Positions 1 through 64,000 of a DNA stretch of 64,000 nt are shown here, one piece after another; positions within the stretch are counted from its first letter, which is position 1, and every line of letters starts with the position of its first letter. The notes beneath the pieces are model-generated. The model made no database searches. It saw nothing but the letters and a program-made list of their open reading frames with translations, and was not told where the DNA came from. Both the position numbers and the translations under genes were made by a program. Source of the DNA: a bacterium (GTDB taxonomy: Bacteria > Hydrothermota > Tepidihabitantia > SM23-42 > JAOAFX01). The DNA lies in the NCBI GenBank assembly GCA_036382775.1, contig DASVHD010000021.1, positions 62,001 through 126,000 of the forward strand. Reading direction: 5' to 3'.

Positions 1-1473
1 GAATTTTTGAGCAAATGATTTTAAAACCAGCCTGTTCTCCCGGCCGACCGGCGAAAGGAAGCGGATGATATCATGCGTCAATTGCGGGAGCGTGGCCGCT
101 TGCGGCCGCGCCTGCTGGGAAAAATCCCAGGTGCCGAGATCGAGAGCATTGATCTGGAACACATAACCGTTCGAGTGTTTGCGGTACGCGATGAGCGGGA
201 CCTTGTTGGATTCCGCGATCACCGTAGCATCGGTCTTAACGCCAAGGACCTGGTTGATAACCTCGAAAGGTGGATACTCGTTCCCGGATTTAAGGTTCGA
301 GAAATCGGAGACGATCTGGACCGGGAAGTCGCCCTTGACCTGATTGCCGGTGATAGCTATGGGCAGTACCGCGCGAAGCGCATCGTCAACCTGCTCGCAG
401 GAACCCATGATCAGTAAGCCTTTAGCCCGGTCCAGAAGGTGCGCCAGATCGAATTGAGCACCGGCGCCGTACCGGGCGTTGTCAAGAACAATGATATCGA
501 ACGACGCCGGATCTGGAAGTCGAGTGATATCCGTCTGCGCGATCAGGTCGCGGAAACTGCCGGGGATAAGCCGCGCGTATGCGGAAAGGGTAATGCCTTC
601 AATGGTTTTCAGCCCGGCAAGCACGTGCCGGGTATTGAAAGAAAGATGGTCGGTAATGTACAGGACCGATACGGCCCGGTCATAGGTCCTTATCGCCAGC
701 GTGACCTTATTATCATCATAACCCGATTCGCCAGGCTGCGGCGCGACATTGATGAAGACCGTGTTCGTACCGGCGATGATTTGCGGGATCTCAAACTCCA
801 GGGAGGATCTAGCCTTGGTCATGCTGAGGGCGAAGGTTTCATGGGTTTGAAAGTTCTGCCCCTGGGTTTTGAGCGATAACCGACCCGTGCCTTGGTCAAA
901 GCCCGCGCTGGTGAGTTCGACTTTGATCCGTACTGAATCACCGGCATAAGCTATTTGTGGATAGGTGATGTCGCTGATCGCGATATTTTTTTCCATTTCA
1001 GCACCAGCCGCGAATACGTTGACCGGGACCGGGATTCGGGCAGCTGCAGCAATGGGCGGTTCGCCGAAATTGTGATTTCCGTCGGTGATCAGAATTATCG
1101 AAGATGGATTCTGTTCCTGGACATCGGCAAGCGCCCTCGTGATGTCGGTAAAACTGCCGTATGGACCTGTCGTGTCCGGCATCTGGCTGACCAGGCTTTC
1201 GGCAAAGAAAAAAATCGAATGGGGAAAACCGATATTTTTAAGTTCCTGGATCGCGGCAGGTAAATGGGTTCTGAAGCTCTGCGACAGGTCAATGAGCACG
1301 ATGGCCTTTCCCGGATGCCGCGTTTGCATGATATTCCATTCCAACCGGGACAGTATCAAGAAGAGAAATAAGATAGGCAGAGCCCTCAAGACCAACCGCC
1401 GCGGGTTCCCGTAGTATAGGGCGACCGCGGCGGTTAACCCGGCACTGCTAATCAATAATGGTATCAATATCAC
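1..1473 (-). CDS. Membrane-anchored vWA-domain protein, C-terminus beyond the window
   Basis: One open frame runs from 1473 off the left edge (491 codons seen). The GTG at 1473 is the first start after an in-frame TGA; TTG at 1467 and 1455 are alternatives. Two hydrophobic segments (about residues 1-21 and 28-42) precede a von Willebrand factor A domain. Its metal-binding motif DxSxS is intact (DLSQS, 62-66), and a second DG motif lies at 131-132 (ITDGNHNF). An Ig-like stretch follows, then an alpha/beta region around 'IIVLDNARYG' that resembles the glutamine-amidotransferase-like domain often joined to vWA in such proteins. The start lies 26 nt inside the upstream lipoprotein gene, so the two are probably co-translated. 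vWA domains bind ligands through a metal ion; the partner is unknown. Family assignment is firm, the role is not. Confidence 0.82.
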   Translation of the reverse strand, partial: MILIPLLISSAGLTAAVALYYGNPRRLVLRALPILFLFLILSRLEWNIMQTRHPGKAIVLIDLSQSFRTHLPAAIQELKNIGFPHSIFFFAESLVSQMPDTTGPYGSFTDITRALADVQEQNPSSIILITDGNHNFGEPPIAAAARIPVPVNVFAAGAEMEKNIAISDITYPQIAYAGDSVRIKVELTSAGFDQGTGRLSLKTQGQNFQTHETFALSMTKARSSLEFEIPQIIAGTNTVFINVAPQPGESGYDDNKVTLAIRTYDRAVSVLYITDHLSFNTRHVLAGLKTIEGITLSAYARLIPGSFRDLIAQTDITRLPDPASFDIIVLDNARYGAGAQFDLAHLLDRAKGLLIMGSCEQVDDALRAVLPIAITGNQVKGDFPVQIVSDFSNLKSGNEYPPFEVINQVLGVKTDATVIAESNKVPLIAYRKHSNGYVFQINALDLGTWDFSQQARPQAATLPQLTHDIIRFLSPVGRENRLVLKSFAQKF

Positions 1474-2395
1474 ATTGTTCCGGTCTCAAAGGCACAATAT
1501 TTTTCTCGCTCAGGGATACCGGCGCTTCGCCCATCATACCGGTGGCGATGATCAATATCGTGTATTCGCTTGAATCCCTGACTTCGAAAGAGAATTCGCC
1601 TTTGTTAAGCCGGGCGATGGCCACGGGCAAGGAGCGCTTCAGTATCGCCAGGCCATCCAGCAGCGCCGTTGAGTCATCAATGACCGCTTTGCCTTTGAGC
1701 ACGAAAGGCTTGTACAGCGAATCCGGCGTTATGCTGATGATGAACGGCAGTATGGTATTCCCGCTGAGATCGGATGCAGTCGTAAAATAGCAGTAATAGG
1801 TGGTGTCATACCGCAGTGAATCATCGGCAGATCGGGGGGTAAGGGCCAGATGCCGGTAATCAGACCACAGCGGGTCCAAACTTTTTTTGGGCAGGATCCG
1901 AAAACGCAATGACGATGACGTGGTATCCATGGCTTTCGCGAACTGCATGCGGAATACGGAATTTTTATATCCCCGCGTATAGCTTGCGAGCCATGGCCGT
2001 ACCGTATCGGGACGGTTCGATCCGACAAAAGTTTTTTTAAACGTTCCCGTGTTCTGTCCATAATCGACGACAAGGCCTGATACCCGGTAGGTCTTGACAT
2101 CCTGCCGGGCGGTGACCGCGATGATCTCGGACGCCGAGAGGGAAGGGTAAAGGGTTATCACGGCCAGCGTTTCACTGGTATCGTCCTGGCTCGCGATCGC
2201 GATGTTGCCGATCTTAAGCGACGACGTATCGATTTCTTCGGAAAATGTCAGCAGTATCTGGCGGTCGTTCAGGCTCGCGATCTTTTGCAGCCGCGGTTTA
2301 AGGCGGTCCTTGGACAGGGGCGCCGCCTTGTGCGCGCAAGTAAGCAGCGAAAGCAGAACTACTGCGGTACCGACTGCTTGCCAACAACGCGCCAT
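1448..2395 (-). CDS. Lipoprotein with Ig-like (SbsA/Big_5 type) domains
   Basis: 315 aa. The N-terminus has a hydrophobic stretch ending in the lipobox LLTC (Cys20), so the mature protein should be lipid-anchored in the envelope. The phrase 'RQILLTFSEEIDTSS' is typical of Big_5/SbsA Ig-like modules, which begin with a statement of the form 'x-I-x-L-x-F-S-x-x-I/M-D'; a second such start ('FRMQFAKAMDTTSSS') occurs near residues 148-162. The C-terminal part looks like a further beta-sandwich of the carboxypeptidase-regulatory kind. It is the second gene of a minus-strand run (DUF2520 gene 29 nt upstream, vWA gene overlapping downstream). No enzymatic motif is visible. A structural or anchoring role in the envelope is inference. 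Confidence 0.8.
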   Translation of the reverse strand: MARCWQAVGTAVVLLSLLTCAHKAAPLSKDRLKPRLQKIASLNDRQILLTFSEEIDTSSLKIGNIAIASQDDTSETLAVITLYPSLSASEIIAVTARQDVKTYRVSGLVVDYGQNTGTFKKTFVGSNRPDTVRPWLASYTRGYKNSVFRMQFAKAMDTTSSSLRFRILPKKSLDPLWSDYRHLALTPRSADDSLRYDTTYYCYFTTASDLSGNTILPFIISITPDSLYKPFVLKGKAVIDDSTALLDGLAILKRSLPVAIARLNKGEFSFEVRDSSEYTILIIATGMMGEAPVSLSEKNIVPLRPEQCDIDTIID

Positions 2396-2424
2396 GATTT
2401 ATTGTACCTTTTTTTCGGTGAAAG

Positions 2425-3258
2425 TCAATCAGGTTTTTGGAGGATCTTTTTCAAGATCTGCCGTTGGTCGGTTTTTTCTGAAAGTTCCACTAGATATGCT
2501 GACAACGCGTAATAAGCGCGCAGCAGCGGTTTATTGCTTCGCAGGATTTTTATGTGCTGTTCAATGGTTTTGATATCTCCCCGCCTGACCGGACCGCTCA
2601 GCGCGTTATCAAGACCGAGATCTGCGACATTGTTCAAGGTTTGCTTGGTAAGCCCGATGACCATTTTCCGCGCGCTTCTTGGGTTGATCCGTGATAAGCG
2701 CGCGATATCTTCGGTCGCTTTCATCAGCCCGATCGGCAGATTAGAACTGAAAACGCCCAGCAGGTGATACCAGACCTTATGCCGGCGCGGGATATGCCTG
2801 ATGGTGAAATACGGTTTCTTGAAAATGCTGTTGGTAAGTTCACGCGCTTTCCGGTCACCCTGGCAGAGCATGAGATATTTTTTCTCGCGGGGCGGTATCG
2901 CCAGGCAGGGGAAGGTCGCGAAAGGATGCAGCGAAACCCGCCATGCGTAGCGGTGTTTGGGGACAATTTCAGCGGGCAGCAGACCGCTGAAGTGGCAGAT
3001 CAAGGTGGGTTTGATCAAACGCGGTACCAGTTTCGAGCCGATCCTGGCGATTTTATCGTCGGGCGTGGCGATGAGGATCGTATCGCTTTTTTTTATAATG
3101 GCGTCCAGACCGGAATTGTTCCGCAACCTCAAAATTCGCAGGCCGGCTCTTTCCCTGGCCTTGCGGGAATCATAAATGCCGGTTATCGCATGGTCTTTTT
3201 TCAAAAAATAACACATGGTCAATCCGACCTTTCCGCAGCCGATCAAACCGATGTTCAT
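2425..3258 (-). CDS. Rossmann-like plus DUF2520 domain protein
   Basis: 277 aa, full length for the family. The N-terminus carries a dinucleotide-binding glycine motif (GCGKVG, residues 7-12) followed by 'ATPDDKIARIG', as in Rossmann-like oxidoreductases. The C-terminal half (from about residue 130) is the all-helical DUF2520 domain, similar in layout to F420/NADP-dependent and ketopantoate-type reductases. Substrate unknown. The ATG at 3258 lies 8 nt from a TATAAT-type -10 box, so the message should start at or next to the start codon. It is the first gene of the minus-strand run with the lipoprotein and vWA genes. Confidence 0.85.
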   Translation of the reverse strand: MNIGLIGCGKVGLTMCYFLKKDHAITGIYDSRKARERAGLRILRLRNNSGLDAIIKKSDTILIATPDDKIARIGSKLVPRLIKPTLICHFSGLLPAEIVPKHRYAWRVSLHPFATFPCLAIPPREKKYLMLCQGDRKARELTNSIFKKPYFTIRHIPRRHKVWYHLLGVFSSNLPIGLMKATEDIARLSRINPRSARKMVIGLTKQTLNNVADLGLDNALSGPVRRGDIKTIEQHIKILRSNKPLLRAYYALSAYLVELSEKTDQRQILKKILQKPD

Positions 3259-3266
3259 ATCGGCTG

Positions 3267-3294
3267 ATTATATACTTTTCTGCCGGACGGTCAA
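3267..3294 (-). promoter_or_regulatory. Leaderless promoter of the DUF2520 gene
   Basis: On the minus strand TTGACC (3294-3289), a 16-bp spacer and TATAAT (3272-3267) lie 8 nt from the ATG at 3258. A transcript starting 6-8 nt after the -10 box would begin at or beside the start codon. There is no Shine-Dalgarno sequence. Confidence 0.72.
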
Positions 3295-3403
3295 GCATCA
3301 AGGAATTGTCTGATTTTGGTATCGTTAAAACGTACGATCATTCTCTTGTTGTGACAAATTGAGTATCATATTGGGGGGGGGCTGGTTAGGCTGAAAATCT
3401 GGC

Positions 3404-3431
3404 TTGACATTGGAACTTATTTATATAAAAT
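3404..3431 (+). promoter_or_regulatory. Leaderless promoter of the first DUF6754 cassette
   Basis: TTGACA (3404-3409), a 16-bp spacer and TAAAAT (3426-3431) lie 6 nt before the ATG at 3438. The 179-bp spacer to the divergent DUF2520 gene also holds a run of nine G (3373-3381). Confidence 0.62.
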
Positions 3432-3437
3432 ACTCTG

Positions 3438-4535
3438 ATGTTATTTATCCTTTCATTATTATTATACAATCTGGCGTCGCTGTCCAACCCAATAGAAATC
3501 AAGGCATTTGATACCCCTAATGATGATGGTTCCAGCATTTCAATATCATGGAAAACCGCTGTTCCCCTGACATCCATTAACATTTTGCGTTCAGATTCAC
3601 GCGACGGTAAATTCGAGCGCATCGGCGATGCCCTTCCTTCGGAAACGCTGTTCCTTGATACCCATGTCTTATACAGCCGGGAATATTTTTACGAAATCAC
3701 CGGCATGCAGGACAGCGTATCCATGATCTCCAGTGTCATCGGCCCGGCCAAGGCCAGCGCTCAAATTTTCAATACCAGCCGCAGTAACATGGCGCTTTGC
3801 ATCGTTGTTCTTTTTGCTGCGATCATTATTTATATAAACCGCGCGCGGCGCGGCCAAAAATTGTTTGTCCGGAAGATCCCGGCGCTGGCAGCTATTGACG
3901 AAGCGATCGGCCGGGCCACCGAAATGGGCAGACCCGTGCTTTACGTGCCGGGCATCATGGACATCGACGAACCGGAGACGATCGCCTCCATGTCGATCCT
4001 GGCTCGAGTCGCGGAAAGGACCGCCGAGTACGGCACGACGTTATACGTTCCTAACTGCCATGCCATGACTATGAGCATGGCATACCAGATCGTTAAAGAG
4101 TCGGCCGCCCGGGTCGGCCGTCCCGATTGGTTCGTGGGTGATAATGTCCGGTATATCACCGATGACCAGTTCGGTTACGTATCGGCCGTGAGCGGTATCA
4201 TGGTGCGGGAAAAGACCGCGACCAATTTTTATCTGGGCAAATTCTATGCGGAATCCCTGATCCTCGCCGAGACCGGTCATTCGACCAACGCGATCCAGAT
4301 CGCCGGTACGGCTTTGCCTGACCAACTGCCTTTTTTTGTGGCATCGTGCGATTTCACGCTGCTGGGGGAAGAACTCTACGCGGCTAGCGCCTATTTATCG
4401 CAGGAACCGGCACAGCTTGGATCACTCAAGGGGCAGGATTTTGGCAAGCTGATTTTCATCATCATAATTATCATCGGCGTCGCCTTGCAGTTGTTCAACC
4501 TCGGCTTCTTTGCCAATTGGTTCACGGTGCAATAA
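3438..4535 (+). CDS. DUF6754-type membrane protein with fibronectin-III-like ectodomain (cassette copy 1, gene 1)
   Basis: 365 aa. Order seen: short signal peptide (1-16), a fibronectin-III-like domain (about 17-105, starting 'PIEIKAFDTPNDDGSS'), a transmembrane helix (about 116-135), a soluble alpha/beta domain (about 140-330) and a C-terminal helix (about 338-355). The soluble part matches the uncharacterised DUF6754 family. Blocks nearly invariant between this and the copy at 27248-28333 are 'AIGRATEMG', 'GIMVREK', 'AESLILAETG', 'AIQIAGT' and 'CDFTLLGEELYAASAY'. The FN3 part should lie outside and DUF6754 in the cytoplasm (inferred). It heads a run of four membrane genes and is read from a leaderless promoter. 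Function unknown. Confidence 0.83.
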   Translation: MLFILSLLLYNLASLSNPIEIKAFDTPNDDGSSISISWKTAVPLTSINILRSDSRDGKFERIGDALPSETLFLDTHVLYSREYFYEITGMQDSVSMISSVIGPAKASAQIFNTSRSNMALCIVVLFAAIIIYINRARRGQKLFVRKIPALAAIDEAIGRATEMGRPVLYVPGIMDIDEPETIASMSILARVAERTAEYGTTLYVPNCHAMTMSMAYQIVKESAARVGRPDWFVGDNVRYITDDQFGYVSAVSGIMVREKTATNFYLGKFYAESLILAETGHSTNAIQIAGTALPDQLPFFVASCDFTLLGEELYAASAYLSQEPAQLGSLKGQDFGKLIFIIIIIIGVALQLFNLGFFANWFTVQ

Positions 4536-4586
4536 CATGCGGTATAAGATCCGTATCAAGGTGAATAACCCCGGACCTGGTTGCCT

Positions 4587-5213
4587 ATGAAGAGAACGCT
4601 GCCCATCATAATCGTTTCGGTTTGCGGCTTTTTCATTATCATCGCGTTCTTTATTCCCCTTCGTCCGGTACAGGACCTGTCGCAGACCCTGCAGAACTGG
4701 TACCTGGGTGTCATCGCGTTCTTCGTTTTCGTAGGGATCTTCAACCTGACGAGAACCAACCTGGAAAAGGTGATCAAGAAACGTCCGGAATTCGGCTACA
4801 GCATTATTCTGTTGGTGTTCCTGGTCTTGATGATGGTCGCGGGATTTTTTCTGGGCGGCACCGAGGGCCGGGCCTTTCTTTTCATGTTCGATAATTTCCA
4901 GGTGCCGTTGAGCGCTACGATGTTCTCGCTGCTGGCCTTTTTTGTCGCGTCCGCTGCTTTTCGAGCCTTCCGCGCGCGTACACCGGAAGCGACCCTCCTG
5001 TTGATCGCAGCCGTGATTGTGATGATCGGGCGCGTGCCGATCGGATACTGGATATGGCACGGGTTCCCTGGCCTGGTCGAATGGATCATGAATGTGCCCA
5101 ATACGGCCACCAAGCGCGGCATCATCTTCGGCGCAGACCTGGGTTTGATCTCAATGGCATTACGCGTGCTTCTGGGTATCGAAAGAAGCTACATGGGAGG
5201 GGGAAGAGAATGA
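4587..5213 (+). CDS. Multi-pass membrane protein (cassette copy 1, gene 2)
   Basis: 208 aa from the ATG at 4587; a TTG at 4581 would add two residues, but the copy at 26576-27238 also begins MKRTLP, which favours the ATG. About six hydrophobic segments are visible. The central loop 'SAAFRAFRARTPEATLLL' is nearly identical in the second copy ('SAAYRAFRARSPEATLLL'), as is the end 'LLGIERSYMGGG'. I recognise no known family. The stop codon still overlaps an ATG (GAATGA), as in the second copy where that ATG starts gene 3, but here gene 3 starts 247 bp further on. Probably a membrane subunit of the same complex as its neighbours. Confidence 0.82.
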   Translation: MKRTLPIIIVSVCGFFIIIAFFIPLRPVQDLSQTLQNWYLGVIAFFVFVGIFNLTRTNLEKVIKKRPEFGYSIILLVFLVLMMVAGFFLGGTEGRAFLFMFDNFQVPLSATMFSLLAFFVASAAFRAFRARTPEATLLLIAAVIVMIGRVPIGYWIWHGFPGLVEWIMNVPNTATKRGIIFGADLGLISMALRVLLGIERSYMGGGRE

Positions 5214-5460
5214 TACAATTTCAAATGTTAAATTACAAATACCAAAGTCCAGAACAAAAGTTGATGGGGAAAGCATTTTTCGTTTTACGTCATTGCTGCC
5301 CGTATCGTTATACGGCGTCGTTACACGGCAAAAGAATATCTTTGACGATGAACGATAAACGATACGAGCGGCGATGCCGAATAACGAATGACGAGATTTA
5401 TGCTTGTTTAGTATTTAGTGCTTCGAATTTAGGATTTTTATTTTCTCCAGGTGGAAGTTC
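5214..5460. other. 247-bp insert between cassette genes 2 and 3
   Basis: In the second cassette copy genes 2 and 3 overlap by 4 nt; here 247 bp separate them. The stretch is AT-rich and built of loosely repeated short motifs (CGTTATACGG, CGTTACACGG, ACGATAAACGATACG). A 9-bp inverted pair CGTATCGTT (5301-5309) / AACGATACG (5358-5366) could form a hairpin. No gene is seen in it. It ends with AGGTGG upstream of the gene 3 ATG. Confidence 0.6.
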
Positions 5461-6294
5461 ATGAACCTGATCGAGCGCCTTGCGCAAGTTGACCGCCGGA
5501 TATTATTCGTGCTGGTCGCGCTCGCGGTCATAATCCCGCTCCTGATCCCAATGGGTCTGCCCGTTGACATCACCAAGCCGGTAATGAGTGTTTACAAAAA
5601 AGTAGAATCCTTGCCGGCCGGTTCAGTCGTCGTCGTTTCCGCGGACTACGATCCCGGCAGCGAGGCCGAGCTGTATCCGGCGACCCTGGCTTTCCTGGAA
5701 CACTGTTTCCGAAGAAATTTGCGCGTGTACATGATCGGGCTTTGGCCCGGCGGTACCACGCTTGGCAACGTGGCGCTTAACGAGATCGCGCCGCGCTACA
5801 ATAAAGTCTACGGCGTCGACTATATCAATGTCGGTTACCGTCCCGGCGGCCAAGTCATGCTGGTCAGCCTGGGCCGGAACGTCGCCGACATCGTGCGTTC
5901 CGATTACTCCGGCGTGCCGATCGATTCTTTCCCCCTGGGCCGGGCCGTGAAATCAGCGCGCGACATAAGCCTGGTCATGACTTTGTCCGCCGGTGATCCG
6001 GGCGTGCTTCATTGGATCATCTATTTCAATGCGCGGTACGGAACGCCGATCGCCTGCGCGACCACGGCGATCATGGCGCCTCAGCAATATCCGTATCTTA
6101 GTTCGGGTCAGCTGGTCGGTTTGCTGGGCGGGCTCAAGGGCGCCGCTGAGTACGAAACCCTGGTCAAAAAACGCGGCCGGGCGATCGCCGGCATGGATTC
6201 GCAGTCGATCGTTCACGTGCTACTTGTAATTTTCATTCTTTTGGGTAATATTATATTGATATATCAAAAGCGGATGAGGAAGAAAAGTGCTTAA
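5461..6294 (+). CDS. Double-anchored alpha/beta domain protein (cassette copy 1, gene 3)
   Basis: 277 aa with one N-terminal helix (about 13-33), a soluble domain of about 200 residues and one C-terminal helix (about 251-269). Similar in layout to gene 1 without the FN3 part. Blocks shared with the copy at 25716-26579 include 'YDP' with 'EL' near the start of the soluble domain, a 'Y..YL.(S/T)GQ' motif and 'GGLKGAAEYE' near the end. No known family is recognised. ATG at 5461 has AGGTGG about 7 nt upstream. The last 8 nt overlap the GTG start of gene 4, so translation of the two is probably coupled. Function unknown; a structural or sensing subunit of a membrane complex is inference. Confidence 0.82.
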   Translation: MNLIERLAQVDRRILFVLVALAVIIPLLIPMGLPVDITKPVMSVYKKVESLPAGSVVVVSADYDPGSEAELYPATLAFLEHCFRRNLRVYMIGLWPGGTTLGNVALNEIAPRYNKVYGVDYINVGYRPGGQVMLVSLGRNVADIVRSDYSGVPIDSFPLGRAVKSARDISLVMTLSAGDPGVLHWIIYFNARYGTPIACATTAIMAPQQYPYLSSGQLVGLLGGLKGAAEYETLVKKRGRAIAGMDSQSIVHVLLVIFILLGNIILIYQKRMRKKSA

Positions 6295-6904
6295 TACAAT
6301 CGGGATCTGGATAGCCGCCCTGTTGACCCTGGCGATCTATTCATTTCTTTACAAGGATAATGTCTTTTACAAGATCGCGGAGAACGTGTTCGTCGGCGTT
6401 TCGGCCGGCTACTGGGCTGTTATCTTATGGCACGATTACACGTGGCCCAATCTTTTTGAACCACTGATCCGGCGGCATGATTTCTGGAGCCTGATACCGA
6501 TCTGCGTCGGTCTGATGATGTTCACGCCCCTGATCCCTAAGATCAACTGGTTGATCCGCATCCCGCTGACATTTACCATGGGAGTGGGCATGGCGCTGGT
6601 CATCACGCAGCGCGTCCAGGGAGATATTTTCCCTCAGCTGCAGGCGACGTTCCTGCCGATGGTTGGCGTGCCATGGTTCACGGCGATTTCCAACCTGCTG
6701 ATCATCATCGGTGTGGTCGTGACCCTGGTCTATTTCTATTTTTCCAAGGAACACAAGGGCGTGCTCGGCTTTGGGGCGAAAGTCGGCGTATGGTTCATGA
6801 TGATTGCATTCGGTGCATCTTTTGGATATACTGTTATGGCCCGCATTTCTCTTCTGATCGGCCGGGTATATTTTTTGCTGCATAATTGGCTGGGAGTCAT
6901 ATAA
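6287..6904 (+). CDS. Multi-pass membrane protein (cassette copy 1, gene 4)
   Basis: 205 aa, GTG start at 6287 overlapping the end of gene 3. About six hydrophobic segments. Conserved with the copy at 25081-25719: 'LLTLAIYSFLYKDN' near the N-terminus, 'VFVGVSAGY', 'IPKINWLIRIPL' and the C-terminal 'GYTVMARISLLIGR'. The last block, with its invariant Arg residues, is the most constant part of the whole cassette. The stop TAA shares a base with the ATG of the next gene (TAATG), linking the cassette to the DUF4388 gene. No known family is recognised; channel- or scaffold-like membrane subunit by context only. Confidence 0.82.
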   Translation: MLNTIGIWIAALLTLAIYSFLYKDNVFYKIAENVFVGVSAGYWAVILWHDYTWPNLFEPLIRRHDFWSLIPICVGLMMFTPLIPKINWLIRIPLTFTMGVGMALVITQRVQGDIFPQLQATFLPMVGVPWFTAISNLLIIIGVVVTLVYFYFSKEHKGVLGFGAKVGVWFMMIAFGASFGYTVMARISLLIGRVYFLLHNWLGVI

Positions 6905-7749
6905 TGACGAGCTTGGAGATAAATCTTAAGGAATTTACGATCAGCGATGTCCTTCAGTTCATCAGCCGGGTTAAGAAAACCGGCGTGCTGAGGATAACCG
7001 GGAGTTTGAGCGGCGAGATCTACCTTAAGGATGGATTGGTAGTGCATGCCGCGGCCGCTAACGGCAATGAAAAAGGCATGGAAGCCTTATTCAGCATGTC
7101 GTTCACAGAACTCGAACGCGGCGTTTTTGAGTGCGGGATAATGGCGCCGGAGCAAACCATTTCCGAGGACCTGGGCAAGCTCAGCGATGACCTGGAGAAA
7201 CGCCGGATCGAGTTCGAAGAGATCAAGAAACAGATGCCGCCCATGGATATCGCGCTGGCAAAATCGACAAAGGAGCTGGAATCGGCTGTCGCGCTGCGCC
7301 GGACCGACTGGCAGATCCTTGCGTTGATCGATGGCAAGCGTACGCTGGCCGAGGTCGTGGCGCAAGCCAAACTTGGTGGTTTTGAGGCGATCAAGACGAT
7401 CCTGTGGCTCAAAGAGAAGGGATTGATATACGACCCCAAAGAGGCCGAGCGCATCATGTCAGGTTTCTTGCGGTATCTTGAGAAGACCTTCGAATATTTT
7501 GGTAAGAACGGCTGGGAATGGCTTAAGGCATGGGCGGAGCTGGACCCGGCGAACAAAAATGTGGCCAATGCCGTGACGGTCGATGAAGCGACGTTCAAGG
7601 TCTCGCTGGCATCGCTGCTCAGCACCGAGGAGATCGCCGGATTTTTCAGCAGGTTCGATGAGTTTTTGAACAATGAGGTTCCCAAGGCCTACGGTAAGCT
7701 GCTGGCAAAGAAGAAAATGGAAGAATTCAGGAAGAAGATCGAAGGATAA
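6904..7749 (+). CDS. DUF4388 (PATAN-type) protein
   Basis: 281 aa from the ATG at 6904, which overlaps the upstream stop (TAATG); an ATG 18 nt earlier lies inside the upstream gene and is unlikely. The first 90 or so residues ('LKEFTISDVLQFISRVKKTG...G.IYLKDGLVVHA') are a DUF4388 domain, known from response regulators and polarity proteins. A middle segment ('RRTDWQILALIDGKRTLAEV', about residues 145-165) looks like the winged-helix-like repeat often following DUF4388. The C-terminus is helical. Soluble and cytoplasmic. Coupled to the membrane cassette upstream and to roadblock-like genes downstream, it probably links the cassette to cytoplasmic signalling. Confidence 0.8.
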   Translation: MTSLEINLKEFTISDVLQFISRVKKTGVLRITGSLSGEIYLKDGLVVHAAAANGNEKGMEALFSMSFTELERGVFECGIMAPEQTISEDLGKLSDDLEKRRIEFEEIKKQMPPMDIALAKSTKELESAVALRRTDWQILALIDGKRTLAEVVAQAKLGGFEAIKTILWLKEKGLIYDPKEAERIMSGFLRYLEKTFEYFGKNGWEWLKAWAELDPANKNVANAVTVDEATFKVSLASLLSTEEIAGFFSRFDEFLNNEVPKAYGKLLAKKKMEEFRKKIEG

Positions 7750-7761
7750 AGGGAAAGCAAA

Positions 7762-8427
7762 GTGGATTTCCTGGATAAGATCCCGGGTATCATCGGATAT
7801 GCGGTCATCAATGCCGAGGATGGGTCCATCGATGAAGTGAAAGGATCGTCAATAAACCCGCTGGGCGATCTTGCCGCTTTCTTTTCGTCCGCCGGTGAAG
7901 TGATTAAAAACAGCCTGGCGCTCGGGAATATCCAGTACATATCGCTGTGCTATGGCGCCGCGCGCATGGTGATCTTCATGCACGACACGAAATACCTGGG
8001 TATTGAAGTCGAACGCGAGCAGGATGCGCGACAGATCATGGAGAAGATTATAATATCCAAGACGGAACCGGTCCAAGAGGCCGAAAAACCGGCCCTTGAG
8101 ATCCCCCGCAACATCAGCTCCAAAATGCAGCAGATCAACCTTCTGATCGACGAGTTCGGCGGCGATGCGAACCGCGCGCACTGGCTCGATATTCTCAACC
8201 AGGGGCTCGGGATCTTGGCGGGTGATCTCCTGCCATTGATGGGTTTGATCGAACAGAAGCTTGGGATCAAGGACTTACCGCCGCCTGAGAAAGAGGACGA
8301 TTTCGTACAGGCACTCAGGACGGTCATTGATTTTCTGGTCAAGAAAGCGGTCGAAGAGATGGGATCGTCCCAGGCGCGGGTCAAAGTACAGACCGTGATC
8401 GAAAAAATGCGGCAGTCAACCGGGTAA
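7762..8427 (+). CDS. Roadblock/LC7-like protein
   Basis: 221 aa with a GTG start at 7762. The first 95 or so residues read as a roadblock/LC7 fold: 'GIIGYAVINAEDGSIDEVKG' with 'AAFFSSAGEVIKN' and a final strand. These domains dimerise and act on small Ras-like GTPases (MglB is the known bacterial example), but no GTPase gene is present in this window. The C-terminal 100 residues are helical with 'LMGLIEQKLGIKDLP'. It lies 12 nt after the DUF4388 gene and 7 nt before the next one. Fold assignment is by pattern and moderately sure. Confidence 0.68.
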   Translation: MDFLDKIPGIIGYAVINAEDGSIDEVKGSSINPLGDLAAFFSSAGEVIKNSLALGNIQYISLCYGAARMVIFMHDTKYLGIEVEREQDARQIMEKIIISKTEPVQEAEKPALEIPRNISSKMQQINLLIDEFGGDANRAHWLDILNQGLGILAGDLLPLMGLIEQKLGIKDLPPPEKEDDFVQALRTVIDFLVKKAVEEMGSSQARVKVQTVIEKMRQSTG

Positions 8428-8434
8428 TGACAAC

Positions 8435-9028
8435 ATGAAACAGGAATCTTTCAATAAATTCGAAGAGAAAGGCATCGGGTTGCCGTTTGCCGTGAGTAAG
8501 AGCGGTGAGACCATGGTCTCTCAGAGCGGCGAATCGCTTAAATCCAAGCTTGCGCAGGTCGGCACGGTGATCTTTGAAACGATCGGCGCGGTTGGGAGAG
8601 TGAAGATCGATACGCTCGAGATCATTGGTGACGCCAAGAGCGTCGTCATGGATTTTGATGATGAAAATCTGCTGGGGAGCCTTTTTGAGCCAAAGGACGG
8701 GACCGTCATTTCTGAAATCGTGGATTCTTTGAAAACCCTGAAGGTCGAACCTCATGTCGAGGCCTTGGTGAAACACGAGGAAGCGCCCAAACCGGCGTTG
8801 ACCATTAATGTTCTCGATGACATAAAGGCAATGTTGAAAGAATACGTGGGTGATTTTGCGGACCGGATCTATCAAAACCAGATCAAGGCTCAGCGCATAA
8901 AAACCGATGATCTGCATGAGGAAGATGCCCGGCGTTTGATCTTCGCGCTGGGCAAGGCCGCGGGCATGATCATCGGCCCGTCCAAAGGGAAGGAATTGAC
9001 GAACAAACTGCTGGCGAAACTGAAATGA
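8435..9028 (+). CDS. Uncharacterised soluble protein, possibly roadblock-like
   Basis: 197 aa, no signal peptide or membrane helix. A pattern of strands and helices in the first 110 residues ('GIGLPFAVSKSGETMVSQSG', then 'SVVMDFDDENLLGSLF') could be a divergent roadblock-type domain, as in the gene just upstream. The end is a helical region with 'GKAAGMIIGPSKGKE'. Its place in a tight gene run suggests a partner of the DUF4388 and roadblock-like proteins. I do not recognise the family with confidence. Confidence 0.6.
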   Translation: MKQESFNKFEEKGIGLPFAVSKSGETMVSQSGESLKSKLAQVGTVIFETIGAVGRVKIDTLEIIGDAKSVVMDFDDENLLGSLFEPKDGTVISEIVDSLKTLKVEPHVEALVKHEEAPKPALTINVLDDIKAMLKEYVGDFADRIYQNQIKAQRIKTDDLHEEDARRLIFALGKAAGMIIGPSKGKELTNKLLAKLK

Positions 9029-9050
9029 TCAGCATAAAAACAGGAGTCAT

Positions 9051-9107
9051 TGGGTTAAGGTTGAGATGCTGGAAACGTAATCTCTCGGATTTCCCAACCC
9101 TTACCCA
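9051..9107. other. Imperfect inverted repeat in an intergenic gap
   Basis: TGGGTTAAGGTTG (9051-9063) pairs with CAACCCTTACCCA (9095-9107) at 11 of 13 positions. It lies between the roadblock-like genes and two small membrane protein genes. No T-run follows, so it is not a standard terminator; it may be an RNA processing or stabilising hairpin. Confidence 0.4.
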
Positions 9108-9134
9108 TTTACGATCTTCTAGGAAGGAGGTTAA

Positions 9135-9509
9135 ATGAATTGTTTATTATTTTTGTCGGCTGCGCCGTTCGGTATCGAACCATCACAGTATGAATCATTG
9201 GCGATCATCCCCAATTATCTTCTGGTTCTCGGCGCCGTCCTTTTGTGGCTGGCTTTCATCGTGCTCGGTGTGATTGCGCGGCGTTATGAGATCGTCCTGG
9301 GTGAGCGCACGAACTGGCAGTTCATGATCTTCGCGCCTACCGGCATCCTGGTCTTCGCGATCATCCAACTGGTGTTCTGCGGTATCGGCGGAAAGATGAT
9401 GCTGCCTAAGGGCGGCATGAATTACCTGGCCTACAGCCTGTTCCTGCTCAGCGGATTGCTTTCCCTGCTTTCGGGTTTGAAATTTTTGAGCGTTACCAGG
9501 GGTAAATAG
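9135..9509 (+). CDS. Small membrane protein
   Basis: 124 aa with three to four hydrophobic segments (about residues 22-46, 63-83, 97-115) and a polar ending 'SVTRGK'. A strong Shine-Dalgarno sequence AGGAAGGAGG lies 6 nt before the ATG. It forms a pair with the next small membrane gene, 15 nt downstream. No family is recognised. Position between the signalling genes and exbB suggests a part in the same membrane assembly, which is inference. Confidence 0.68.
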   Translation: MNCLLFLSAAPFGIEPSQYESLAIIPNYLLVLGAVLLWLAFIVLGVIARRYEIVLGERTNWQFMIFAPTGILVFAIIQLVFCGIGGKMMLPKGGMNYLAYSLFLLSGLLSLLSGLKFLSVTRGK

Positions 9510-9524
9510 AATTAGGAGGGTGAT

Positions 9525-9875
9525 ATGAGAGCGGATATTATTGCAGAAGTTCTGTTCATTGTCGCGATCTTTCTTTCCATTATTTCTTTGTTCGTCTACG
9601 GCATGATAATCAAACGGCTCCTTGTGCTGATCAAAGGCAAGGGCACGTGGATATTCCCGGTCATCGGCGGTCTATTTCTCATTATTCTCGCCTTTGTGCA
9701 TATCTACCGCATCGTTATCTATTTCCCGCTGCTTGGGACGGCCGGTCCAGGCGATCTTTTTGACCTGATCGTGGGTTCACTGGCGCTTGCGAGGGTGGAG
9801 AGCTACCTTCTGCTCGGAGCCGGGTTGTTCCCATTGATCGGCGGGATCCTTTATTACCGGGCAAGCTCAAAATAA
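9525..9875 (+). CDS. Small membrane protein
   Basis: 116 aa with about four hydrophobic segments (about 5-26, 41-62, 70-92, 95-112) and a short polar tail. AGGAGG lies 6 nt before the ATG. It follows another small membrane gene by 15 nt and is followed by a 127-bp gap before exbB. No family is recognised. Confidence 0.65.
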   Translation: MRADIIAEVLFIVAIFLSIISLFVYGMIIKRLLVLIKGKGTWIFPVIGGLFLIILAFVHIYRIVIYFPLLGTAGPGDLFDLIVGSLALARVESYLLLGAGLFPLIGGILYYRASSK

Positions 9876-10002
9876 ACAGAAATTGTTGTCTTCTCGGGTC
9901 ATATTGTTCTATAGAATTCAATAAGCACACCACATGATGATGGATACATTGAATAGATACCTGTGTTGGTTTTTTTATAAAACGAAGTAAGGAGGCGCAT
10001 CG

Positions 10003-10626
10003 ATGATAAAAGAGTTCTTGTTGGGTGGCGGTATTATGTGGATGCTCTTAGCGTGCATAGTATTGGGTTTAGCGATCCTGCTTGAACGGATGTATTCACT
10101 GTTTTTCAAGATCAGGCTGAACCCTGCAGTTTTTTTATCAAGAGTCCAGGCGTTGGTCAGTGAAAAAGGCGTACAAGCCGGCATCGCTTTGTGCGACCAG
10201 ACACCGTCACCGGTCGCGAAGATTGTAAAAGCCGGGTTGGAAAAAGCAGATAAAGGTAAGGATGTCATCGAAGATGCGATAACGCGTGCCGGCGCAATAG
10301 AACTCGGATTCCTTGACCGGGGCATGGCGCTGCTTGCTGGTTTAACGACAGTGGCGCCGTTTCTGGGGTTCCTTGGCACGGTGACGGGTATGATGAAATC
10401 TTTTGCCGCTATTGCCGCGGCCGGCGAGGTGGAACCGACGATCGTAGCAAGCGGTATTTCCGAAGCCCTGATCACTACGAAATGGGGGTTGCTGATCGCC
10501 ACACCCCTGGCGATCATCCATATCCTGTTTACCGGGAAGGTTGACGGTTATACCAGAGATATGGAAGAAGCCGCGGCGCAGCTGGTCGATTATCTCATGG
10601 AGCGCGGTCCCGGAACCAAGCAATAA
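10003..10626 (+). CDS. exbB: ExbB/TolQ/MotA-family proton channel protein
   Basis: 207 aa. Three transmembrane segments: one near the N-terminus, then two in the C-terminal half flanking the family signature 'APFLGFLGTVTGMMKSF' and 'SEALITTKWGLLIATPLAI'. With ExbD it forms the inner-membrane proton channel that drives TonB. The Shine-Dalgarno AAGGAGG is close to the ATG. exbD, exbD and tonB follow at once, and a TonB-dependent receptor lies 1.4 kb downstream, which supports a TonB rather than a Tol or motility role. Confidence 0.92.
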   Translation: MIKEFLLGGGIMWMLLACIVLGLAILLERMYSLFFKIRLNPAVFLSRVQALVSEKGVQAGIALCDQTPSPVAKIVKAGLEKADKGKDVIEDAITRAGAIELGFLDRGMALLAGLTTVAPFLGFLGTVTGMMKSFAAIAAAGEVEPTIVASGISEALITTKWGLLIATPLAIIHILFTGKVDGYTRDMEEAAAQLVDYLMERGPGTKQ

Positions 10627-10632
10627 AGTCCC

Positions 10633-11106
10633 ATGATCATTAAAGCGCGGTCAAGAAAGATCGCCAGCATACCCACCGCTTCCATGGGGGACATTGCTTT
10701 TTTGATCATTATTTTTTTCATGACTTCCACGGTCTTTACGCGCGACAAAGGTTTGAAAATGCTGCTGCCAGAAAAAACCGAAAAGATCGATATCGTCAAG
10801 ATAAAACCCGAGAATATCGTCACGATCATGATCAATCCCGAGGGCGCGCTAAAGGTCAAAGCCACGGGGCTCGGCGACGGGCTTGACCTCTCGGTACAGC
10901 AATATAACGAAGTCCGAAAAGTTATTCAGCAAAAGCTTCTGGAGCGCGATACCTTGCTCGTCGTATCATTGCGGGCGAGCAAGGACAGCCAGTACAAGAA
11001 CATGATCGCGGTCTTAGACCAGATCAAGATGTCGCGTGTAACGGCCGCGGATGGCCGGGAATTGCGGGCGAACAAGATCAGCCTTATCCCGACCACCGAG
11101 GAGTGA
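10633..11106 (+). CDS. exbD: ExbD/TolR-family protein, first of two
   Basis: 157 aa: short cytoplasmic N-terminus, one transmembrane helix (about 17-36, 'GDIAFLIIIFFMTSTVF', with the conserved Asp that carries protons), then a periplasmic ExbD domain. The 'IPTASMGD' lead-in is typical. The stop TGA overlaps the GTG start of the second exbD (GTGA). Two different ExbD proteins after one ExbB is a known arrangement and suggests a mixed dimer. Confidence 0.9.
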   Translation: MIIKARSRKIASIPTASMGDIAFLIIIFFMTSTVFTRDKGLKMLLPEKTEKIDIVKIKPENIVTIMINPEGALKVKATGLGDGLDLSVQQYNEVRKVIQQKLLERDTLLVVSLRASKDSQYKNMIAVLDQIKMSRVTAADGRELRANKISLIPTTEE

Positions 11107-11531
11107 CGCCAAACATGCGCAAAAGCTTAGTTAGAAGACCGGCGCAGACACCTGACATTCCCACGGCATCGACCGCGGACGTGGCTTTCCTGCTGATCTT
11201 ATTTTTCATGGTGACCACGGTGTTCCGGGCTACCTCGCTGCATTTAAAGATCAGTTTGCCCAAAGCCCAGGCGACCGAGCGGATATTGATCAGGCGAAAT
11301 CTCGCCAACCTCTGGTTGGAAGCCGGCGGCAAGGTCTATATCGATGATGCGGTCGTGCCCATGGAATTGTTGAACGCGAAGATGGCGGCGAAGATCGCCG
11401 AGAATCCGGAACTGGTGACCATCCTGAAGATCGACGAGGGAACGAATTACGGGATCGTCGATCAGATGCTTGATCAGCTCAAAGAAGCCAGGGCGTTCAA
11501 GATCACTTTTGCCACGGAGTTCAGGACGTGA
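11103..11531 (+). CDS. exbD: ExbD/TolR-family protein, second of two
   Basis: 142 aa from the GTG at 11103, which overlaps the upstream stop by 4 nt; an ATG at 11115 is a possible alternative. Same layout as its neighbour: 'IPTASTADVAFLLILFFMVT' marks the single helix with its conserved Asp, followed by a periplasmic domain with the ExbD-type repeat of Lys/Asp-rich strands. The protein is only distantly similar to the first ExbD, so this is an old duplication. Confidence 0.9.
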   Translation: MTPNMRKSLVRRPAQTPDIPTASTADVAFLLILFFMVTTVFRATSLHLKISLPKAQATERILIRRNLANLWLEAGGKVYIDDAVVPMELLNAKMAAKIAENPELVTILKIDEGTNYGIVDQMLDQLKEARAFKITFATEFRT

Positions 11532-11541
11532 CCGGGAGTTT

Positions 11542-12159
11542 ATGAACGATCATAAAAAGCAATATGGAATTGCGATCCGCCTGGCCATGCTGGCCAGTAC
11601 GATCATCACGATCATGCTTTTTTTATGCGTTCCTTACGCAGAACCAGAGCCGTATAAACTGAAAAAAGAGATCATTACCATGGTCGAGGAGTACACGGCG
11701 GAAATCAACAAATACAAGGCCGAACCGCCGCCGGCAGAACGGCCCAAGGTGGCGGTCGTCGTCGCGCCGGGCGAGGCTGCAGATAAAGAGGTGGAAACGA
11801 TCGCGGCGACCGACTTCAACGAAGACCTGATCAGGACCGCGCCTTCGGGCCCGGATATCGAGGTCGTTTCGTACTACAAGGTTGAGGTAAAACCTCAGCC
11901 TCTCAATGCGCCGATCCCGGAATACCCGGATCTGGCCCGCAAGGCGGGCATCGAGGGCAAGGCAGTCGTGAAAATGCTGATCGATATCGACGGCAGTGTC
12001 ATTGATGTCCAGATCCTGAAATCAAGCGGCAACCAGATGCTGGACGAAGCGGCATTGACCACGGCTCGGAAGTCGAAATTCACGCCGGCAAAACAGCGGG
12101 ATAAACTGGTGCGCGTTTGGGTGTCCAAACTGTTCGAATTCAAACTTGAGATGCAATAA
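11542..12159 (+). CDS. tonB: TonB-family energy transducer
   Basis: 205 aa from the ATG at 11542 (GGGAG about 5 nt upstream); a longer frame starting at 11470 lies inside exbD. One N-terminal helix (about 9-31), a Glu/Pro-rich linker ('PPPAERPKVAVV') and a C-terminal TonB domain of about 80 residues: 'PEYPDLARKAGIEGKAVVKM' and 'GNQMLDEAALTTARKSKFTP' are typical. It spans the periplasm and passes force from ExbBD to outer-membrane receptors such as the one at 13545. Confidence 0.9.
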   Translation: MNDHKKQYGIAIRLAMLASTIITIMLFLCVPYAEPEPYKLKKEIITMVEEYTAEINKYKAEPPPAERPKVAVVVAPGEAADKEVETIAATDFNEDLIRTAPSGPDIEVVSYYKVEVKPQPLNAPIPEYPDLARKAGIEGKAVVKMLIDIDGSVIDVQILKSSGNQMLDEAALTTARKSKFTPAKQRDKLVRVWVSKLFEFKLEMQ

Positions 12160-12212
12160 TGCCCGGCAAATGACGGATCTGGGCAACCGGCCAGTTAGAG
12201 CGATTCAAGGTA

Positions 12213-12240
12213 TTGACAATTCGATGATTTTGTATATATT
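12213..12240 (+). promoter_or_regulatory. Promoter of the receptor/secretion operon
   Basis: TTGACA (12213-12218), 16 bp, TATATT (12235-12240). Transcription should start near 12247, leaving a leader of about 200 nt before the lipoprotein ATG. The leader holds an orphan Shine-Dalgarno-like GAAGGGGGTGAT near 12265. Confidence 0.6.
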
Positions 12241-12448
12241 ATTATATATATTATGTTCATAATAGAAGGGGGTGATTGATAATATTGACTGAATGGTTAG
12301 TGATTTCGCGGAGATGGATAATAAATGCTAACCCGGTTGAAAATCTAAAAATAAGGTTTGGCAGGGATCGTGACCCATCGATCTTTGCTGATGATAGCAT
12401 TTTTGTTGTACGAAGCACAATAGGCAAAGAATCAGAAAAGGAGGCATA

Positions 12449-13534
12449 ATGAAGAGGAATCTTTTGATTCTTCTGGTAATCACCGCACTGATGATGATTA
12501 CCTGCGGTAATGAACCACCGCCTGACTTCTACGAAGGTACGCCTGAAGACAGCGCGGCAATCCTTACCGAACTCAACGCGCATGCAGACTTCTTGAATAC
12601 GCACGATCTCTGCACTGCAATCAAATGTTCTGTCACCATGGCAGCGGTGTCCTTTCCGATCGGCGATTCATTCTACAAGGCCGATTCGCCGCTGGTCAAG
12701 CAGCATATTACGATGCTCGGCGATACTGTTTCGGTGCTTACCCGGTTCCAGGATCTGTGGTTCGCGAAGGATACTACGTGCACAGTATACCTTTTCGATA
12801 CCTTTACCATAATCTCGCAGTACGACTGGGACAAAAGGTATACCGGACACTACCTGCTAACTATTGACACGTTGGTCGACACAACCCAGGTACCGTGGGA
12901 TACCCTCTATGATACGGTGGGCGTTGTGCTTACGACGGTCGACATTGATTCAGCCGGTGGACCCGACGAGAACACGCCAATATACGCTGAGGGCTTGAGA
13001 CACTTGTTCCTTGATCCGGTGCGGGAAATGGCCATTGAGGACGGGGATACGACCTATCCGCTTGCCGACCCCCGTGTGTGGGTGCTCAAGCGCATATCGT
13101 ACGGGAATTACTACTTCCCCAGCGAGGGCGCTGATTATCCCCTCATCTACCAGGTCAGGCTTAGCCACGCCGATGGCAGGGTTGACACAATCCGTGACGT
13201 CGTGACCGACACCTTGTTCACCGGGCACGCCATGAACCGTTTGAAACACATCGATTCCTTGATGCAGTTCACGGCTGGAGAAACACTCGATGTCGCTATT
13301 TTGCTCGGCAGCATAACCGTGGACAGCACTGTTTCTCTCTTCTTCGTGAGCGGCAGCGGCTACCGGTCAAAGGTCGTCGACGGCCATGGAAAGTTCGTCG
13401 TTCCAGCCGCCAGTTCTTCAACGGGTATCATGAACCTCGTTTTTGAGGTCATTTTGAAGGACTCCTATTATTACTTGGTGCCAGCAAAGGACTATTTAGC
13501 GAACGCATGGCTGGTTCCAGTCATAGTTCAGTAG
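12449..13534 (+). CDS. Secreted lipoprotein of unknown function
   Basis: 361 aa. Hydrophobic N-terminus with lipobox MITC (Cys19), then a polar linker 'GNEPPPDFYEG'. The body is mostly beta-strand-like and rich in Asp, Thr and Tyr, with no motif I recognise. AAAAGGAGG lies 7 nt before the ATG. It is the first gene of a run with a TonB-dependent receptor (10 nt downstream), a large secreted protein and a PorV-like barrel, so it probably sits at the outer membrane and works with them. That role is inferred from context alone. Confidence 0.78.
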   Translation: MKRNLLILLVITALMMITCGNEPPPDFYEGTPEDSAAILTELNAHADFLNTHDLCTAIKCSVTMAAVSFPIGDSFYKADSPLVKQHITMLGDTVSVLTRFQDLWFAKDTTCTVYLFDTFTIISQYDWDKRYTGHYLLTIDTLVDTTQVPWDTLYDTVGVVLTTVDIDSAGGPDENTPIYAEGLRHLFLDPVREMAIEDGDTTYPLADPRVWVLKRISYGNYYFPSEGADYPLIYQVRLSHADGRVDTIRDVVTDTLFTGHAMNRLKHIDSLMQFTAGETLDVAILLGSITVDSTVSLFFVSGSGYRSKVVDGHGKFVVPAASSSTGIMNLVFEVILKDSYYYLVPAKDYLANAWLVPVIVQ

Positions 13535-13544
13535 GAGGTGAACA

Positions 13545-16313
13545 ATGAAAAAAATATTAACCTTGCTTTTTGCCGGGCTATTCCTGTTCGCGGCTGAATA
13601 CGGAAAGATCACCGGTAAAGTAGCAGATAGCGAAACAGGCGATGCCCTGATCGGTGCCAACGTCATGGTCGAAGGTACGGAACTCGGTTCGGCCTCGGAT
13701 GTCGCGGGCGAGTATGTGGTGTTGTATGTGCCCGCCGGTACATATGCCGTGGTCGCGTCATACCTCGGGTATGACCCGTACACCTTCACCAACGTGGTCG
13801 TGAATTCGGACCAGACAACGATCCTTAATTTCCGGCTCCGGCCCACGGTCATCCAGGTCGAAGGCGTGACATCGATCGCGGTACGCGAACCGATCGTCAT
13901 TTCGGCGACCCAAACGGGCCGTTCGGTGACGTCTCAGGATATCAACCGCCTGCCGGTCACGACGATCAACCAGGTCATTTCGCTCCAGGCCGGTGTTGTT
14001 CAGAGTAACCTCGGTACCCATCTCCGGGGCGGTCGTGCCAACGAGATAACCTATTTTGTCGACGGTATCGTGACCAAGGTGCCGCAGACCGGTGGCCAGT
14101 CGGCGCAGATCAATCCCGGCGCCGTCGAGGAAGTCACCGTGGTCAGCGGCGGTTTTGACGCTGAATACGGCGATGCCCTTTCCGGCATCATCAACGTCGT
14201 AACCCGCGAAGGCGGCACCAAACCATCGGGTTCGGTCAGCTGGCTGACCGACGAAATGTTCGTGACCGACAATATGGACGGGCTCAATTTCGGCTACAAC
14301 CTTTATGAGCTCTCTTTCGGCGGTCCGATCCCGCTATCCAACCGGTTCCGCTACTTCCTGTCCGGCGAACTGATGATGACGAAAGCATATGTTGACGCTT
14401 ATTACAAAGTGCCTTCGCCGAGGATGGACTACAAAGGTAATGCGCGGTTTTCCTACCTCTTTCCCAATGCCAAGGGCAAAGTGACCCTATCCGGATTCAA
14501 TTCCCGCGAGCAATGGGTGCAATGGGGCAATGCGGCCGGCAATGGCGTCAGTCTGAAGTACTTTGCCGCTGTGCCCATGGTGCGCCAGAAAAACTGGATC
14601 GGTTCATCCACGTTCAATTATATGATCACGGCGCAGACCCTGACATCGCTGAAGATCGGCATGACCCATTTTGACCAGGTTTTCGGCAACCGTGATTATG
14701 CCTATGAGGATACAACCGACCGTCAGTGGTTCCAGGATTTCCGGATAAAAGGCGAGCATCTGATCCAGTACCTTGATAATATAAGCGATAACCCGGATCT
14801 CTCGCCGCGCAACATCATTATCGATAGTCTCCAGAACTACCATGAGGAATTCACGGATCGTGATGTCCAGGCTTTACGCAATAATCCCTATGGCGTGGAA
14901 GCCCTCTTTTATACGTATGGCGACTACCGGGTCTGGCGTTACACGACGAACAATGATATCCAGGCGCGTTTTGACCTGACCCACTCTATCGGCAAGCTCC
15001 ATGAATTCAAGACCGGTTTGGATTATACTCAGTACGACATGTTTTACGCCGACAATACCCTGCCCTGGGTAAACAACCCGTTCTGGGATTACTACAATCG
15101 CCAGCCTTTCAAACTCGCCGGGTTCCTGCAGGATAAAATGGATTTCGAGGGGTTGATCGCGCGGCTGGGTTTGAGGATCGACTACTTCGATCCTAAGGCA
15201 ATGACCTACACGAACCCCGGTGATTTCCTTGATTCCAACACGACCCAGGCGACATCGAGCTATAAGATATCGCCGAGGGTCGGGTTCTCCCTGCCGGTCA
15301 CGGAACGCATGAAATTCCGTTTCAACTACGGGCACTATTTCCAGTTGCCGGCGCTTGACGATATGTACGGCATAACCGATACTTCGGTCGTACGGGTCGC
15401 CCTGACCCGCGGCAACACGATCATCGGTAACATTCTCATTAAACCGCAGAAAACGGTACAGTACGAGTTCGGATTGGAGAACCAGTTCACCAACGACATC
15501 ATCTTCGGGTTCACGACGTATTTCAAGGATATCTATGACCTCTCGCAAACCCGCGAGGTTCCTGCTTTGCCGACGCCATATTTCCAGATGTTCAACGTGG
15601 ACTACGGGAACATCAAGGGCTTTGAGTTCCGGTTGGACAAATTGATGTCCAGCATGTGGAGCGTGGGCATAACTTATACCCTGCAGTTCGCAAAAGGAAC
15701 CGCTGCGTATGCCGGCGAATGGTACGATGACCATTACTATTACCAGATCGAACCGCCGGTGATCGATTACTGGCTCGATTTCGATGAGCGGAACACTTTA
15801 AACGCTAACCTGGACCTGGATCTGCCCAAGGATTTCGCGTTTATCCCCCTGCAGAACGTGTCCAGTTCATTCGTGTTCTCGTATCACTCGGGTCAGCCCT
15901 ACACGCCTAAGAACCTGAAGGGTGAGAAACTGGGCGATGATAACTCGGCGCGAAAACCAAGTTTCTGGAACGTGGATTTCAACGCGTCCAAAGGTATCGC
16001 GCTGGGGCCGGTCAATCTCCGCATCAATGCACTCATCCAGAACCTCTTCAATACGAAACAGGTCCTGGCTGTTTATGAAACTTCGGGTGATCCGGTCAAT
16101 CATGGCGATCCTGAACCGCAGCTCGACGCGTTCACCGTGCTTACCCTCTCGAGCACCCGGTACTCGCCCCAGGGTGACTACAACCACGACGGCGTGATGT
16201 CGCGCGTAGAGGAAAAAGAAGCCTACATGGCTGCCCTCAAGGATTTCTATGACAACCCCCGCAACTACTACGGACCGTTCAAGGTGCAGTTGGGCGCAGG
16301 GATAAGTTTCTAA
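13545..16313 (+). CDS. TonB-dependent receptor with N-terminal carboxypeptidase-regulatory-like domain
   Basis: 922 aa. Signal peptide (about 1-17), then a carboxypeptidase-regulatory-like beta domain (about 20-105, 'GKITGKVADSETGDALIGAN'), a plug domain (about 115-225, ending 'AEYGDALSGIINVVTREGG') and a long outer-membrane barrel that ends in Phe ('LGAGISF'), the usual signal for barrel insertion. This layout is that of SusC/RagA-like and oar-like receptors. Substrate unknown. AGGAGG lies 7 nt before the ATG. The neighbouring secreted protein and PorV-like barrel form a set that recurs in FCB-type bacteria (general knowledge). Confidence 0.9.
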   Translation: MKKILTLLFAGLFLFAAEYGKITGKVADSETGDALIGANVMVEGTELGSASDVAGEYVVLYVPAGTYAVVASYLGYDPYTFTNVVVNSDQTTILNFRLRPTVIQVEGVTSIAVREPIVISATQTGRSVTSQDINRLPVTTINQVISLQAGVVQSNLGTHLRGGRANEITYFVDGIVTKVPQTGGQSAQINPGAVEEVTVVSGGFDAEYGDALSGIINVVTREGGTKPSGSVSWLTDEMFVTDNMDGLNFGYNLYELSFGGPIPLSNRFRYFLSGELMMTKAYVDAYYKVPSPRMDYKGNARFSYLFPNAKGKVTLSGFNSREQWVQWGNAAGNGVSLKYFAAVPMVRQKNWIGSSTFNYMITAQTLTSLKIGMTHFDQVFGNRDYAYEDTTDRQWFQDFRIKGEHLIQYLDNISDNPDLSPRNIIIDSLQNYHEEFTDRDVQALRNNPYGVEALFYTYGDYRVWRYTTNNDIQARFDLTHSIGKLHEFKTGLDYTQYDMFYADNTLPWVNNPFWDYYNRQPFKLAGFLQDKMDFEGLIARLGLRIDYFDPKAMTYTNPGDFLDSNTTQATSSYKISPRVGFSLPVTERMKFRFNYGHYFQLPALDDMYGITDTSVVRVALTRGNTIIGNILIKPQKTVQYEFGLENQFTNDIIFGFTTYFKDIYDLSQTREVPALPTPYFQMFNVDYGNIKGFEFRLDKLMSSMWSVGITYTLQFAKGTAAYAGEWYDDHYYYQIEPPVIDYWLDFDERNTLNANLDLDLPKDFAFIPLQNVSSSFVFSYHSGQPYTPKNLKGEKLGDDNSARKPSFWNVDFNASKGIALGPVNLRINALIQNLFNTKQVLAVYETSGDPVNHGDPEPQLDAFTVLTLSSTRYSPQGDYNHDGVMSRVEEKEAYMAALKDFYDNPRNYYGPFKVQLGAGISF

Positions 16314-16328
16314 GACTTGGAGGTAACA

Positions 16329-19241
16329 ATGAGAAAGTCGTTCACATTAATACTTATCGCCGCGGCCCTCGGTTTCAGCCGGACCGCGACACCGGTTAAT
16401 CAAAGCCGCACGTTCCAGATCCTGGTACATAATATCAACCAGGTGGAAATGTGCGTGTCGAACTTCGGCAAGTTCGGGCAGGGTGTGAGTGGAAATGAGC
16501 CCGGTCTCTGGTGGCCGGTAGGCAGCGGTCAAAACTACGTCTACGGTGCCGGTTCCTGGTTTGGCACATTGAGCGGTGCGGATACGATGGTGACGATCGG
16601 CTACGGCCCGCACGGCGGTGAATCCGAATACGGTCCGGGCCTTGCCGGCTGGGTAACGAGCGATCCCCAGGCGATCATTTTCATGTATCCGAGCACCTGG
16701 AGCTCGATCGATTATACGCGGCTGCCCATGGCTCCCAGGGAAACAAAATCCCATCAGGATTCATGGTGTGCGTATAACGACCTTGATGCCACCTGGCACA
16801 TGCCCGGCGACACCAAGCCGATCGGTCTCGAGGTCTACCAGACCGTTTATGCCTGGAACCTTTCGACGACTCAGGACATTATCTTCATAAAATACGAAAC
16901 GAAGAACGTGAGCGGGGCAAAGCTCACAAATTGCTACTTCGGAGTGGCCTGCGACAACGATATCGGTAATGAATCCGGTCCTGCGGCCAATGACCGGATC
17001 TCGGGTATCGTGGGTCAGTGGTATGTGATCGACGGCGAATCCCTATGGGTCGATAACCTCGGCTACCAGTGGCAGGAAACGGCTGAAGCAGGATGGTCCT
17101 CATTCCCGGGCGCGATCGGTTTTGACTATTTGCAGAGCCCGTATGATCTGGTGGAAGGCGAGGACAAGGACAACGACGGCATTCCTGATCAGTATGAAAT
17201 GGACAGCGCGTGGTACGCCACCAATCTTCCGTCAACGCAATGGGATGTTGACGGGGATGGGACTCCGGACTGGCGCGATCCTTCCCAGATACCCCAGATC
17301 GGCATGACCGCGTTCAAGCGGTTCACCCTGAACCTTGAGCCGAATAAAGACAATGAAAGATACGTGACCCTTGCCGGCTATAACTTCAAGACCATGGCAT
17401 ACGAGCCTTTCAATGACACGGTGCCGCCGGCGCCTGACGACCAGCGGTTCCTGCAGTGCAGCGGCCCGTTTGAGCTGGATACTAATGTCACGGCCACGGT
17501 AATGGTCGCGGTCATACTGGCCAATTGGTATGAGGGAACCATTGTAAGGCCTGACACGGCGCTGGTAAAGACCGACAATATGGCCCAGTTCATCTATGAT
17601 ATGAACTGGCTGCTGCCGGGACCTCCTCCGCCTCCCAACCTGACGTGCGTGCCCGGCGATAAAGCCGTTACTCTGGTGTGGGATAATCTATCAGAGATCA
17701 CGCCCGATCCATATTACAAGGTGGTCCATTACGCGGACACCTCGTCGGCGGTCTATGATCCGTTCTATATGGAATACGATTTCCAGGGTTACAGCGTCTA
17801 CAAGAGCAAGACCGCGCTGGCTGGTACCTGGGAAAAACTGGCGGGTTTTGATAAGTACGATGGGATCATCTGGACCTACTACACCGGCTCAGACACGCTC
17901 AAGGCGGTTGACAACGGGCTGGTGCATTCATATATGGACGAAGATGTACGCAACGGTTTCACGTACAACTACGCGGTTGCGGCTTTTGACTGGAACCTGG
18001 TGAAAGAAACGGATTCGACCGCGCGCGTGCTCATGTTCCAGAGCGGCTACGTGCCCGTGGTGGCGGTGCCGCGGCGTGAGCCGGCGAACTATATACCGGG
18101 CAGTTTCACGATCGAGTCTGAATCGGGCAATCCGGCGCTGGCAACCAACAACATCGCGGTGGCGATCACCTATCCTTTGAAGATGACGGCCGATCCGATG
18201 TATCTGGAGTTCGGCGGTTATCTGTACGATCCGATCAATACCGCGCCGTTCTACCGTTCCTTCCTGGTGGATAACGGCGGCAACTACGTGGATACTTTCA
18301 TGACTTCAGTCGTGTTCGTCGACACGACGTTGACGATCACCGAAGCGCCGTACGAGTTCAAGGAATTCCACGGTCTGAGCGTGACATCGATCTTCAAACG
18401 GTATGACATCCCGACCAACGTTTCGATCTTCGACACGGTGATCATGACCGGCACTTATCCGGAATCACTGGTGGCGCCGAAAGTGATCGGGACGAACTGG
18501 GCGTACCGGGGTAACGATTACGAAGTGACCTGGATCAAGGCGCACGGCAGCGATTCGGTGAACAGCGTGACCGTGGTCGATCTGATGACCGGCGAGACGA
18601 TCCCGTATAAGGCCGGAAGCACGGATACGCTGGCCGACGGCTGGTGTTTCAAGAGCAGCGTGGCTGCGACCAACAATACCGACACCTTGGTCTACGACCC
18701 GCCGGGCGGTTTGCCGACCGGCACGCGGAGTTTGTACGTCTGCGGCGGCGAGGTTAATTTAAAGAAAGGTCCGTACCTGGTACTGGGTGATCCGCGACCC
18801 GGTGACGGTGATTTGTGGACCGTGCGCGCGGATCCGGCCTATCTGCCGGCGCCGATCAACGGGCGGCTAAAGATCACGCCCACGCCGGCGTTTGTGCAGC
18901 TGGATTCGGCCCTGACGCTCAACGTGAAGGTCGTGCCGAATCCGTACATCATTGCCAACGAGTGGCAGCAGTCATTCCGGCTGCGCCGGCTGCGCTTCAT
19001 CAACTTGCCGTCGACGTGCACGATCCGGGTCTTCAATCTCAACGGCGAGCTGGTCAAGACGCTGACGCATACCAATAATACGACATCCAGCAGTGGTTCC
19101 GAGCTTTCCAACTTCACCGGTGGTGACGAGTGGTGGGATCTCTTGAGCGAGAACCGCCAGCTTGTGGCGAGCGGCATCTATGTCTTCCACGTCCAATCCG
19201 ATGTCGGTGAACAGATCGGCAAATTCGTAGTGATACGGTAA
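16329..19241 (+). CDS. Large secreted protein with type IX-like C-terminal sorting domain
   Basis: 970 aa from the ATG at 16329 (GGAGG 7 nt upstream); a start 12 nt earlier is less likely. Signal peptide about 1-20. Two Asp-rich calcium-binding-like stretches occur near 280-330 ('DKDNDGIPDQYEMD', 'DVDGDGTPDW'). After a Pro-rich hinge (PGPPPPPNL, about 435) comes a fibronectin-III-like region. The last 90 residues start 'VVPNPY' and end 'GIYVFHVQSD...GKFVVIR', a FlgD-like sorting domain as in type IX cargo. It sits between the receptor and the PorV-like gene. No catalytic motif is seen; adhesion or ligand capture at the surface is inferred. Confidence 0.85.
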   Translation: MRKSFTLILIAAALGFSRTATPVNQSRTFQILVHNINQVEMCVSNFGKFGQGVSGNEPGLWWPVGSGQNYVYGAGSWFGTLSGADTMVTIGYGPHGGESEYGPGLAGWVTSDPQAIIFMYPSTWSSIDYTRLPMAPRETKSHQDSWCAYNDLDATWHMPGDTKPIGLEVYQTVYAWNLSTTQDIIFIKYETKNVSGAKLTNCYFGVACDNDIGNESGPAANDRISGIVGQWYVIDGESLWVDNLGYQWQETAEAGWSSFPGAIGFDYLQSPYDLVEGEDKDNDGIPDQYEMDSAWYATNLPSTQWDVDGDGTPDWRDPSQIPQIGMTAFKRFTLNLEPNKDNERYVTLAGYNFKTMAYEPFNDTVPPAPDDQRFLQCSGPFELDTNVTATVMVAVILANWYEGTIVRPDTALVKTDNMAQFIYDMNWLLPGPPPPPNLTCVPGDKAVTLVWDNLSEITPDPYYKVVHYADTSSAVYDPFYMEYDFQGYSVYKSKTALAGTWEKLAGFDKYDGIIWTYYTGSDTLKAVDNGLVHSYMDEDVRNGFTYNYAVAAFDWNLVKETDSTARVLMFQSGYVPVVAVPRREPANYIPGSFTIESESGNPALATNNIAVAITYPLKMTADPMYLEFGGYLYDPINTAPFYRSFLVDNGGNYVDTFMTSVVFVDTTLTITEAPYEFKEFHGLSVTSIFKRYDIPTNVSIFDTVIMTGTYPESLVAPKVIGTNWAYRGNDYEVTWIKAHGSDSVNSVTVVDLMTGETIPYKAGSTDTLADGWCFKSSVAATNNTDTLVYDPPGGLPTGTRSLYVCGGEVNLKKGPYLVLGDPRPGDGDLWTVRADPAYLPAPINGRLKITPTPAFVQLDSALTLNVKVVPNPYIIANEWQQSFRLRRLRFINLPSTCTIRVFNLNGELVKTLTHTNNTTSSSGSELSNFTGGDEWWDLLSENRQLVASGIYVFHVQSDVGEQIGKFVVIR

Positions 19242-19251
19242 GGAGGCGACA

Positions 19252-20373
19252 ATGAAGAGATTCTTAGGCTTGCTTCTAATCTGCACTTTGCCCCTGTTTG
19301 CTGATTTCGCAAAACTGGGGACATCTGGTGCGCAATTTTTGAAGATCGGTGTGGGACGCGGTACAGCTATGGGTGAAGCGTTCGTGGCCGTTGCCGACGA
19401 CGTTTCTTCGGCTTACTGGAACCCATCCGGTCTTGGCACGCTGACGACCCGGGAGATCTGTCTTTACCATAACGAGTGGATCGCGGATATCAGGCACGAT
19501 TACCTGGCCATGGCTTTGCCGTTGAGTAATTTCGGCACACTGGGAATAAGCCTGACCGCGTTGACCATGGGACAGATGGAGATCCTTTCGGTCGATGACC
19601 CGAACACGGAAACGGTCCGTGAAGATACCGGCACCGGCACTTTTTTTGGAGCATCTGATTTCGCTCTCGGGTTTTCGTTCGGCAGGATGTTCACGGACAA
19701 GTTGGCAGCCGGAATCACTTTGAAAGCGGTGGAAGAAATGGTATGGGATATGTCATCGGGCGGCCTGGCCGCCGACTTTGGCATTCACTACAATACCGGA
19801 TTCAAAGGCCTGAAGATCGCCGCTTCGATGAGTAATTTCGGTGGCGATATCAGTTTCGGTGGAAGGCAACTGGAGACGACGACTAGACCTCCTAACTACC
19901 CTGATTCATTAGATCGCACATACGACCCGATACCGATAGAATACCGGACCACTCCCTATCCGCTCCCGCTGATTTTCCGGTTCGGACTGGCCTTTAATCC
20001 CATTGAAAACGAGGCTTCCCGGCTTACGATCGCCCTTGATTTGAACCATCCGAATGACAACTACGAGACGATCAATCTCGGGTTTGAATACGGCTACCTC
20101 AATACGATTTTCCTGCGGACCGGGTACAAGATGTACCTGAACATGGACTATATGAAAGCGATGACCGGCGGTGCGCCGATCATCGATACCACGGACAATT
20201 CGATCAGCGGTTATGATTGGGGTGATGAAACTGAATGGCTGTTGAATAATCTGACGGCGGGGGTTGGGTTCAATCTTAAAACCGGCGCGACCGGTATCAA
20301 GATCGATTACGCCTACGTGAACAAAGGTGTGTTGAAGGCAACCCACCGTCTGGGATTGACAGTCGGATTCTAA
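19252..20373 (+). CDS. PorV/PorQ-like outer-membrane barrel protein
   Basis: 373 aa. Signal peptide (1-17), then the hallmark start of the PorV/PorQ and UPF0164 families: 'KLGTSGAQFLKIGVG' with 'MGEAFVAVADDVSSAYWNPS'. The rest alternates in the manner of a 14-strand barrel related to FadL and ends in Phe ('LGLTVGF'). PorV is the outer-membrane shuttle that carries type IX cargo to the attachment complex (established in Bacteroidetes). AGGAGG lies close to the ATG. It lies next to three proteins with sorting domains, so a shuttle role is likely. Confidence 0.88.
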   Translation: MKRFLGLLLICTLPLFADFAKLGTSGAQFLKIGVGRGTAMGEAFVAVADDVSSAYWNPSGLGTLTTREICLYHNEWIADIRHDYLAMALPLSNFGTLGISLTALTMGQMEILSVDDPNTETVREDTGTGTFFGASDFALGFSFGRMFTDKLAAGITLKAVEEMVWDMSSGGLAADFGIHYNTGFKGLKIAASMSNFGGDISFGGRQLETTTRPPNYPDSLDRTYDPIPIEYRTTPYPLPLIFRFGLAFNPIENEASRLTIALDLNHPNDNYETINLGFEYGYLNTIFLRTGYKMYLNMDYMKAMTGGAPIIDTTDNSISGYDWGDETEWLLNNLTAGVGFNLKTGATGIKIDYAYVNKGVLKATHRLGLTVGF

Positions 20374-20384
20374 CAAATGCGGTT

Positions 20385-20417
20385 ATCCCTTGCTCCCTCT
20401 ATCGGGGAGCAAGGGAT
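20385..20417 (+). other. Perfect 13-bp hairpin between PorV-like and peptidase genes
   Basis: ATCCCTTGCTCCC (20385-20397) pairs perfectly with 20405-20417 across a 7-nt loop. No T-run follows, so it is probably not a full terminator. It may lower read-through into, or protect the end of, the mRNA upstream of the peptidase gene. Confidence 0.6.
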
Positions 20418-20434
20418 AGCTGTCGGAGGTTTTA

Positions 20435-23098
20435 ATGAAGAGAACATGTGTGTTTTTGTGCCTGGCGGCGTTAACCGCTGCTTTTGCCATAAATACCGAT
20501 CTCATTCCTCAGGAAAAGATCGCATCGGTCGCGAACCGGCTGATCGGTCAAAAATTCGGCACCGACTTCCGTCTGAATGATGTCCTGCCTTATTACAGTG
20601 TTTTTGACGGATCACCCAACGCTTACGCGTATATCTACAAGAACAACGCGGGCGATCCGGTCACCATTGTGATGGGCGCGCGTTACACGTCGACGCCGGT
20701 GGGTGAAATAACACGCGGCATGCCGCGTGCCAAAACCAACCAGGATAAAGCGTTGAATGCGGCACGCCAGATCCTGACCGCGGAACCGGTTATGTCGAAG
20801 GCATATTATTGGGGACCCGGCGAGGAATATCTGGGTTTTCGATCCGGGGACCAGGAAGTACTGATCAACCTGTACACTTACCAGAAATTCAATGGGGATA
20901 TAACGAAAGTCATTCCCAATCCCGAGCTGGAAAGACTGACCCGCGACAAGTGGGAAAAATATCTTTCGATCACCGACTATACCACGAGACAGGGCAATTA
21001 CGTTGACTCAGTGCCATGGATCGACTGGGTTTACGGCTGTTCGCCGACCGCAGCGTCCATGATGTTCGGTTACTGGGACGCCCGCGGTTATGGCCGGCTC
21101 ATCGATTACTATTTCACTCACTGGGATTATCCCGAAGGCGAATGGAACGATTGCGCGAACGTAAACCGGGAACTGGCGATAGCGATGTACACCGACACCA
21201 TGACCGGCGGCACGTCCATCGGCAATATCCGGAACGGCATGATCAACGTGGCGAACTCGATCCACGGGCATTCATTCAGCGCTTCCACTTCGCCCCAGGG
21301 CCAATCGTACAATCAGTATGTCTTTTCCTGGATCAAGACCGAGATCGATGCCCAGCGCCCCTGCCACTGGAGTATTTTGTACTACTGGTATGGCGGTCAG
21401 TACATCAACCATTCGGTAACCGGTGTCGGTTATGATATAATCCTCCCTGATACGTTTGTCCAGATCCACACGACCTGGGATAACGGCGAACCGCTATGGC
21501 CGCTGTGGACGTACTACAGCGGTACTTATTCTTATGATTACGTGGTGACCTTAATCCCGGGCGGCGCGACCGCTAACAATATCTTCGTGACGCGTCCGGT
21601 GGGCGGTGATCTCTATGCCTTGCCCACGGTTTTCGGCGGCATAAAATACAATATCCTTTGGAATTACACGGGTACGACGATCGATCACTGCAAGATGTGG
21701 TATTCTCACGGTGAAAACGCTCATAGTTATGACTCGCTGAACTGGAACGTGATCACGAGCAACGCGGCCAACACGGGTAAATATACCTGGACCTGTCCGA
21801 CGACGGTGTGTTCTTTGCGCGTGAATATGAGCGCGCTCAGCGCCGCCAATGCCCGGATTGCGGCTGACGGTATGGTCGGGCGATGCCTGGTTAAGAACCC
21901 GTCGCACTCGGCCGAAGTCACGCTGGCCGGGCACTATGATACCGGCGGCTGGGCATACGACGCGGCGCTCGCGGGCAGCTACGTTTATGTCGCCGACGGC
22001 GTATCCGGGCTGACGGTCATTGACGTCAGCGATTCCTCGCTGCCCGATTACTATTCGGGCTTGGCTCTTCCGGGGCTGAGCAACTGCATCGCGATCAGCG
22101 GACAATACGCGTATGTCGGTGACCGTGAAGATACGCTGCGCGTAGTGTCGATCGCCAATCCGCTGAATCCGGTCCAGGTCGGCAAGTGCAGCATCGCGGA
22201 TGACGTGCGCGATGTCTATGTGTCGGGATCCTATGTCTATGTGGCGGCGCGCAACCAGGGACTGGTTATTGTCAACGTGACCACCCCGTCCAATCCGCAG
22301 ATCGTCGGCACGCTTGATACCGACGGGATGGCATATGATGTATGTGTTGACGGCAACTACGCGTATGTTGCCGACGCGACCACGGGTGTCAAGGTCATTG
22401 ATATCAGCAACCCCGCGAGCCCGGTTCTGACGGGTTACAACAATACCGCCGGTGTGGCTAACGGCGTATGCAAATCCGGCAGCCGCGTTTACGTCGCCGA
22501 CGGCGCTACCGGGATCAAGGTTTTTGATGCTTCAAGCCCGGATACGCTGATATTGCTGGGTTCGCTCGATACGCCGGGGAGCGCGACCAGAGTGAGCTAT
22601 TGGAACAATCTTCTGTTCGTGGCCGACGGCACCAATGGCGGCTTGAGGGTGATCAACGTGACCAGCCCGACCAGTCCGGTTGAGGCTGGATATATGCAGG
22701 GATATAGTGCGGGCGGCAACCTGGTGGTCGACGGGAATAAGGTATATCTGGCCGACGGTTCCATCGGATTAGTGGTTATTCTCCAGACGATCACCGGTGT
22801 CGAGGAACACAATGTCCAGCTACCGCCGCAGGCGGTCAGTATGAATATCGGCCCCAATCCGTTGAAACTGCGCCAGCCGGCAGTGATCAGCCTGGTCCTT
22901 AACCGGGCCAGCCAGAGCAGCATCCAGCTGCTCGATTGCTCGGGCCGGCACGTTGCGGATATCTTTAACGGCGTCCTGAACAGGGGTGAGAACCGCATTC
23001 ACTGGCAGGGCGGCAACGATATCGCCGCGGGCGTGTACTTTGTTGAGCAGCACACGGGAAGTATCAGCACGATCCGGAAATTAGTGCTGGTGAAGTAA
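20435..23098 (+). CDS. Secreted C39-like cysteine peptidase with LVIVD repeats and sorting domain
   Basis: 887 aa. Signal peptide (1-18). Residues about 30-190 look like a propeptide. The peptidase_C39-like core carries Cys202 (GCSPTAASM) and His326 (INHSVTGVGYD). From about 505 to 790 there are six or so LVIVD-type repeats ('YVYVADGVSGLTVIDVSD' and variants), each about 42 residues, which should form a beta-propeller. A FlgD-like sorting domain closes the protein ('AAGVYFVEQ...RKLVLVK'). It should be exported by the type IX-like route and stay on or near the surface. Catalytic assignment rests on the two motifs and is fairly sure. GGAGG lies 6 nt before the ATG. Confidence 0.82.
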   Translation: MKRTCVFLCLAALTAAFAINTDLIPQEKIASVANRLIGQKFGTDFRLNDVLPYYSVFDGSPNAYAYIYKNNAGDPVTIVMGARYTSTPVGEITRGMPRAKTNQDKALNAARQILTAEPVMSKAYYWGPGEEYLGFRSGDQEVLINLYTYQKFNGDITKVIPNPELERLTRDKWEKYLSITDYTTRQGNYVDSVPWIDWVYGCSPTAASMMFGYWDARGYGRLIDYYFTHWDYPEGEWNDCANVNRELAIAMYTDTMTGGTSIGNIRNGMINVANSIHGHSFSASTSPQGQSYNQYVFSWIKTEIDAQRPCHWSILYYWYGGQYINHSVTGVGYDIILPDTFVQIHTTWDNGEPLWPLWTYYSGTYSYDYVVTLIPGGATANNIFVTRPVGGDLYALPTVFGGIKYNILWNYTGTTIDHCKMWYSHGENAHSYDSLNWNVITSNAANTGKYTWTCPTTVCSLRVNMSALSAANARIAADGMVGRCLVKNPSHSAEVTLAGHYDTGGWAYDAALAGSYVYVADGVSGLTVIDVSDSSLPDYYSGLALPGLSNCIAISGQYAYVGDREDTLRVVSIANPLNPVQVGKCSIADDVRDVYVSGSYVYVAARNQGLVIVNVTTPSNPQIVGTLDTDGMAYDVCVDGNYAYVADATTGVKVIDISNPASPVLTGYNNTAGVANGVCKSGSRVYVADGATGIKVFDASSPDTLILLGSLDTPGSATRVSYWNNLLFVADGTNGGLRVINVTSPTSPVEAGYMQGYSAGGNLVVDGNKVYLADGSIGLVVILQTITGVEEHNVQLPPQAVSMNIGPNPLKLRQPAVISLVLNRASQSSIQLLDCSGRHVADIFNGVLNRGENRIHWQGGNDIAAGVYFVEQHTGSISTIRKLVLVK

Positions 23099-23103
23099 TG
23101 AAC

Positions 23104-23128
23104 TCTGCGGTCTCCGCGGATCTTTTTT
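23104..23128 (+). terminator. Intrinsic terminator after the C39-like peptidase gene
   Basis: Stem TCTGCGG / CCGCGGA (7 bp with one G-U pair, loop TCT) followed directly by TCTTTTTT. A second CCGCGG with nearby AAAGATCTTT follows at 23142-23158. Confidence 0.6.
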
Positions 23129-23163
23129 CATTTCAGCGCTGTCCGCGGAAAGATCTTTCAATG

Positions 23164-23181
23164 AAAGGAGGTGGTACATAA
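23164..23181 (+). promoter_or_regulatory. Orphan Shine-Dalgarno motif in the leader of the next gene
   Basis: AAAGGAGGTGGTACATAA lies 94 nt before the real start. AAGGAGGTG is a perfect complement of the usual 16S rRNA tail, yet no proper start codon follows at the right distance. The same kind of motif occurs in three other leaders of this window (near 12265, 32390 and 50630). Confidence 0.5.
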
Positions 23182-23257
23182 GAAAAAACAGGGTGACAAT
23201 AAAGGCAACAATGTTCAGTTGGATAACTGAACTAACTAGCTAATGAAAGGAGAAAAA

Positions 23258-24856
23258 ATGAAGTATGTAGTTGCACTATTAGTTGTTGCAACCGTAATGT
23301 TCGCGGGCACGAAGCCGGTGATCAATGAGATGTATATTGATAACGGCACCGCGGTGCCCAGCTACGGTAATGACTGGCGCGATGGATATCTTGTGGATTC
23401 TTCCGCCAACCAGTACACGCTGGCCCTGACGCACCAGGAATGTATTTCGTATAACGAGACCGCGGACGCCATTGCCGTCGTTAACCGTGACTATCAGGTC
23501 AGCGGCGTACTGAACGTTCACAGCGCTGACGGTGGTTTGTCATTCTGGATGGATGACTGGAGCGTTTACGGGCAGGATTTCGGGCCCGGGCGATATCCCA
23601 CGGCGATCGCCGCTGATGCGGCGCCCTATATATCGTTCCCATACCTGTATTCCGGCGCATGGGGCGGTGGTGGCGGGCAGTATTGCTCAGGCGGCTGGTA
23701 CAGCTCGGCTTGGGACCCGGCAATCGATCTCTATCCCGGGAACGGGTTTGTTCAGACCGTGATCGGGAAGGAAATGCCCAACGGCAATATGTGCTTTATC
23801 CTCTACGGGACGAGCCCGTTCCAGCTGTATTACCGTACCTATACGCCAGATCTGGGCACCCTGCTCAGTCAGGGAACTTTGAGCGCCGCGGCCACGTACT
23901 ACTGGGGATGGGACAGCAATCTGAATGCGGGTATCGCCTACGTGTTCTATTGCGATGATGCCCTCAATGTTTATTATCGCACGTCCACCGATGGCGTCAC
24001 CTGGACCTCCGAGGCCTCCTATAATCTGGTCTGGCCGAACCCCTACACGAATAACCTGATCGACCTGTCCACGGGCGTTCAGGCGTGCGTGAAGGATGAT
24101 GGCAATCCCGTTCTCGTGTTCGACAACCGAAACGGCGATGACGGGACCTACCCGCCGTACAGCAAGGTCTACGTGTCAACGGCATCGGGCGCGGCTTGTA
24201 CGCAGGTTTCGCCCACCGGCGCGGATTCAGAGCGTTACTATGTCACGATCGGGACCGCCGGGACCAAGGTCGGCGTGATCTACTGCCAGCCCAGGAACAA
24301 CCTCGACGATTCGTTGACCTGGCTTGATGTTTTCTATACGCAGTCCGAAAACGGCGGCACGACCTGGTCGACGCCCGTGAACCAGACCTCGGATCATACA
24401 AGGCGGACCTGCATACCGCAGCTTTCCAAGAGGCTTGACGCCGCGAGGAACCGCGGGTATATGCTTTACGGCAACGCGATCGGGAGCGATGTGGACCTGA
24501 TGTGGGCCTATGATGCGCAATCCGCAAGAGCGACCCGCATTTATTTCCAGACCGTATCTGCGACCGGCGTCGCTGAGAACAAGAGCGAGCTGCCGACAAG
24601 GATCGCTCTCAATGTGAAGCCTAACCCCGTCCGCGGTCATGCGGCCCTTACGTACTCGCTGCCTAACGCGGGCAACGTCTCCTTGAAGCTCTTCTCGACC
24701 GACGGACGTCTGGTCAGGGAGCTTGAGCATGGGACAAGGGAAACCGGTGTCTACACGGTCAATATCGGCACCAGCGACCTGGTGAGCGGAACTTACTTCG
24801 TAGTGCTTGAGACCGCTGGGAATACCATCAGCAGCACGATGGTGGTCACTCGGTGA
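23258..24856 (+). CDS. Secreted protein with propeller-like domain and type IX-like sorting domain
   Basis: 532 aa from the ATG at 23258, which has AAAGGAG 6 nt upstream; an ATG 15 nt earlier overlaps that site and is less likely. Signal peptide about 1-16. The body holds phrases typical of sialidase/BNR-like propellers: 'VYYRTSTDGVTWTS' and 'FYTQSENGGTTWSTPV'. No catalytic set can be named. The last 80 residues are the sorting domain ('LNVKPNPVRGHAALTYSLP' to 'GTYFVVLE...STMVVTR'). It closes the plus-strand run and is followed by a strong terminator. Confidence 0.82.
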   Translation: MKYVVALLVVATVMFAGTKPVINEMYIDNGTAVPSYGNDWRDGYLVDSSANQYTLALTHQECISYNETADAIAVVNRDYQVSGVLNVHSADGGLSFWMDDWSVYGQDFGPGRYPTAIAADAAPYISFPYLYSGAWGGGGGQYCSGGWYSSAWDPAIDLYPGNGFVQTVIGKEMPNGNMCFILYGTSPFQLYYRTYTPDLGTLLSQGTLSAAATYYWGWDSNLNAGIAYVFYCDDALNVYYRTSTDGVTWTSEASYNLVWPNPYTNNLIDLSTGVQACVKDDGNPVLVFDNRNGDDGTYPPYSKVYVSTASGAACTQVSPTGADSERYYVTIGTAGTKVGVIYCQPRNNLDDSLTWLDVFYTQSENGGTTWSTPVNQTSDHTRRTCIPQLSKRLDAARNRGYMLYGNAIGSDVDLMWAYDAQSARATRIYFQTVSATGVAENKSELPTRIALNVKPNPVRGHAALTYSLPNAGNVSLKLFSTDGRLVRELEHGTRETGVYTVNIGTSDLVSGTYFVVLETAGNTISSTMVVTR

Positions 24857-24874
24857 TCTAAAGCAATACAGAAT

Positions 24875-24906
24875 AAAAAGGGGCGGTTGTTCACCGCCCC
24901 TTTTTT
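24875..24906. terminator. Bidirectional terminator between convergent runs
   Basis: AAAAAGGGGCGG, loop TTGTTCA, CCGCCCC, TTTTTT. The stem has 11-12 bp counting the A/T flanks and works on both strands, ending the secretion run (plus) and cassette copy 2 (minus). Confidence 0.85.
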
Positions 24907-25080
24907 GTTGGTCTTTCTGATCTGTCTAGTTTCTCTGGTCTTTTTAGTTCACCTGATATCCTGATGTCCTGATATCCATATCCTGATAAACTGTATCTCT
25001 TCTCCTTTTCATCTCTTCATCTCTGCTTCTCTTCATGCTTTTTGTCCTACCCTCTTACCTTCTCAACTTCCTAACTTCAG
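24907..25080. repeat. Pyrimidine-rich low-complexity spacer with CTGATATCC motifs
   Basis: The spacer is made of loosely repeated TCTCTT-like words and the motif CTGATATCC / CTGATGTCC (24953-24990). The same motif family fills the spacer at 57205-57320. No gene is seen. Confidence 0.55.
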
Positions 25081-25719
25081 CTATTTTATCACGCCCAGCC
25101 ATGTGCCCAGGATGAATTGCAGGCGTCCGATCAGCAAGCTCACGCGCGCCATGACCGTGTAGCCGAAAGCCGCGCCGAACCCGATCATAACGAAGAAAAT
25201 ACCGATGCGCGAGGTCACTTTCAGGATCCCTTTTTGTTCGCGGGAAAAATAGAAATAGGAGACAACGCAGATAACGCCCAGGAATAGGATCGCCGACCAG
25301 ATGATGCCGGTCGAACCTGCGTGCCAGCGCTGGAAATTGTACGGCGTGAGGATCGTGCCCTGGACCTGCTTGATGATGTAGGCCTGGATCGTGGCCGGGA
25401 TCGATGCGCCGATACCATAACCCATCAAGATGCCGATCGGAATGCGGACAAGCCATGATATTTTGGGGATAAAACGCGTGAAGTAGAGCGCGCCGATGAT
25501 GAAGGGGATGATCAGGATGAGCCGGCCCCGGAACAACGGGTTGAACAAGGTCGGCACGAGAATGTTGTGATAATAGAAGGTCACGGCGTAGCCGTTGGAC
25601 ACACCGACAAAGATATGCTCGGCCACTTTATAGAAAGGGTTGTCCCGATAAAGAAAGGAGAAGATCGCCAACGTCAACAATGCGCCGATCCAGACCCATG
25701 GGTCAAATGAGATGTTCAT
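25081..25719 (-). CDS. Multi-pass membrane protein (cassette copy 2, gene 4)
   Basis: 212 aa, about six hydrophobic segments, clearly related to the protein at 6287-6904. Shared blocks: 'LLTLAIFSFLYRDN', 'IFVGVSNGY', 'IPKISWLVRIPI' and 'GYTVMARVSLLIGR'. Compared with copy 1 it has a few extra residues in the central loop around 'QAYIIKQVQG'. Its ATG overlaps the end of gene 3 by 4 nt, as expected for a tightly coupled run. Last gene of the run, ending before a shared terminator. Confidence 0.82.
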   Translation of the reverse strand: MNISFDPWVWIGALLTLAIFSFLYRDNPFYKVAEHIFVGVSNGYAVTFYYHNILVPTLFNPLFRGRLILIIPFIIGALYFTRFIPKISWLVRIPIGILMGYGIGASIPATIQAYIIKQVQGTILTPYNFQRWHAGSTGIIWSAILFLGVICVVSYFYFSREQKGILKVTSRIGIFFVMIGFGAAFGYTVMARVSLLIGRLQFILGTWLGVIK

Positions 25720-26579
25720 TTCTTCCTCCCTTTAATAAAGTAGCCGATGTTCCCGATGATGATGAATGCGATCATGACCAGGTGGGCATAGGTCAGTGAG
25801 GGCAGGGATTCACTGGCCTTTCTCCTTGCCTTGATGTGCAGTTCGCTGGCGATCATTTCCTCGTATTCGGCCGCGCCTTTCATACCGACCATTAAGCCGG
25901 AGAATTGGCCGGTCTGTAGATAGGAATAGAACTCCGACCCGGATACTGCGGTCACGCCGGCGCCAACCTTTAGACCGAACCGGTTCTGGGCGTATTCGAT
26001 CCACCAGCGGGGGACATCACTGCTGCTCAGCGATACGAGTAGACCGACGTTCCGGTAGTTCTTGATGCGTTTCATCAGGGGCAGCGTATCGGTCTTGTTG
26101 CCGTAGTAGTCTGTTTTATAGACATTGGCAATGCTCTCGCCCATACCCAGGATCGGGACCAGAGGAGGCGGTTGCCAGCCGAGAAATACATAGTCCCGGC
26201 CGTACAGTATGCTGTCAGCATTGGTCTTGGCGTTTTTGTTGAATTCTTCAGTGATCTGGGTCAGAGCGCTCTGAGCCATACCCAGGGGCTGGACATAGAG
26301 GGAAAGGACCAATATCTTTATTCTCCGCGTGAAAGCGTGGCGCAGGATCGACAAAGCCATGGGTTGCAGCTCGGGCACATCGCGCGGGTCGTATTCAAAG
26401 TTGATGATCATTGCCTTGTTCGGCGGGATCGCTTCCACGGCATTAAAAAGTTTCTGTACCGGTTCCATAACCCGGACCCGAAGCGGTACATTAAAAAGCA
26501 TGGGCAGGATCACCACGATGGCCAGTATCAGGTAGATGATCCGGCGATCGATCTTAAGCATCCTTTCAACGAATTTCAT
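25716..26579 (-). CDS. Double-anchored alpha/beta domain protein (cassette copy 2, gene 3)
   Basis: 287 aa: N-terminal helix (about 13-33), soluble domain, C-terminal helix (about 263-282) and a basic end 'IKGRKK'. Related to the protein at 5461-6294; the best conserved parts are 'EYDPRDVPEL', 'GRDYVFLG' (aligned with 'GVDYINVG') and 'GLMVGMKGAAEYEEM'. It overlaps gene 2 upstream and gene 4 downstream by 4 nt each. This shows that the 247-bp gap in copy 1 is not the usual arrangement. Function unknown. Confidence 0.82.
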   Translation of the reverse strand: MKFVERMLKIDRRIIYLILAIVVILPMLFNVPLRVRVMEPVQKLFNAVEAIPPNKAMIINFEYDPRDVPELQPMALSILRHAFTRRIKILVLSLYVQPLGMAQSALTQITEEFNKNAKTNADSILYGRDYVFLGWQPPPLVPILGMGESIANVYKTDYYGNKTDTLPLMKRIKNYRNVGLLVSLSSSDVPRWWIEYAQNRFGLKVGAGVTAVSGSEFYSYLQTGQFSGLMVGMKGAAEYEEMIASELHIKARRKASESLPSLTYAHLVMIAFIIIGNIGYFIKGRKK

Positions 26580-27238
26580 TCGCCACCTCCGCCGAGCCAG
26601 TTACGTTCTATGCCCAGCAGGATCTTCAGCGCCGTTGCCAGCATGCCGAGGGCGACGCCCAGCAAGATCCCACGTTGAGCTGCCACGTTGGGGACATCCA
26701 TTATCCACTGCGCAAATGATGGCAGGCGGTGGGAGATCTGGTCACCAAAGGGAAGGATCCCGATCATGACCACGAAAGCTGAAAGAAGCAATAATGTCGC
26801 TTCCGGCGACCGTGCCCGAAACGCCCGGTAAGCGGCCGATGCCATGAGGAAGGCAAGAAGCGCGAACATCGTGGAACCGAGGGGGACTTCAACGTTCAGG
26901 TATATGCTCTGGATGTCAAAATGGAATGTGCTGATGTGAGTCGGAAGCGGGCCGGTACCGGCGACACCGCCGAAAAGACCGATTATTGAAGTAACGGCAA
27001 AGGTTAATAATAAGACCCATGAGTACTGCCAGTTTTCCCGGTGCCGTTTTATTTTATCGAAATGGACGCGGATGAGACTGCCCAGTCCGAGGACGAGCGC
27101 GAACGCGGCGACGATCTTCATGATGTCATTGCGGAAGAAATCATCGGTTTTTTGGACGGCGGGGTGGGGGATCAAAAAGGGTATGATGCCCATGATGCCT
27201 ACGATGAAAACCAGGATCAGCGGAAGCGTTCTCTTCAT
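26576..27238 (-). CDS. Multi-pass membrane protein (cassette copy 2, gene 2)
   Basis: 220 aa with about six hydrophobic segments, related to the protein at 4587-5213 ('MKRTLPLILVFIVG', 'SAAYRAFRARSPEATLLL', 'LLGIERNWLGGGGE'). AGGAGG lies 6 nt before the ATG. It starts 9 nt after gene 1. No known family is recognised. Confidence 0.82.
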   Translation of the reverse strand: MKRTLPLILVFIVGIMGIIPFLIPHPAVQKTDDFFRNDIMKIVAAFALVLGLGSLIRVHFDKIKRHRENWQYSWVLLLTFAVTSIIGLFGGVAGTGPLPTHISTFHFDIQSIYLNVEVPLGSTMFALLAFLMASAAYRAFRARSPEATLLLLSAFVVMIGILPFGDQISHRLPSFAQWIMDVPNVAAQRGILLGVALGMLATALKILLGIERNWLGGGGE

Positions 27239-27247
27239 TGGTTCCTC

Positions 27248-28333
27248 CTATTTAAAAAGATTAAGGACTGGGAACTTCGTCAAAAGCCCGATGATCGAAG
27301 CCGCGATCAAAGCGATGCCGATAATGAGTTTGGAGAAGTCTTCACCTTTGATGCCGCCCATAAGCAGGGGCTCCTTGGAAATATAAGCGGATGCCGCATA
27401 CAACTCCTCGCCGATCAGGGTGAAGTCGCATGCGGTGACAAAGAACGGCAGCTGTGATACCTGGTCCGTGCCCGCGATCTGGATTGCGCCGGTGGACGCG
27501 CCGGTCTCGGCCATGATCAGCGATTCAGCGCGGAACCAGCCGATCAGAAAATTGGTCGCGGGTTTTTCCCGCACCATGATGCCGTCAACCGCTGCCGCGT
27601 AGGCGAACTGGGAATCCGTGACGAAATAGACGCTGTCCGGGTCAAAAGCATCGGGCCGGCCGACCGAACTGTACGCTTCCTTGACTATCTCCCGCGCCAC
27701 GGTATAGACGATCGGGTCGGAATGAGGATTTATGAACCGAGTGTTATATTGGGCGCACTTCTTGGCGACTTCGCCGATGATGTTGAGAGAAGCGATGGTC
27801 GCGATGTCCTCGATGTAACCGATGCCCGTGGTATACAGGATGGGTTTGCCCATTTCGGTTGCCCTGCCCACCGCGTCGTCGATGGCTTGAAGCCCAGCGA
27901 TCTTCCGGATATAGAGCTCTTTGCCTTTGCGGGCGTGGTAGATGTAATACAGGATTATGAAACCGAAGATCGCCAGGGCGATGAAAATGTTCAGTTTATT
28001 GCGGTCGATCCACTGGGCACTGCTTTTTACCGGTGTGGATATTCCGGAAAACGCCCTGATCGTATCCTGAACCGCGGCCACTTTGTAATAGTATTGTTTG
28101 TTGTCCTCGGTCTCGTCCTGGATGAAATTCTTGCCGTTCCCGATGAAGTTTATTTTTTCAAAATCGACGCCGTTATCGCTGCGATAGATCTCGTAATTCG
28201 TCAGGACGGCGTCGTCGGGAGATAATTGCCATTCGATGTTTATTGTGCCGCCACCATCGTCAGGGGCGTCATACGCCTTCAGATCGGTGGGCGGAGCAAG
28301 GGCCACTGTGAATGCTAAAAAGATCAGGGTCAT
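27248..28333 (-). CDS. DUF6754-type membrane protein with fibronectin-III-like ectodomain (cassette copy 2, gene 1)
   Basis: 361 aa. Signal peptide (1-13), FN3-like domain (about 15-103, 'PPTDLKAYDAPDDGG'), transmembrane helix (about 115-133), DUF6754 domain and a C-terminal helix. Conserved blocks match copy 1: 'AVGRATEMGKPILY', 'DGIMVREKPATNF', 'AESLIMAETG', 'AIQIAGT', 'CDFTLIGEELYAASAY'. The start codon overlaps the TGA of the upstream DUF559 gene (ATGA), and its Shine-Dalgarno AAGGAGG is inside that gene's last codons. The two copies look roughly half identical by eye, so the duplication is old. Confidence 0.83.
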   Translation of the reverse strand: MTLIFLAFTVALAPPTDLKAYDAPDDGGGTINIEWQLSPDDAVLTNYEIYRSDNGVDFEKINFIGNGKNFIQDETEDNKQYYYKVAAVQDTIRAFSGISTPVKSSAQWIDRNKLNIFIALAIFGFIILYYIYHARKGKELYIRKIAGLQAIDDAVGRATEMGKPILYTTGIGYIEDIATIASLNIIGEVAKKCAQYNTRFINPHSDPIVYTVAREIVKEAYSSVGRPDAFDPDSVYFVTDSQFAYAAAVDGIMVREKPATNFLIGWFRAESLIMAETGASTGAIQIAGTDQVSQLPFFVTACDFTLIGEELYAASAYISKEPLLMGGIKGEDFSKLIIGIALIAASIIGLLTKFPVLNLFK

Positions 28334-28764
28334 ACAACCTCCTTATTTTTGTGTTTCTCTCTTGTTGTTTCCTCTCCTCTTTGAGGAGAGGGTAAGGGTG
28401 AGGAGTTCAAATCCTTATTTTTTATTTGATTCAGAATATCCTCCAAAACAGCATTCAGATTCAATAGAACATCCCTGTCAGAATATCGCAGGACAAGGAT
28501 ACCCTTATGTTTTAAATAAGCACTGCGTTTTGTGTCATAATAGAGTATTGTACTCTGCAAATGTTGACTGCCGTCAATTTCAATACATAAGTTGCGCTCA
28601 GGACAGAAGAAATCAAGTATGTAAGAACCTACAGGATGTTGCCTTCGGAATTTGGTATGGATAAGTTGTCTATTTCGAATCTTAGACCATAGTTTCTTTT
28701 CTGCGTCAGTCATGTTTTTTCGTAGCTGTTTAGCTCTTAAGGTTTTTATTTTTGTTTTTATCAA
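28330..28764 (-). CDS. DUF559 endonuclease-like protein whose C-terminus reads into a REP-like repeat
   Basis: 144 aa with a TTG start at 28764; an ATG at 28713 (MTDAEKKLW) would remove 17 residues. DUF559 (PF04480) is a Vsr-like PD-(D/E)XK fold. The core is seen as 'MTDAEKKLWSKIRNRQL', 'FRRQHPVGSYILDFFCP' and 'LCIEIDGSQH', with the Asp and ExD residues of the family. The last 25 residues ('SSPLPSPQRGEE...') are translated from the REP-like palindrome at 28371-28409. The Shine-Dalgarno-like GGTGAGG upstream of the TTG belongs to an oppositely oriented palindrome at 28771-28803. It lies between a MazG-like gene and cassette copy 2, overlapping the latter by 4 nt. Nicking or repair activity is possible but unproven. 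Confidence 0.82.
   Translation of the reverse strand: MIKTKIKTLRAKQLRKNMTDAEKKLWSKIRNRQLIHTKFRRQHPVGSYILDFFCPERNLCIEIDGSQHLQSTILYYDTKRSAYLKHKGILVLRYSDRDVLLNLNAVLEDILNQIKNKDLNSSPLPSPQRGEETTREKHKNKEVV
28371..28409 (+). repeat. REP-like palindrome, copy A
   Basis: Stem CCTCTCCTC / GAGGAGAGG with loop TTT, then tail GTAAGGGTGAGGAGTTCA. All 39 bp are identical to copy B at 29031-29069, in the same direction. It lies inside the 3' end of the DUF559 gene, with its tail pointing into the gene. Confidence 0.85.
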
Positions 28765-28770
28765 TGTAAA

Positions 28771-28803
28771 CCCTCACCTTTATCCTCTCCCTTGGAAAGG
28801 GAG
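28771..28803 (-). repeat. REP-like palindrome in inverted orientation upstream of the DUF559 gene
   Basis: Read on the minus strand: a 10-bp stem CCTCTCCCTT / AAGGGAGAGG with a 3-nt loop, then tail ATAAAGGTGAGGG, closely matching the tail of copy A. With copy A it brackets the DUF559 gene with both tails facing inward. It also forms the first unit of the 39-bp tandem array. Confidence 0.75.
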
Positions 28804-28942
28804 AGGGATGGAAAAGGAGTATCTCCTCCCTTGGAAAGGGAGAGGGATGGAAAAGGGGTATCTCCTCCCTTGGTAAGGGAGAGGAATGGAAAAGGGGTAT
28901 CTCCTCCCTTGGAAAGGGAGAGGGATGGAAAAGGGGTATCCA
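28787..28942. repeat. Tandem array, four 39-bp units
   Basis: Units begin at 28787, 28826, 28865 and 28904 and share CTCCCTTGGAAAGGGAG (a 7-bp hairpin) and GGATGGAAAAGGNGTA, with one or two changes each. Two decayed units seem to follow to about 29015. The 302-bp gap (28765-29066) between the DUF559 and MazG-like genes holds this array and copy B and no gene that I trust; open frames across it are repeat translations. Confidence 0.85.
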
Positions 28943-29030
28943 GGTCCTTTGGAAGGACGAGGGATATGAGCGGAGTGTATTCTTTTGTAGGGAAGAGGGG
29001 TGGAGAATAAGAATTTTTCTCCCGTATATC

Positions 29031-29069
29031 CCTCTCCTCTTTGAGGAGAGGGTAAGGGTGAGGAGTTCA
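29031..29069 (+). repeat. REP-like palindrome, copy B
   Basis: All 39 bp are identical to copy A (28371-28409). An extra C at 29030 extends the stem to 10 bp. The last three bases are the stop codon of the MazG-like gene on the minus strand. Confidence 0.85.
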
Positions 29070-29351
29070 TTCTCGGCATCCACACGGCTTTTCCCCGCAT
29101 TTCGGGCAGCCGCGCCCGTACTTTTTCATGGCGCGCTCCGCATCAATGCCCAGAATCGAGCCGACCGATAATAGCCAGGCCAGGGAATCGGCGAATTCTT
29201 CCTCTATTCTTTTCTTTTCGCCCTTACGGATCGCACGGGCGAGTTCGCCGATCTCTTCGATGAGCCAGTTAAAGGTTTTGGGTAAGCCGCGTTTGGAATC
29301 TCTCTTGAAATAGATCTGCTGGATCAAGGACTGGTGCCTTTTCAAATCCAT
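29067..29351 (-). CDS. MazG-like nucleotide pyrophosphohydrolase with Cys-rich tail
   Basis: 94 aa. The MazG-type metal site is seen as 'LIEEIGELARAIRKGE' (EExxE) and 'EEFADSLAWLLSV' (ExxD). Such enzymes hydrolyse nucleoside triphosphates to monophosphates and pyrophosphate, often to clear damaged nucleotides. The C-terminal 20 residues contain 'CPKCGEKPCGCRE', a possible zinc-binding knuckle. The ATG at 29351 lies 7 nt from a TATACT -10 box with no Shine-Dalgarno sequence, so the message is probably leaderless. It may also supply transcription for the DUF559 gene and cassette copy 2, since no other promoter is evident. Confidence 0.82.
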   Translation of the reverse strand: MDLKRHQSLIQQIYFKRDSKRGLPKTFNWLIEEIGELARAIRKGEKKRIEEEFADSLAWLLSVGSILGIDAERAMKKYGRGCPKCGEKPCGCRE

Positions 29352-29358
29352 TAAATAA

Positions 29359-29386
29359 AGTATATACTTAAATCTTTAATTTGCAA
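29359..29386 (-). promoter_or_regulatory. Leaderless promoter of the MazG-like gene
   Basis: On the minus strand TTGCAA (29386-29381), a 16-bp spacer and TATACT (29364-29359) lie 7 nt from the ATG. Confidence 0.65.
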
Positions 29387-29410
29387 GAGCAAGATGCAGC
29401 GGCAATAAGC

Positions 29411-29447
29411 AGCAAAAAAGGGAAGGGTTTTTAGGCCCTTCCCTTTT
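29411..29447 (-). terminator. Intrinsic terminator downstream of the 29465 lipoprotein gene
   Basis: AAAAGGGAAGGG (29416-29427), 8-nt loop, CCCTTCCCTTTT (29436-29447). On the minus strand the stem is followed by a run of T (TTTTTTGC). Confidence 0.8.
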
Positions 29448-29464
29448 GTTGACTCGAGGATCGG

Positions 29465-30661
29465 TTAGAAGTTGTACTCCCAGTCGTCATCCCAGTCTTC
29501 GCCGCCGATGCCGTTCCCGTTGCCGTCCAGGTAATAGTCCTTGTCGCTCTGTTTCAGGTCTTTGGACGCGAATGCGTCGGGCGCTCCGGAGGTCGCGCGC
29601 ATGTAGTAGTAATCGGCGTATGTCACGTCGTCAGCGTAGTTGGTCCATATCCTGAGATTACCCGGGACAAAGCCGTCATTGTCAAAGACCTTGATGGTGG
29701 TCAGGTCGATCAGGGTTTCATCCATTTTCTTTGAGAACGTGAAGCGCGCGCCGCCAGTTATGCCGGCGACGTCGACCGTAGGCGGGATCACCGTGTCCAC
29801 GCGGAAGTAACCGCCGGTATCGGGTTCGGTCGCTTCCGGCCCGTTATCGTTGCCGTCGAGCGGGAATATGTATTCGGGCGTGACCGATTTTGCCACGCGC
29901 TGCAAGTTGGCGCAGGTAATGGTGAACGTGTAGTTGGCGCCGTACGGAACGTCGCCGCTTGGCGTTACCACGACCGTTGTCGGCGTTATCGCGACGCGGG
30001 ACAGCGGATAGGTCGTTCCCGTCGATTGGTTCTCGAGGTTGTAATTGCTAAGGTCCCTGAGATCGAACGTATCCATCGGTATGCTGAACAGGATCGTTAT
30101 CGGCGGGGTCTGGTCAGCGGTCAGGTCCTGGTACGGGCTAAGGTCTGCGATCTTTGACTGAGCCGTGGAGATCAGGGTATCGGTATTGCCGGTCGTATAG
30201 AAAGTGGAGAGGTAGTCGTCATAGGGCGCGCCGTCGATATGGTTGTCGCCGTCAAAATCGAGCGGCGAACCATAGGTGTTCTCAAATCCGTTCAAACGGA
30301 TGCTGTAAGCCGAAGCGGTTGCCAGGTCGGCAACGTACACGAAGAGCTTTTTGATGTCGGGGTAGTACTCGGTCGAAGCTACGTCCACTGCGTCGTTCGC
30401 GGTCGTGTTGGTGATGGTGATGCCGCTCAGGGTCGTTTCATCCATATAATCGGAGAAAACGATCTCGATCCGGCCCTGGATCCCGGACTGATTGCTGTAA
30501 TCGTTGATCAGCGCGCCGTTCGCCGGTACAATGATCGCCACCGTCGGCAGGTTGCCGGCGCCGCCTTCGGGCACGTCCGGAATGATTTCCAGCGGATTAT
30601 CGCCTTTTTTGCAGGCGAACAACACCAGCAAACTCAGCGAAAGGATCAATAGTTTTTTCAT
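29465..30661 (-). CDS. Lipoprotein with tandem Ig-like (Big_5) domains
   Basis: 398 aa. Lipobox LFAC (Cys17). At least three Big_5-type Ig modules can be followed, each opening with a phrase such as 'IEIVFSDYMDETTLS', 'ITILFSIPMDTFDLRD' and 'ARFTFSKKMDETLID'. The C-terminus is Asp- and Gly-rich ('YYLDGNGNGIGGEDW'), possibly calcium-binding. It follows the barrel protein by 10 nt, so the two may form one outer-membrane unit. No enzymatic motif is seen. Confidence 0.82.
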   Translation of the reverse strand: MKKLLILSLSLLVLFACKKGDNPLEIIPDVPEGGAGNLPTVAIIVPANGALINDYSNQSGIQGRIEIVFSDYMDETTLSGITITNTTANDAVDVASTEYYPDIKKLFVYVADLATASAYSIRLNGFENTYGSPLDFDGDNHIDGAPYDDYLSTFYTTGNTDTLISTAQSKIADLSPYQDLTADQTPPITILFSIPMDTFDLRDLSNYNLENQSTGTTYPLSRVAITPTTVVVTPSGDVPYGANYTFTITCANLQRVAKSVTPEYIFPLDGNDNGPEATEPDTGGYFRVDTVIPPTVDVAGITGGARFTFSKKMDETLIDLTTIKVFDNDGFVPGNLRIWTNYADDVTYADYYYMRATSGAPDAFASKDLKQSDKDYYLDGNGNGIGGEDWDDDWEYNF

Positions 30662-30671
30662 TTCGTCCTCC

Positions 30672-32315
30672 TTAGAATTCCAGCGTGGCCGAGATCGACC
30701 AGTTCGTCATATCGGTCAGATCGTAAAAGCCCATGAAATCGATCTGGAGATTGTCGGTTACCTGCCAGCCCGCGCCATAGTAGTAGTCGGTCGAGGGCTC
30801 ATTGACCGTGTAGTCCTCATCTGTGCCCACCGGCTCCTGGCCCGGGTCGACGATCGTCTCGGTCACCGCGCCGGTACCGTCAACGATCCGGGTTCGCTCT
30901 GGTTCATACTGGATTAGGTTCTGGACGGCCGAATAATCACCCTTGTATACTTCATGGACCGCGCCGAGCCTGAACACGAACGGCTGGGTAATGTTGAATT
31001 CCAAGCCGACCGGGAAAGTCAGCGTCGTGCTGCTGCCCGTGGTTCTTGTCATCCAGGTCTCGCTGGACCAGGTCGTGCTGACATAGTCATCCGGATCCAC
31101 GGTGTTGCCGTCGTTGTCATTGTATACCTCAACGTCGACCGTTGTGTCCTTGACCGCTGAAGAATCGGTGCCGTTTGCGCTGGCGAAGAAAAAGCCGATG
31201 CCGAATCTCAGACGGTCGGTGATCTTGAACAGCTGCTTGGTGCCGAGCCGGAAACCCATGTAACTTGAACTGCCGCTGTGGAAGGACGTTGTCGTCAGAG
31301 TGTCCCACGTGAAGTCCGCGAAACTGTTCTCGCTGGTCATGTGATAGGATCCGACTGCGTCATCACTGATGCTGCCTTTTTCCATGAAAAATCCCAGGAA
31401 GAACCGGCCTTGCGCGTTTTCACTATAGTTGTAGAAATCCCTGAGTTCGAGATTTATCCCCATCCCCGATTCCGGTATATCAAGGGAATCTAGGACGTTC
31501 ACGGTCCGGAAAAATTGCGTATGGTCCGCGGGATCAGTATAGGTGGCGGAATCGCCGATGATCAGATCGTCCTGATTATATGAATTCATCTCGTAGCTGG
31601 CTAAAAGACCGAGCGACATTTTTTCCTTATCCATCCAGCCGCTGAAGATGATGCCGTTCAGACCACCGGTGGCGACATTGTCGCCAGCAAAAGCAGCATG
31701 GCTTTCAAATGTCAGAGAGCTTGTATTCAGGTCTTCTTCGGTGTAATCGTACGCGAAATTGTTCGCGGGGGTCGTGTACCGGCTTTCCCAGTTTTCATGA
31801 CGAAAACCCAGGCCAAGACGCAAGGTGTTCATTTTGGTCCCGACGCCGAGGTAAAAGTCATTGTCTTTGCCTAAATTATAAGCTGACCGGTGGGTGGTTT
31901 CGATGATCCGCTGGTCATAGACGCCGTTGTTGTCAATGTCGTTCCAGTCGATCTCGCTGACCTCTCCATCACCGTAAATGGAATTGCCGTAGATATCATC
32001 AAGCCCGGTGTCGAGCGCATCTTTTGTATTGCTTCGGTCATAGACCATGCCCGGATAGTACCTGCTGAAATTCGTCGAACCGCCCAGCAGGACATAGGGC
32101 ATACTGCCGTTGGAGAACTGGTTCTCGCTACCGATGACGAAATTCGACAGGCTGGTCCAGAGCCTGGACCCATTGATCTCGCATATCCTCGCCGGGTCAA
32201 AAAGAAGATCGTAGTCATCTTCCCACAACCCCGCGGTGGATTGATATCTGAATGATTCATCTATCAATCCAAAAGATAACGAAGCAATGAACGCGATTGC
32301 TAAGGCATATCTCAT
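30672..32315 (-). CDS. Outer-membrane beta-barrel protein
   Basis: 547 aa. Signal peptide (about 1-16). The body is rich in alternating aromatic and polar residues and ends in Phe ('NWSISATLEF'), as barrel proteins do. Two Asp-rich loops occur ('DWNDIDNNGVYDQ' near 125; 'YNDNDGNTVDPDD' near 395). No specific transporter family can be named. AAGGAGG lies 4-5 nt before the ATG. The promoter is far upstream, with a leader of about 135 nt. Confidence 0.78.
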   Translation of the reverse strand: MRYALAIAFIASLSFGLIDESFRYQSTAGLWEDDYDLLFDPARICEINGSRLWTSLSNFVIGSENQFSNGSMPYVLLGGSTNFSRYYPGMVYDRSNTKDALDTGLDDIYGNSIYGDGEVSEIDWNDIDNNGVYDQRIIETTHRSAYNLGKDNDFYLGVGTKMNTLRLGLGFRHENWESRYTTPANNFAYDYTEEDLNTSSLTFESHAAFAGDNVATGGLNGIIFSGWMDKEKMSLGLLASYEMNSYNQDDLIIGDSATYTDPADHTQFFRTVNVLDSLDIPESGMGINLELRDFYNYSENAQGRFFLGFFMEKGSISDDAVGSYHMTSENSFADFTWDTLTTTSFHSGSSSYMGFRLGTKQLFKITDRLRFGIGFFFASANGTDSSAVKDTTVDVEVYNDNDGNTVDPDDYVSTTWSSETWMTRTTGSSTTLTFPVGLEFNITQPFVFRLGAVHEVYKGDYSAVQNLIQYEPERTRIVDGTGAVTETIVDPGQEPVGTDEDYTVNEPSTDYYYGAGWQVTDNLQIDFMGFYDLTDMTNWSISATLEF

Positions 32316-32386
32316 TTTACCTCCTTGTTGGTTGGTTGGTTGTTATGCCTTGTTCCATCAACACATCTGTTTTGATTATGCAGAAA

Positions 32387-32397
32387 CCACCTCCTTT
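32387..32397 (-). promoter_or_regulatory. Orphan Shine-Dalgarno motif in the barrel gene leader
   Basis: Minus-strand AAAGGAGGTGG lies about 75 nt before the start codon, followed by TTTCTGCATAATC. The true ribosome site (AAGGAGG) is next to the ATG at 32315. Confidence 0.5.
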
Positions 32398-32455
32398 TTT
32401 ATTTTTCGCATGATTTTTCAGTTTTTTATATTAAACCATAAAAAGCATTAACACT

Positions 32456-32483
32456 ATTATATATATTATTCAAAAAAAGTCAA
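32456..32483 (-). promoter_or_regulatory. Promoter of the barrel/lipoprotein pair
   Basis: On the minus strand TTGACT (32483-32478), 16 bp, TATAAT (32461-32456). Transcription should start near 32449. Confidence 0.68.
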
Positions 32484-32545
32484 GGATCTTGTTGTTATAA
32501 AACCAGTATTGGCAAACCCTGATAACCTGAGACTATATGACAATC

Positions 32546-32574
32546 TTGAAATTGCTGGCCTAAACGGCTATAAT
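32546..32574 (+). promoter_or_regulatory. Leaderless promoter of plsC
   Basis: TTGAAA (32546-32551), 17 bp, TATAAT (32569-32574), then 6 nt to the ATG at 32581. An upstream in-frame start at 32509 would put the promoter inside the gene, so 32581 is preferred. Confidence 0.72.
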
Positions 32575-32580
32575 TACACC

Positions 32581-33159
32581 ATGAGACCGGTCTGGCTGAT
32601 ATCCTGGATACTGACATTCCCTTTGTTCAAGCTGTTGACCGGCGTTGAGATCGTCGGCCGCATACCCAAGAGAGGACCGCTGATCATCGCCAGTAATCAC
32701 AAGTCCTTTCTCGACCCTCCGCTGATCGGCTATTCGGCGTTCCGGGAAGTGTTTTTTCTTGCCAAGCCCGACCTTTTTGCACATTCCAGGTTTTTTGCCT
32801 GGCTCATAAGGACATTTAACGCGGTAAGAATCTCGGGCACAGAAGGCTTAAGGACCGCGGTCAGGCTCTTGAAACAGGGGAAGGCGGTCGTCATTTACCC
32901 TGAAGGCACCCGGCTTAAGACCGATGGTATGCTGCCTTTTAATCCAGGCATGAGCTACCTGGCGATAACCTATGATATACCGGTCGTACCCGTGTATATC
33001 ACGAACTCCAATAAAGGCGTGGGGTCATTGCTGTTCCGAATGACCACCCTGCGGATCAAATACGGCAGACCCATCCGGCCCTCGGGTTACAATAAGACCA
33101 AGGAGGATTTTGAAAGGTTTGCCTTGCGCTTGCGGGAGGAGGTCATGAACCTGCAATGA
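32581..33159 (+). CDS. plsC: 1-acyl-sn-glycerol-3-phosphate acyltransferase
   Basis: 192 aa from the ATG at 32581. It transfers the second acyl chain in phospholipid synthesis. The HX4D catalytic motif is His40-Asp45 ('ASNHKSFLD') and the phosphate-binding motif is 'VVIYPEGTR' with its usual EGT. One hydrophobic N-terminal segment anchors it to the inner membrane. The size fits the short PlsC type. Its stop overlaps the start of ispH (ATGA). A longer reading from 32509 would add 24 residues that run through the promoter. Confidence 0.88.
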   Translation: MRPVWLISWILTFPLFKLLTGVEIVGRIPKRGPLIIASNHKSFLDPPLIGYSAFREVFFLAKPDLFAHSRFFAWLIRTFNAVRISGTEGLRTAVRLLKQGKAVVIYPEGTRLKTDGMLPFNPGMSYLAITYDIPVVPVYITNSNKGVGSLLFRMTTLRIKYGRPIRPSGYNKTKEDFERFALRLREEVMNLQ

Positions 33160-33977
33160 AGATCTATTACCCAAGGCACATCGGCTTCTGTTTCGGCGTA
33201 AAACGGGCGATCAGGATGGCGCTGGAAGCGGCAAAAAGCGGCGATCGCGTGTACTCGCTCGGTCCGCTGATCCATAATCGGCAGGCGGTCGAAGAGCTTA
33301 GCAGGAAAGGCATCATGCCGGTCCGGCGCTACAAGGATATCAAGGGTAAGATGGTCATCATCCGCTCGCACGGTATCCATCCGGATATTCTCCAGCGGCT
33401 TAGACGCGGGCATTTTACGATCATTGACGCGACCTGTCCCAAAGTCCGCCGCGCCCAGCTGTATGTCGAGAAACTCGCCCAGGAAGGATATTATGTCATT
33501 ATCGTCGGCGAGAAGGATCATCCCGAAGTCAAGGGACTGCTGGGCTACGCCAAAGGCAAGGCTGGCATCTTCCGCGATAACCTGCGGTTGAGATCCAGAA
33601 AAATAGGGGTCGTGCCGCAGACTACCCTGAATATTGAATACCTGAATCACGCGATCGCAAAGCTCATGCCCAGCGTGCTGGAAATGAAGATCTATAATAC
33701 GATCTGTTATGAAACGCAGATCCGTATCCATGAGGCAATCAGGATCGCGGAAAAAGCCGACATCATGATCATTGCCGGCGGCAAGAACAGCGCCAATACC
33801 ACCCGGCTACACCAGATCTGTTCTCGTTATAAACCTTCGTATCACATCGAATCGGTGAAAGAGATCTCGAAAAAATGGGTACGGAGGGTAAAAAGCGTAG
33901 GCATCATTGCCGGCGCGTCAACCCCCCGGGAACAGATCAGGGATATCATAAGGCACCTGCATAAGATAAACAGCTGA
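33156..33977 (+). CDS. ispH: 4-hydroxy-3-methylbut-2-enyl diphosphate reductase
   Basis: 273 aa, usual length. Last step of the non-mevalonate isoprenoid pathway, making IPP and DMAPP. The three cluster-binding cysteines are present: Cys12 (GFCFGV), Cys94 (DATCPKV) and Cys184 (NTICYETQ). Also seen are 'RSHGIHP' and the substrate-binding 'AGGKNSANTTRL'. It overlaps plsC by 4 nt. Its TGA abuts the TGA of the converging ABC permease gene: the six bases TGATCA (33975-33980) serve as both stops with no spacer. Confidence 0.93.
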   Translation: MKIYYPRHIGFCFGVKRAIRMALEAAKSGDRVYSLGPLIHNRQAVEELSRKGIMPVRRYKDIKGKMVIIRSHGIHPDILQRLRRGHFTIIDATCPKVRRAQLYVEKLAQEGYYVIIVGEKDHPEVKGLLGYAKGKAGIFRDNLRLRSRKIGVVPQTTLNIEYLNHAIAKLMPSVLEMKIYNTICYETQIRIHEAIRIAEKADIMIIAGGKNSANTTRLHQICSRYKPSYHIESVKEISKKWVRRVKSVGIIAGASTPREQIRDIIRHLHKINS

Positions 33978-35630
33978 TCAAAGATCCCGTTTCTCCAGGG
34001 CCCGCAGACCGATTTTCATCGGTACGATCAGCGCCGCAACCGTCAGTGACAGGAACAGGAATACGCTCAGGGTGATCAAGAAGTAGTTGACGGGCCGGCC
34101 GAGGTACTTGCCCGCCAGGTAATTATAAGCGGGGGTTGCCAGCAGGATTATTGAGATCCCCACGTATGCCATGCTTATCAACGCCGCGATGATCCCGCCG
34201 GTCCCGGCAGCGATCCGCGAAGGGTTGTCCTCGTTGAACTGGGGGAAGCGGCTTCCCAGGCCAAGGTTGATCGAGACCAGCACACCGGCCACAAGCAGCT
34301 GGATGACCGGCATGACCAGATAGAGATCGGGATCGGTCTTGATAAAGAAATTGGAGAGGATCAGGAGACCTTCGCTCAGGATGACGGCGAGGATGACATT
34401 GAACAGGAATTTTATCTTCAGGATCCGGCGGAACGAGAATGGGGATGAAGCCAGGAGCCACAGGCCGTTGTGCTCAAGGCTCATGGCCGGGAATATGAAC
34501 CGCACGCCCAGCGTCGCCAGAACAAAGCTGATATAGGCAAAATTGGCAAAGGATATGATCGTCCGCCAGAACGGCAGGTTGAAATAGAGCGGCGTCCTTG
34601 TGAGCGAGAAGACATAGATGATGAGCAGGACGGCAAAGATGAAGAGCTGAACCCATTGGGTCGGTTCCCTGATAAAGGTCAGTATATCCTTGTATAGAAA
34701 TGCCCGCGTACTCCGGCCGTGATATTCCGACAGGAGCGATTTAATCTTTTGATGTTTCCCCTGGTGTTCGCCGACCGAAAGCCAGGACTGGTGGTACATG
34801 ACCCGGGCAACGTAATAAGCGATAATGACCATACTCATGCTGACGAACACCAGAAGCAGAAAATAGAAATAACCAGCCGGGTCGCCGGTCTTCAATTCCT
34901 TAAGCATGCTGGTCAGCCAGGTCGAAGGTATGTAATTGCCGCCCACGGTCGCCATATTGGCGGCAACAGCGAGCAGCTCTTTCTCGCTGTTGGTTTCCAT
35001 GATCTTGAGCAGCCCCGGGTTGCTGATCTTGAGATAAAGTATGGTCTGGGCGATGATGTAGAAGATGGATAGTGCGATGACATTCCGGGGCCGCAGCTGA
35101 GGAAAAAGCGCCAGCACGATGAAAATGAGAATCGAAGCCGCGGCGGCCGGAATGACCAGATAGATATATACGCTCATGACCGCCAGAGGATAATAAGCGA
35201 ACACGGCCTTGGAACAGATCCCATAGGCCACGACCAACGGCAATCCCAGGACCATGGTGGCGAGCGAGGCGTATAGAGCGTTCTCCAATAGCTTGGAAAG
35301 GTAGATCGATGTCGGTCGTATGGGCAGCGAGAACAGGAAATTCAGCTCCCGGCTATTGTAGAACGTCGAGAATGAGGTGATGATATTGCTGAACAGGAGC
35401 ATGACCAGGAACACAAAAAAAGCCATTTCCACGGTTCGGTCCATGATCGCCGTTCCGATCAATTCGATCGTGGTCAGGTACCTGAAAATGCTGTAAAAAA
35501 GATAATAACTGCCGGCAAAAAACGTGAGGATAACGAACGCGAACGATATCAATCTCAGGAAATGAACTCTGGTGAGGGTATTTTTTATGATCTGCAGACG
35601 GGTTTGCAAGATAAGGATGAAGTCTTTCAC
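33978..35630 (-). CDS. ABC exporter permease (ABC-2-like)
   Basis: 550 aa with about twelve hydrophobic segments in two groups separated by a polar loop around 'HQGKHQKIKSLLSEYHGRST'. Looks like a large ABC-2-type exporter subunit. It follows its ATPase by 6 nt, and a transglutaminase-like protein heads the run. Substrate unknown. It converges on ispH without a gap. Confidence 0.78.
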   Translation of the reverse strand: MKDFILILQTRLQIIKNTLTRVHFLRLISFAFVILTFFAGSYYLFYSIFRYLTTIELIGTAIMDRTVEMAFFVFLVMLLFSNIITSFSTFYNSRELNFLFSLPIRPTSIYLSKLLENALYASLATMVLGLPLVVAYGICSKAVFAYYPLAVMSVYIYLVIPAAAASILIFIVLALFPQLRPRNVIALSIFYIIAQTILYLKISNPGLLKIMETNSEKELLAVAANMATVGGNYIPSTWLTSMLKELKTGDPAGYFYFLLLVFVSMSMVIIAYYVARVMYHQSWLSVGEHQGKHQKIKSLLSEYHGRSTRAFLYKDILTFIREPTQWVQLFIFAVLLIIYVFSLTRTPLYFNLPFWRTIISFANFAYISFVLATLGVRFIFPAMSLEHNGLWLLASSPFSFRRILKIKFLFNVILAVILSEGLLILSNFFIKTDPDLYLVMPVIQLLVAGVLVSINLGLGSRFPQFNEDNPSRIAAGTGGIIAALISMAYVGISIILLATPAYNYLAGKYLGRPVNYFLITLSVFLFLSLTVAALIVPMKIGLRALEKRDL

Positions 35631-35636
35631 GGCCGG

Positions 35637-36356
35637 CTAACCTGACAGCGTCAGGTAGATGTCCTCGATATTGTCCGATCCCGAAATATGTGAAAGTTCG
35701 TTAAATGTTCCCGTGAACTTGAGAATGCCATGATTTATGATGCCAATGCGGGACGCAATGTCCCGGGCGAACGAAAGCGTATGGGTCGAGACCAGCAGGG
35801 TTCGGTTGCGATCTTTCAGGTCCTGGAAGATCCGCCGGATCGTTATGCTGATCTTGGGGTCCAGACCGACCAGCGGTTCATCGACCATGATGAGCAGGGG
35901 ATCATGCAGGAGTAACTGGCACATTATGATCTTCTGCTTCATGCCGTGCGAATAGGTTTCGGCCGGCTGGTCCATCCATTCGCCGATCTCGAGTAGCGCG
36001 CACAGTTCGTTGATCCGCTGGTGATATAATCTTTTTTCCACACCGTAGATACTGGCAACAAAGTTAATGAATTCGCGCCCCGTGAGTTTGGGATAAATAA
36101 ATGGTTCATCGGGCACAAACCCGATGCACTGCTTGGCGCTCAGGGCGTCTTTCCGGATATCAATGCCGTTGATGCAGACCGAACCCGAACTCGGGACCAG
36201 GAGGCCGGCAATGAGCTTGAGCGTCGTCGTTTTACCGGCGCCGTTGGGTCCGAGCAGGACGAATATTTCACCCGGCGTAAGTTCAAGGTTTAAGTCTCTT
36301 ACCGCCCATTGCTTGCCGAATCGCTTGGATAAGTTATCGATCACCAGGGGGTTCAT
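35637..36356 (-). CDS. ABC transporter ATP-binding protein
   Basis: 239 aa, complete. Walker A 'GPNGAGKTTTLKL' (about 35-47), a variant signature 'TYSHGMKQK', Walker B 'LLIMVDEPLVGLDP' and the switch His in 'LLVSTHTL'. This drives the permease encoded next. The signature loop lacks the usual LSGG but keeps the Ser-x-Gly core, common in ABC-2 exporters. Confidence 0.92.
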   Translation of the reverse strand: MNPLVIDNLSKRFGKQWAVRDLNLELTPGEIFVLLGPNGAGKTTTLKLIAGLLVPSSGSVCINGIDIRKDALSAKQCIGFVPDEPFIYPKLTGREFINFVASIYGVEKRLYHQRINELCALLEIGEWMDQPAETYSHGMKQKIIMCQLLLHDPLLIMVDEPLVGLDPKISITIRRIFQDLKDRNRTLLVSTHTLSFARDIASRIGIINHGILKFTGTFNELSHISGSDNIEDIYLTLSG

Positions 36357-36380
36357 ATCGCGCGGAGTTTATCAAGCCTT

Positions 36381-37868
36381 CTACTTGTATTCCAGGATAT
36401 CAATTCCCAGTTTCCCGACCACGGTCAGGACCTTTGCCTGTTCCGCGATCTCGCCTTCCATGAGCTTTAAATGGTATACGTCGGCAGGGAATTGGTCAAA
36501 GGTCGGGTCCACCGCTACCCAGGATCCAAGCCATACCGCGCACCAGGCATGATACCAGTAAGAATCGCCGTAGATATTGACCAGCCCAACGTATATCTTG
36601 GCGGGGATGCCTACGGCCCGGGCCAGCGCCGTGAACAGGATCGCATGTTCGTTACAGTCGCCTTCTTTTGTCTTGAGCACGTCCAGCGCTGACGGCAGCG
36701 ATGGAGTCGGGTTCTTGGCAAGCATCTTGAACACTCCATGCACCAGTTTTTCCGCGGCTTTGGCCGCGTCTTTTTCATTGCCGATAATGCTGTGCGCGGC
36801 ATTGATGATATCGCGGTTATCGCTCTGGATGTAAACAGATGATTTCAGAAATTCTGTCTGGTCGTTGATCGGGATCTGCAGGGCCGGTACTTTTATGATA
36901 TCGGGCCGGCTGAGTTCTATGACGAGCGGTTTCTTAGAGACTAGGATCTGATAGTCATCGGCCAACTGAAGTTCGCCGATCTCGATATTTTTAAGTTCCA
37001 GTTTCATATAGGACAGGTCCTTCCGTTCCGGGATCGGGTTCGAGACCTTTACCGCGAAGAATGAGAGCAGGTCGAAAGCCTGGTCCGGTTTTATCTCGGC
37101 AAGGGCCGCGTCTTTGGAAAGAGGGATCATTTCCAGGCCAAGGGCGGGTGAGTATTCTTTGATCAATTTAAAATCCTTGTCCAGCCACATGAACGTAATG
37201 ATGCCCATGAACCGGATCTGGACCTTGGTTCCACGGTGCGCGACCCCGTTGACCAGCACGTCTTCCGGTTCGAATATCGTGATCTGCGCCGGTGACTGGG
37301 ACTGCGTGGTCGGATCGAAATAGGGAAGTGATATTTCATCGCCCGGCTTCAGTCCCCGGGTTTTGATGAGCTCTTCGATCGCGTCGGGAAAGAATGGTTT
37401 CTCCTTGAGCTGGAAGGTCTTTGTCTGAGGCACGCCCTGCGAATATGAAGTCAGTTTCAAGGATGTGTTTTCGATACTGCCTTCGATCTTGGTCGGATGC
37501 CCGGCCGTATTGATCTCCAGGCTGAAATCCTTCAGGGTATAATCAGGATTGGTGTGGGCAAAGAAAGTAGTAGCAAGGCTGCGCGTTTCCTGCATCATGA
37601 AGATCGTCATCTGGCTGCGGCTTTCCACCGTGAGTCCCTGGCCGGTCCGGGTCAGTTTCGTGAAGGTGTAACCGATCCGTTCGCCATGGATGTACATGCC
37701 CAGCCATTCTTCCGAAGCACTCAATACGGTGTCGGATATCATTGATGAGCTTTCCGCCGACCTGCCTGGCCTGGGGATCTGCAGGACGAGATAAACCGTG
37801 ATGATGATGATCGCTGCAGCTATGGCAAGAGTTAAAACCTTTTTCATCAGTGATTCTCTTTTGATCAT
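36381..37868 (-). CDS. Membrane-anchored transglutaminase-like protein
   Basis: 495 aa. One N-terminal helix (about 9-29) anchors a long periplasmic region; the transglutaminase core lies in the last 130 residues with Cys ('KEGDCNEHAILF'), His ('YWYHAWCAVW') and Asp ('VAVDPTFDQ') in place. The family contains peptidases and cross-linking enzymes, so the reaction is open. The ATG at 37868 is 5 nt from a TATAAT box and probably leaderless; a second ATG at 37847 (MKKVLT) is an alternative. It is followed by the ABC exporter genes and may process or fold what they move. Confidence 0.82.
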   Translation of the reverse strand: MIKRESLMKKVLTLAIAAAIIIITVYLVLQIPRPGRSAESSSMISDTVLSASEEWLGMYIHGERIGYTFTKLTRTGQGLTVESRSQMTIFMMQETRSLATTFFAHTNPDYTLKDFSLEINTAGHPTKIEGSIENTSLKLTSYSQGVPQTKTFQLKEKPFFPDAIEELIKTRGLKPGDEISLPYFDPTTQSQSPAQITIFEPEDVLVNGVAHRGTKVQIRFMGIITFMWLDKDFKLIKEYSPALGLEMIPLSKDAALAEIKPDQAFDLLSFFAVKVSNPIPERKDLSYMKLELKNIEIGELQLADDYQILVSKKPLVIELSRPDIIKVPALQIPINDQTEFLKSSVYIQSDNRDIINAAHSIIGNEKDAAKAAEKLVHGVFKMLAKNPTPSLPSALDVLKTKEGDCNEHAILFTALARAVGIPAKIYVGLVNIYGDSYWYHAWCAVWLGSWVAVDPTFDQFPADVYHLKLMEGEIAEQAKVLTVVGKLGIDILEYK

Positions 37869-37873
37869 ATTAT

Positions 37874-37901
37874 ATTATATTCACCCTTTTTCATGAGTCA
37901 A
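37874..37901 (-). promoter_or_regulatory. Promoter of the transglutaminase/ABC run, probably leaderless
   Basis: On the minus strand TTGACT (37901-37896), 16 bp, TATAAT (37879-37874), 5 nt to the ATG. Confidence 0.65.
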
Positions 37902-37991
37902 CCCCGTTAGAGATTCACCCCCGCGATATCTTTGAACAGCGGCAGTTCTTGATCACGGAAGTGCTAAGAGCACTTTCTTTCTCTAACGGGG
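37902..37991. repeat. Small element with 12-bp inverted ends
   Basis: CCCCGTTAGAGA (37902-37913) and its exact reverse complement (37980-37991) flank 66 bp that include a hairpin GTGCT-AAG-AGCAC (37961-37973). The whole 350-bp gap 37869-38218 holds this element, two promoters and the degenerate-repeat leader of the glutaredoxin gene; no gene is seen. A REP/MITE-like origin is inferred. Confidence 0.6.
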
Positions 37992-38011
37992 TCAATGCTG
38001 CATCTTCCCCC

Positions 38012-38039
38012 TTGACTTTTTATCCTTTGTGCATATAAT
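38012..38039 (+). promoter_or_regulatory. Promoter of the glutaredoxin-larE-chrA run
   Basis: TTGACT (38012-38017), 16 bp, TATAAT (38034-38039). Start near 38046, giving a leader of about 170 nt. Confidence 0.65.
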
Positions 38040-38069
38040 ATAGTGTTTTTATTTTTAGATACACACTAG

Positions 38070-38190
38070 ATATATAAAGGCAATTGAGGGCATATGAAGA
38101 CAAACGGGGCAAATTGAAGGTAAATTAAGGCCTACGAAGATACATGAAAGGCAACAGAAGGCAATTAAGGCAATTGAAGGCAGGGGATGA
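38070..38190 (+). repeat. Degenerate GGCAATTGAAGG-like repeats in the leader
   Basis: The leader is built of imperfect copies of AAGGCAATTGAAGG (for example at 38078, 38150-38190), with no open frame. All copies run in the same direction. Confidence 0.6.
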
Positions 38191-38218
38191 TTAGAAGGAT
38201 CTTTTATCAGGAGGCTAC

Positions 38219-38482
38219 ATGAAGTCGGTTTATATATTTGGCAGACCAGGCTGCTCGGTCTGCAAAGACACTGTCCATAAGGTGAACTATTTCAAGGAAA
38301 AGGGAAAGTTTCAAGCTGAGATCAAGTATTTTGATATGGAATCGGTCGATGGCTTGGCCGAAGGTTCTTATTTTGAAGTATCTGACATACCTACAATCGT
38401 TATTATGGATGAGGACGAGGAGATCATGCGGTGGATCAAAAAACCGCCGATAAGCGAAGATTTCCTGCCGTATTTGAAATAA
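38219..38482 (+). CDS. Glutaredoxin-like thiol protein
   Basis: 87 aa. Thioredoxin fold with the redox motif CSVC (Cys12-Cys15, 'GRPGCSVCKD') near the N-terminus and the cis-Pro loop 'SDIPTIVI'. It may reduce disulfides or pass reducing power; partners are unknown. CAGGAGG lies 5 nt before the ATG. It is followed after 6 nt by a LarE-type gene. Confidence 0.85.
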   Translation: MKSVYIFGRPGCSVCKDTVHKVNYFKEKGKFQAEIKYFDMESVDGLAEGSYFEVSDIPTIVIMDEDEEIMRWIKKPPISEDFLPYLK

Positions 38483-38488
38483 CATCTT

Positions 38489-39283
38489 TTGACCGAGCGA
38501 TTAAAAACTAAACTACACAGACTTCAGTATATACTAAAAAAGTATCCGGGCGTCGCCGTTGCCTTCTCCGGCGGCGTTGATTCCAGCCTGCTATTGAAAG
38601 TGGCCAGAGATTCCCTCGGGGATAAGGTGATCGCCGTGACCGGTGCATCACCTTTATATCCGCACAGCGAGACGCTCGTTGCCAAGAGGATGACGCGCTT
38701 GCTTCGCGTGAGGCACATGATCATCAGGACCACCGAGATGGAGAGTCCCGTGTTCGTAAAAAACCCGCGCAACCGCTGTTATCACTGCAAACTGCAGCTT
38801 TTTCATGATATCAGGGAGATTGCTCGCATTCACGGCTATGCCGTGGTTGAGGCGAGCAATAGATCAGACCTTTCCGATTTCCGGCCGGGTTTGAACGCTG
38901 CCCGGCGCCGGGGCGTAGTTTCTCCGCTGATCCAAGCTGGATTGACAAAAGATGAGATACGGACACTGGCCAAACATTTCCGGTTACCGAACTGGAACAA
39001 GCCGTCAATGGCGTGCCTTGCCTCACGGATCCCCTATGGTCATGTGATTGATGAGAAAACCGTCAAACGCATCGAACGGGCCGAAAGATATTTAAAGAAC
39101 ACAGGACTGACTCAAGTCCGGGTCAGAGACCACTACCCAGTCGCGCGTATTGAAGTGCTGGAGAAAGAAATGGCAGCCGTTATTTGCCAGCGAAAAAAGA
39201 TCGCGCGATACCTCGTGGGTCTGGGTTATAAGTACGTCGCATTGGACCTGGAGAGTTATCGGACAGGGAGTATGAACAAATAG
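38489..39283 (+). CDS. larE: LarE-type ATP-dependent sulfur transferase
   Basis: 264 aa, TTG start at 38489. PP-loop ATPase motif SGGVDSS (27-33), then 'NRCYHCK' and 'SMACLASRIPYG', as in LarE. In the known system LarE donates sulfur, sometimes from its own Cys, to build the nickel-pincer cofactor with LarB and LarC. Those genes are not in this window, so the target here could differ. It has several cysteines, which leaves room for either a sacrificial or an iron-sulfur mode. It follows a glutaredoxin-like gene, a plausible thiol partner. Confidence 0.86.
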   Translation: MTERLKTKLHRLQYILKKYPGVAVAFSGGVDSSLLLKVARDSLGDKVIAVTGASPLYPHSETLVAKRMTRLLRVRHMIIRTTEMESPVFVKNPRNRCYHCKLQLFHDIREIARIHGYAVVEASNRSDLSDFRPGLNAARRRGVVSPLIQAGLTKDEIRTLAKHFRLPNWNKPSMACLASRIPYGHVIDEKTVKRIERAERYLKNTGLTQVRVRDHYPVARIEVLEKEMAAVICQRKKIARYLVGLGYKYVALDLESYRTGSMNK

Positions 39284-39292
39284 AAAAATGTC

Positions 39293-40378
39293 ATGCTAAA
39301 GATCAGAGAACTGGCAAGGCCATTCCTTAAAGTCGGCGCTTTTGGTTTCGGCGGCGGCGTCGGCATGCTTGCCATGCTCCGCACAGAATGCGTTAAGAAA
39401 AAAAAGTGGCTGACCGATGATGAATTGTCAGTGGGCGTAGCCATTGGCCAGATGCTCCCAGGCCCATTTGTACCCAATTACTGCCAGTACATCGGTTATC
39501 ATCTTAACGGCTATAAGGGCGCAATAACCGCTACTGTCGCCTTGCTTCTGCCATCGTTCATCCTGATGATGGTCCTGTCATATCTCTACCTTGTATTCCA
39601 TACGCTCCCGGGTATCGGGCAGGTATTCAAGGGCATCGGCGCGGTAATGACCGCCATCATCTTGTGGGCAAGTTACGACATGGGCAAAGTCCTGATAAAA
39701 GATATCAAAGGGCTGATCGTTTTTGGCCTGGCGTTGGTTCTTTTTATCATCAAATTCGATCCGGTACTGACCGTGCTCGTCTGCGGGGGCATTAAGATCA
39801 TTTTTGACCATTGTCCGTCGAAAAAATTACTAATGGCGGTTCCGATATTTATCTTTGATCTCAAGAAAGCGCTTATGCTTTTTTGGATCTTCTTTAAGAC
39901 TGGTGCGATAATATTTGGCGGCGGTTATGCGGCCATACCATTTATAAAGAATGAAGTATGCAACTACCAGCAGTGGCTGACGGTCAGAGAATTTTTCGAC
40001 GGTGTTGCCCTTGGTCAGATGACGCCGGGACCGGTCGCGATAACGGCGACCTTCGTGGGTTTCAAGGTCATGGGGTTGGCTGGCGCCTTTATCGCCACCA
40101 TTGCGATTTTTCTTCCCTCTTTTTTAATGTTTATCATCGTCATTAAAATCTATAAAAAAATCGAAAATAACCGCTATGTAAGATCGTTCATCAGCGGTTT
40201 AAAATCCGCCATCGTTGCAATTCTCCTCTCAACTGGTATTTTCTTTGTTTTTCAGAACTGGGTAAGCATTCCATATGGTGTTTTCGGCGTGGTATGTTTG
40301 GTAATTTTGATCTTTACGAAGGTGGAGCCCATATTCTTCGTTTTGGCGGGCGTAATTTTCGGTCTGATCGTCAGATAA
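39293..40378 (+). CDS. chrA: ChrA-family chromate/anion transporter
   Basis: 361 aa, the two-domain (long-chain) type. Each half has the CHR signature: 'FGFGGGVGMLAMLRTE' with 'GQMLPGPF' in the first, 'FGGGYAAIPFIKNEV' with 'GQMTPGPVAI' in the second. About ten hydrophobic segments. The family exports chromate, but its natural substrate in many bacteria is unknown. It follows larE by 9 nt in the same run. Confidence 0.9.
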   Translation: MLKIRELARPFLKVGAFGFGGGVGMLAMLRTECVKKKKWLTDDELSVGVAIGQMLPGPFVPNYCQYIGYHLNGYKGAITATVALLLPSFILMMVLSYLYLVFHTLPGIGQVFKGIGAVMTAIILWASYDMGKVLIKDIKGLIVFGLALVLFIIKFDPVLTVLVCGGIKIIFDHCPSKKLLMAVPIFIFDLKKALMLFWIFFKTGAIIFGGGYAAIPFIKNEVCNYQQWLTVREFFDGVALGQMTPGPVAITATFVGFKVMGLAGAFIATIAIFLPSFLMFIIVIKIYKKIENNRYVRSFISGLKSAIVAILLSTGIFFVFQNWVSIPYGVFGVVCLVILIFTKVEPIFFVLAGVIFGLIVR

Positions 40379-40447
40379 TATTCAGGACAGAACCACGCGA
40401 TTGAGCATTTGTCGGAAAATGATCTCGGTATTACGGCAGATTTCATG

Positions 40448-40475
40448 TTGACAAACAGTCGATTTCGTATATAAT
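40448..40475 (+). promoter_or_regulatory. Promoter of the tRNA gene
   Basis: TTGACA (40448-40453), 16 bp, TATAAT (40470-40475), about 30 nt before the mature tRNA. Confidence 0.75.
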
Positions 40476-40505
40476 ACCATTTAACCGATGTTTTTTATAG
40501 AACAA

Positions 40506-40578
40506 GGCGGCGTAGCTCAGATGGTAGAGCAGGAGAATCATAATCTCTGTGTCAGGGGTTCGACTCCCTTCGCCGCTA
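40506..40578 (+). tRNA. tRNA with CAU anticodon, probably elongator Met
   Basis: 73 nt fold into a full cloverleaf: acceptor GGCGGCG / CGCCGCT (first pair G-U), D arm GCTC..GAGC, anticodon stem GGAGA / TCTCT with loop ATCATAA (anticodon CAT), and a T arm around GGTTCGACTCC. Discriminator A; CCA is not encoded. The first pair and stem rule out an initiator. Elongator Met is favoured, but a tRNA-Ile2 read by lysidine at C34 cannot be excluded. Confidence 0.92.
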
Positions 40579-40613
40579 TTGCTTGATGTTTGTAGAAGCG
40601 TTATCCATTACCT

Positions 40614-43600
40614 ATGACGTCAATAACTGAATATTTCGAAAGGAACATAAGCTTAAGTGCCAAGGTGTCAGCCTATGCTGACTCGCTGAACCAGAACAGC
40701 CTGGGGTTGAATATCCTGATCCAACAGCTGGAACTGCTCTTCGTGCTGTTCCAGAGGAGCGAGACCCTGGCGCGCATAATCCGTGATTATTCGAAGAATT
40801 TCAAAAAGGACATCAGCGGTTTTAAACAGAATTTTGTCCTGCAGGAAAATTTTGTAAAGAACTCCAGCGCTCAGTTGCTGAGCATCAGCATCTTGTTGAA
40901 GACGATCGATGAAATGCTTATGTTGGTCCAGGAAAACGCCAAGCAGTTCGTTACGTCATCGCGGTCGCTGGCGCACCTGGCGAAGAATGCGGAGATAAAA
41001 TCCTACCAGGCGCAGGCCGAAGGCCGGGGCCTGGCGGTGATCGCCAGAGAATCGCTGTCGTTGGCCAACCGCGCTCAGGCACCGTTTGAGGATTTCGAGA
41101 TGATGCTGCGCGTTTTGAAAGAAACAGCGCAGCCCGTGATCGAACAGCTGGGAACGATCATCGAGATCTCGCAGCGGTCGACTTCATTGCTCACCAGGGT
41201 TATGGATTCGCTGAGAATAATCGACGACACGGTAACCTCCCTGCAAAAGATCATTACCGGTATCGAACAGCAGAACGCCCTGTACAAAGATTTGAAAAAC
41301 AACGTATCGAACGAGGTCGGCCAGCTGAAGGATCAGCTGGCGACGTCGCAGAACACGATCGATGACATGTCCGTGACGTGCGCGGAGATCAATTCGCTTG
41401 CCCAGATCCTGCACACGCTCAGCACGATCATAGAAACAGACGGACCTTCGGATGCTAACCAGCATATCGTCAGCCAGTTCAACCACGCGCTCCAGGAGAA
41501 TACCCGGCTGCTGGACCGGCTGCCGATGGGGCGGAAGCCGCCGCTGTTTTTACACCGCATTTATGCCAATATTCAGGGGATCGTGGCACAGATCGAGGAG
41601 TTGAACCGTTCGACCCGAGAACTGGCACTGTTCGGCGATAACCTCTATAATCAAATGAACGAGATCGTCGAACTGGAAGGCCAGCTCGATACTTTTCATG
41701 ATGACGCTAAACGGATGGTCACGGACCTTAATCAACTGGGAACGGCGCTGGATCGTGATCTGGTAAGGATCGAGGACGTGGTCATGGCCGCAGGCAAGAT
41801 ATTTTCAAAGATCAAGACGCTCTCGGTGTTTGCCCGGATCGAAGAAAGCAGGTGCATGGACAAGCGGGCGGTAATATCGCCGGTGGTCCAGGAATTCACG
41901 GATCTGGCCCTCAATACGGAAAAACCGTTCATGAGCATGGGAGTAAAACTGGCGCAGTTAAAAAAGGACGTCCACCGCCTGAGCCGCGAAGCATTGAGCG
42001 AGATCTACGTAAAACCGCCGACACCTGATTACAGCAAGATCAAGATCTTCCTCGATGATATGGTCAGGGTCCTGCAGGAAAAGAGCAAGGCTGCCGCTGA
42101 GATCATGAAAATAACCCAGGACCTGACCAACCGCAATGCATCGATGAGAGAGCTCGGTGAGCTTTACGAAGAAGCATTGAACACGATCACTCAGCTGCGG
42201 ACGCCGCTCGAGCATCTGGCACGCCGGAAACCAGCATCCACACCCGCGGTATTAAAGAGCAAGATCGTTATCGACGCGGAGCTTACGGCCGAGCCGGTCA
42301 CGGTCAATCCGGACCTCGTGACCGATATGAACTCGCATAATCTGGTCGGCAACGTTTACTCCGGTCTTTTCCAGTTCGGCGAAGGCGTTGATGTCATACC
42401 CGGGTTGTGCCAGGAATACACGGTCTCGCGCGACGGCACCGAATATGTGTTCCGTCTTAAAGAAGGACTCAAGTATCACAACGGTGCTCATGTCTCGATC
42501 GATGATGTGAGGGATGGATTTTTACGGGCATTGCAGGGGCCGAACTTTAACCTGTTTGAGATGATCGCCGGCGCCGGCGAGTATATTTCGACCAAGCAAA
42601 AAGATCGGCTGCACATCCGGATCATCGATAATCACAACCTCCAGGTGAAGATCGAGTATCCGTACCTTCCTTTTCTGGCGAACCTGGCAACCCATGGCGC
42701 TGATCCGTACATACCCGGCGAGCACCCCTTGAGCACGGGACCGTTCAAGATCGCGGCCTGGGAACGGGGAAAATGCATCATTCTTGAAGCCAATGAACAT
42801 TATTTTGAAGGGAGGCCGACCATTGATACGGTCAACTTCCATATCCAGGAGACTGACGAGGACAGCTATGACCGCTTTATGGGAGGGAATCTTGCGGTCT
42901 ATCGCCCGGCCGCAACTTCGCTGCTAAAACTGCGTCGCAAGTGTCCTGAAACTATTTTTACGATCCCCGAACTCTCGATCCAGTTTTTGTGCATGAACTG
43001 CACGAAATCACCGTTCAATAACAGTCTTATCCGCAAAGCGGTCGCCCACGCTATCGATACAAAAAGTCTGGTCAAGAATTTCCTGGAAAACACCGCTTTG
43101 CCGGCAAAAGGGATCTTTCCTCCTTCCATGAGGGTCCACAACCCGCGCCGGGTTGGATATCAGTTCAATCCGCAGAAGAGCCGTGATATGCTGGCAGGGG
43201 CCGGGTTCAAACATGGTCTACCTGATGTATATCAGCTGGATCTTGATGAATCGCCCCAGGTCGTCAAACGCGGTGAATTTATCAGAGACCATCTTGAGAA
43301 AGTGGGTATCCGGATCGAATTGAACCCGCTGTCCTGGCGAACACTGCTGGACAAGACCTACAAAGGACATTCGATCCTATCGTTGCAGGGATGGGTAAGC
43401 GATAACGGGGATCCTGATAATTTCATGTATCCATTATTCCATTCAAGTTCCTTCGGCAATTCGGGTAATACGTTTTTCTTCAATCATCCGGGTGTTGATA
43501 GTAGTATCGTCGAGGGGCGCAAAATACGCAATATCAACCAAAGAATTCTGCATTACCAGCAGCTTGAACAGAAGATCCTTGATGAAATGCCGGGCGTGGT

Positions 43601-43721
43601 TCTCTATCATTCGCTGGAGAATGTTGCGATCCAAAGAAAGATCATCGGATTTAAACCCCATCCGTTGGGGTTGCTCAGATTCAAGTTCGTTTATCCCCAC
43701 GAAACGGGGGCAAAGGTATGA
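40614..43721 (+). CDS. Cytoplasmic fusion of MCP-like helical domain and family-5 solute-binding domain
   Basis: 1035 aa, no signal peptide and no membrane helix. Residues 1 to about 540 are almost all helix. A segment at about 119-160 ('LAKNAEIKSYQAQAEGRGLA', 'VIARESLSLANRAQ') copies the hairpin tip of chemoreceptors. Residues about 548-1035 are a family-5 (peptide/nickel type) solute-binding domain: 'VNPDLVTDMNSHNLVGNVY', 'FRLKEGLKYHNGA', 'STGPFKIAAWERG', 'NNSLIRKAVAHAID'. Such domains are normally exported. SgrR is a known case of one kept in the cytoplasm as a sensor. Here a cytoplasmic ligand sensor coupled to a receptor-like rod is inferred. It follows the tRNA gene by 35 nt. Confidence 0.82.
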   Translation: MTSITEYFERNISLSAKVSAYADSLNQNSLGLNILIQQLELLFVLFQRSETLARIIRDYSKNFKKDISGFKQNFVLQENFVKNSSAQLLSISILLKTIDEMLMLVQENAKQFVTSSRSLAHLAKNAEIKSYQAQAEGRGLAVIARESLSLANRAQAPFEDFEMMLRVLKETAQPVIEQLGTIIEISQRSTSLLTRVMDSLRIIDDTVTSLQKIITGIEQQNALYKDLKNNVSNEVGQLKDQLATSQNTIDDMSVTCAEINSLAQILHTLSTIIETDGPSDANQHIVSQFNHALQENTRLLDRLPMGRKPPLFLHRIYANIQGIVAQIEELNRSTRELALFGDNLYNQMNEIVELEGQLDTFHDDAKRMVTDLNQLGTALDRDLVRIEDVVMAAGKIFSKIKTLSVFARIEESRCMDKRAVISPVVQEFTDLALNTEKPFMSMGVKLAQLKKDVHRLSREALSEIYVKPPTPDYSKIKIFLDDMVRVLQEKSKAAAEIMKITQDLTNRNASMRELGELYEEALNTITQLRTPLEHLARRKPASTPAVLKSKIVIDAELTAEPVTVNPDLVTDMNSHNLVGNVYSGLFQFGEGVDVIPGLCQEYTVSRDGTEYVFRLKEGLKYHNGAHVSIDDVRDGFLRALQGPNFNLFEMIAGAGEYISTKQKDRLHIRIIDNHNLQVKIEYPYLPFLANLATHGADPYIPGEHPLSTGPFKIAAWERGKCIILEANEHYFEGRPTIDTVNFHIQETDEDSYDRFMGGNLAVYRPAATSLLKLRRKCPETIFTIPELSIQFLCMNCTKSPFNNSLIRKAVAHAIDTKSLVKNFLENTALPAKGIFPPSMRVHNPRRVGYQFNPQKSRDMLAGAGFKHGLPDVYQLDLDESPQVVKRGEFIRDHLEKVGIRIELNPLSWRTLLDKTYKGHSILSLQGWVSDNGDPDNFMYPLFHSSSFGNSGNTFFFNHPGVDSSIVEGRKIRNINQRILHYQQLEQKILDEMPGVVLYHSLENVAIQRKIIGFKPHPLGLLRFKFVYPHETGAKV

Positions 43722-43795
43722 ATAGACCGGGGGGAGGAATGATCCAAGCGCCGGATGCTGGGCCACGGGTCCATATAATAGGGTTAGCGAAGGGA

Positions 43796-43824
43796 TTGAC
43801 AAGACCCATGAAAATGAATATAAG
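43796..43824 (+). promoter_or_regulatory. Promoter of the coiled-coil gene
   Basis: TTGACA (43796-43801), 17 bp, TATAAG (43819-43824), 11 nt to the ATG. The leader would be only about 4-5 nt. Confidence 0.6.
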
Positions 43825-43835
43825 TAGGGGGCACC

Positions 43836-46034
43836 ATGGCTAAAAAAGATGAAAAAGATGATATAGATATTCTGGCGGACCTTGAGGAAAAGCTCGGTGA
43901 ACTTGAAAAGGTGGAAAAGGACATTGCCGCTAAGAATAAGGAATTGAAGACCACGGAGGACAAGCTGGCAGAGGTTTATTCTTCCCAGATGGAAGCGTCA
44001 TCAGAGGTCGAGGATCTTAAAAAAACTCTGCAGGAATTGCGGAAAGACGAGAAAACCATGCGGGATTCGGTCAAAACCATGGAAAAGGACGCCCAGCGCG
44101 CTGAAACATCGCAGAAAGAATACAGCAAATTGTCCACTGACAGTGAAAAACTTTCGTCCAAGGTAAAAGAACTCAAAACCGAGCATGATAAGTTGATGGA
44201 CGAAAAGGGCCGGTTTGACAGCAAACTGGAGGAAGCGCGCGAAAAATACCGGGATCTTTCGAAAAACCTCAATACCCTGGAATCCGATTATAATAAAAAG
44301 CATAAAGAATACGCGGAACTGGAAAAAAATCACAACGAAATAAAGAGCCGGACCGAGGAGCTCAAGAGCGAGTATCAAAACATTGAGCAGACCCTTCGAA
44401 CGGCGCTGGCGGACCTGCGGGCGACCGAGAAAGACCTCAAGATCATGAATGAGGAGAGGAATACGCTGACCAAGGAACTCAGCACGGCCCGCAAGTCGTT
44501 TGAAAAAGAAGATTCTAAATACCAGAAACTTTCGGGCGAAGTCACCGCGCTGGCCAACAGGAAAGAGGAATTGGAAAAGGAGATCGTTAGCCTGAGGGAA
44601 GAGGAGCCGGAGTTGGCCGCGCGCGTCAAGGAATTAAAGGATGACCTTATCGAGCAGACCGAATCGGTAGAGTCGCTGCAGAACAAGATCAAGGGGTTGA
44701 CGAAAGAAGAGGAGCGTCTTCATAAAGAGAACGAAGAATTCACGAAACTAAAGAACGAATACGACAAGACCAAGCAGGAGCTGAAGAAATTGAAGGAAGA
44801 AGAATCGGATCTGGTGTCCCAGATATCGAACTACCAGCTGGAGCAGACGACGCTTGAAGCATCCATAAAAGATATGGATGATAAGTATAAGGACGCCAAG
44901 AAGAAAGAATCCGACCTGCAGAAGGAGAGCACTAAAGGCGCCAAGGAGCTGGAAACTCTGACCGGCGAGATCGCGGTTTTGAAAAAGGACCAGGAAGCGC
45001 TGACGCCAAAGGTCAGCGAGCTTAAGGCGATGGAAAGAGATCTGCGAAAGATCGAACCCGAGTACAAGAAACTGGCGGCTGAGCACGAGACTCGCAAGAA
45101 GGAAGCGACCGAACTCGGCAGCTCGATCGAGCTGGCGAAGAAAAAAATAAGCGAATTGAAACCAGAGGTGGAAAAGCTCGAGGAAATGAGCAAAGAGAGC
45201 AAGGCGGCCAAAGCCGAGCTTGAAAAGGCCAGCAAGGAACTGAAGGAAGCGAAGGAAAAGCTTGTTGAATACAGTGATGAATACAAGAAAATGAAAGAAG
45301 AACTGCCGGCCATGAAGAAAGAATACGGCGAGCTGCAGGAAGCCCTCGAAGAAAGTGAAAAAGTCAAACAACTGCTGGATACACGGAAGAAAGAAATGTC
45401 CTTGACCGAAGGCAAACTGAAGGATCGCAGTAACGAGGTCGAGGAATTGGAAGAGAAACTGGAGCTTTTGAAGAAAGAGGAAGAAAAGGCCGCTGAAAAT
45501 TTGAATAAAGAGACCAGGGAGCTCCTGGCCGAGCGGGACGGCTATCAGAAGGAGATCAATAAGCTCACCGAGCAGAAAAGAACGCTCGAAGAAAAGATGG
45601 GCGATCTGAAGATCAAAACTTCAGAGTTCGAAGGCAAGGTGGAGAAGGCGAAAGCCGTCGACGCGAACATGCTATCCAAGATCGACCAGCGGCGAGCGGA
45701 ATTGATCGAAGTCGACAACGAGATCGAGGAAAAACGCAAACAAATAGCCCAGATGCTAACGGTCGAGCAGGACAAACTGGAACGCATGCAAAAGGAATCC
45801 CAGGAACTGGAAGCCAAGAGAAAAGAAGCTTCTGTCGTTATTTTGAAAGCCGACGATTTCAAGAGCTCGGTGTCGAAACTGATGGTTCAGAAAGAAAGCC
45901 TGGACAAGGAAGTCCATGACAAAAAGGCGGAGTTGGAAAAGATCAAGATCTTCATCGCCCGTCTTAAAGAGGCGCAAGCGTCACCACAGAAAGAAACGAA
46001 AGACAAGGACAAGAAACAGCCGATATCATTCTGA
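43836..46034 (+). CDS. Long coiled-coil protein
   Basis: 732 aa, nearly all charged heptad repeats (Lys/Glu/Leu-rich) from about residue 10 to 710, without signal peptide, membrane helix or ATPase head. It resembles the arm of SMC-type proteins only in composition. A few Gly/Pro residues (for example 'EEPEL', 'ALTPKV') interrupt the rod. It could be a cytoskeletal or scaffold filament. It lies after the MCP-like fusion gene but has its own promoter. The function cannot be named from sequence. Confidence 0.82.
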   Translation: MAKKDEKDDIDILADLEEKLGELEKVEKDIAAKNKELKTTEDKLAEVYSSQMEASSEVEDLKKTLQELRKDEKTMRDSVKTMEKDAQRAETSQKEYSKLSTDSEKLSSKVKELKTEHDKLMDEKGRFDSKLEEAREKYRDLSKNLNTLESDYNKKHKEYAELEKNHNEIKSRTEELKSEYQNIEQTLRTALADLRATEKDLKIMNEERNTLTKELSTARKSFEKEDSKYQKLSGEVTALANRKEELEKEIVSLREEEPELAARVKELKDDLIEQTESVESLQNKIKGLTKEEERLHKENEEFTKLKNEYDKTKQELKKLKEEESDLVSQISNYQLEQTTLEASIKDMDDKYKDAKKKESDLQKESTKGAKELETLTGEIAVLKKDQEALTPKVSELKAMERDLRKIEPEYKKLAAEHETRKKEATELGSSIELAKKKISELKPEVEKLEEMSKESKAAKAELEKASKELKEAKEKLVEYSDEYKKMKEELPAMKKEYGELQEALEESEKVKQLLDTRKKEMSLTEGKLKDRSNEVEELEEKLELLKKEEEKAAENLNKETRELLAERDGYQKEINKLTEQKRTLEEKMGDLKIKTSEFEGKVEKAKAVDANMLSKIDQRRAELIEVDNEIEEKRKQIAQMLTVEQDKLERMQKESQELEAKRKEASVVILKADDFKSSVSKLMVQKESLDKEVHDKKAELEKIKIFIARLKEAQASPQKETKDKDKKQPISF

Positions 46035-46110
46035 AAAACCAATAATGCGAATGATATCGAATCATACATGCGTCGTGTTATCGTGCAATAAATAACCGCA
46101 ATAAATTTCA

Positions 46111-46941
46111 ATGCGCTATCTATCTTTAGTATTCGGTACGGTCATCGCGGCACTCGGATACGCGGTGTTCTTGATCCCCCACAACATCGTCCCCGGCGGT
46201 ATTTCCGGCATCGCGATCGTCATGCACATACTATTAAAGACGCCGGTCGGCATCGTGGTGATCATCCTCAATCTGCCGCTCTTTTTCATCGCCATGAGGA
46301 TTCTCGGCATTTCATTCGGTGTGAAGTCGATCGTGGTGATCATCGCCATGAACCTGCTCATCGACCTCCTGGTCTATACGACCAGGATACCGACGCCAAC
46401 GCAGAGCGCGATGCTTGCTTCGCTTTATGGCGGGGTCATGCTCGGAGTCGGTCTGGGTCTGATATTCCGCGGAGGAGCGAACACCGGCGGTTCGGATATC
46501 ATCGGGCAGATCCTGAACCGCTATACGAACATATCGGTCGGCATGTGGATATTCGTTGTCGATTTCATTGTTATCACGTTCGCCGGTTTTGCCACACACT
46601 CGGTGGAAAAAGCGCTCTATGGATACCTGGCGCTCTTCATATCCACCAAGGTCGTCGATCTGATGCTTGAAGGCATGGACTATGCGCGGGCCCTGTTCAT
46701 TATCAGCGATAAGACCGATGCCGTCGTCAAGGCGATCTATGAACAGACCGGCCGCGGTCTTACGGTACTGGACGGTTTTTCTCCTTATACCAAGGGTAAA
46801 AAGCCGGTCATTTTCTGCGTTATCACAAAACGCGAATCCGAGCGGTTCAAGACGGTCGTGAAGAATGTCGACCAGGAGGCGTTCGTGATCCTGACCAATG
46901 TGTTCGAGGTCCTGGGTAAAGGATTCAGAACGAGGGTGTAG
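46111..46941 (+). CDS. YitT-family membrane protein (DUF161 plus DUF2179)
   Basis: 276 aa. Five to six membrane segments in the first 190 residues, with 'FLIPHNIVPGGISGIAIVMH' and 'FRGGANTGGSDIIGQIL' typical of YitT (DUF161). The C-terminal 80 residues are the soluble DUF2179 domain ('GRGLTVLDGFSPYTKG', 'FVILTNVFEVLGKGF'). The role of the family is not well known. No Shine-Dalgarno sequence is seen; a weak ATAAAT box lies 4 nt before the ATG, so it may be another leaderless gene. Confidence 0.87.
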   Translation: MRYLSLVFGTVIAALGYAVFLIPHNIVPGGISGIAIVMHILLKTPVGIVVIILNLPLFFIAMRILGISFGVKSIVVIIAMNLLIDLLVYTTRIPTPTQSAMLASLYGGVMLGVGLGLIFRGGANTGGSDIIGQILNRYTNISVGMWIFVVDFIVITFAGFATHSVEKALYGYLALFISTKVVDLMLEGMDYARALFIISDKTDAVVKAIYEQTGRGLTVLDGFSPYTKGKKPVIFCVITKRESERFKTVVKNVDQEAFVILTNVFEVLGKGFRTRV

Positions 46942-46964
46942 GGACAAAGGACTGACATGCCGTC

Positions 46965-46992
46965 TTGTCACAAAGATCGATTTATGTATAAT
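46965..46992 (+). promoter_or_regulatory. Promoter of radC
   Basis: TTGTCA (46965-46970), 16 bp, TATAAT (46987-46992). The ATG at 46995 lies 2 nt after the box, before the expected RNA start, so the ATG at 47004 is the likely start with a leader of about 4 nt. Confidence 0.65.
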
Positions 46993-47003
46993 GTATGCCG
47001 ATC

Positions 47004-47684
47004 ATGAGGATAAAGGACTGGCCCGAGGCCGACCGGCCCCGGGAAAAACTATACGAACAAGGGACTTACGGTCTGACCGACGCCGAACTGCTCGCGATCC
47101 TCATCGGCAAGGGCACCAGGAACATCACCGCGCTTGATATTGCCCGGAGGCTGCTGAATGAATACGGCACGCTAAAGAATCTCGGCGAAAGGCCGGTAGT
47201 CGAACTGGAAAAGCTGAAGATCCCCGGTCTGGGCCGGGCGAAAATAGTGACGATAATCGCGGGCCTGGAACTGGGGAAGCGGTCATTGTCCAGGAAAGGG
47301 GAGAAGGAAGTTCTCTTCAACAAACCCCATGATGTATTTGATTATTACGCGCCGTACATTTCAGGCCTGAAGCACGAGCTCTTCAAGGTCGCGGCCGTGA
47401 ACGGCAAGAACAAACTGCTTAAGGACACGACAATATCCAAAGGTATTCTTGACACGAGCATAACGCATCCCCGCGAGGTGTTCAAGTTCGCTTTGGCAGA
47501 AAGCGCGAGCGGTCTTTTCCTGATCCATAACCATCCGAGCGGCATCATGAAGCCGTCGGATGATGACCTGCGAATAACCGAGCGGCTGCGCAGCGCCGGT
47601 GAGATCATGGGCATGAGGATCATCGACCATATCATTGTTTCCGACTCGGGATTCTACTCATTCGCCGAGCACAACCTGCTTTGA
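47004..47684 (+). CDS. radC: RadC-family JAMM/MPN domain protein
   Basis: 226 aa from the ATG at 47004 ('MRIKDWPEADRPREKL', the usual RadC opening). A helix-hairpin-helix region (about 55-85, 'LKIPGLGRAKI') precedes the JAMM domain with the metal motif 'HNHPSGIMKPSDDD' (HxH...D). RadC was long called a DNA repair protein, but its biochemical role is unproven. A bidirectional terminator follows. Confidence 0.9.
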   Translation: MRIKDWPEADRPREKLYEQGTYGLTDAELLAILIGKGTRNITALDIARRLLNEYGTLKNLGERPVVELEKLKIPGLGRAKIVTIIAGLELGKRSLSRKGEKEVLFNKPHDVFDYYAPYISGLKHELFKVAAVNGKNKLLKDTTISKGILDTSITHPREVFKFALAESASGLFLIHNHPSGIMKPSDDDLRITERLRSAGEIMGMRIIDHIIVSDSGFYSFAEHNLL

Positions 47685-47700
47685 TATATTGGTTTATGTA

Positions 47701-47733
47701 AAAAAGCCCCGGTAAAATAAACCGGGGCTTTTT
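47701..47733. terminator. Bidirectional terminator between radC and the subtilase gene
   Basis: AAAAAGCCCCGGT (47701-47713), 7-nt loop, ACCGGGGCTTTTT (47721-47733); a 13-bp perfect stem with T-runs on both strands. Confidence 0.88.
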
Positions 47734-47750
47734 ATTTATAGCTTACAGCT

Positions 47751-50513
47751 TTAATGCGTTAAGACCAGTTTCTGCGTGCTTGATCCCTCTTCGGTCTCCA
47801 CGCGCACGAAGTAGACGCCGTCCGCGACTTTCATGTTGGTCGCGTCGCGGCGGTTCCACCGGATATTCTGTGAACCGGCATTGAGGTTGATGCGGTTGAC
47901 GATCCTTCCGGCAACGTCGAAGATCTTCAGATCAGCCACGGAACGCGGATTGACCTGAAATACCACATCGGCTGCAGCCGGGTTCGGAGCGATCGCCAGC
48001 AGAACCTGCGACCGGCCCGGATCTTTGACCTGCTCTTCGACCTCCAGGGCCGGTACATAGAATCCCTTGACCTTCACGATTTCGTTCTCATGGGGAGTGC
48101 CAGCCGTGATCTCGGGGATCGTGATCCAGTAATTGCCGTCCCTTGGATCAAACTCGATACCACGGGGGTTCCAGCCGGGATTCAACAGAAAGCGTCGGCC
48201 TGTGAGGGTTGGCGGTTCGGTGTTGGCATACTCTACCACGCCCACGCTGTCCAGGGCAGTACCACCTGAATTGAACCAGGTCTGGACCTGGACAAAAGTG
48301 TTGCCGAGGCTGTCATAAGCGATGCACCGGTTGTTGTAATTTGCAAAGATCGGCGCGTCGTATGAATTTACATTGCCCAGGGTATCACCGATGAAGAAAT
48401 ACCCCAGCGCGCCCAACGCGACCCTGCGGTCTATATACCACATTGTATTGGTCGGACAAAGAGCCAGACCTACCGGGTAGTCTGGACACGGGCTCGTGAA
48501 CTGTCTGAGAACCGCTCCGGTCGTCTTGTTTATCTTATATACCTGTTTTAGATACCATCCCGTAACGTAGAGTCTATCATCGTATCGCGAATACGTGATA
48601 TCACTGCAGCAGGTATCCGGTTGCGTGATCGTACCATATGATGTTACGAAACTATCGGATGAGAAAACGAAGATCTGCCGGCCGTATCCATCGCAGACAT
48701 AAAGCCGGTCGCCGACCCTGTCATAGGCCGCGCCATAAATGAACCGTTCGGTGTTCGACACTGGCGTCAGTTTCGGGCCCCAGATTATCTGCCCCGGCGC
48801 CGTACCGACCATCAGCGAGAAGCCACGCACCCAGGTAGTTTCGGCCGCGGCCAGGACGAGCGAGAAATTCACCACGGTGCCCGGCGGCGTAGCCGCTGCC
48901 ACCGTGACATCAAAGGGATCAGAGGCATTGTTCGCGCTGTCGCCGCTGTTGACCGCGCCATAGGTGTACAGCGAATCCGTGATTGTGATATAGGACGAAG
49001 CGGTCCGCAGCGTGCTCTGAACGCTGGTTGCGGGCTGGCTTCCCGTGTTCCTTATATAACACACGATGCCGGCATATTCACCGGGATCCAGCTTGCCATT
49101 GGCGTTATTGTCGTTCACGACCTGGTTGCGGCTGAGGATCAGGTTGGGCCGGTTGCTCGTCGGCACAGCTTGCAGGGAGCGCCACAGGTTAATCCGGCCC
49201 CAGCCGTAGTCGTAGTTGGGGTAAGTATAACCGGATGGCTGGTCGCAGTTTTGATAGAACAGGTCGTATAGGTCCTGGACCGTCAGGTTCATATTCTTTT
49301 GCAGGAGCACGGCTGTTCCACCAGTCACATGCGGCGAAGCCATCGAGGTTCCGCTCATGGCTCCATAGCCGCCGGTGTTCAAGCTGGAACGAACGTTTTC
49401 GCCAGGCGCTGAAACATCTGGTTTTAGCAGGTTCCAGGTCGAATAATACCAATAGGTGGGATTGTTAATAGGATCGATGTCTGGCGCTGGACCGCGTGAT
49501 GAAAAGTTCGATACGGCGTCACCGCTATTGGTGGAACCGACGCCGATAGTCAGTGGATAACTGCCCGGCGCGCCGACCGTACCAGAGCCCGGTCCGGAGT
49601 TGCCGTTGGAGAAGACCGGCAGTACACCAAGCGCTTTCCAGTTCAGGACTTTCGTCCAGAAGTACAGTTCAGAACCATTGGAATTGCCCCAGGAATTACC
49701 GATCACCCGGATATCGATACCACCGGCCTTTAGGTTGGCGAGGTACTGCATGCAGGTGTCAATTGCCGCATTAGTCCCGGATCCACCGGCATCAAATGCC
49801 TTGGTCGGGATAAACTGGGCGCCATAAGCGACACCCACATCATCGGTGAACGTGCCATAGCCGTCACCGCCGCAGATCGTGCCCATTGTATGTGTGCCGT
49901 GCCCATGGTCATCATACGGCGTACCCTGGAAAGCTACGCCATCTACCCAGTAAGGTGATAACCATTTACCGGTCAACGCAGCATGGGTTGTTAGCACGCC
50001 AGTATCAATATGCCCAACGATTACGCCGGTCCCATCATAACCAGCAAGCCAGCACGAATCCGCGCAGATCTTCGCGATGTTCCATTCGGCAACGCGGGAA
50101 TTGAGGGTTTCCTCGCCCGGGATAAAATCAAGCTTAACAACGGCGTTGCTGCAAATGAACCAAACGTCATCGCGCCGCGCCAATTCCTGGACCACATCTT
50201 TTGTCGCTTTCACGTGAAAACCGTTGAAGATCCAGAATTGTCCGCCCATTTCCGCTTTGTTCGCGGGCAATGACCGGATATAGGCAACGATGTCTTTCTG
50301 CGAGTTGTCCGCGACCTGCTTGAATACCCCGCATTTTTCCTGAGGGTTCATGCCCTCAAGGTTTGCGTAAGGGTATTCCGTGTCCATGTTGACGATGACC
50401 ACGATTTTTTCGTTCAGTTGCGCGTTTTCCAATACCGGGAGCAGGTCTGGCGTAAGCTTGCCTGGAACCGGTGGCAGAACAGCCAGTATAGCGATAAACA
50501 CTAATGCATGCAT
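47751..50513 (-). CDS. Secreted subtilisin-like serine peptidase (S8) with sorting domain
   Basis: 920 aa. Signal peptide about 1-18, inhibitor-like propeptide (about 35-130), S8 domain with catalytic Asp170 (GHIDTGV), His205 (HGHGTHTMG) and Ser390 (SGTSMASPHVTGG), and oxyanion Asn in 'VIGNSWGNSNG'. After it come a CARDB-like Ig segment ('DNNANGKLDPGEYAG') and a propeller-like region. The last 80 residues are a FlgD-like sorting domain ('ADGVYFVRV...QKLVLTH'). Probably a surface or secreted protease exported by the type IX-like route. AGGAGG lies 5 nt before the ATG. Confidence 0.9.
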   Translation of the reverse strand: MHALVFIAILAVLPPVPGKLTPDLLPVLENAQLNEKIVVIVNMDTEYPYANLEGMNPQEKCGVFKQVADNSQKDIVAYIRSLPANKAEMGGQFWIFNGFHVKATKDVVQELARRDDVWFICSNAVVKLDFIPGEETLNSRVAEWNIAKICADSCWLAGYDGTGVIVGHIDTGVLTTHAALTGKWLSPYWVDGVAFQGTPYDDHGHGTHTMGTICGGDGYGTFTDDVGVAYGAQFIPTKAFDAGGSGTNAAIDTCMQYLANLKAGGIDIRVIGNSWGNSNGSELYFWTKVLNWKALGVLPVFSNGNSGPGSGTVGAPGSYPLTIGVGSTNSGDAVSNFSSRGPAPDIDPINNPTYWYYSTWNLLKPDVSAPGENVRSSLNTGGYGAMSGTSMASPHVTGGTAVLLQKNMNLTVQDLYDLFYQNCDQPSGYTYPNYDYGWGRINLWRSLQAVPTSNRPNLILSRNQVVNDNNANGKLDPGEYAGIVCYIRNTGSQPATSVQSTLRTASSYITITDSLYTYGAVNSGDSANNASDPFDVTVAAATPPGTVVNFSLVLAAAETTWVRGFSLMVGTAPGQIIWGPKLTPVSNTERFIYGAAYDRVGDRLYVCDGYGRQIFVFSSDSFVTSYGTITQPDTCCSDITYSRYDDRLYVTGWYLKQVYKINKTTGAVLRQFTSPCPDYPVGLALCPTNTMWYIDRRVALGALGYFFIGDTLGNVNSYDAPIFANYNNRCIAYDSLGNTFVQVQTWFNSGGTALDSVGVVEYANTEPPTLTGRRFLLNPGWNPRGIEFDPRDGNYWITIPEITAGTPHENEIVKVKGFYVPALEVEEQVKDPGRSQVLLAIAPNPAAADVVFQVNPRSVADLKIFDVAGRIVNRINLNAGSQNIRWNRRDATNMKVADGVYFVRVETEEGSSTQKLVLTH

Positions 50514-50623
50514 TATGCCTCCTTTTTTACGGTTATGTTTTTAAGCATTTTCTTGTCAATAATACAGATACCATTAAGCCCGAATCACCTATCTCCCTGT
50601 CATTTTCCGATTATTTATTAAAA

Positions 50624-50635
50624 CCCACCTCCTTC
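50624..50635 (-). promoter_or_regulatory. Orphan Shine-Dalgarno motif in the subtilase leader
   Basis: Minus-strand GAAGGAGGTGGG lies about 110 nt before the start codon and is followed by TTTTAATAAATAATC, with no usable start. The true site (AGGAGG) is next to the ATG at 50513. Confidence 0.5.
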
Positions 50636-50688
50636 TAATAATAGACTTAATTCTAAGTTAATGCTCAACAATATAAAACTTATAGATA

Positions 50689-50716
50689 ATTATATGTACA
50701 ATATTTCATTTGTCAA
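50689..50716 (-). promoter_or_regulatory. Promoter of the subtilase gene
   Basis: On the minus strand TTGACA (50716-50711), 16 bp, TATAAT (50694-50689). Leader of about 170 nt. Confidence 0.7.
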
Positions 50717-50742
50717 TGTACGCGATGAAGTCTAGTCCAATT

Positions 50743-51708
50743 TCAACCGGAGAGGATCTTGATCACCCGGTATATCCTGGTATCGACTGACTTTTTCTTT
50801 GTATAGGTATTTCTGAAGGGGGTGAACTGGATCTTCCCTTTGATCTCACCGACCAAACAGCCGAACTTGCGGCGGCGGACAGCGAGCACGGCCTCGTAGC
50901 CAAGCTTGGACGCCAGGATGCGGTCGTTGGCCGTGGGCGAGCCGCCCCGCTGGATATAGCCCAGGACCGCGACCCGCGAATCCTCGCCGGTCCTGCGTTT
51001 TACTTTTCGGGCGATCTCAAGAGCATTACCCGCCTCGTCGCCTTCCGATACAATGATAATGTTCGAGCGCTTACCTTTTTTAATATTATTTTTAATAGTA
51101 TCCGCAATCTCCTTGATATCAGTTGGAGTTTCCGGGATCAGCACATCCTCGGCGCCGCCGGCAAGCGCCGTGGCCAGGCTGATAAAACCGGAATACCGAC
51201 CCATTACTTCAATAAAGAACACGCGCTCCAGGGACGAGGCAGTGTCCCGTATCCGGTCGACCGCTTCCATCGCGCTGTTGATCGCCGTGTCAAAACCGAT
51301 CGTGAGATCCGTGCCGTAAAGATCGTTATCTATGGTGCCGGGCAGCCCGATCATGTTCGCCTTGTGCTTTTTTGAAAATTCGTCGGCACCCCGCATCGTA
51401 CCATCGCCGCCAATGACGATGACCGCCTCAATGCCGTTCCTGATCATGATGGCGCGGGCTTTTTTCATGCCGCTCGCTTTTAAAAATTCGTCGGACCGGG
51501 CCGTACCGATGATGATCCCTCCGCGCTGGATGATATTGGCAACGGATCCGCGGTCCAGGGGGATGAGGTCGTTGTTGATCAATCCCTGGTAGCCGTGCCT
51601 GATACCGACGACCGGGATCCTCAGGTAATGCGCAGTCCTGACGACGGCACGCAGGGCCGCATTCATGCCCGGCGCGTCGCCGCCGCTGGTCAAGACCCCG
51701 ATCTTCAT
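50743..51708 (-). CDS. pfkA: 6-phosphofructokinase
   Basis: 321 aa, usual length. Phosphorylates fructose 6-phosphate in glycolysis. 'TSGGDAPGMNAALRAVV' and 'VIGGDGTMRGA' form the nucleotide site; 'LPGTIDNDLYGTDLTIGFDT' carries the catalytic Asp; 'VEVMGRYSGFI' (here IEVMGRYSGFI) completes the active site. The GGDGT with Gly after Asp points to ATP rather than pyrophosphate use. The ATG is 6 nt from a TATAAT box, so leaderless. Confidence 0.94.
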   Translation of the reverse strand: MKIGVLTSGGDAPGMNAALRAVVRTAHYLRIPVVGIRHGYQGLINNDLIPLDRGSVANIIQRGGIIIGTARSDEFLKASGMKKARAIMIRNGIEAVIVIGGDGTMRGADEFSKKHKANMIGLPGTIDNDLYGTDLTIGFDTAINSAMEAVDRIRDTASSLERVFFIEVMGRYSGFISLATALAGGAEDVLIPETPTDIKEIADTIKNNIKKGKRSNIIIVSEGDEAGNALEIARKVKRRTGEDSRVAVLGYIQRGGSPTANDRILASKLGYEAVLAVRRRKFGCLVGEIKGKIQFTPFRNTYTKKKSVDTRIYRVIKILSG

Positions 51709-51714
51709 GATGAG

Positions 51715-51742
51715 ATTATAACCATATCTGGTACCGTGTCAA
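51715..51742 (-). promoter_or_regulatory. Leaderless promoter of pfkA
   Basis: On the minus strand TTGACA (51742-51737), 16 bp, TATAAT (51720-51715), 6 nt to the ATG at 51708. No Shine-Dalgarno sequence. Confidence 0.75.
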
Positions 51743-51771
51743 TGCGCTCAGGGCGGACTCCTCTTCACTTT

Positions 51772-51880
51772 TCCCTCCCCCTTGATGGGGGAGGATTGAG
51801 GTGGGGGTGACTACAATCAACACATGTTCTTTTTTAATTTCACCCTCCCCTTTGTCCCCTCCCATCGAGGGAGAGGTTTA
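51772..51880. repeat. REPIN-like pair of inward-facing palindromes
   Basis: The left half has a CTCCCCC / GGGGGAG stem (about 51775-51793) and tail GATTGAGGTGGGGGTGA. The right half, read on the minus strand, has CCTCTCCC / GGGAGGGG and tail ACAAAGGGGAGGGTGAA. Tails face each other across about 30 bp. The rest of the 429-bp gap 51709-52137 holds the pfkA and HU promoters and no gene. The design resembles the palindromes around the DUF559 gene. Confidence 0.65.
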
Positions 51881-52077
51881 TTTAGAGAAAAAAGTGGAGA
51901 GGAATCAAGCCGCCCGATCGACCGCGCAGCGAACGCTAAAGCGGGTGTTTATTCATAGTGCGAAACTTTTTAATAAAGCACTACGGAATGACAAAGTGGC
52001 ATTTTTATGGTTATAGGTCTGTCCTGCATCCGCGGACGCGACCCCCTGTGGAAAGCGGTAAATACGCATTTCAGGGC

Positions 52078-52105
52078 TTGACAAAGTTCAAATCGTGAGT
52101 ATAAT
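52078..52105 (+). promoter_or_regulatory. Promoter of the HU gene
   Basis: TTGACA (52078-52083), 16 bp, TATAAT (52100-52105), followed by a short leader with the perfect AAGGAGGTG ribosome site. Confidence 0.8.
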
Positions 52106-52137
52106 ATCATAATGAAAGAGGAAGGAGGTGAAAAAAC

Positions 52138-52410
52138 ATGACAAGAGCAGACCTGGTTGATGCCATTGCCAAGAAGGCAAAGGTAACCAAGAAGGCTGCC
52201 GGCATCGCTCTCAGTACGTTCATCGACGCGATTACGGGAGCACTCAAGAAAGGCCAAAAGACCACGCTGGTAGGATTCGGCACGTTCTCAGTAGCCAAGC
52301 GGAAAGCAAGAACCGCGAAGAACCCGCAGACTGGTGCGCTGATCAAAGTACCGGCAAAGAGGGTTCCTAAGTTCAAGGCAGGCAGGGAACTGAAAAAAGC
52401 GGTGAGATAA
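52138..52410 (+). CDS. HU-family DNA-binding protein
   Basis: 90 aa, the standard length. Two helices (1-40), then 'LVGFGTFSVAKRKARTAKNP' and 'IKVPAKRVPKFKAGRELK', the DNA-gripping arms of HU/IHF. It packages and bends DNA. A strong own promoter, a perfect Shine-Dalgarno sequence and a strong terminator suggest high expression as a single gene. Confidence 0.94.
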   Translation: MTRADLVDAIAKKAKVTKKAAGIALSTFIDAITGALKKGQKTTLVGFGTFSVAKRKARTAKNPQTGALIKVPAKRVPKFKAGRELKKAVR

Positions 52411-52463
52411 GCCTTTAATGAGTATTTAATTTGCCGCAGTAATAATATTCACTATTATTATAA

Positions 52464-52493
52464 AAAAAGGGGATGGTCATCCATCCCCTTTTT
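52464..52493 (+). terminator. Terminator of the HU gene
   Basis: AAAAAGGGGATGG, loop TCAT, CCATCCCCTTTTT; 13-bp perfect stem counting A/T flanks. Confidence 0.88.
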
Positions 52494-52611
52494 CATCAGT
52501 GACCAAGGTGTAGTGGCAGAGCCCGCTTTGCTATGTATCATTCTGAGACAGATAAACGACCGTGAGACACATCTGTTGCTTTAAGCTATGAGATTACGCA
52601 TGATTATTGTA

Positions 52612-52640
52612 TTGTATCAGGCACAGTTTATGCATATAAT
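52612..52640 (+). promoter_or_regulatory. Promoter of the repeat-rich secreted protein gene
   Basis: TTGTAT (52612-52617), 17 bp, TATAAT (52635-52640); GGAGG lies 6 nt before the ATG at 52662. The longer frame from 52641 would start inside the expected untranscribed region. Confidence 0.6.
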
Positions 52641-52661
52641 ATGGTATATCCGGAGGTAATA

Positions 52662-55484
52662 ATGAAAAAGAGAAGCATTTGTTTATTGACATTCACAATC
52701 TGTTCCCTCTTATATAGCGGGACTGATGACCATGTATCTAAGCGAAACGCAATTGCGTCGTTCAGGCAGGACGAATTCATACTTGATACGTCGGTGACTA
52801 CTATCCCGGGGTATGGAAATCAGTTAACGCCAGTCGTAGCGTCAGACGGCACCAACTTCCTACTGGTCTGGGCAGAGTTCCGGAATTTAAAACTTCAGAT
52901 TTTCGGCGCGCGCATGGATCAAAACGGCGTTCTGCTCGATACTCTTGCCATTCCGATCGCGACCAAGGCCGAGACCCAATACGCGCCGGCCGTCGTGTTC
53001 GGCGGTTCCTACTATTTCGTGGTCTGGAAAGGATTTTATCAGTATTTTGATGAATCATTCGGGTATAGTTACCATTATATGATTTATGGTACCCGTGTAA
53101 GTCTTGACGGAATAATCATGGATACTACGGCAATTCAAATAACTCCATTTGAGTCTCCTTTTTGGTGGGGTCAAAGTAACCGTCCCCAGGTTGCATTTGA
53201 CGGTATTAATTATTTTGTTGTATGGATAGGAGATCATTCCATAATATATGGTGCCAGAGTTGATCAAAGTGGCAATGTACTTGATTATCCTTTTCCAGTG
53301 TCTACAGTTAATAATCAATTTTATGATGCTGAATTAGATGTAGCGTTCGGTGGTCAGTATTATAATGTTGTCTGGGAAAGGAGGTTTCAATGGAATGGAT
53401 GGAATAATGATAGCTCAACAATATACTGCGCAAGGGTGACGACGAATGGTTCATTGGTAGATACCAATGCCATTGTAGTTGCTCATGGTAAACAGACAAC
53501 TCGTAATCCGATGATCGCATCTAGCGGTCAGGACTTCCTAGTTGTTTGGGAAGAAAAGGTTTCAGAAGTAGATACAACAAACACAAATATATATGGTGTG
53601 AGAGTGACGCAATCCGGCGTTGTACTTGATACAACCGGAATACCGATCTGCACTGCGCGCAATCTCCAGCGAACACCGGCTATAGATTTTGATGGTATGA
53701 ATTATTTCGTTGTATGGAAGGATAACAGAAATTCTTTCGGACTTAACAGGGGTGACATATATGGAGCGCGGGTATCCCCGTCTGGTATTGTTCTGGATAC
53801 AATTGCTTTGGGGATAGCAATTGAGACCACTACAGCAGCGTGCAATATTGATTGTTATCCAGCAGTGGTATTTGGCGGGGGATATCATTTGGTCACGTGG
53901 CAGCACGGAACACCAGGAAAACCTGTTTGCTACGATATTAACGCTATACGTGTTTCGCCGGCAGGTGCAATAATTGATACCTCTAGTTTTTCAGTATTGA
54001 CCCAGGTCCCCGGGCATCAATACTCTTCGGTAAGCGCTTTTGACGGCACCAATTACCTGGTCGCTTGGAACGATTACCATTATGGGTATATGGATACATT
54101 CGCATGGTGGTCCAGTTCTGATTATTCAGATATTTATGGCATGAGAGTGAGTGGGACTGGAGTTGTCCTGGATAATGCTGCGATCAAGATTGCATCAGGT
54201 CCCAGTGAGGAGGTTAATCCAAGCATGGGATTTGATGGAGTTAATTACCTGGTCGCATGGGAAGATGACAGCGTTGCTCAATATTATTATGAGCCAGGGA
54301 TGATCAAAGGTTCTCGTATATCTCCTGGCGGCGCAGTTTTGGATTCGGGAGGTTTTGCTATTACCGAACCCAATGGATATCGGATGCCTGTTATAGGTTT
54401 CGATGGCGCGAATTATCTTATTGTTTATTTTAACTATAATGGAAGTAGTCTGTTGGGCAAGCGGATTACCCCTACAGGAATTGTTATTGACACCCAGAAT
54501 ATTGAGATTGCATTTAACCAGGATTGTGAAGTATTGGGTGACCGACCGCATATTGCTTTTGATGGTACTAACTATCTTATCGTATGGACATGGCAATTAT
54601 ATTATGACTGGCCAACTATATATGGAATACGTTTTTCTCCGTCTGGCGTTGTTGTTGATACTACACCAATAGTGATCTCACATATCCACCGTATGCGGTG
54701 GTGGCCTGCAATCGCATATGATGGTGTCAACTACTTAGTTGTCTGGGAGGATTGGCGAAACCAATATGGATTTAACAACCATTGTGATATCTATGGTGCG
54801 AGGGTAGACGTCACAGGAATAGTTCTGGATACCGGTGGCATTCCTATATCAACATCTTATTTTGACCAGGAATGCCCGAATATCGGCTTTGACGGCACCA
54901 ACTACGTGGTCGTGTGGCAGGACCTGAGGGATACCATGTCGTATAACATCTACGGCGCCAAGGTGAGCCCGGCAGGGAACGTCATCAACACTTACCAGGT
55001 CGTTGCCGAACCCTACGACCAGATCGAACCGACGATCACCCGCGGCAACAATGACCAGATGCTGATAACCTATACGGGCTGGACTTCCATGATCAACAGC
55101 CATCGCGCGCATACCATGCGGATCTGGGGTAAGATGTACCCGTTCCCGGGCGTGGAGGAAGGTTCAGGCATGCCGGCAAGCGGCAGAGTTCTGCGTTTGA
55201 ACGCTTATCCCAATCCTTGCCGGGAGCGGATCGAGATAAAATGGACTATTCCCAGGACCAATGAGCATTTAGCGAATAAAGACGACCGCAAGCTAATGAT
55301 CTATGACATAACCGGCAGGGTGGTAAAGGATCTATCGCGGCTATTAGCACCTAACAATAACCTTTATCAGACAACCTGGGATATGACCGATGATGTGGGC
55401 CGGAGGCTGCCGGCGGGCGTTTATTTTGTCAGGCTGGAAATACCGGGCAAAGAACTGGTGGAAAAAGTCGTATTGATAAAGTAG
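52662..55484 (+). CDS. Large secreted repeat protein with type IX-like sorting domain
   Basis: 940 aa from the ATG at 52662. Signal peptide about 1-18. The body is made of about 13 imperfect repeats of 55-70 residues. Each has the phrases 'FDGTNYLVVW', 'IYGARVSPSGVVLDT' and 'IPIST'-like; together they should form one or two propellers. The last 90 residues are the sorting domain ('RLNAYPNPCRERIEIKW' to 'PAGVYFVRLE...EKVVLIK'). Codon use is mixed: both ends are GC-rich like the neighbours, while about 53040-54850 is clearly AT-richer. No catalytic motif. Confidence 0.85.
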   Translation: MKKRSICLLTFTICSLLYSGTDDHVSKRNAIASFRQDEFILDTSVTTIPGYGNQLTPVVASDGTNFLLVWAEFRNLKLQIFGARMDQNGVLLDTLAIPIATKAETQYAPAVVFGGSYYFVVWKGFYQYFDESFGYSYHYMIYGTRVSLDGIIMDTTAIQITPFESPFWWGQSNRPQVAFDGINYFVVWIGDHSIIYGARVDQSGNVLDYPFPVSTVNNQFYDAELDVAFGGQYYNVVWERRFQWNGWNNDSSTIYCARVTTNGSLVDTNAIVVAHGKQTTRNPMIASSGQDFLVVWEEKVSEVDTTNTNIYGVRVTQSGVVLDTTGIPICTARNLQRTPAIDFDGMNYFVVWKDNRNSFGLNRGDIYGARVSPSGIVLDTIALGIAIETTTAACNIDCYPAVVFGGGYHLVTWQHGTPGKPVCYDINAIRVSPAGAIIDTSSFSVLTQVPGHQYSSVSAFDGTNYLVAWNDYHYGYMDTFAWWSSSDYSDIYGMRVSGTGVVLDNAAIKIASGPSEEVNPSMGFDGVNYLVAWEDDSVAQYYYEPGMIKGSRISPGGAVLDSGGFAITEPNGYRMPVIGFDGANYLIVYFNYNGSSLLGKRITPTGIVIDTQNIEIAFNQDCEVLGDRPHIAFDGTNYLIVWTWQLYYDWPTIYGIRFSPSGVVVDTTPIVISHIHRMRWWPAIAYDGVNYLVVWEDWRNQYGFNNHCDIYGARVDVTGIVLDTGGIPISTSYFDQECPNIGFDGTNYVVVWQDLRDTMSYNIYGAKVSPAGNVINTYQVVAEPYDQIEPTITRGNNDQMLITYTGWTSMINSHRAHTMRIWGKMYPFPGVEEGSGMPASGRVLRLNAYPNPCRERIEIKWTIPRTNEHLANKDDRKLMIYDITGRVVKDLSRLLAPNNNLYQTTWDMTDDVGRRLPAGVYFVRLEIPGKELVEKVVLIK

Positions 55485-55494
55485 TTAGTCTATC

Positions 55495-56433
55495 CTATCC
55501 GCTAGTCAGGGTCGGATAGGTCATGTCAAAGCGGATTTTATAATAGACCCTCATGATCCATATAAGGACGACCAGGAATAAGGCATACCATGGACACAGG
55601 ATCACGGTCATGACCGTGAACAAAACACCGGGTACGCGGAAAGACGCGATCGTCATGTTCCGGCTGACCTCTTGCTTAACGAAGTAATATACCGCGGCAT
55701 AAATAAACAATGGAAAGGATAATGCGGCTGGTATCAGGCAGACAAAATCCCTGCGCAGGATCGATACGCAGATCGCGCCAGCCATGAGGATGGTGGATGC
55801 TATGTAAGAAGCGCCTTCCTTGAGAAAAACCGCGGTCGTGATGTCGCCTGCATTCTCATCACCCTCCATATCGACTATCGTCGTGTTGATGAACACCGCG
55901 CTGATGCTTAAAAAATAAGGACCAAAGAACCAGAACATAGCGGGTTCAAATTGGCGGACGACAAGCCAGCCCACGGCAAAATTAACCATACCATAGCCGA
56001 TGCCGTTGCTCAACGTATCAAGGATCGGCTTGCCTTTTAATTTAAAAGGCGGTACCGAATAAAGGATCCCCATGACCAGCGAAATAACAATAAAGATAAT
56101 AAATATGGCATTATATCTGAACGACAGCGCGATCGCGACCGCCCAGATCAGGAACATTTCAATATACGCTCCCATTTTTGTCACGTATCCGCCTGACAAA
56201 AGGAATAGTTTTTTGTTTATTGTATCGGTCTCAATATCCATTATCTGGTTTAAGATATAAACGCCACCCATGATGAAAGTGTAAATGAGCAGCGGAACGG
56301 ATATTTGCCGCGTAAATCCGTTTTTACCGACCGCAAGGTAAACACCGATCAAGAGAAAATCCCAGCATGGGATGAGTATCAGGGGTCTGAGGATAAAAAG
56401 ATAATCCAGCTGAAAGAGTTTTCTATTTACCAT
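55495..56433 (-). CDS. UbiA-family prenyltransferase
   Basis: 312 aa with eight to nine membrane segments. The first Asp-rich motif is 'NQIMDIETDTINKK', and a second lies at 'TTIVDMEGDENAGD'. These bind the prenyl diphosphate through magnesium. The acceptor is not clear; the family includes quinone, heme and glycerol-phosphate prenyltransferases. Its start overlaps the stop of the ZIP gene (TAATG). Its end converges on the secreted repeat gene with a small inverted repeat (CCTATCCG / CGGATAGG). Confidence 0.86.
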   Translation of the reverse strand: MVNRKLFQLDYLFILRPLILIPCWDFLLIGVYLAVGKNGFTRQISVPLLIYTFIMGGVYILNQIMDIETDTINKKLFLLSGGYVTKMGAYIEMFLIWAVAIALSFRYNAIFIIFIVISLVMGILYSVPPFKLKGKPILDTLSNGIGYGMVNFAVGWLVVRQFEPAMFWFFGPYFLSISAVFINTTIVDMEGDENAGDITTAVFLKEGASYIASTILMAGAICVSILRRDFVCLIPAALSFPLFIYAAVYYFVKQEVSRNMTIASFRVPGVLFTVMTVILCPWYALFLVVLIWIMRVYYKIRFDMTYPTLTSG

Positions 56434-57179
56434 TAATCGAGCATAACCAGCAGGGCCATGATTCCTATGCCCGCAATCATGGAGCAGAATTGCCAGATTG
56501 AGGTGGACGCGGGTTCGCAGGTCTGTAGTTCCGGTATCAGATCAGACCCGGCAATATAGATGAACCCGCCGGCAGTGATTGGCACTAAAATAATGGAAAA
56601 ACCGTGCACGTACGGACCGATAACAAGCGCGATGATCGCGCCGGCGAACGCGGTAAGGCCGGTCAGGAAATTGTACAGGAGCGCTTTTTTTACCGTTATG
56701 CCGCCATGGACCAGGACGCCGAAGTCTCCGATCTCCTGGGGTATTTCGTGGAGGAGCACGGCGATCGTGGTGGCGACGCCAAGGGGGATATTAACGCTGT
56801 ACGTCGCTCCGATAAGCATGCCGTCGATCAGGTTGTGCACGCCGTCGCCGACCAGGTTCATGGTGACCACGGGATGGGGATGATGCTCGGACGTCGGAAC
56901 ATGGCAATGTCGCCAGCGCACGAATTTTTCCAGGATGAAAAATATCAGGATGCCCGTTACGATGAGCAATGATGGGACGAGGTTGGGCTTTAGTTTTTCA
57001 AAGGCTTCGGGTATAAGGTGGATGAATGCGTCGCCAAACAGGCCGCCGACCGCGAAGCTCACCAGGAACAAAAGCATGCGGTTCAGGCGTGCTTCGTTAA
57101 AGGATAGAAATAATATACCGATCAGTGAAACTATGCTGACCAGTATTACGCTGATCAGCGAATAGAACCAGATGGTCAT
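56433..57179 (-). CDS. ZIP-family metal transporter
   Basis: 248 aa with about eight membrane segments. The metal-binding helices are clear: 'DGVHNLIDGMLIGATY' (TM4) and 'LLHEIPQEIGDFGVL' (TM5). A His-rich loop 'RHCHVPTSEHHPHP' lies between TM3 and TM4, as usual. Imports divalent metals such as zinc. It precedes and overlaps the UbiA gene. Confidence 0.92.
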   Translation of the reverse strand: MTIWFYSLISVILVSIVSLIGILFLSFNEARLNRMLLFLVSFAVGGLFGDAFIHLIPEAFEKLKPNLVPSLLIVTGILIFFILEKFVRWRHCHVPTSEHHPHPVVTMNLVGDGVHNLIDGMLIGATYSVNIPLGVATTIAVLLHEIPQEIGDFGVLVHGGITVKKALLYNFLTGLTAFAGAIIALVIGPYVHGFSIILVPITAGGFIYIAGSDLIPELQTCEPASTSIWQFCSMIAGIGIMALLVMLD

Positions 57180-57204
57180 TGTCTACAAGATTTATTTGTT
57201 CGGT

Positions 57205-57320
57205 TATCAGAATACCAGGTCATCCGGCAGTGGGAATCAGGACATCTGGATATCAGGAGCCTGATGTCCTGATTTACTGATATTCTGCTCTCTGATCTTC
57301 TGATATCCCGATATCCAAAG
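57205..57320. repeat. Spacer with CTGATATCC-type repeats
   Basis: Loosely repeated CTGATGTCC, CTGATATTC, CTGATATCC in both directions, between rpmB and the ZIP gene. The same motif family occurs at 24953-24990. No gene or clear terminator is seen. Confidence 0.55.
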
Positions 57321-57509
57321 CTATGCCTTAACAACCTTGCCCGCGCTCAAGCAAGAAGTGCAGACGAGGACTTTTTTCGTTTTGCCGTCCACCTTGATCC
57401 GCAAGCGCTGCAGATTGACATTGAACCTTCGCTTTGTGACATTGTGAGCATGACTGATCTGTGAACCAACCTGTGCTCCTTTGCCGCATATCGCGCATCG
57501 CCTTGCCAT
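57321..57509 (-). CDS. rpmB: 50S ribosomal protein L28
   Basis: 62 aa from the ATG at 57509 with AAAGGAG 9 nt upstream; a longer frame from 57590 runs through the promoter. 'MARRCAICGKGAQVGSQISH' and 'KRRFNVNLQRLRI' are the family signature. The CxxC pairs 'CAIC' and 'CTSC' suggest the zinc-binding form. Confidence 0.94.
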   Translation of the reverse strand: MARRCAICGKGAQVGSQISHAHNVTKRRFNVNLQRLRIKVDGKTKKVLVCTSCLSAGKVVKA

Positions 57510-57546
57510 GTAAACACTCCTTTCAAAAGTAGGTACTGATTTGGAT

Positions 57547-57574
57547 AGTATCCACATTTTCATGCCAAAGTCAA
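57547..57574 (-). promoter_or_regulatory. Promoter of rpmB
   Basis: On the minus strand TTGACT (57574-57569), 16 bp, GATACT (57552-57547). Leader of about 30 nt with a ribosome site, so not leaderless. Confidence 0.65.
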
Positions 57575-57647
57575 GATAATAGGTTTTCAAGTTGTTTCAT
57601 AACTTCCAATCCTCATAACCTCTTAACTTCATTCATTACGATCGGTG

Positions 57648-57675
57648 TTGACGCTTAACGTATTATTAATATAAT
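57648..57675 (+). promoter_or_regulatory. Promoter of the YggS-type gene
   Basis: TTGACG (57648-57653), 16 bp, TATAAT (57670-57675), then AAAGGA 6-7 nt before the ATG. Confidence 0.68.
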
Positions 57676-57697
57676 TTGTTTCAAGAAAGGATAAAAC

Positions 57698-58372
57698 ATG
57701 GCGATAACCGATAATCTCAAACAGCTGAAGGCAAAGATCAATAAAGCGGCTGCACGTTCGGGCCGTGACCCCGGCGAGATAACACTGGTCGCCGTGACCA
57801 AGACCTTTCCCGCGGAAACGATACTCCAGGCGGTCCAGGCCGGCATCAGGATCATTGGTGAGAATCGCGTTCAGGAAGCAAAAGAAAAATTTACGTGTAT
57901 CGGTGATCAAGTCGAATGGCATCTGGTCGGGCATTTACAGACAAATAAGGTTAAGGATGCATTGAAGATCTTCTCCATGATCCACAGCATTGATTCTATA
58001 CATTTAGCGCAGGAGATCGAAAAGCGCGCTGAAAAGCCGGTACGGTGCCTGATCGAGGTCAACACGTCAAAGGAAGATACTAAGTTCGGGATTGAACCCG
58101 GTAAGTTATTTGAATTCTATGAATCAGTCAAAAATTTCAAAAAAATCGATATCCAGGGTTTAATGACCATCGGTCCGGGGTGGGCAATAACCGATCCGGA
58201 GGCGTCAAGGCCCTGTTTTAAACTGCTGCGCGAACTGCGCGACGAATTGAGTCAGGCGAACGACACTCAACTGTCCGTGCTGTCCATGGGCATGACCTCG
58301 GATTATGAAGTTGCGATCGAGGAGGGTTCCACCATGATCCGCGTGGGTACGGCGATTTTCGGCCAAAGATAA
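57698..58372 (+). CDS. YggS/PLPBP-family pyridoxal phosphate homeostasis protein
   Basis: 224 aa, full length. The PLP-binding Lys lies in 'LVAVTKTFP' (about residue 36); 'GENRVQEAKEKF', 'WHLVGHLQTNKV', 'DIQGLMTIGP' and 'LSMGMTSDYEVAIEEGSTMI' are family blocks. It buffers free pyridoxal phosphate; no enzymatic reaction is known. A small repeat element follows its stop. Confidence 0.93.
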   Translation: MAITDNLKQLKAKINKAAARSGRDPGEITLVAVTKTFPAETILQAVQAGIRIIGENRVQEAKEKFTCIGDQVEWHLVGHLQTNKVKDALKIFSMIHSIDSIHLAQEIEKRAEKPVRCLIEVNTSKEDTKFGIEPGKLFEFYESVKNFKKIDIQGLMTIGPGWAITDPEASRPCFKLLRELRDELSQANDTQLSVLSMGMTSDYEVAIEEGSTMIRVGTAIFGQR

Positions 58373-58377
58373 AGCAA

Positions 58378-58619
58378 CTGGGGTCAAATCTTCAATCTTC
58401 AATCTCAATGCGTATTATATTTAGATATAAAGTTTGTTTGTTAATGGCTCGCTCTCTACGGAGTTTAGGTCCGGGTGTCTTTTGTTATGTCCCTGGTTGG
58501 GGTAACTAGGACCATCGTCTAACGATTGAGTTGCAGTAAGATTCCGTTGTACAAGCCAATCTTGCGTTAGCCAAAAATAGCCCTTGGTCTGTAATTGAAG
58601 ATTGAAGATTTGACCCCAG
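58378..58619. mobile_element. 242-bp MITE-like element with perfect 26-bp terminal inverted repeats
   Basis: 58378-58403 and 58594-58619 are exact reverse complements over 26 bp, starting CTGGGGTCAAATC and ending GATTTGACCCCAG. The ends contain a doubled TCTTCAA word. The 190-bp interior has no open frame of note. No clear target duplication is seen. It sits 5 nt after the YggS-type stop and 20 nt before the end of the M1 peptidase gene. A non-autonomous element moved by a transposase elsewhere is inferred. Confidence 0.7.
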
Positions 58620-58638
58620 AATGCCTAAAAGTATAATT

Positions 58639-60582
58639 CTACTTAATGATCACTATCTTCCTGGTCACAATACTAGACTCGGTTTGGAGTTTCAGAAAAT
58701 ACACGCCTGAAGCCAGGTTTCCCAGCCGAGCTGAATACCTGCCCGCTGGTCTGTAGCCGTTGAACAGGTCCCGCACCAGCTTGCCGGTTGCGTCATAAAC
58801 CGCGAGCCGCAAACTGCCTGAACCGTTCACTGAATATTCTATGGATTGATCTGTGACCGGATTGGAGCTCAAGTAGATAGTGCCTTTAACAGCAGTATTC
58901 ACGGCAACCTCTTCAACCCCAACATAAATACTTGATTCACACAATATCCAGGTGTCCGGATCAAAAACGATCGAAGACACATTCTGCGAAACCGTGAATT
59001 CGGCGTGCTGGGGAGAGGCCGTGACCGGAATATTGACGGTCGTGTCCTTGCCGGTCAGGTGCAGGAGGATCTGCACGGGCATGTGAAACACCGGGGGCGC
59101 GTTGGTCTGAACCTGGTATATGTTGGTTTTGAAAAGGTAATTAGGACCCGAAGCATTGCAAATCCAGTAAGCATTGTATTCCGGATGTCCCTGCCCGTAC
59201 ACCCATTCGTCGAAAAACCACGCCAGGTCCGTACCGTAGGTCTGATTGAAGATGCGCTCGATGTCCTCGGTATTGGCGCATTTGTAGGCAAAGGAATCAA
59301 GGTAAGCATTGATGCCAGCAAAATACAGGGGCTGATTCAAGTATCGCAGCATATGGTATACCCAGGACGCTTTGCAGTATGAATATCCCCAGCTGAAGAT
59401 ATCATTGGTCGGCGGGTTGTACAGGGGCCTGCGGTTTGATGCATCTTCAGTGAAGTAATCCGTGGCTCGGCTTTGCATGGTCGATATGAAATTCGCGTGG
59501 CCAAACCGGTACCAGTTGTAATTGGCGTCGCTGTACGTAGCAAAGCCTTCATTGAGCCAGATATCGCGGAAATCCACACATGTAACCATATCCCCGCCCC
59601 ACTGGTGAGATAGTTCATGAGCCATGCCGTTCTCGCTGCTGTTGACGATCCAGTTGCGGTGGATCGTGGTCTGTTCCTGGTGTTCCATCCCGCCCCAGGC
59701 AAATGGATAGACCGCGTCCTGGCCATAGCGGTCAAACGGGTAATCAACATACATCGAATCGAACAAATACATCGCCGTTGGCACATATTGAAAAGCAATC
59801 CGAGACTGCGCTGAATCTTCAGGCCACATGAAATGCCTGATCTCGATCGAATCGCCGGCTGCCGGGTGAAACCATTGTGACCAGCGGGCGAACCGCGAGA
59901 TCCCGAAATGCATGAGATAGGTGGTGATCGGATAATTTTCCTGGTACGTGAAGGTCCGGGTATTGCCCGGGTTTGTGACCAGGCTCGTCAAGGCACCGTT
60001 TGCCGCCACGTAGAAGCTATCCGGCGTCGTGATCTTTATGATGCAACCCTGCTCTGCTTTGTCAAAAGGTTCATCGTAGCAGGGCATCCAGCGCCGCGCG
60101 TCCCAGGGTTCGCTCATGGTATAACCGACCGCATGCCGCGTAGTCGCGTTGTAGTTTCGCGGGTAATAAATAAAGCCGTACTGGCTTGCCGTGACCGACC
60201 ATGAGCCATGGTACCGGATATATATCGTGAACGAGTCGTTTATGTTATAAGGCGTGGGCAGGTTTATGTGCAGCGTTTCACTCACCGACGCGTATGTCGC
60301 GTTGACGCCGTTAACCCTTACCGAGTCCGTTATAATGGTAATGCGGTTTAGCGTGACAGAAGTCAGGTTGTTGACATTGCTACGGCACTTTATCTGGTTC
60401 GTACCTGAAAGACTGCGGTTATTCATAAGCACGGTCAGGTCCAGTTCATACTTCAGCACATCAAAGGAATGGGTGGAATCTTTGAAAAAATTGAGAGCTG
60501 CCGGATGATTGCACATGGTTTTTGTTTCGTAAAAATCCGGGCTCCAGGTTGCCTGCGTGATCAAACAAATAAAAAGAAGCAT
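58639..60582 (-). CDS. Secreted M1-family metallopeptidase with sorting domain
   Basis: 647 aa. Signal peptide about 1-12. The N-terminal domain of the family ('YELDLTVLMNNRSLSGTN') leads to the catalytic domain with zinc motif 'HELSHQWGG' and 'WLNEGFATY' (HExxH plus Glu). The exopeptidase motif, usually GxMEN, reads GGMEH here. A C-terminal sorting domain follows ('ASGVYFLKLQ...RKIVIIK'), so the enzyme should be exported by the type IX-like route. AAGGAGG is next to the ATG. The promoter is about 130 nt upstream. Confidence 0.9.
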   Translation of the reverse strand: MLLFICLITQATWSPDFYETKTMCNHPAALNFFKDSTHSFDVLKYELDLTVLMNNRSLSGTNQIKCRSNVNNLTSVTLNRITIITDSVRVNGVNATYASVSETLHINLPTPYNINDSFTIYIRYHGSWSVTASQYGFIYYPRNYNATTRHAVGYTMSEPWDARRWMPCYDEPFDKAEQGCIIKITTPDSFYVAANGALTSLVTNPGNTRTFTYQENYPITTYLMHFGISRFARWSQWFHPAAGDSIEIRHFMWPEDSAQSRIAFQYVPTAMYLFDSMYVDYPFDRYGQDAVYPFAWGGMEHQEQTTIHRNWIVNSSENGMAHELSHQWGGDMVTCVDFRDIWLNEGFATYSDANYNWYRFGHANFISTMQSRATDYFTEDASNRRPLYNPPTNDIFSWGYSYCKASWVYHMLRYLNQPLYFAGINAYLDSFAYKCANTEDIERIFNQTYGTDLAWFFDEWVYGQGHPEYNAYWICNASGPNYLFKTNIYQVQTNAPPVFHMPVQILLHLTGKDTTVNIPVTASPQHAEFTVSQNVSSIVFDPDTWILCESSIYVGVEEVAVNTAVKGTIYLSSNPVTDQSIEYSVNGSGSLRLAVYDATGKLVRDLFNGYRPAGRYSARLGNLASGVYFLKLQTESSIVTRKIVIIK

Positions 60583-60604
60583 AAAACCTCCTTCCTTGAA
60601 AAAA

Positions 60605-60715
60605 GAGAGAATTAGTTATTTTGTAATTACGTTATTACGTAATTACAAATAACTCAATAACATAATAACACAATTACACAGTTACCCAATTACTAAATTA
60701 CCTAATAACTAATAA
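60605..60715 (-). repeat. Degenerate GTAATTAC-like repeats in the M1 peptidase leader
   Basis: AT-rich stretch of imperfect TAATTAC / TAATAAC words, partly inverted (TTGTAATTACG and CGTAATTACAA at 60621-60653). It lies wholly in the predicted 5' leader. No gene is seen. Confidence 0.6.
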
Positions 60716-60742
60716 GTATAATGTTGTTCATCTTGTTGTCAA
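60715..60742 (-). promoter_or_regulatory. Promoter of the M1 peptidase gene
   Basis: On the minus strand TTGACA (60742-60737), 16 bp, TATACT (60720-60715). Confidence 0.68.
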
Positions 60743-60765
60743 TGGGCACCAAAACCAGCATTGGC

Positions 60766-60793
60766 TTGACTTACTGAAAATGCGAGCTATAAT
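60766..60793 (+). promoter_or_regulatory. Leaderless promoter of the nucleoside kinase gene
   Basis: TTGACT (60766-60771), 16 bp, TATAAT (60788-60793), 8 nt to the ATG at 60802. No Shine-Dalgarno sequence. Confidence 0.75.
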
Positions 60794-60801
60794 CACCTGC
60801 G

Positions 60802-62286
60802 ATGGATATTGATAAACAGGGCATTGATGACCTGAATCGGTTGAATTACTGGCGCCGCTACCAGTCCACGCTGTCGTTCGTGCTGTTCATGGCGGTAAGG
60901 AAGGAGTTTCCTAAATACCGTTTGCGGATCGAACATTCCATGAGCCAGGGATTTTACTGCTACCTTGATCGACCGCTTAAATTAAAGCAGGTCGAAAAGT
61001 TGAAACTGCGGATGCGCAAGATCGTCTGGCAGAACCTGCCCATACGGAATTTTACCATACCGGTAACGCAGGCTGTTTGTCTTTTCAAAAAGCAGGGTTC
61101 TATTGATAAGATCGAGCTGCTCCGTGATTGCCCGGTAAAGACACTGCGAGTGAGTAAACTGGCCGGTCTGTTTGATGCTTTTGGCATGCCGCCCCTGGAT
61201 TCGACAGGAAAAGCGATGTTCTTTGACATCAGGCTGTTCAGTCCCGGTTTTGTCCTGCTTTTTCCGTTCTGGCAGGATCTAAACGCAATGGCACCTTATA
61301 TCCCCCAGCTCAAATTGGCAAGAATATTCAACGAATACGGAGAATGGGTGAACATTCTGGGTGTTGCCGATGTGGCGGACCTCAATAGAGCGGTCGAAGT
61401 CAGCCGGGGTTCTGAGATCATCAAGGTCAGCGAGGCGCTGCACGAGAAAAAGATCGTCTATATCGCAGACCGCATTACCAGGGGAAAAAGAAAGATCGTG
61501 CTGATCGCCGGTCCCAGCAGCGCGGGCAAGACGACCTTCACTAAAAGGCTGGCGATCCAGCTTCTGGTGAACGAACTCAAGCCCAAGATCATTTCCGTTG
61601 ACGATTATTTTTTCCCGCATTGCCTGACGCCGCGCGATGAGTATGGCCAGCTTGATTTCGAATCAATAAAAGCTGTGGACACAGCACTGCTCAACCGTCA
61701 TCTGGAGGCGGTTATCCAGCAGCATAAAGTAAAAATGCCCCGGTTCAATTTTATCAAAGGCACGCGGGAATCCGGAGATACCATGTTCCTGCCGGATAAC
61801 GGCGTGCTCCTGGTCGAGGGCATTCATTGCCTTAATGAGGAACTCACCTATCGTATACCCAAGCGGGTCAAATTTAAAATATACATCAGCGCCCTGACGC
61901 AGCTCAATATCGACGACCACAACCGGATCTCGACGACCGACACCAGGACGATCCGGCGCCTTGCCAGGGATACGCATTACCGTGGTTACTCTGCGCAGAG
62001 AGTGCTGAGCCACTGGGGAAAAGTTAGGCGCGGCGAAGAGAGGAACATCTATCCATTCCAGGAAGAGGCTGATGAGATGTTCAATTCTGCGCTTATTTAT
62101 GAACCGTCAGTTCTGAAAGAATTTTGCGTGCCGATCCTCAGGCAGATCGGGTCACATGACCCGACATATCCTGAAGCGCGGCGGCTGCTGAATTATTTCT
62201 CATTGTTCTATCATCTTCCGAACCGGTATGTGCCATCAAATTCGATCCTGAGAGAATTCATCGGCGGTTCTTCGTTCGTGTATTAG
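60802..62286 (+). CDS. Uridine-kinase-like nucleoside kinase with N-terminal extension
   Basis: 494 aa. The P-loop 'IAGPSSAGKTTFTKRL' (about 234-249) starts a uridine kinase/phosphoribulokinase-like domain with 'SVDDYFFPH' and 'VLLVEGIHCL'. The first 220 residues look like the threonyl-tRNA-synthetase-related extension found in similar two-domain kinases. Likely salvages a nucleoside, but the exact substrate is unknown. The gene is read from a leaderless promoter divergent from the M1 gene. Confidence 0.85.
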   Translation: MDIDKQGIDDLNRLNYWRRYQSTLSFVLFMAVRKEFPKYRLRIEHSMSQGFYCYLDRPLKLKQVEKLKLRMRKIVWQNLPIRNFTIPVTQAVCLFKKQGSIDKIELLRDCPVKTLRVSKLAGLFDAFGMPPLDSTGKAMFFDIRLFSPGFVLLFPFWQDLNAMAPYIPQLKLARIFNEYGEWVNILGVADVADLNRAVEVSRGSEIIKVSEALHEKKIVYIADRITRGKRKIVLIAGPSSAGKTTFTKRLAIQLLVNELKPKIISVDDYFFPHCLTPRDEYGQLDFESIKAVDTALLNRHLEAVIQQHKVKMPRFNFIKGTRESGDTMFLPDNGVLLVEGIHCLNEELTYRIPKRVKFKIYISALTQLNIDDHNRISTTDTRTIRRLARDTHYRGYSAQRVLSHWGKVRRGEERNIYPFQEEADEMFNSALIYEPSVLKEFCVPILRQIGSHDPTYPEARRLLNYFSLFYHLPNRYVPSNSILREFIGGSSFVY

Positions 62287-62531
62287 TATGGAAGAATGCC
62301 GCCGCTTTTACTGCTAAATTTTCATCTAAGTAGACATTGACTTTGCCAGAAGTATATATATAATAGTAACTGGAGATCAAGACATTCATTGGGGATTTAT
62401 CTAATAAAATATCGAAATACCGGTAGTTTTTATCATAAATGTTTGTGATCAAAGCTTGTTTTGCCTGATAAACCGGATGTTTTTTTACATTCATAAGTTT
62501 GTCATAGAAATCAGCAAACCATGGAGGTATT
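62287..62531. other. Intergenic region before the aconitase-family gene
   Basis: 245 bp, AT-rich. An open frame on the minus strand (62258-62605) crosses it and both gene ends, but has no ribosome site or family match. A weak TTTACA/TAGAAA pair near 62487-62513 could be the promoter of the next gene. Nothing else is seen. Confidence 0.4.
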
Positions 62532-63863
62532 ATGGGGAAAACCTTGGCTGAGAAGATCCTATCCGAGAAAAGCGGAACCGACGCGGTCGCGGGCAGCATT
62601 GTCATAGCAAGAGTGGATGTCGCTGCGTTCCAGGACGGGACTGGCCCTCTGGGTGTGCGCCAGATGCTAAAGATGAAGATCGAAAAAGTAAAGGCACCGA
62701 AAGCAATCTTTTTTCTTGATCATGCCGCTCCTTCACCACGAAAAGAATTATCCAATGACCATATGCTTTTGCGCGAGTTCTGTGGTCGTTCCGGCGCGAT
62801 CCTCTCCGAGATCGGCGAGGGCGTGATCCACCAGCGGTTGGTCGAGTCCTACGCAAAACCAGGCGACGTGGTCATCGGCGCGGATTCGCACTCATGCACG
62901 TCAGGCGCGCTGGGCGCTTTTGCCACGGGAATGGGTTCGACCGATGTCGCGATCGGCATGTCGATGGGACGCACATGGTTCAAGGTCCCGGAAACCTTCC
63001 GGATCGAGGTTACGGGAAAATTCCAATCCGGTGTAGTGTCGAAGGACCTGATACTGTATCTTATCGGCATGATCGGCGCCGATGGTGCAACTTATAAAGC
63101 GCTCGAATTCGGGGGCAGCGCGATCGAAGCGATGTCCATGGAATCACGCTTTGTGCTTTCCAATATGGCGGTCGAAGCCGGAGCCAAGACCGGTCTTGTG
63201 GCATCGGACAACACGACCAAGGCGTACTTAAAGTCCAGGGGCAGGCTTAATGATTGGAAACCGCTTGCTCCAGACAAGGATGCGAAATACGAACGCGTTA
63301 TCGAGATCGACGCGTCCAAACTGGAACCGCAGGTCGCTTATCCGCATACCGTGGACAATACCAAGTCTATCAAAGATGCGCAGGGGATTAAGGTCAACCA
63401 GGTTTTTATCGGAACATGCACCAATGGCCGGATCGAAGACCTGAAGGTCGCGGCAAAGATCTTCAAGGGAAAACACGTCGCTCCCGGCGTCAGACTGATC
63501 ATTGACCCGGCATCCCGGGATGTGTTTATTGATGCTATGAAGCTCGGGTTTCTGGATGTCTGCGTACGCGCCGGCGCTATCGTGATGGGTCCTGGCTGCG
63601 GTCCCTGCGTGGGCGTGCACGAGGGTATTCTGGGAGACGGCGAAGTGTGTCTTTCCACGGCAAACCGCAATTTCAAGGGAAGAATGGGAAATCCGGAAGC
63701 GTTCGTATACCTTTCTTCGCCGGCTACGGCTGCGTGTTCGGCTTTGACCGGCGTGATAACAGACCCGCGGGGATTTTTCGCGGGGAAGGTCAGAACAAAG
63801 CCGGCAAAGAAAGCGCTGAGCCGGGGAAAGAGCAAGATCAAAACTAGAAAAAAGAAAAAATAA
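62532..63863 (+). CDS. 3-isopropylmalate/homoaconitate dehydratase large subunit
   Basis: 443 aa; about 420 is usual. Isomerises a hydroxyacid through a 4Fe-4S cluster; the cluster cysteines lie in 'FIGTCTNGR' and 'GPGCGPCVG'. Other blocks: 'FFLDHAAPSP', 'GADSHSCTSGALGAFATGMG'. This is the LeuC/HacA-type large subunit; the small subunit is not in the window. The C-terminal 22 residues are very basic ('KKALSRGKSKIKTRKKKK'), which is not usual. GGAGG lies 6 nt before the ATG. Citrate synthase follows, so a role near the citrate cycle (aconitase-like) is also possible. Confidence 0.88.
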   Translation: MGKTLAEKILSEKSGTDAVAGSIVIARVDVAAFQDGTGPLGVRQMLKMKIEKVKAPKAIFFLDHAAPSPRKELSNDHMLLREFCGRSGAILSEIGEGVIHQRLVESYAKPGDVVIGADSHSCTSGALGAFATGMGSTDVAIGMSMGRTWFKVPETFRIEVTGKFQSGVVSKDLILYLIGMIGADGATYKALEFGGSAIEAMSMESRFVLSNMAVEAGAKTGLVASDNTTKAYLKSRGRLNDWKPLAPDKDAKYERVIEIDASKLEPQVAYPHTVDNTKSIKDAQGIKVNQVFIGTCTNGRIEDLKVAAKIFKGKHVAPGVRLIIDPASRDVFIDAMKLGFLDVCVRAGAIVMGPGCGPCVGVHEGILGDGEVCLSTANRNFKGRMGNPEAFVYLSSPATAACSALTGVITDPRGFFAGKVRTKPAKKALSRGKSKIKTRKKKK

Positions 63864-63894
63864 TCAAACAATTATACTAACAGAGGAGGATTGA

Positions 63895-64000
63895 ATGAAC
63901 AGCCTGAAAACAAAATTAGCCGAGAAGATACCGGTCTGGAAAGAAGATGTAAAGAATTTCGTGAAACAGTACGGCGAAACCAAGATATCGGATGTCACGG
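63895..64000 (+). CDS. Citrate synthase (eukaryote-like type), 5' end only
   Basis: 35 codons are seen before the window ends. The opening 'MNSLKTKLAEKIPVWKED' with 'VKQYGETKISDVT' matches the start of the eukaryote-like citrate synthases of some bacteria. GAGGAGG lies 5 nt before the ATG. It follows the aconitase-family gene by 31 nt, consistent with an oxaloacetate-to-isocitrate unit. With so little sequence the call is moderate. Confidence 0.66.
   Translation, partial: MNSLKTKLAEKIPVWKEDVKNFVKQYGETKISDVT

Follow-up and report, generated by a model that had tools for sequence, protein, structure and literature searches.

A unit of four genes, g1 to g4, is present twice in the window (the whole analysed stretch of 64,000 nucleotides) and is almost certainly a real, conserved and previously undescribed system. 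Sequence comparisons suggest that the four products form one inner-membrane complex, and that several paralogous versions of this complex occur per genome. With two proteins encoded elsewhere, a MutL-like ATPase and c13, the unit probably makes up a core of six components, which we read as an inner-membrane transporter or membrane enzyme under ATPase control.

Two cassettes and their conservation

Cassette A occupies positions 3438-6904 on the plus strand and cassette B positions 28333-25081 on the minus strand. The initial annotation had described two four-gene cassettes of the same order at these coordinates and on these strands, and the ORFs confirm it. The motifs it had quoted, GEELYAASAY in g1, KGAAEYE in g3 and GYTVMAR in g4, are each found in both copies. 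The genes are as follows.

3438-4535, plus strand: cassette A g1, 365 aa; signal/FN3, TM, cytoplasmic DUF6754 and C-terminal TM, predicted from hydropathy and charge; PF20539, 4e-114; confident AlphaFold2 model (pLDDT 92, pTM 0.76)
4581-5213, plus strand: cassette A g2; about six TM by TM analysis, S124 and R128 conserved in a TM segment; conserved across 47 homologs
5461-6294, plus strand: cassette A g3; TM, predicted extracytoplasmic Rossmann-like domain, TM; conserved H252 and N263; confident AlphaFold2 model (pLDDT 95, pTM 0.90)
6287-6904, plus strand: cassette A g4; about six TM, T182, R186 and S188 conserved; conserved across 47 homologs
28333-27248, minus strand: cassette B g1; FN3-TM-DUF6754-TM; PF20539, 3.5e-113 in the genome search; 46% identity to A g1
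27238-26576, minus strand: cassette B g2; about six TM; 46% identity to A g2
26579-25716, minus strand: cassette B g3; TM-domain-TM; 32% identity to A g3
25719-25081, minus strand: cassette B g4; about six TM; 49% identity to A g4

BLASTP of A against B gives E values of 1e-104 for g1, 4e-59 for g2, 1e-58 for g3 and 5e-62 for g4, a likeness far beyond chance at all four positions. The identities listed above indicate that A and B are old paralogs. The closest relatives of cassette A are the cassettes of loci L081 and L051 in other genomes (64-76% identity across the four genes), and that of cassette B is L008, another cassette within the same genome. The term "duplicated" in the initial annotation therefore fits the window and understates the genome, which has five complete g1-g4 cassettes (five DUF6754 matches by profile search).

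The best named relative and the phylum search assign the window to WOR-3 (Stahlbacteria). DUF6754 was found in 140 of 147 genomes of this phylum, at one to seven copies per genome; the 14 control genomes all lack it. The named collection yielded 80 g1 loci, among at least 575 confirmed matches. Under the phylum labels of the MAGs as deposited, these loci belong to WOR-3/Stahlbacteria, Zixibacteria, Fermentibacteria/Aegiribacteria, Cloacimonadota, Latescibacterota, Coatesbacteria, Edwardsbacteria, GN15 and TA06, and one record bears the label Armatimonadetes. Double or triple tandem cassettes are frequent. Being retained in about 95% of one phylum's genomes, with a copy number of one to seven, and occurring in many phyla, the unit must serve a basic cell need.

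Gene order is strongly conserved. In 123 of the 130 loci with room, g2, g3 and g4 lie directly downstream of g1 in the same order and on the same strand; these loci come from WOR-3, Zixibacteria, Fermentibacteria, Cloacimonadota, Latescibacterota, Coatesbacteria and others, so that the order extends to many phyla beyond the source genome. The median intergenic gaps are 9, -1 and -1 nt for g1-g2, g2-g3 and g3-g4. Mirror-tree comparison of pairwise distances across 120 cassettes gives r = 0.69-0.82 among the four proteins, values that include correlation due to shared ancestry; for the two pairs that were shuffled the maximum was 0.06 (g1-g3) and 0.09 (g1-g4). Conserved order, near-abutting genes, co-variation and the joint loss described below all support the earlier reading of the four genes as one unit.

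In the models of g1 and g3 alike, a domain of six strands interleaved with helices leads into a TM helix, and both domains are predicted to be Rossmann-like. This order of strands and helices is common in Rossmann-like folds and does not prove kinship. Profile comparison reveals no homology between g1 and g3, nor between g2 and g4. As to the shared fold in g1 and g3 that the initial annotation had proposed to look for, the two domains agree in predicted fold class and in a similar order of helices and strands, without homology by profile. The charge distribution differs between the two sides of g1, with K+R of 7.0 near the membrane on the DUF6754 side versus 2.6 on the FN3 side, and in g3 the positive charges are at its two ends. 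Positive-inside counts accordingly predict that DUF6754 lies in the cytoplasm and the g3 domain outside, on opposite membrane faces; the direct pairing of the two domains that the initial annotation had considered is not supported.

Conserved polar residues occur throughout the unit. Within TM-like segments, whose boundaries derive from a hydropathy average rather than a dedicated predictor, the polar residues with at least 95% conservation are S124 and R128 in g2, H252 and N263 in g3, and Y181, T182, R186 and S188 in g4. The invariant polar residues of DUF6754 are R145, R159, E162, E272, E278, D305, E311 and E312, and many of them adjoin predicted strand ends in the g1 model.

Genes beside the cassettes

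Cassette A is followed by a run of genes on the same strand, and a MazG-family gene lies upstream of cassette B.

6886-7749, plus strand: DUF4388 gene, linked and not core; PF14332, 4e-11; in the same place in other genomes
7762-8427, plus strand: c1, Roadblock/LC7-like by pattern only; conserved neighbor and not core
8435-9028, plus strand: c2, linked gene
9135-9509, plus strand: c3, small TM protein, linked gene
9525-9875, plus strand: c8, small TM protein, linked gene
10003-10626, plus strand: ExbB; PF01618, 2e-27
10633-11106, plus strand: first ExbD, which clusters with the second
11103-11531, plus strand: second ExbD; PF02472, 1e-23
11470-12159, plus strand: TonB; TonB_C, 2e-22
12449-13534, plus strand: c10, lipoprotein-like, linked gene
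13545-16313, plus strand: TonB-dependent receptor with CarboxypepD_reg domain, linked gene
29067-29351, minus strand: MazG-family gene upstream of cassette B; PF03819, 1e-10

A MazG-family gene also adjoins g1, or sits just ahead of it, in four other loci.

The run from DUF4388 through c1, c2, c3, c8, ExbB and the two ExbD genes to TonB is common, up to the TonB genes, to loci L081, L085, L115, L136 and L144. Such linkage, together with the TonB-dependent receptor after cassette A, would fit a unit that is the inner-membrane part of TonB-dependent outer-membrane transport, energised by ExbB-ExbD-TonB. The cassette has Exb genes nearby in 12 of the 80 loci (in WOR-3, Fermentibacteria and Zixibacteria), but most cassettes, including B and the three others of the source genome, are without a nearby TonB run, and the run is found at none of nine Cloacimonadota loci. 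This explanation is quite improbable, and the linkage counts rule out the TonB system as a general partner.

The DUF4388-c1-c2 genes, which follow cassette A in several genomes, could likewise indicate a signalling or polarity module acting via DUF4388 and Roadblock-like proteins. Against this, c1 is missing in most of the cassette-bearing genomes tested and is retained in two cassette-less genomes (G126 and G127), and its Roadblock homology was not confirmed. We regard the module as very improbable; the distribution of c1 rules out DUF4388, c1 and c2 as core parts.

A probable six-component core and its possible mechanism

Genomes G126 and G127, which belong to the same genus and are 94-95% complete, are without g1, g2, g3, g4, MutL and c13. 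All six are present in the sister genera G128 and G129, and g1, g2 and MutL are present in the sister genera G124 and G125. It is the joint absence from G126 and G127 that defines the six-component core. Because this loss is a single event in one genus, its support for the core is moderate. A further genome, G013 (90% complete), is without g1-g4 and yet has MutL and c13. The tested genomes of families f22 and f23 have g1, g3, g4, c13 and MutL as single genes, which in f23 are split among separate loci. Joint loss in one genus and a single-copy minimal version elsewhere together provide a concrete set of six genes for study.

The same two genomes bear on a possible role in a type IX-like secretion system (T9SS). 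A PorV-family protein is encoded in the window, as are C-terminal sorting tails (Por_Secre_tail); the source genome carries SprA, which was found in 20 of 21 genomes of the phylum examined; GldM was not detected in a search run without a positive control. G126 and G127, however, retain SprA and many PorV-family genes without g1-g4, MutL and c13, so a T9SS does not require the unit. That it is a required core component is thereby refuted, and that it is any component of such a system is extremely improbable.

The MutL of the system is a MutL/GlmL-like ASKHA ATPase (PF13941, 6e-128). Protein c13 has 373 residues and a mean column identity of 65%, and comprises two barrel-sandwich-like regions (weak matches) and further conserved C-terminal regions. 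In 26 of the 80 named loci a cassette has MutL, c13 or both no farther than about 8 kb away, a linkage seen in Zixibacteria, Fermentibacteria, Coatesbacteria, Latescibacterota and others; both are near the cassette in two WOR-3 families (L041/L054 and L037). MutL itself usually occurs once or twice per genome. The source genome encodes MutL at C42 and c13 at C48, both apart from the cassettes, and the earlier reading of a single window missed this ATPase and its barrel-sandwich partner. A small protein, k0, is frequently encoded upstream of MutL. Among the neighborhoods inspected, the genes seen beside MutL are gcv (glycine-cleavage) genes, k0, c13 and cassettes. A second MutL-c13 pair occurs without cassettes; this pair and the MutL genes beside glycine-cleavage genes suggest that MutL-c13 may have a wider role.

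We assign a probability of about 0.4 to the reading in which an ATPase controls the system, an inner-membrane transporter or membrane enzyme. In this reading MutL and c13 would be cytoplasmic and act on the DUF6754 face of g1, and some operons would couple the system to ExbB-ExbD-TonB. The membrane path would be formed by g2, g4 and the TM helices of g3, and the substrate would be handled outside by the Rossmann-like domain of g3 and the FN3 domain of g1. The ATPase would load, gate or reset the complex. Paralogous cassettes would have different substrates or partners; for cassette A, the partner would be the TonB operon that it heads. More tentatively, the system may represent a new class of inner-membrane machine, in which a GlmL-like ASKHA ATPase and a barrel-sandwich adaptor drive interchangeable four-subunit DUF6754 modules. 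If true, such a machine would be nearly universal in WOR-3, spread across many uncultured FCB-side phyla and missing from the 14 control genomes.

An alternative is a membrane-bound enzyme complex in which DUF6754 would be the catalytic domain, of Rossmann-like fold, and MutL-c13 would act as a chaperone that reactivates the enzyme or loads its cofactor, as is thought for GlmL and EutA with B12 enzymes. The homology of MutL to GlmL (PF13941) and the invariant polar residues of DUF6754, many beside predicted strand ends, are consistent with it, but the MutL scores fall short of the cut-offs for GlmL and Or-4, searches matched no B12-enzyme family, and g1-g4 include no known catalytic family. 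We consider this alternative unlikely, and prefer the ATPase-controlled transporter or membrane enzyme.

Relationship to known families and systems

Only g1 belongs to a known family, PF20539 (DUF6754), with scores over the curated cut-off. Proteins g2, g3 and g4 matched no Pfam or NCBIfam family. Sequence searches of the PDB gave no significant relative for g2, g3 or g4, and g1 matched FN3 only. Foldseek searches with g1 are dominated by FN3 matches, a result that bears on FN3 rather than on DUF6754, and those with g3 returned generic Rossmann-like matches only (best E 0.006), as did the viral library. FN3 is missing from the g1 of locus L006. No significant match to a transporter or secretion family was found for g1-g4 in Pfam, NCBIfam or the PDB. 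The initial annotation knew of no described function, and the searches made agree with it: the four genes are found together outside the source genome and matched no known transporter or secretion complex. PADLOC gave no match, and no relative was found on viral contigs; anti-phage defence and phage carriage were rejected on these results. No paper mentioning DUF6754 was found in the literature searched, nor did any title or abstract there bear on the system, which is without a described function and for which no structure was found.

Every cassette's g1 is a member of PF20539. That family names the domain alone; g2-g4, the gene order, the copy number and the link to MutL and c13 lie beyond it. 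The ExbB-ExbD-TonB genes and the TonB-dependent receptor share a gene run with cassette A and its orthologs, but are missing at most cassettes, and g1-g4 fall outside these families. Protein c13 weakly resembles the N-terminal barrel-sandwich domain of RnfC (PF13375; 8.5e-4 and 1.8e-3, below the cut-off), whereas the Fe-S and flavin domains of RnfC are matched nowhere in c13.

PilM-PilN-PilO and FtsA are membrane platforms that recruit an ASKHA protein. No sequence relation between them and g1-g4 was found; the proposed logic, a cytoplasmic ASKHA protein on an inner-membrane complex, is alike by analogy only. The closest known relatives of the ATPase are the GlmL/MutL proteins (PF13941; TIGR01319, NF040745, NF040744), reactivation-type ASKHA ATPases of B12 mutases, to which the MutL of the system is homologous across the full family length. 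It falls below all NCBIfam cut-offs tested, with 159 of 204 bits for TIGR01319, 230 of 475 for NF040745 (GlmL) and 214 of 600 for Or-4. Unlike those proteins, it has a longer C-terminus and, among the neighbors seen, is linked with c13 and with membrane cassettes rather than a mutase. The six-component core suggests a role for GlmL-like ATPases outside B12 mutases.

Genes in and beside the cassettes

Cassettes, whose genes g1 to g4 are read in that order, are interrupted or adjoined by other genes at several loci (L numbers).

window 29067-29351: MazG-family gene, 5' of cassette B
L044:10486-11172: IS200-like (Y1_Tnp) transposase, separating g2 from g3 in a cassette
L006:5405-6664: SLBB/polysaccharide-export-like protein, immediately 5' of the FN3-less cassette in the window's genome

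A MazG-family gene also stands ahead of other B-like cassettes, at -4 to 100 nt from g1 in L042, L043, L047 and L119; the window's MazG-family gene is separated from cassette B by a DUF559 gene and repeat-rich DNA. LplA, a lipoate/biotin ligase-like gene, is found 3' of double cassettes in several lineages (L037, L041, L045, L054, L154 and L197).

MutL in other gene neighborhoods

Glycine-cleavage genes, k0 (a small conserved protein) and MutL form a recurring run in WOR-3 and Fermentibacteria (L065, L066, L080 and L114). A divergent second MutL-c13 pair is present on contig C8 of the window's genome and in several other genomes (L179, L180, L181 and L184), and no cassettes adjoin it at these loci.

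T9SS-like genes in WOR-3

Genes resembling those of the T9SS were located as follows.

G000:C36:42297-47390 (genome G000, contig C36): SprA homologue, over the family cut-off when joined
window 19252-20373: PorV-family protein
window region 16317-24856: proteins with T9SS-type C-terminal tails

GldM had no match across 12 genomes in a search run without a positive control. The SprA homologue, the PorV-family protein and the tailed proteins are a predicted T9SS-like system in WOR-3.

Follow-up and report, generated by a model that had tools for sequence, protein, structure and literature searches.

A family-5 solute-binding domain joined to two chemoreceptor-like hairpins in a bacterial protein without export signals: a candidate cytoplasmic sensor

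Introduction

Most SBP_bac_5 (family-5 solute-binding) proteins are extracytoplasmic. The locus described here raises the question of what such a domain does when it is carried by a protein that has no recognisable export signal and begins with a long helical rod resembling a chemoreceptor. The gene lies in a window (the whole stretch of DNA that was analysed) of 64,000 nucleotides, belonging to a genome of 3.06 Mb in 51 contigs that is 95.6% complete (G000). In the original prediction, made from the DNA alone, the product was read as a cytoplasmic sensor of peptides or of another small ligand. The present analysis favours this reading too, because no export signal was found, the DppA/OppA-type fold is intact, the rod is homologous to MCPs, as can be seen through its paralogues, and one paralogue stands in a che operon. 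In the following, group A comprises the window copy and its relatives, group B the paralogue in the che operon and its relatives, and group C the fusions from outside the class of the window's genome (n = 15 used: L141, L142 and L147-L159).

The fusion gene and its domain make-up

The features on which this section rests are the following:

40614..43721, plus strand: group A fusion gene, 1035 aa, tandem chemoreceptor-like hairpins and SBP_bac_5, without signal peptide or transmembrane helix
40506..40578, plus strand: tRNA-Met(CAT), found by ARAGORN, directly upstream of the fusion gene, as in relatives
42255..43703, plus strand: solute-binding domain of family 5, DppA/GbpA/OppA-like, residues 548-1030 (Pfam E 8.8e-69; Foldseek)

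The reading frame (40614-43721, plus strand, 1035 aa) is intact, and its product, which has no export signal, consists of a helical part at the N-terminus followed by a family-5 solute-binding domain at the C-terminus. In the Pfam scan, SBP_bac_5 (PF00496) was matched at residues 594-948 with an E value of 8.8e-69, and no N-terminal HTH was found. The AlphaFold2 model of the window protein (pLDDT 86.7, pTM 0.69), built like that of group B with a family alignment, predicts long helices up to residue 536 and then the SBP fold, which begins at residue 552, so that sequence and fold agree on the domain and the proposed fusion of a binding domain to a helical rod is borne out. The MCP signalling domain (PF00015) remains sub-threshold in this protein, with 23.8 bits over residues 83-251 in the Pfam scan and 28.1 bits in a genome-wide search, the cut-off being 34.6 in both cases.

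The claim that the protein has neither signal peptide nor membrane helix also stands. Export and lipoprotein signals were looked for by a hydropathy scan and inspection of the N-terminus, not by SignalP, and none was found; the highest Kyte-Doolittle mean over 19 residues is 1.45, whereas two membrane MCPs of the same genome reach 2.78 and 2.45. The tRNA-Met gene ends 35 bases before the fusion gene, and the frame is not extended upstream because in-frame stops separate this tRNA from the ATG. An upstream start or a missed signal was rejected on the basis of these stops, the tRNA-Met and the hydropathy scan.

Two chemoreceptor-like hairpins in one chain

The helical part holds two modules, each with its own tip:

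40614..41441, plus strand: hairpin module 1, residues 1-276 in the AlphaFold2 model (helices 2-132, 134-158, 161-219, 221-276)
41553..42221, plus strand: hairpin module 2, residues 314-536 in the model (helices 314-413, 418-458, 474-527, 529-536)
40983..41063, plus strand: tip of module 1, residues 124-150, which keeps N125, G137, R138, G139 and E146
41820..41906, plus strand: tip of module 2, residues 403-431, which keeps L403, E410, R413 and E427

The rod thus consists of two degenerate chemoreceptor hairpins in tandem; its chemoreceptor-like character had been recognised correctly, while the second hairpin, with a tip of its own at about residues 403-431, had been overlooked. In the alignment of groups A and B, two stretches resemble the MCP tip, and a single MCP tip was ruled out for this reason. 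The AlphaFold2 models break the helices at the aligned tips (at residues 133 and 414-417 for A and at 146 and 431 for B), as would be predicted for antiparallel helical hairpins with the turn at a conserved tip. The model of group B (pLDDT 85.6, pTM 0.61) likewise has two hairpins, with helices 5-145/147-288 and 333-430/432-570.

Homology of both modules to MCPs emerges from profile comparisons. With hhalign, the modules of A match those of B at 98.5% (module 1) and 97.0% (module 2), and the canonical MCPs of the window's genome at 95.7 and 84.1%, respectively; against the same canonical MCPs, the two modules of B reach 98.1 and 98.1% and those of C 99.1 and 98.8%. Module 1 matches module 2 at 93.8% within B and 97.8% within C, and at 5.1% within A. 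The matching is module-specific, since module 2 of A finds module 2 of B at 97.0 and module 1 of B at 4.6, and the doubling therefore predates the split between A and B. Chance similarity among coiled coils was ruled out by control alignments with an unrelated coiled-coil family, that of the 732-aa gene downstream (see below), whose profiles gave at most 21.7% over 21 comparisons. Searched by sequence against the PDB, the rod of B has MCPs as its top matches (2ch7, E 1.8e-6). In a VIA-align search with the model of B, SBP domains fill the list and no MCP is among the matches listed, and the result therefore says little on the rod. In the Pfam search paralogue B has two MCPsignal stretches over the cut-off, with 67.1 bits, and a member of group C (L152) is also above it with 107.4 bits.

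Two tandem chemoreceptor hairpins in one chain make the protein a natural single-chain receptor, and a soluble one, with two signalling modules and no transmembrane segment.

Division of the tip residues between the modules

Tip residues are compared here in the numbering of Tsr. Module 1 was compared in 44 rows (14 of A, 16 of B and 14 of C; one A row lacks this part and that of L142 was counted separately), in which the equivalents of N381, G393 and G395 are kept 44 times out of 44, that of R388 three times and that of E385 never; in the window protein the E385 and R388 positions hold K129 and Q132. Module 2 (45 rows) has the equivalent of E385 in 45/45 and of R388 in 39/45, the N381 position being Tyr or Phe throughout (0/45; F406 replaces the Asn in the window protein) and the G-x-G turn being lost. 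L403 and E410 are the sole invariant rod columns in alignment A1. Group A itself is constrained at these places, with the equivalents of N125, G137 and G139 present in 14/14 rows and that of E410 in 15/15.

As judged from these alignments, what the two hairpins retain of the canonical tip is complementary, the Asn and the turn being found in hairpin 1 and the Glu/Arg trimer lock in hairpin 2. In ordinary receptors the dimer has one subunit at the axis of the trimer and one that is turned towards CheA/CheW, according to the relevant sections of one study (PMC4692393), and the way the tip residues divide suggests that module 2 is the trimer-axis half and module 1 the other half. At the sequence level the inner and outer roles are not cleanly partitioned: F396, a trimer-stacking residue in the model described in the pertinent part of PMC8144572, from which the equivalences of E385, R388 and F396 were also taken, has its equivalent in 29/30 rows of B and C for module 1 and in only 1/30 for module 2; in module 1 of group A this position is L in 14/14 rows. 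It is conceivable, though doubtful, that the inner/outer asymmetry of a receptor dimer has been hard-wired into one gene. The chain would then form an intrachain pseudo-dimer, with hairpin 2 as the trimer-axis lock and hairpin 1 as the turn facing CheA/CheW; each half would be dedicated to one of two functions that ordinary receptors divide between identical subunits, and a cytosolic peptide-binding input would steer pili by the internal peptide pool. Because its two halves differ, the fusion could help to tell tip residues that act at the trimer axis from those that act on CheA/CheW, a distinction masked in receptors with identical subunits.

A probable sister receptor in a che operon

In the window's own genome, the group B gene (L111, 7146-10292, 1048 aa) is the first in an operon with the order B-CheW-CheY-CheA-CheC-TPR-TPR/Robl_LC7-Robl_LC7. 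The CheA of this operon has Hpt, dimerisation, ATPase and CheW domains, the last gene encodes a small Roadblock protein and the preceding TPR protein carries a Roadblock/LC7 domain. CheW adjoins B in 17/17 genomes (in L126 it is masked by an antisense frame in the ORF list and was counted from the CheW domain search), and CheA belongs to the cluster in 14 of 16 retrieved B neighbourhoods, the contigs of the other two (L123 and L016) ending before that place. A genome-wide search found four CheW domains, just one of them within a CheA, and the operon of B thus holds the sole CheA-like kinase among the CheW matches of this genome. CheR, CheD and CheB form a separate cluster (L160).

The original prediction also stated that no che genes are nearby. 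This is correct for the immediate neighbours of the fusion gene (ORF list and Pfam), and the group A loci are without che linkage; as a statement of isolation it fails, CheA, CheW, CheY, CheC, CheR, CheB and CheD all being present elsewhere in the genome. The B and C fusions with a che operon have the domain order and the two tips of the window copy. Unlike the window copy, B and the scanned members of C score above the MCP cut-off; also unlike it, B and most of C adjoin CheA. By its sequence, the B copy is the better preserved of the two.

Group A and its coiled-coil partner

The gene that follows the fusion is a second constant feature of group A:

43836..46034, plus strand: 732-aa coiled-coil gene, next after the fusion and conserved partner of group A

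The ORF list confirms it as the next gene, as had been noted, and it has generic coiled-coil matches only (Pfam, NCBIfam). A homologue lies directly after the fusion in 12/12 loci with downstream DNA (15 group A loci were fetched), at a distance of 7-20 nt in the nine relatives for which the gap was computed and of 114 nt in the window. On the other side, tRNA-Met precedes the fusion in 14/14 of the scanned group A loci that hold the upstream region.

In a phylogeny built on the SBP part from 45 fusions and 11 ordinary SBPs chosen from the contig scan described below (56 rows, one too-short A row having been dropped), A forms one clade (SH-aLRT 100) and B another (99). The two are sister clades (93) and stand next to the remaining fusions, of which C_142 has a long branch. 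A is thus an old duplicate. As far as the fusions in this tree go, group A is confined to the window's order, and G027, from another family of the window's class, has B alone.

Distribution of the fusion

With the window protein as query, long matches over rod and SBP were found in 17 of 61 related genomes (G000-G004, G008, G013, G015-G018 and G022-G027), with identities to the window protein of 37-47% for group A and about 26-32% for group B. CheW is present in all 17 genomes with the fusion, against 5 of the 44 without it (Fisher p 4.9e-11, not corrected for kinship). With B as query, 58 of 147 genomes of the phylum gave a match at 1e-30, and in about 45/147 the match spans the rod, 17 in the window's class and 28 outside it. 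G087, which has a 1035-aa frame matched mainly over the SBP, is not among the 45. Of the 13 neighbourhoods examined outside the class (L147-L159), 10 contain CheA, L148 has CheW alone and L147 and L158 have no che gene; not all of the 13 gave matches to CheW and CheY.

A search of 390 relatives reaching beyond the phylum added three genomes with rod and SBP, G275 (L141), G252 (L142) and G388 (L143). The fusion adjoins a PilB-type ATPase in L142 and L143, the ATPase having been identified in L142 only, and the L142 fusion has no Pfam MCP match. In L147, L158, L141, L142 and L143 the stretch fetched has the fusion and no che gene. A contig scan of a named collection returned one fusion record (L031), from candidate division WOR-3 bacterium RBG_13_43_14, together with 79 loci in which the match covers the SBP part; among the long frames listed for L031-L110 there was no further rod fusion. 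Two SBP-permease fusions (L145, L146) and one SBP with a non-matching extension (L144) were left out of the counts. The architecture thus recurs within the phylum, for which one named record gives candidate division WOR-3, and is rare outside it, and an assembly chimera was ruled out, the same fusion being seen in many genomes.

The solute-binding domain and its putative ligand

Foldseek places the SBP part of the window model with GbpA (TMt 0.86) and OppA (0.87), and the model of B has a Z of about 43 to AapF, DppA, GbpA and OppA, which are tied. One codon deserves separate mention:

43401..43403, plus strand: codon of D930, which aligns with D436 of the DppA precursor

D436 of DppA presumably holds the amine of the peptide. 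Its equivalent is Asp in 43 of 46 fusions (two gaps, one G). The residue aligned with R383 of DppA is Glu in the window protein, so that plain dipeptide binding is not implied; the title of PDB entry 8z1z gives R383 and D436 as mutated. Since the D436 equivalent is kept and that of R383 is Glu, the ligand is inferred to have a free amine and need not be a dipeptide. Fold and pocket Asp are common to the window protein and to the periplasmic binding proteins DppA, GbpA and OppA, from which it differs in lacking a signal peptide, in having no permease gene among its immediate neighbours and in being fused to a rod.

Adaptation and possible output

Methylation was assessed by a motif scan of the first 650 residues of the fusions, with the CheR-type consensus. 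The window protein has no such site, any site at all was found in 4/46 fusions, and two canonical MCPs have four and three; the absence of the consensus makes ordinary adaptation unlikely.

No flagellin match was found in the window's genome, and the PilB/PilT family has eight. A Roadblock gene lies in this genome beside a GTPase that Pfam assigns to Arf/Ras and that we take to be MglA-like. In Myxococcus, the Frz chemosensory system acts on MglA/MglB, according to the part of PMC3441718 concerned with it. By analogy, and from gene content, it is plausible that the che operon is coupled to pili, perhaps via Roadblock/MglA.

A proposed mechanism and its alternatives

For group B, a soluble single-chain receptor with the SBP domain as input and CheA as output is considered likely, with good confidence. 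The corresponding statement for the window copy, namely a soluble single-chain sensor of the chemoreceptor type with the same input and output, is held to be moderately probable, and was rated lower on account of the copy's degenerate tips and the lack of che genes beside it. In this mechanism, the two tandem MCP-like hairpins of one chain would stand in for the pair of subunits in a receptor dimer, and the family-5 domain, at the base of the rod and opposite the tips, would be the input. Its ligand would be cytosolic, would carry a free amine and would most likely be a peptide, either imported or released by proteolysis; by closing the binding domain it would alter the packing of the rod. The tips would report to the CheA/CheW encoded beside the sister receptor of group B, CheA would phosphorylate CheY, and the output would most likely control type IV pili, in their direction or their activity, perhaps via Roadblock/MglA proteins, as with Frz in Myxococcus. 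The window copy would be a duplicated and more degenerate second receptor without a kinase of its own, working with the coiled-coil protein encoded behind it. Several observations count against this reading: the window protein is under the MCP cut-off, its module 2 matches canonical MCPs at 84.1% and its modules match each other at 5.1%, and its tips have lost residues that are kept in B. The lack of che linkage in group A, the Glu at the R383 position, the missing methylation consensus and the fusions without a che gene in L147, L158, L141, L142 and L143 also count against it.

The main rival, which we regard as unlikely, is that group A no longer couples to CheA and serves as a decoy or scaffold, co-assembling with B or with the 732-aa coiled coil and setting array size, array position or ligand buffering, with B alone signalling. 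The tips of A, more degenerate than those of B and C, would fit this role, as would the sub-threshold MCP score, the lack of a che gene beside A and the coiled-coil partner in 12/12 loci; the constraint on the key tip residues of A (N125, G137 and G139 in 14/14, E410 in 15/15) and the conserved Asp of the SBP pocket speak against it.

It is very improbable that the helical part is a stalk for oligomerisation only and that the protein, having nothing to do with chemosensory signalling, scavenges or buffers peptides in the cytosol. SBP domains do bind without signalling in transport and no che gene directly flanks the window copy, but both modules are homologous to MCP hairpins via B and C, with negative coiled-coil controls, and the operon of B and the co-occurrence of fusion and CheW point to chemosensory signalling. 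Export by an unrecognised route, which would make the protein an ordinary binding protein with an unusual anchor and is suggested by the extracytoplasmic location of most SBP_bac_5 proteins, is the least credible explanation, since the top 19-residue hydropathy mean among the 31 A and B proteins is 1.68 against 2.45 and 2.78 in the membrane controls, this peak sits in an extension made by the ORF caller ahead of the likely start (L016), and B stands in a che operon.

Relation to known systems

The fusion favoured here as a cytoplasmic sensor is a variant of soluble single-chain receptors already known, and its new part is the family-5 binding domain on the rod, a combination for which no paper was found in the open-licence literature. 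Natural single-chain receptors are called unexplored in the relevant sections of PMC4692393, where an engineered single-chain Tsr is also described as supporting chemotactic signalling. The soluble single-chain receptor of R. centenum has, like the window protein, two MCP signalling hairpins in one chain; the portion of the literature describing it mentions neither a solute-binding domain nor a phylum-wide operon, and the halves of the window fusion are unequal. The present fusions provide a large natural family of such receptors with a defined input domain and operon. They suggest that a little-studied phylum senses its internal peptide pool and may thereby control surface movement.

Compared with FrzCD, the fusion has a family-5 binding domain and a double hairpin, and its link to MglA is putative. 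The two systems have in common a membrane-free receptor, CheA and a chemosensory link to MglA/MglB, as far as the Frz system is portrayed in the passages concerned (PMC3441718). Cytoplasmic receptor arrays (TlpT and others) are likewise built of soluble receptors, whose inputs are presumed to lie opposite the baseplate, as proposed here; in the pertinent sections of that work (PMC3964821) the receptors of the TlpT type are dimers of ordinary chains, whereas here a double hairpin is formed by one chain and the formation of arrays is putative. For an SBP_bac5 domain in a cytoplasmic regulator, a precedent exists in the transcription factors SgrR/DsvR, to judge from the sections of PMC13060122 that treat them. 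Their output part is a helix-turn-helix and that of the window protein a chemoreceptor rod; the SgrR-type NCBIfam match of the window protein is marginal (13.9 bits).

Other chemotaxis genes of the source genome

In the genome from which the window comes, a membrane MCP (locus L112, 7831-11355, contig C8) is flanked by CheW genes on either side and accompanied by an AAA ATPase. No CheA gene adjoins it; if the protein signals, its kinase would have to be that of the operon opened by the sister fusion (group B), and thus shared. Across the phylum, the che operon often ends in long TPR proteins and Roadblock/LC7 proteins (L111, 13201-17260, and equivalent positions). CheB, CheD and CheR are clustered on contig C6 of the source genome with TPR proteins and a protein with a DnaA-type ATPase domain (L160, 7497-14470).

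Related and unusual fusions

Outside the phylum, two genomes encode a 1488-aa protein combining a rod-like part with SBP_bac_5 (L142, 296-6450; L143, 7887-14041), its gene immediately preceded by that of a PilB-type ATPase (identified in L142). Although this protein has no Pfam MCP match, its two hairpin tips align at their Asn and Glu. A further unusual type of SBP fusion joins SBP_bac_5 to a DppB-type permease domain in a single chain (L145, 2868-5573, 901 aa; L146, 2238-4844, 868 aa). Finally, a group B rod fragment (G025:C18:6384-7589), from a genome 53% complete, contains two in-frame TGA codons, perhaps reflecting an assembly or sequencing problem.
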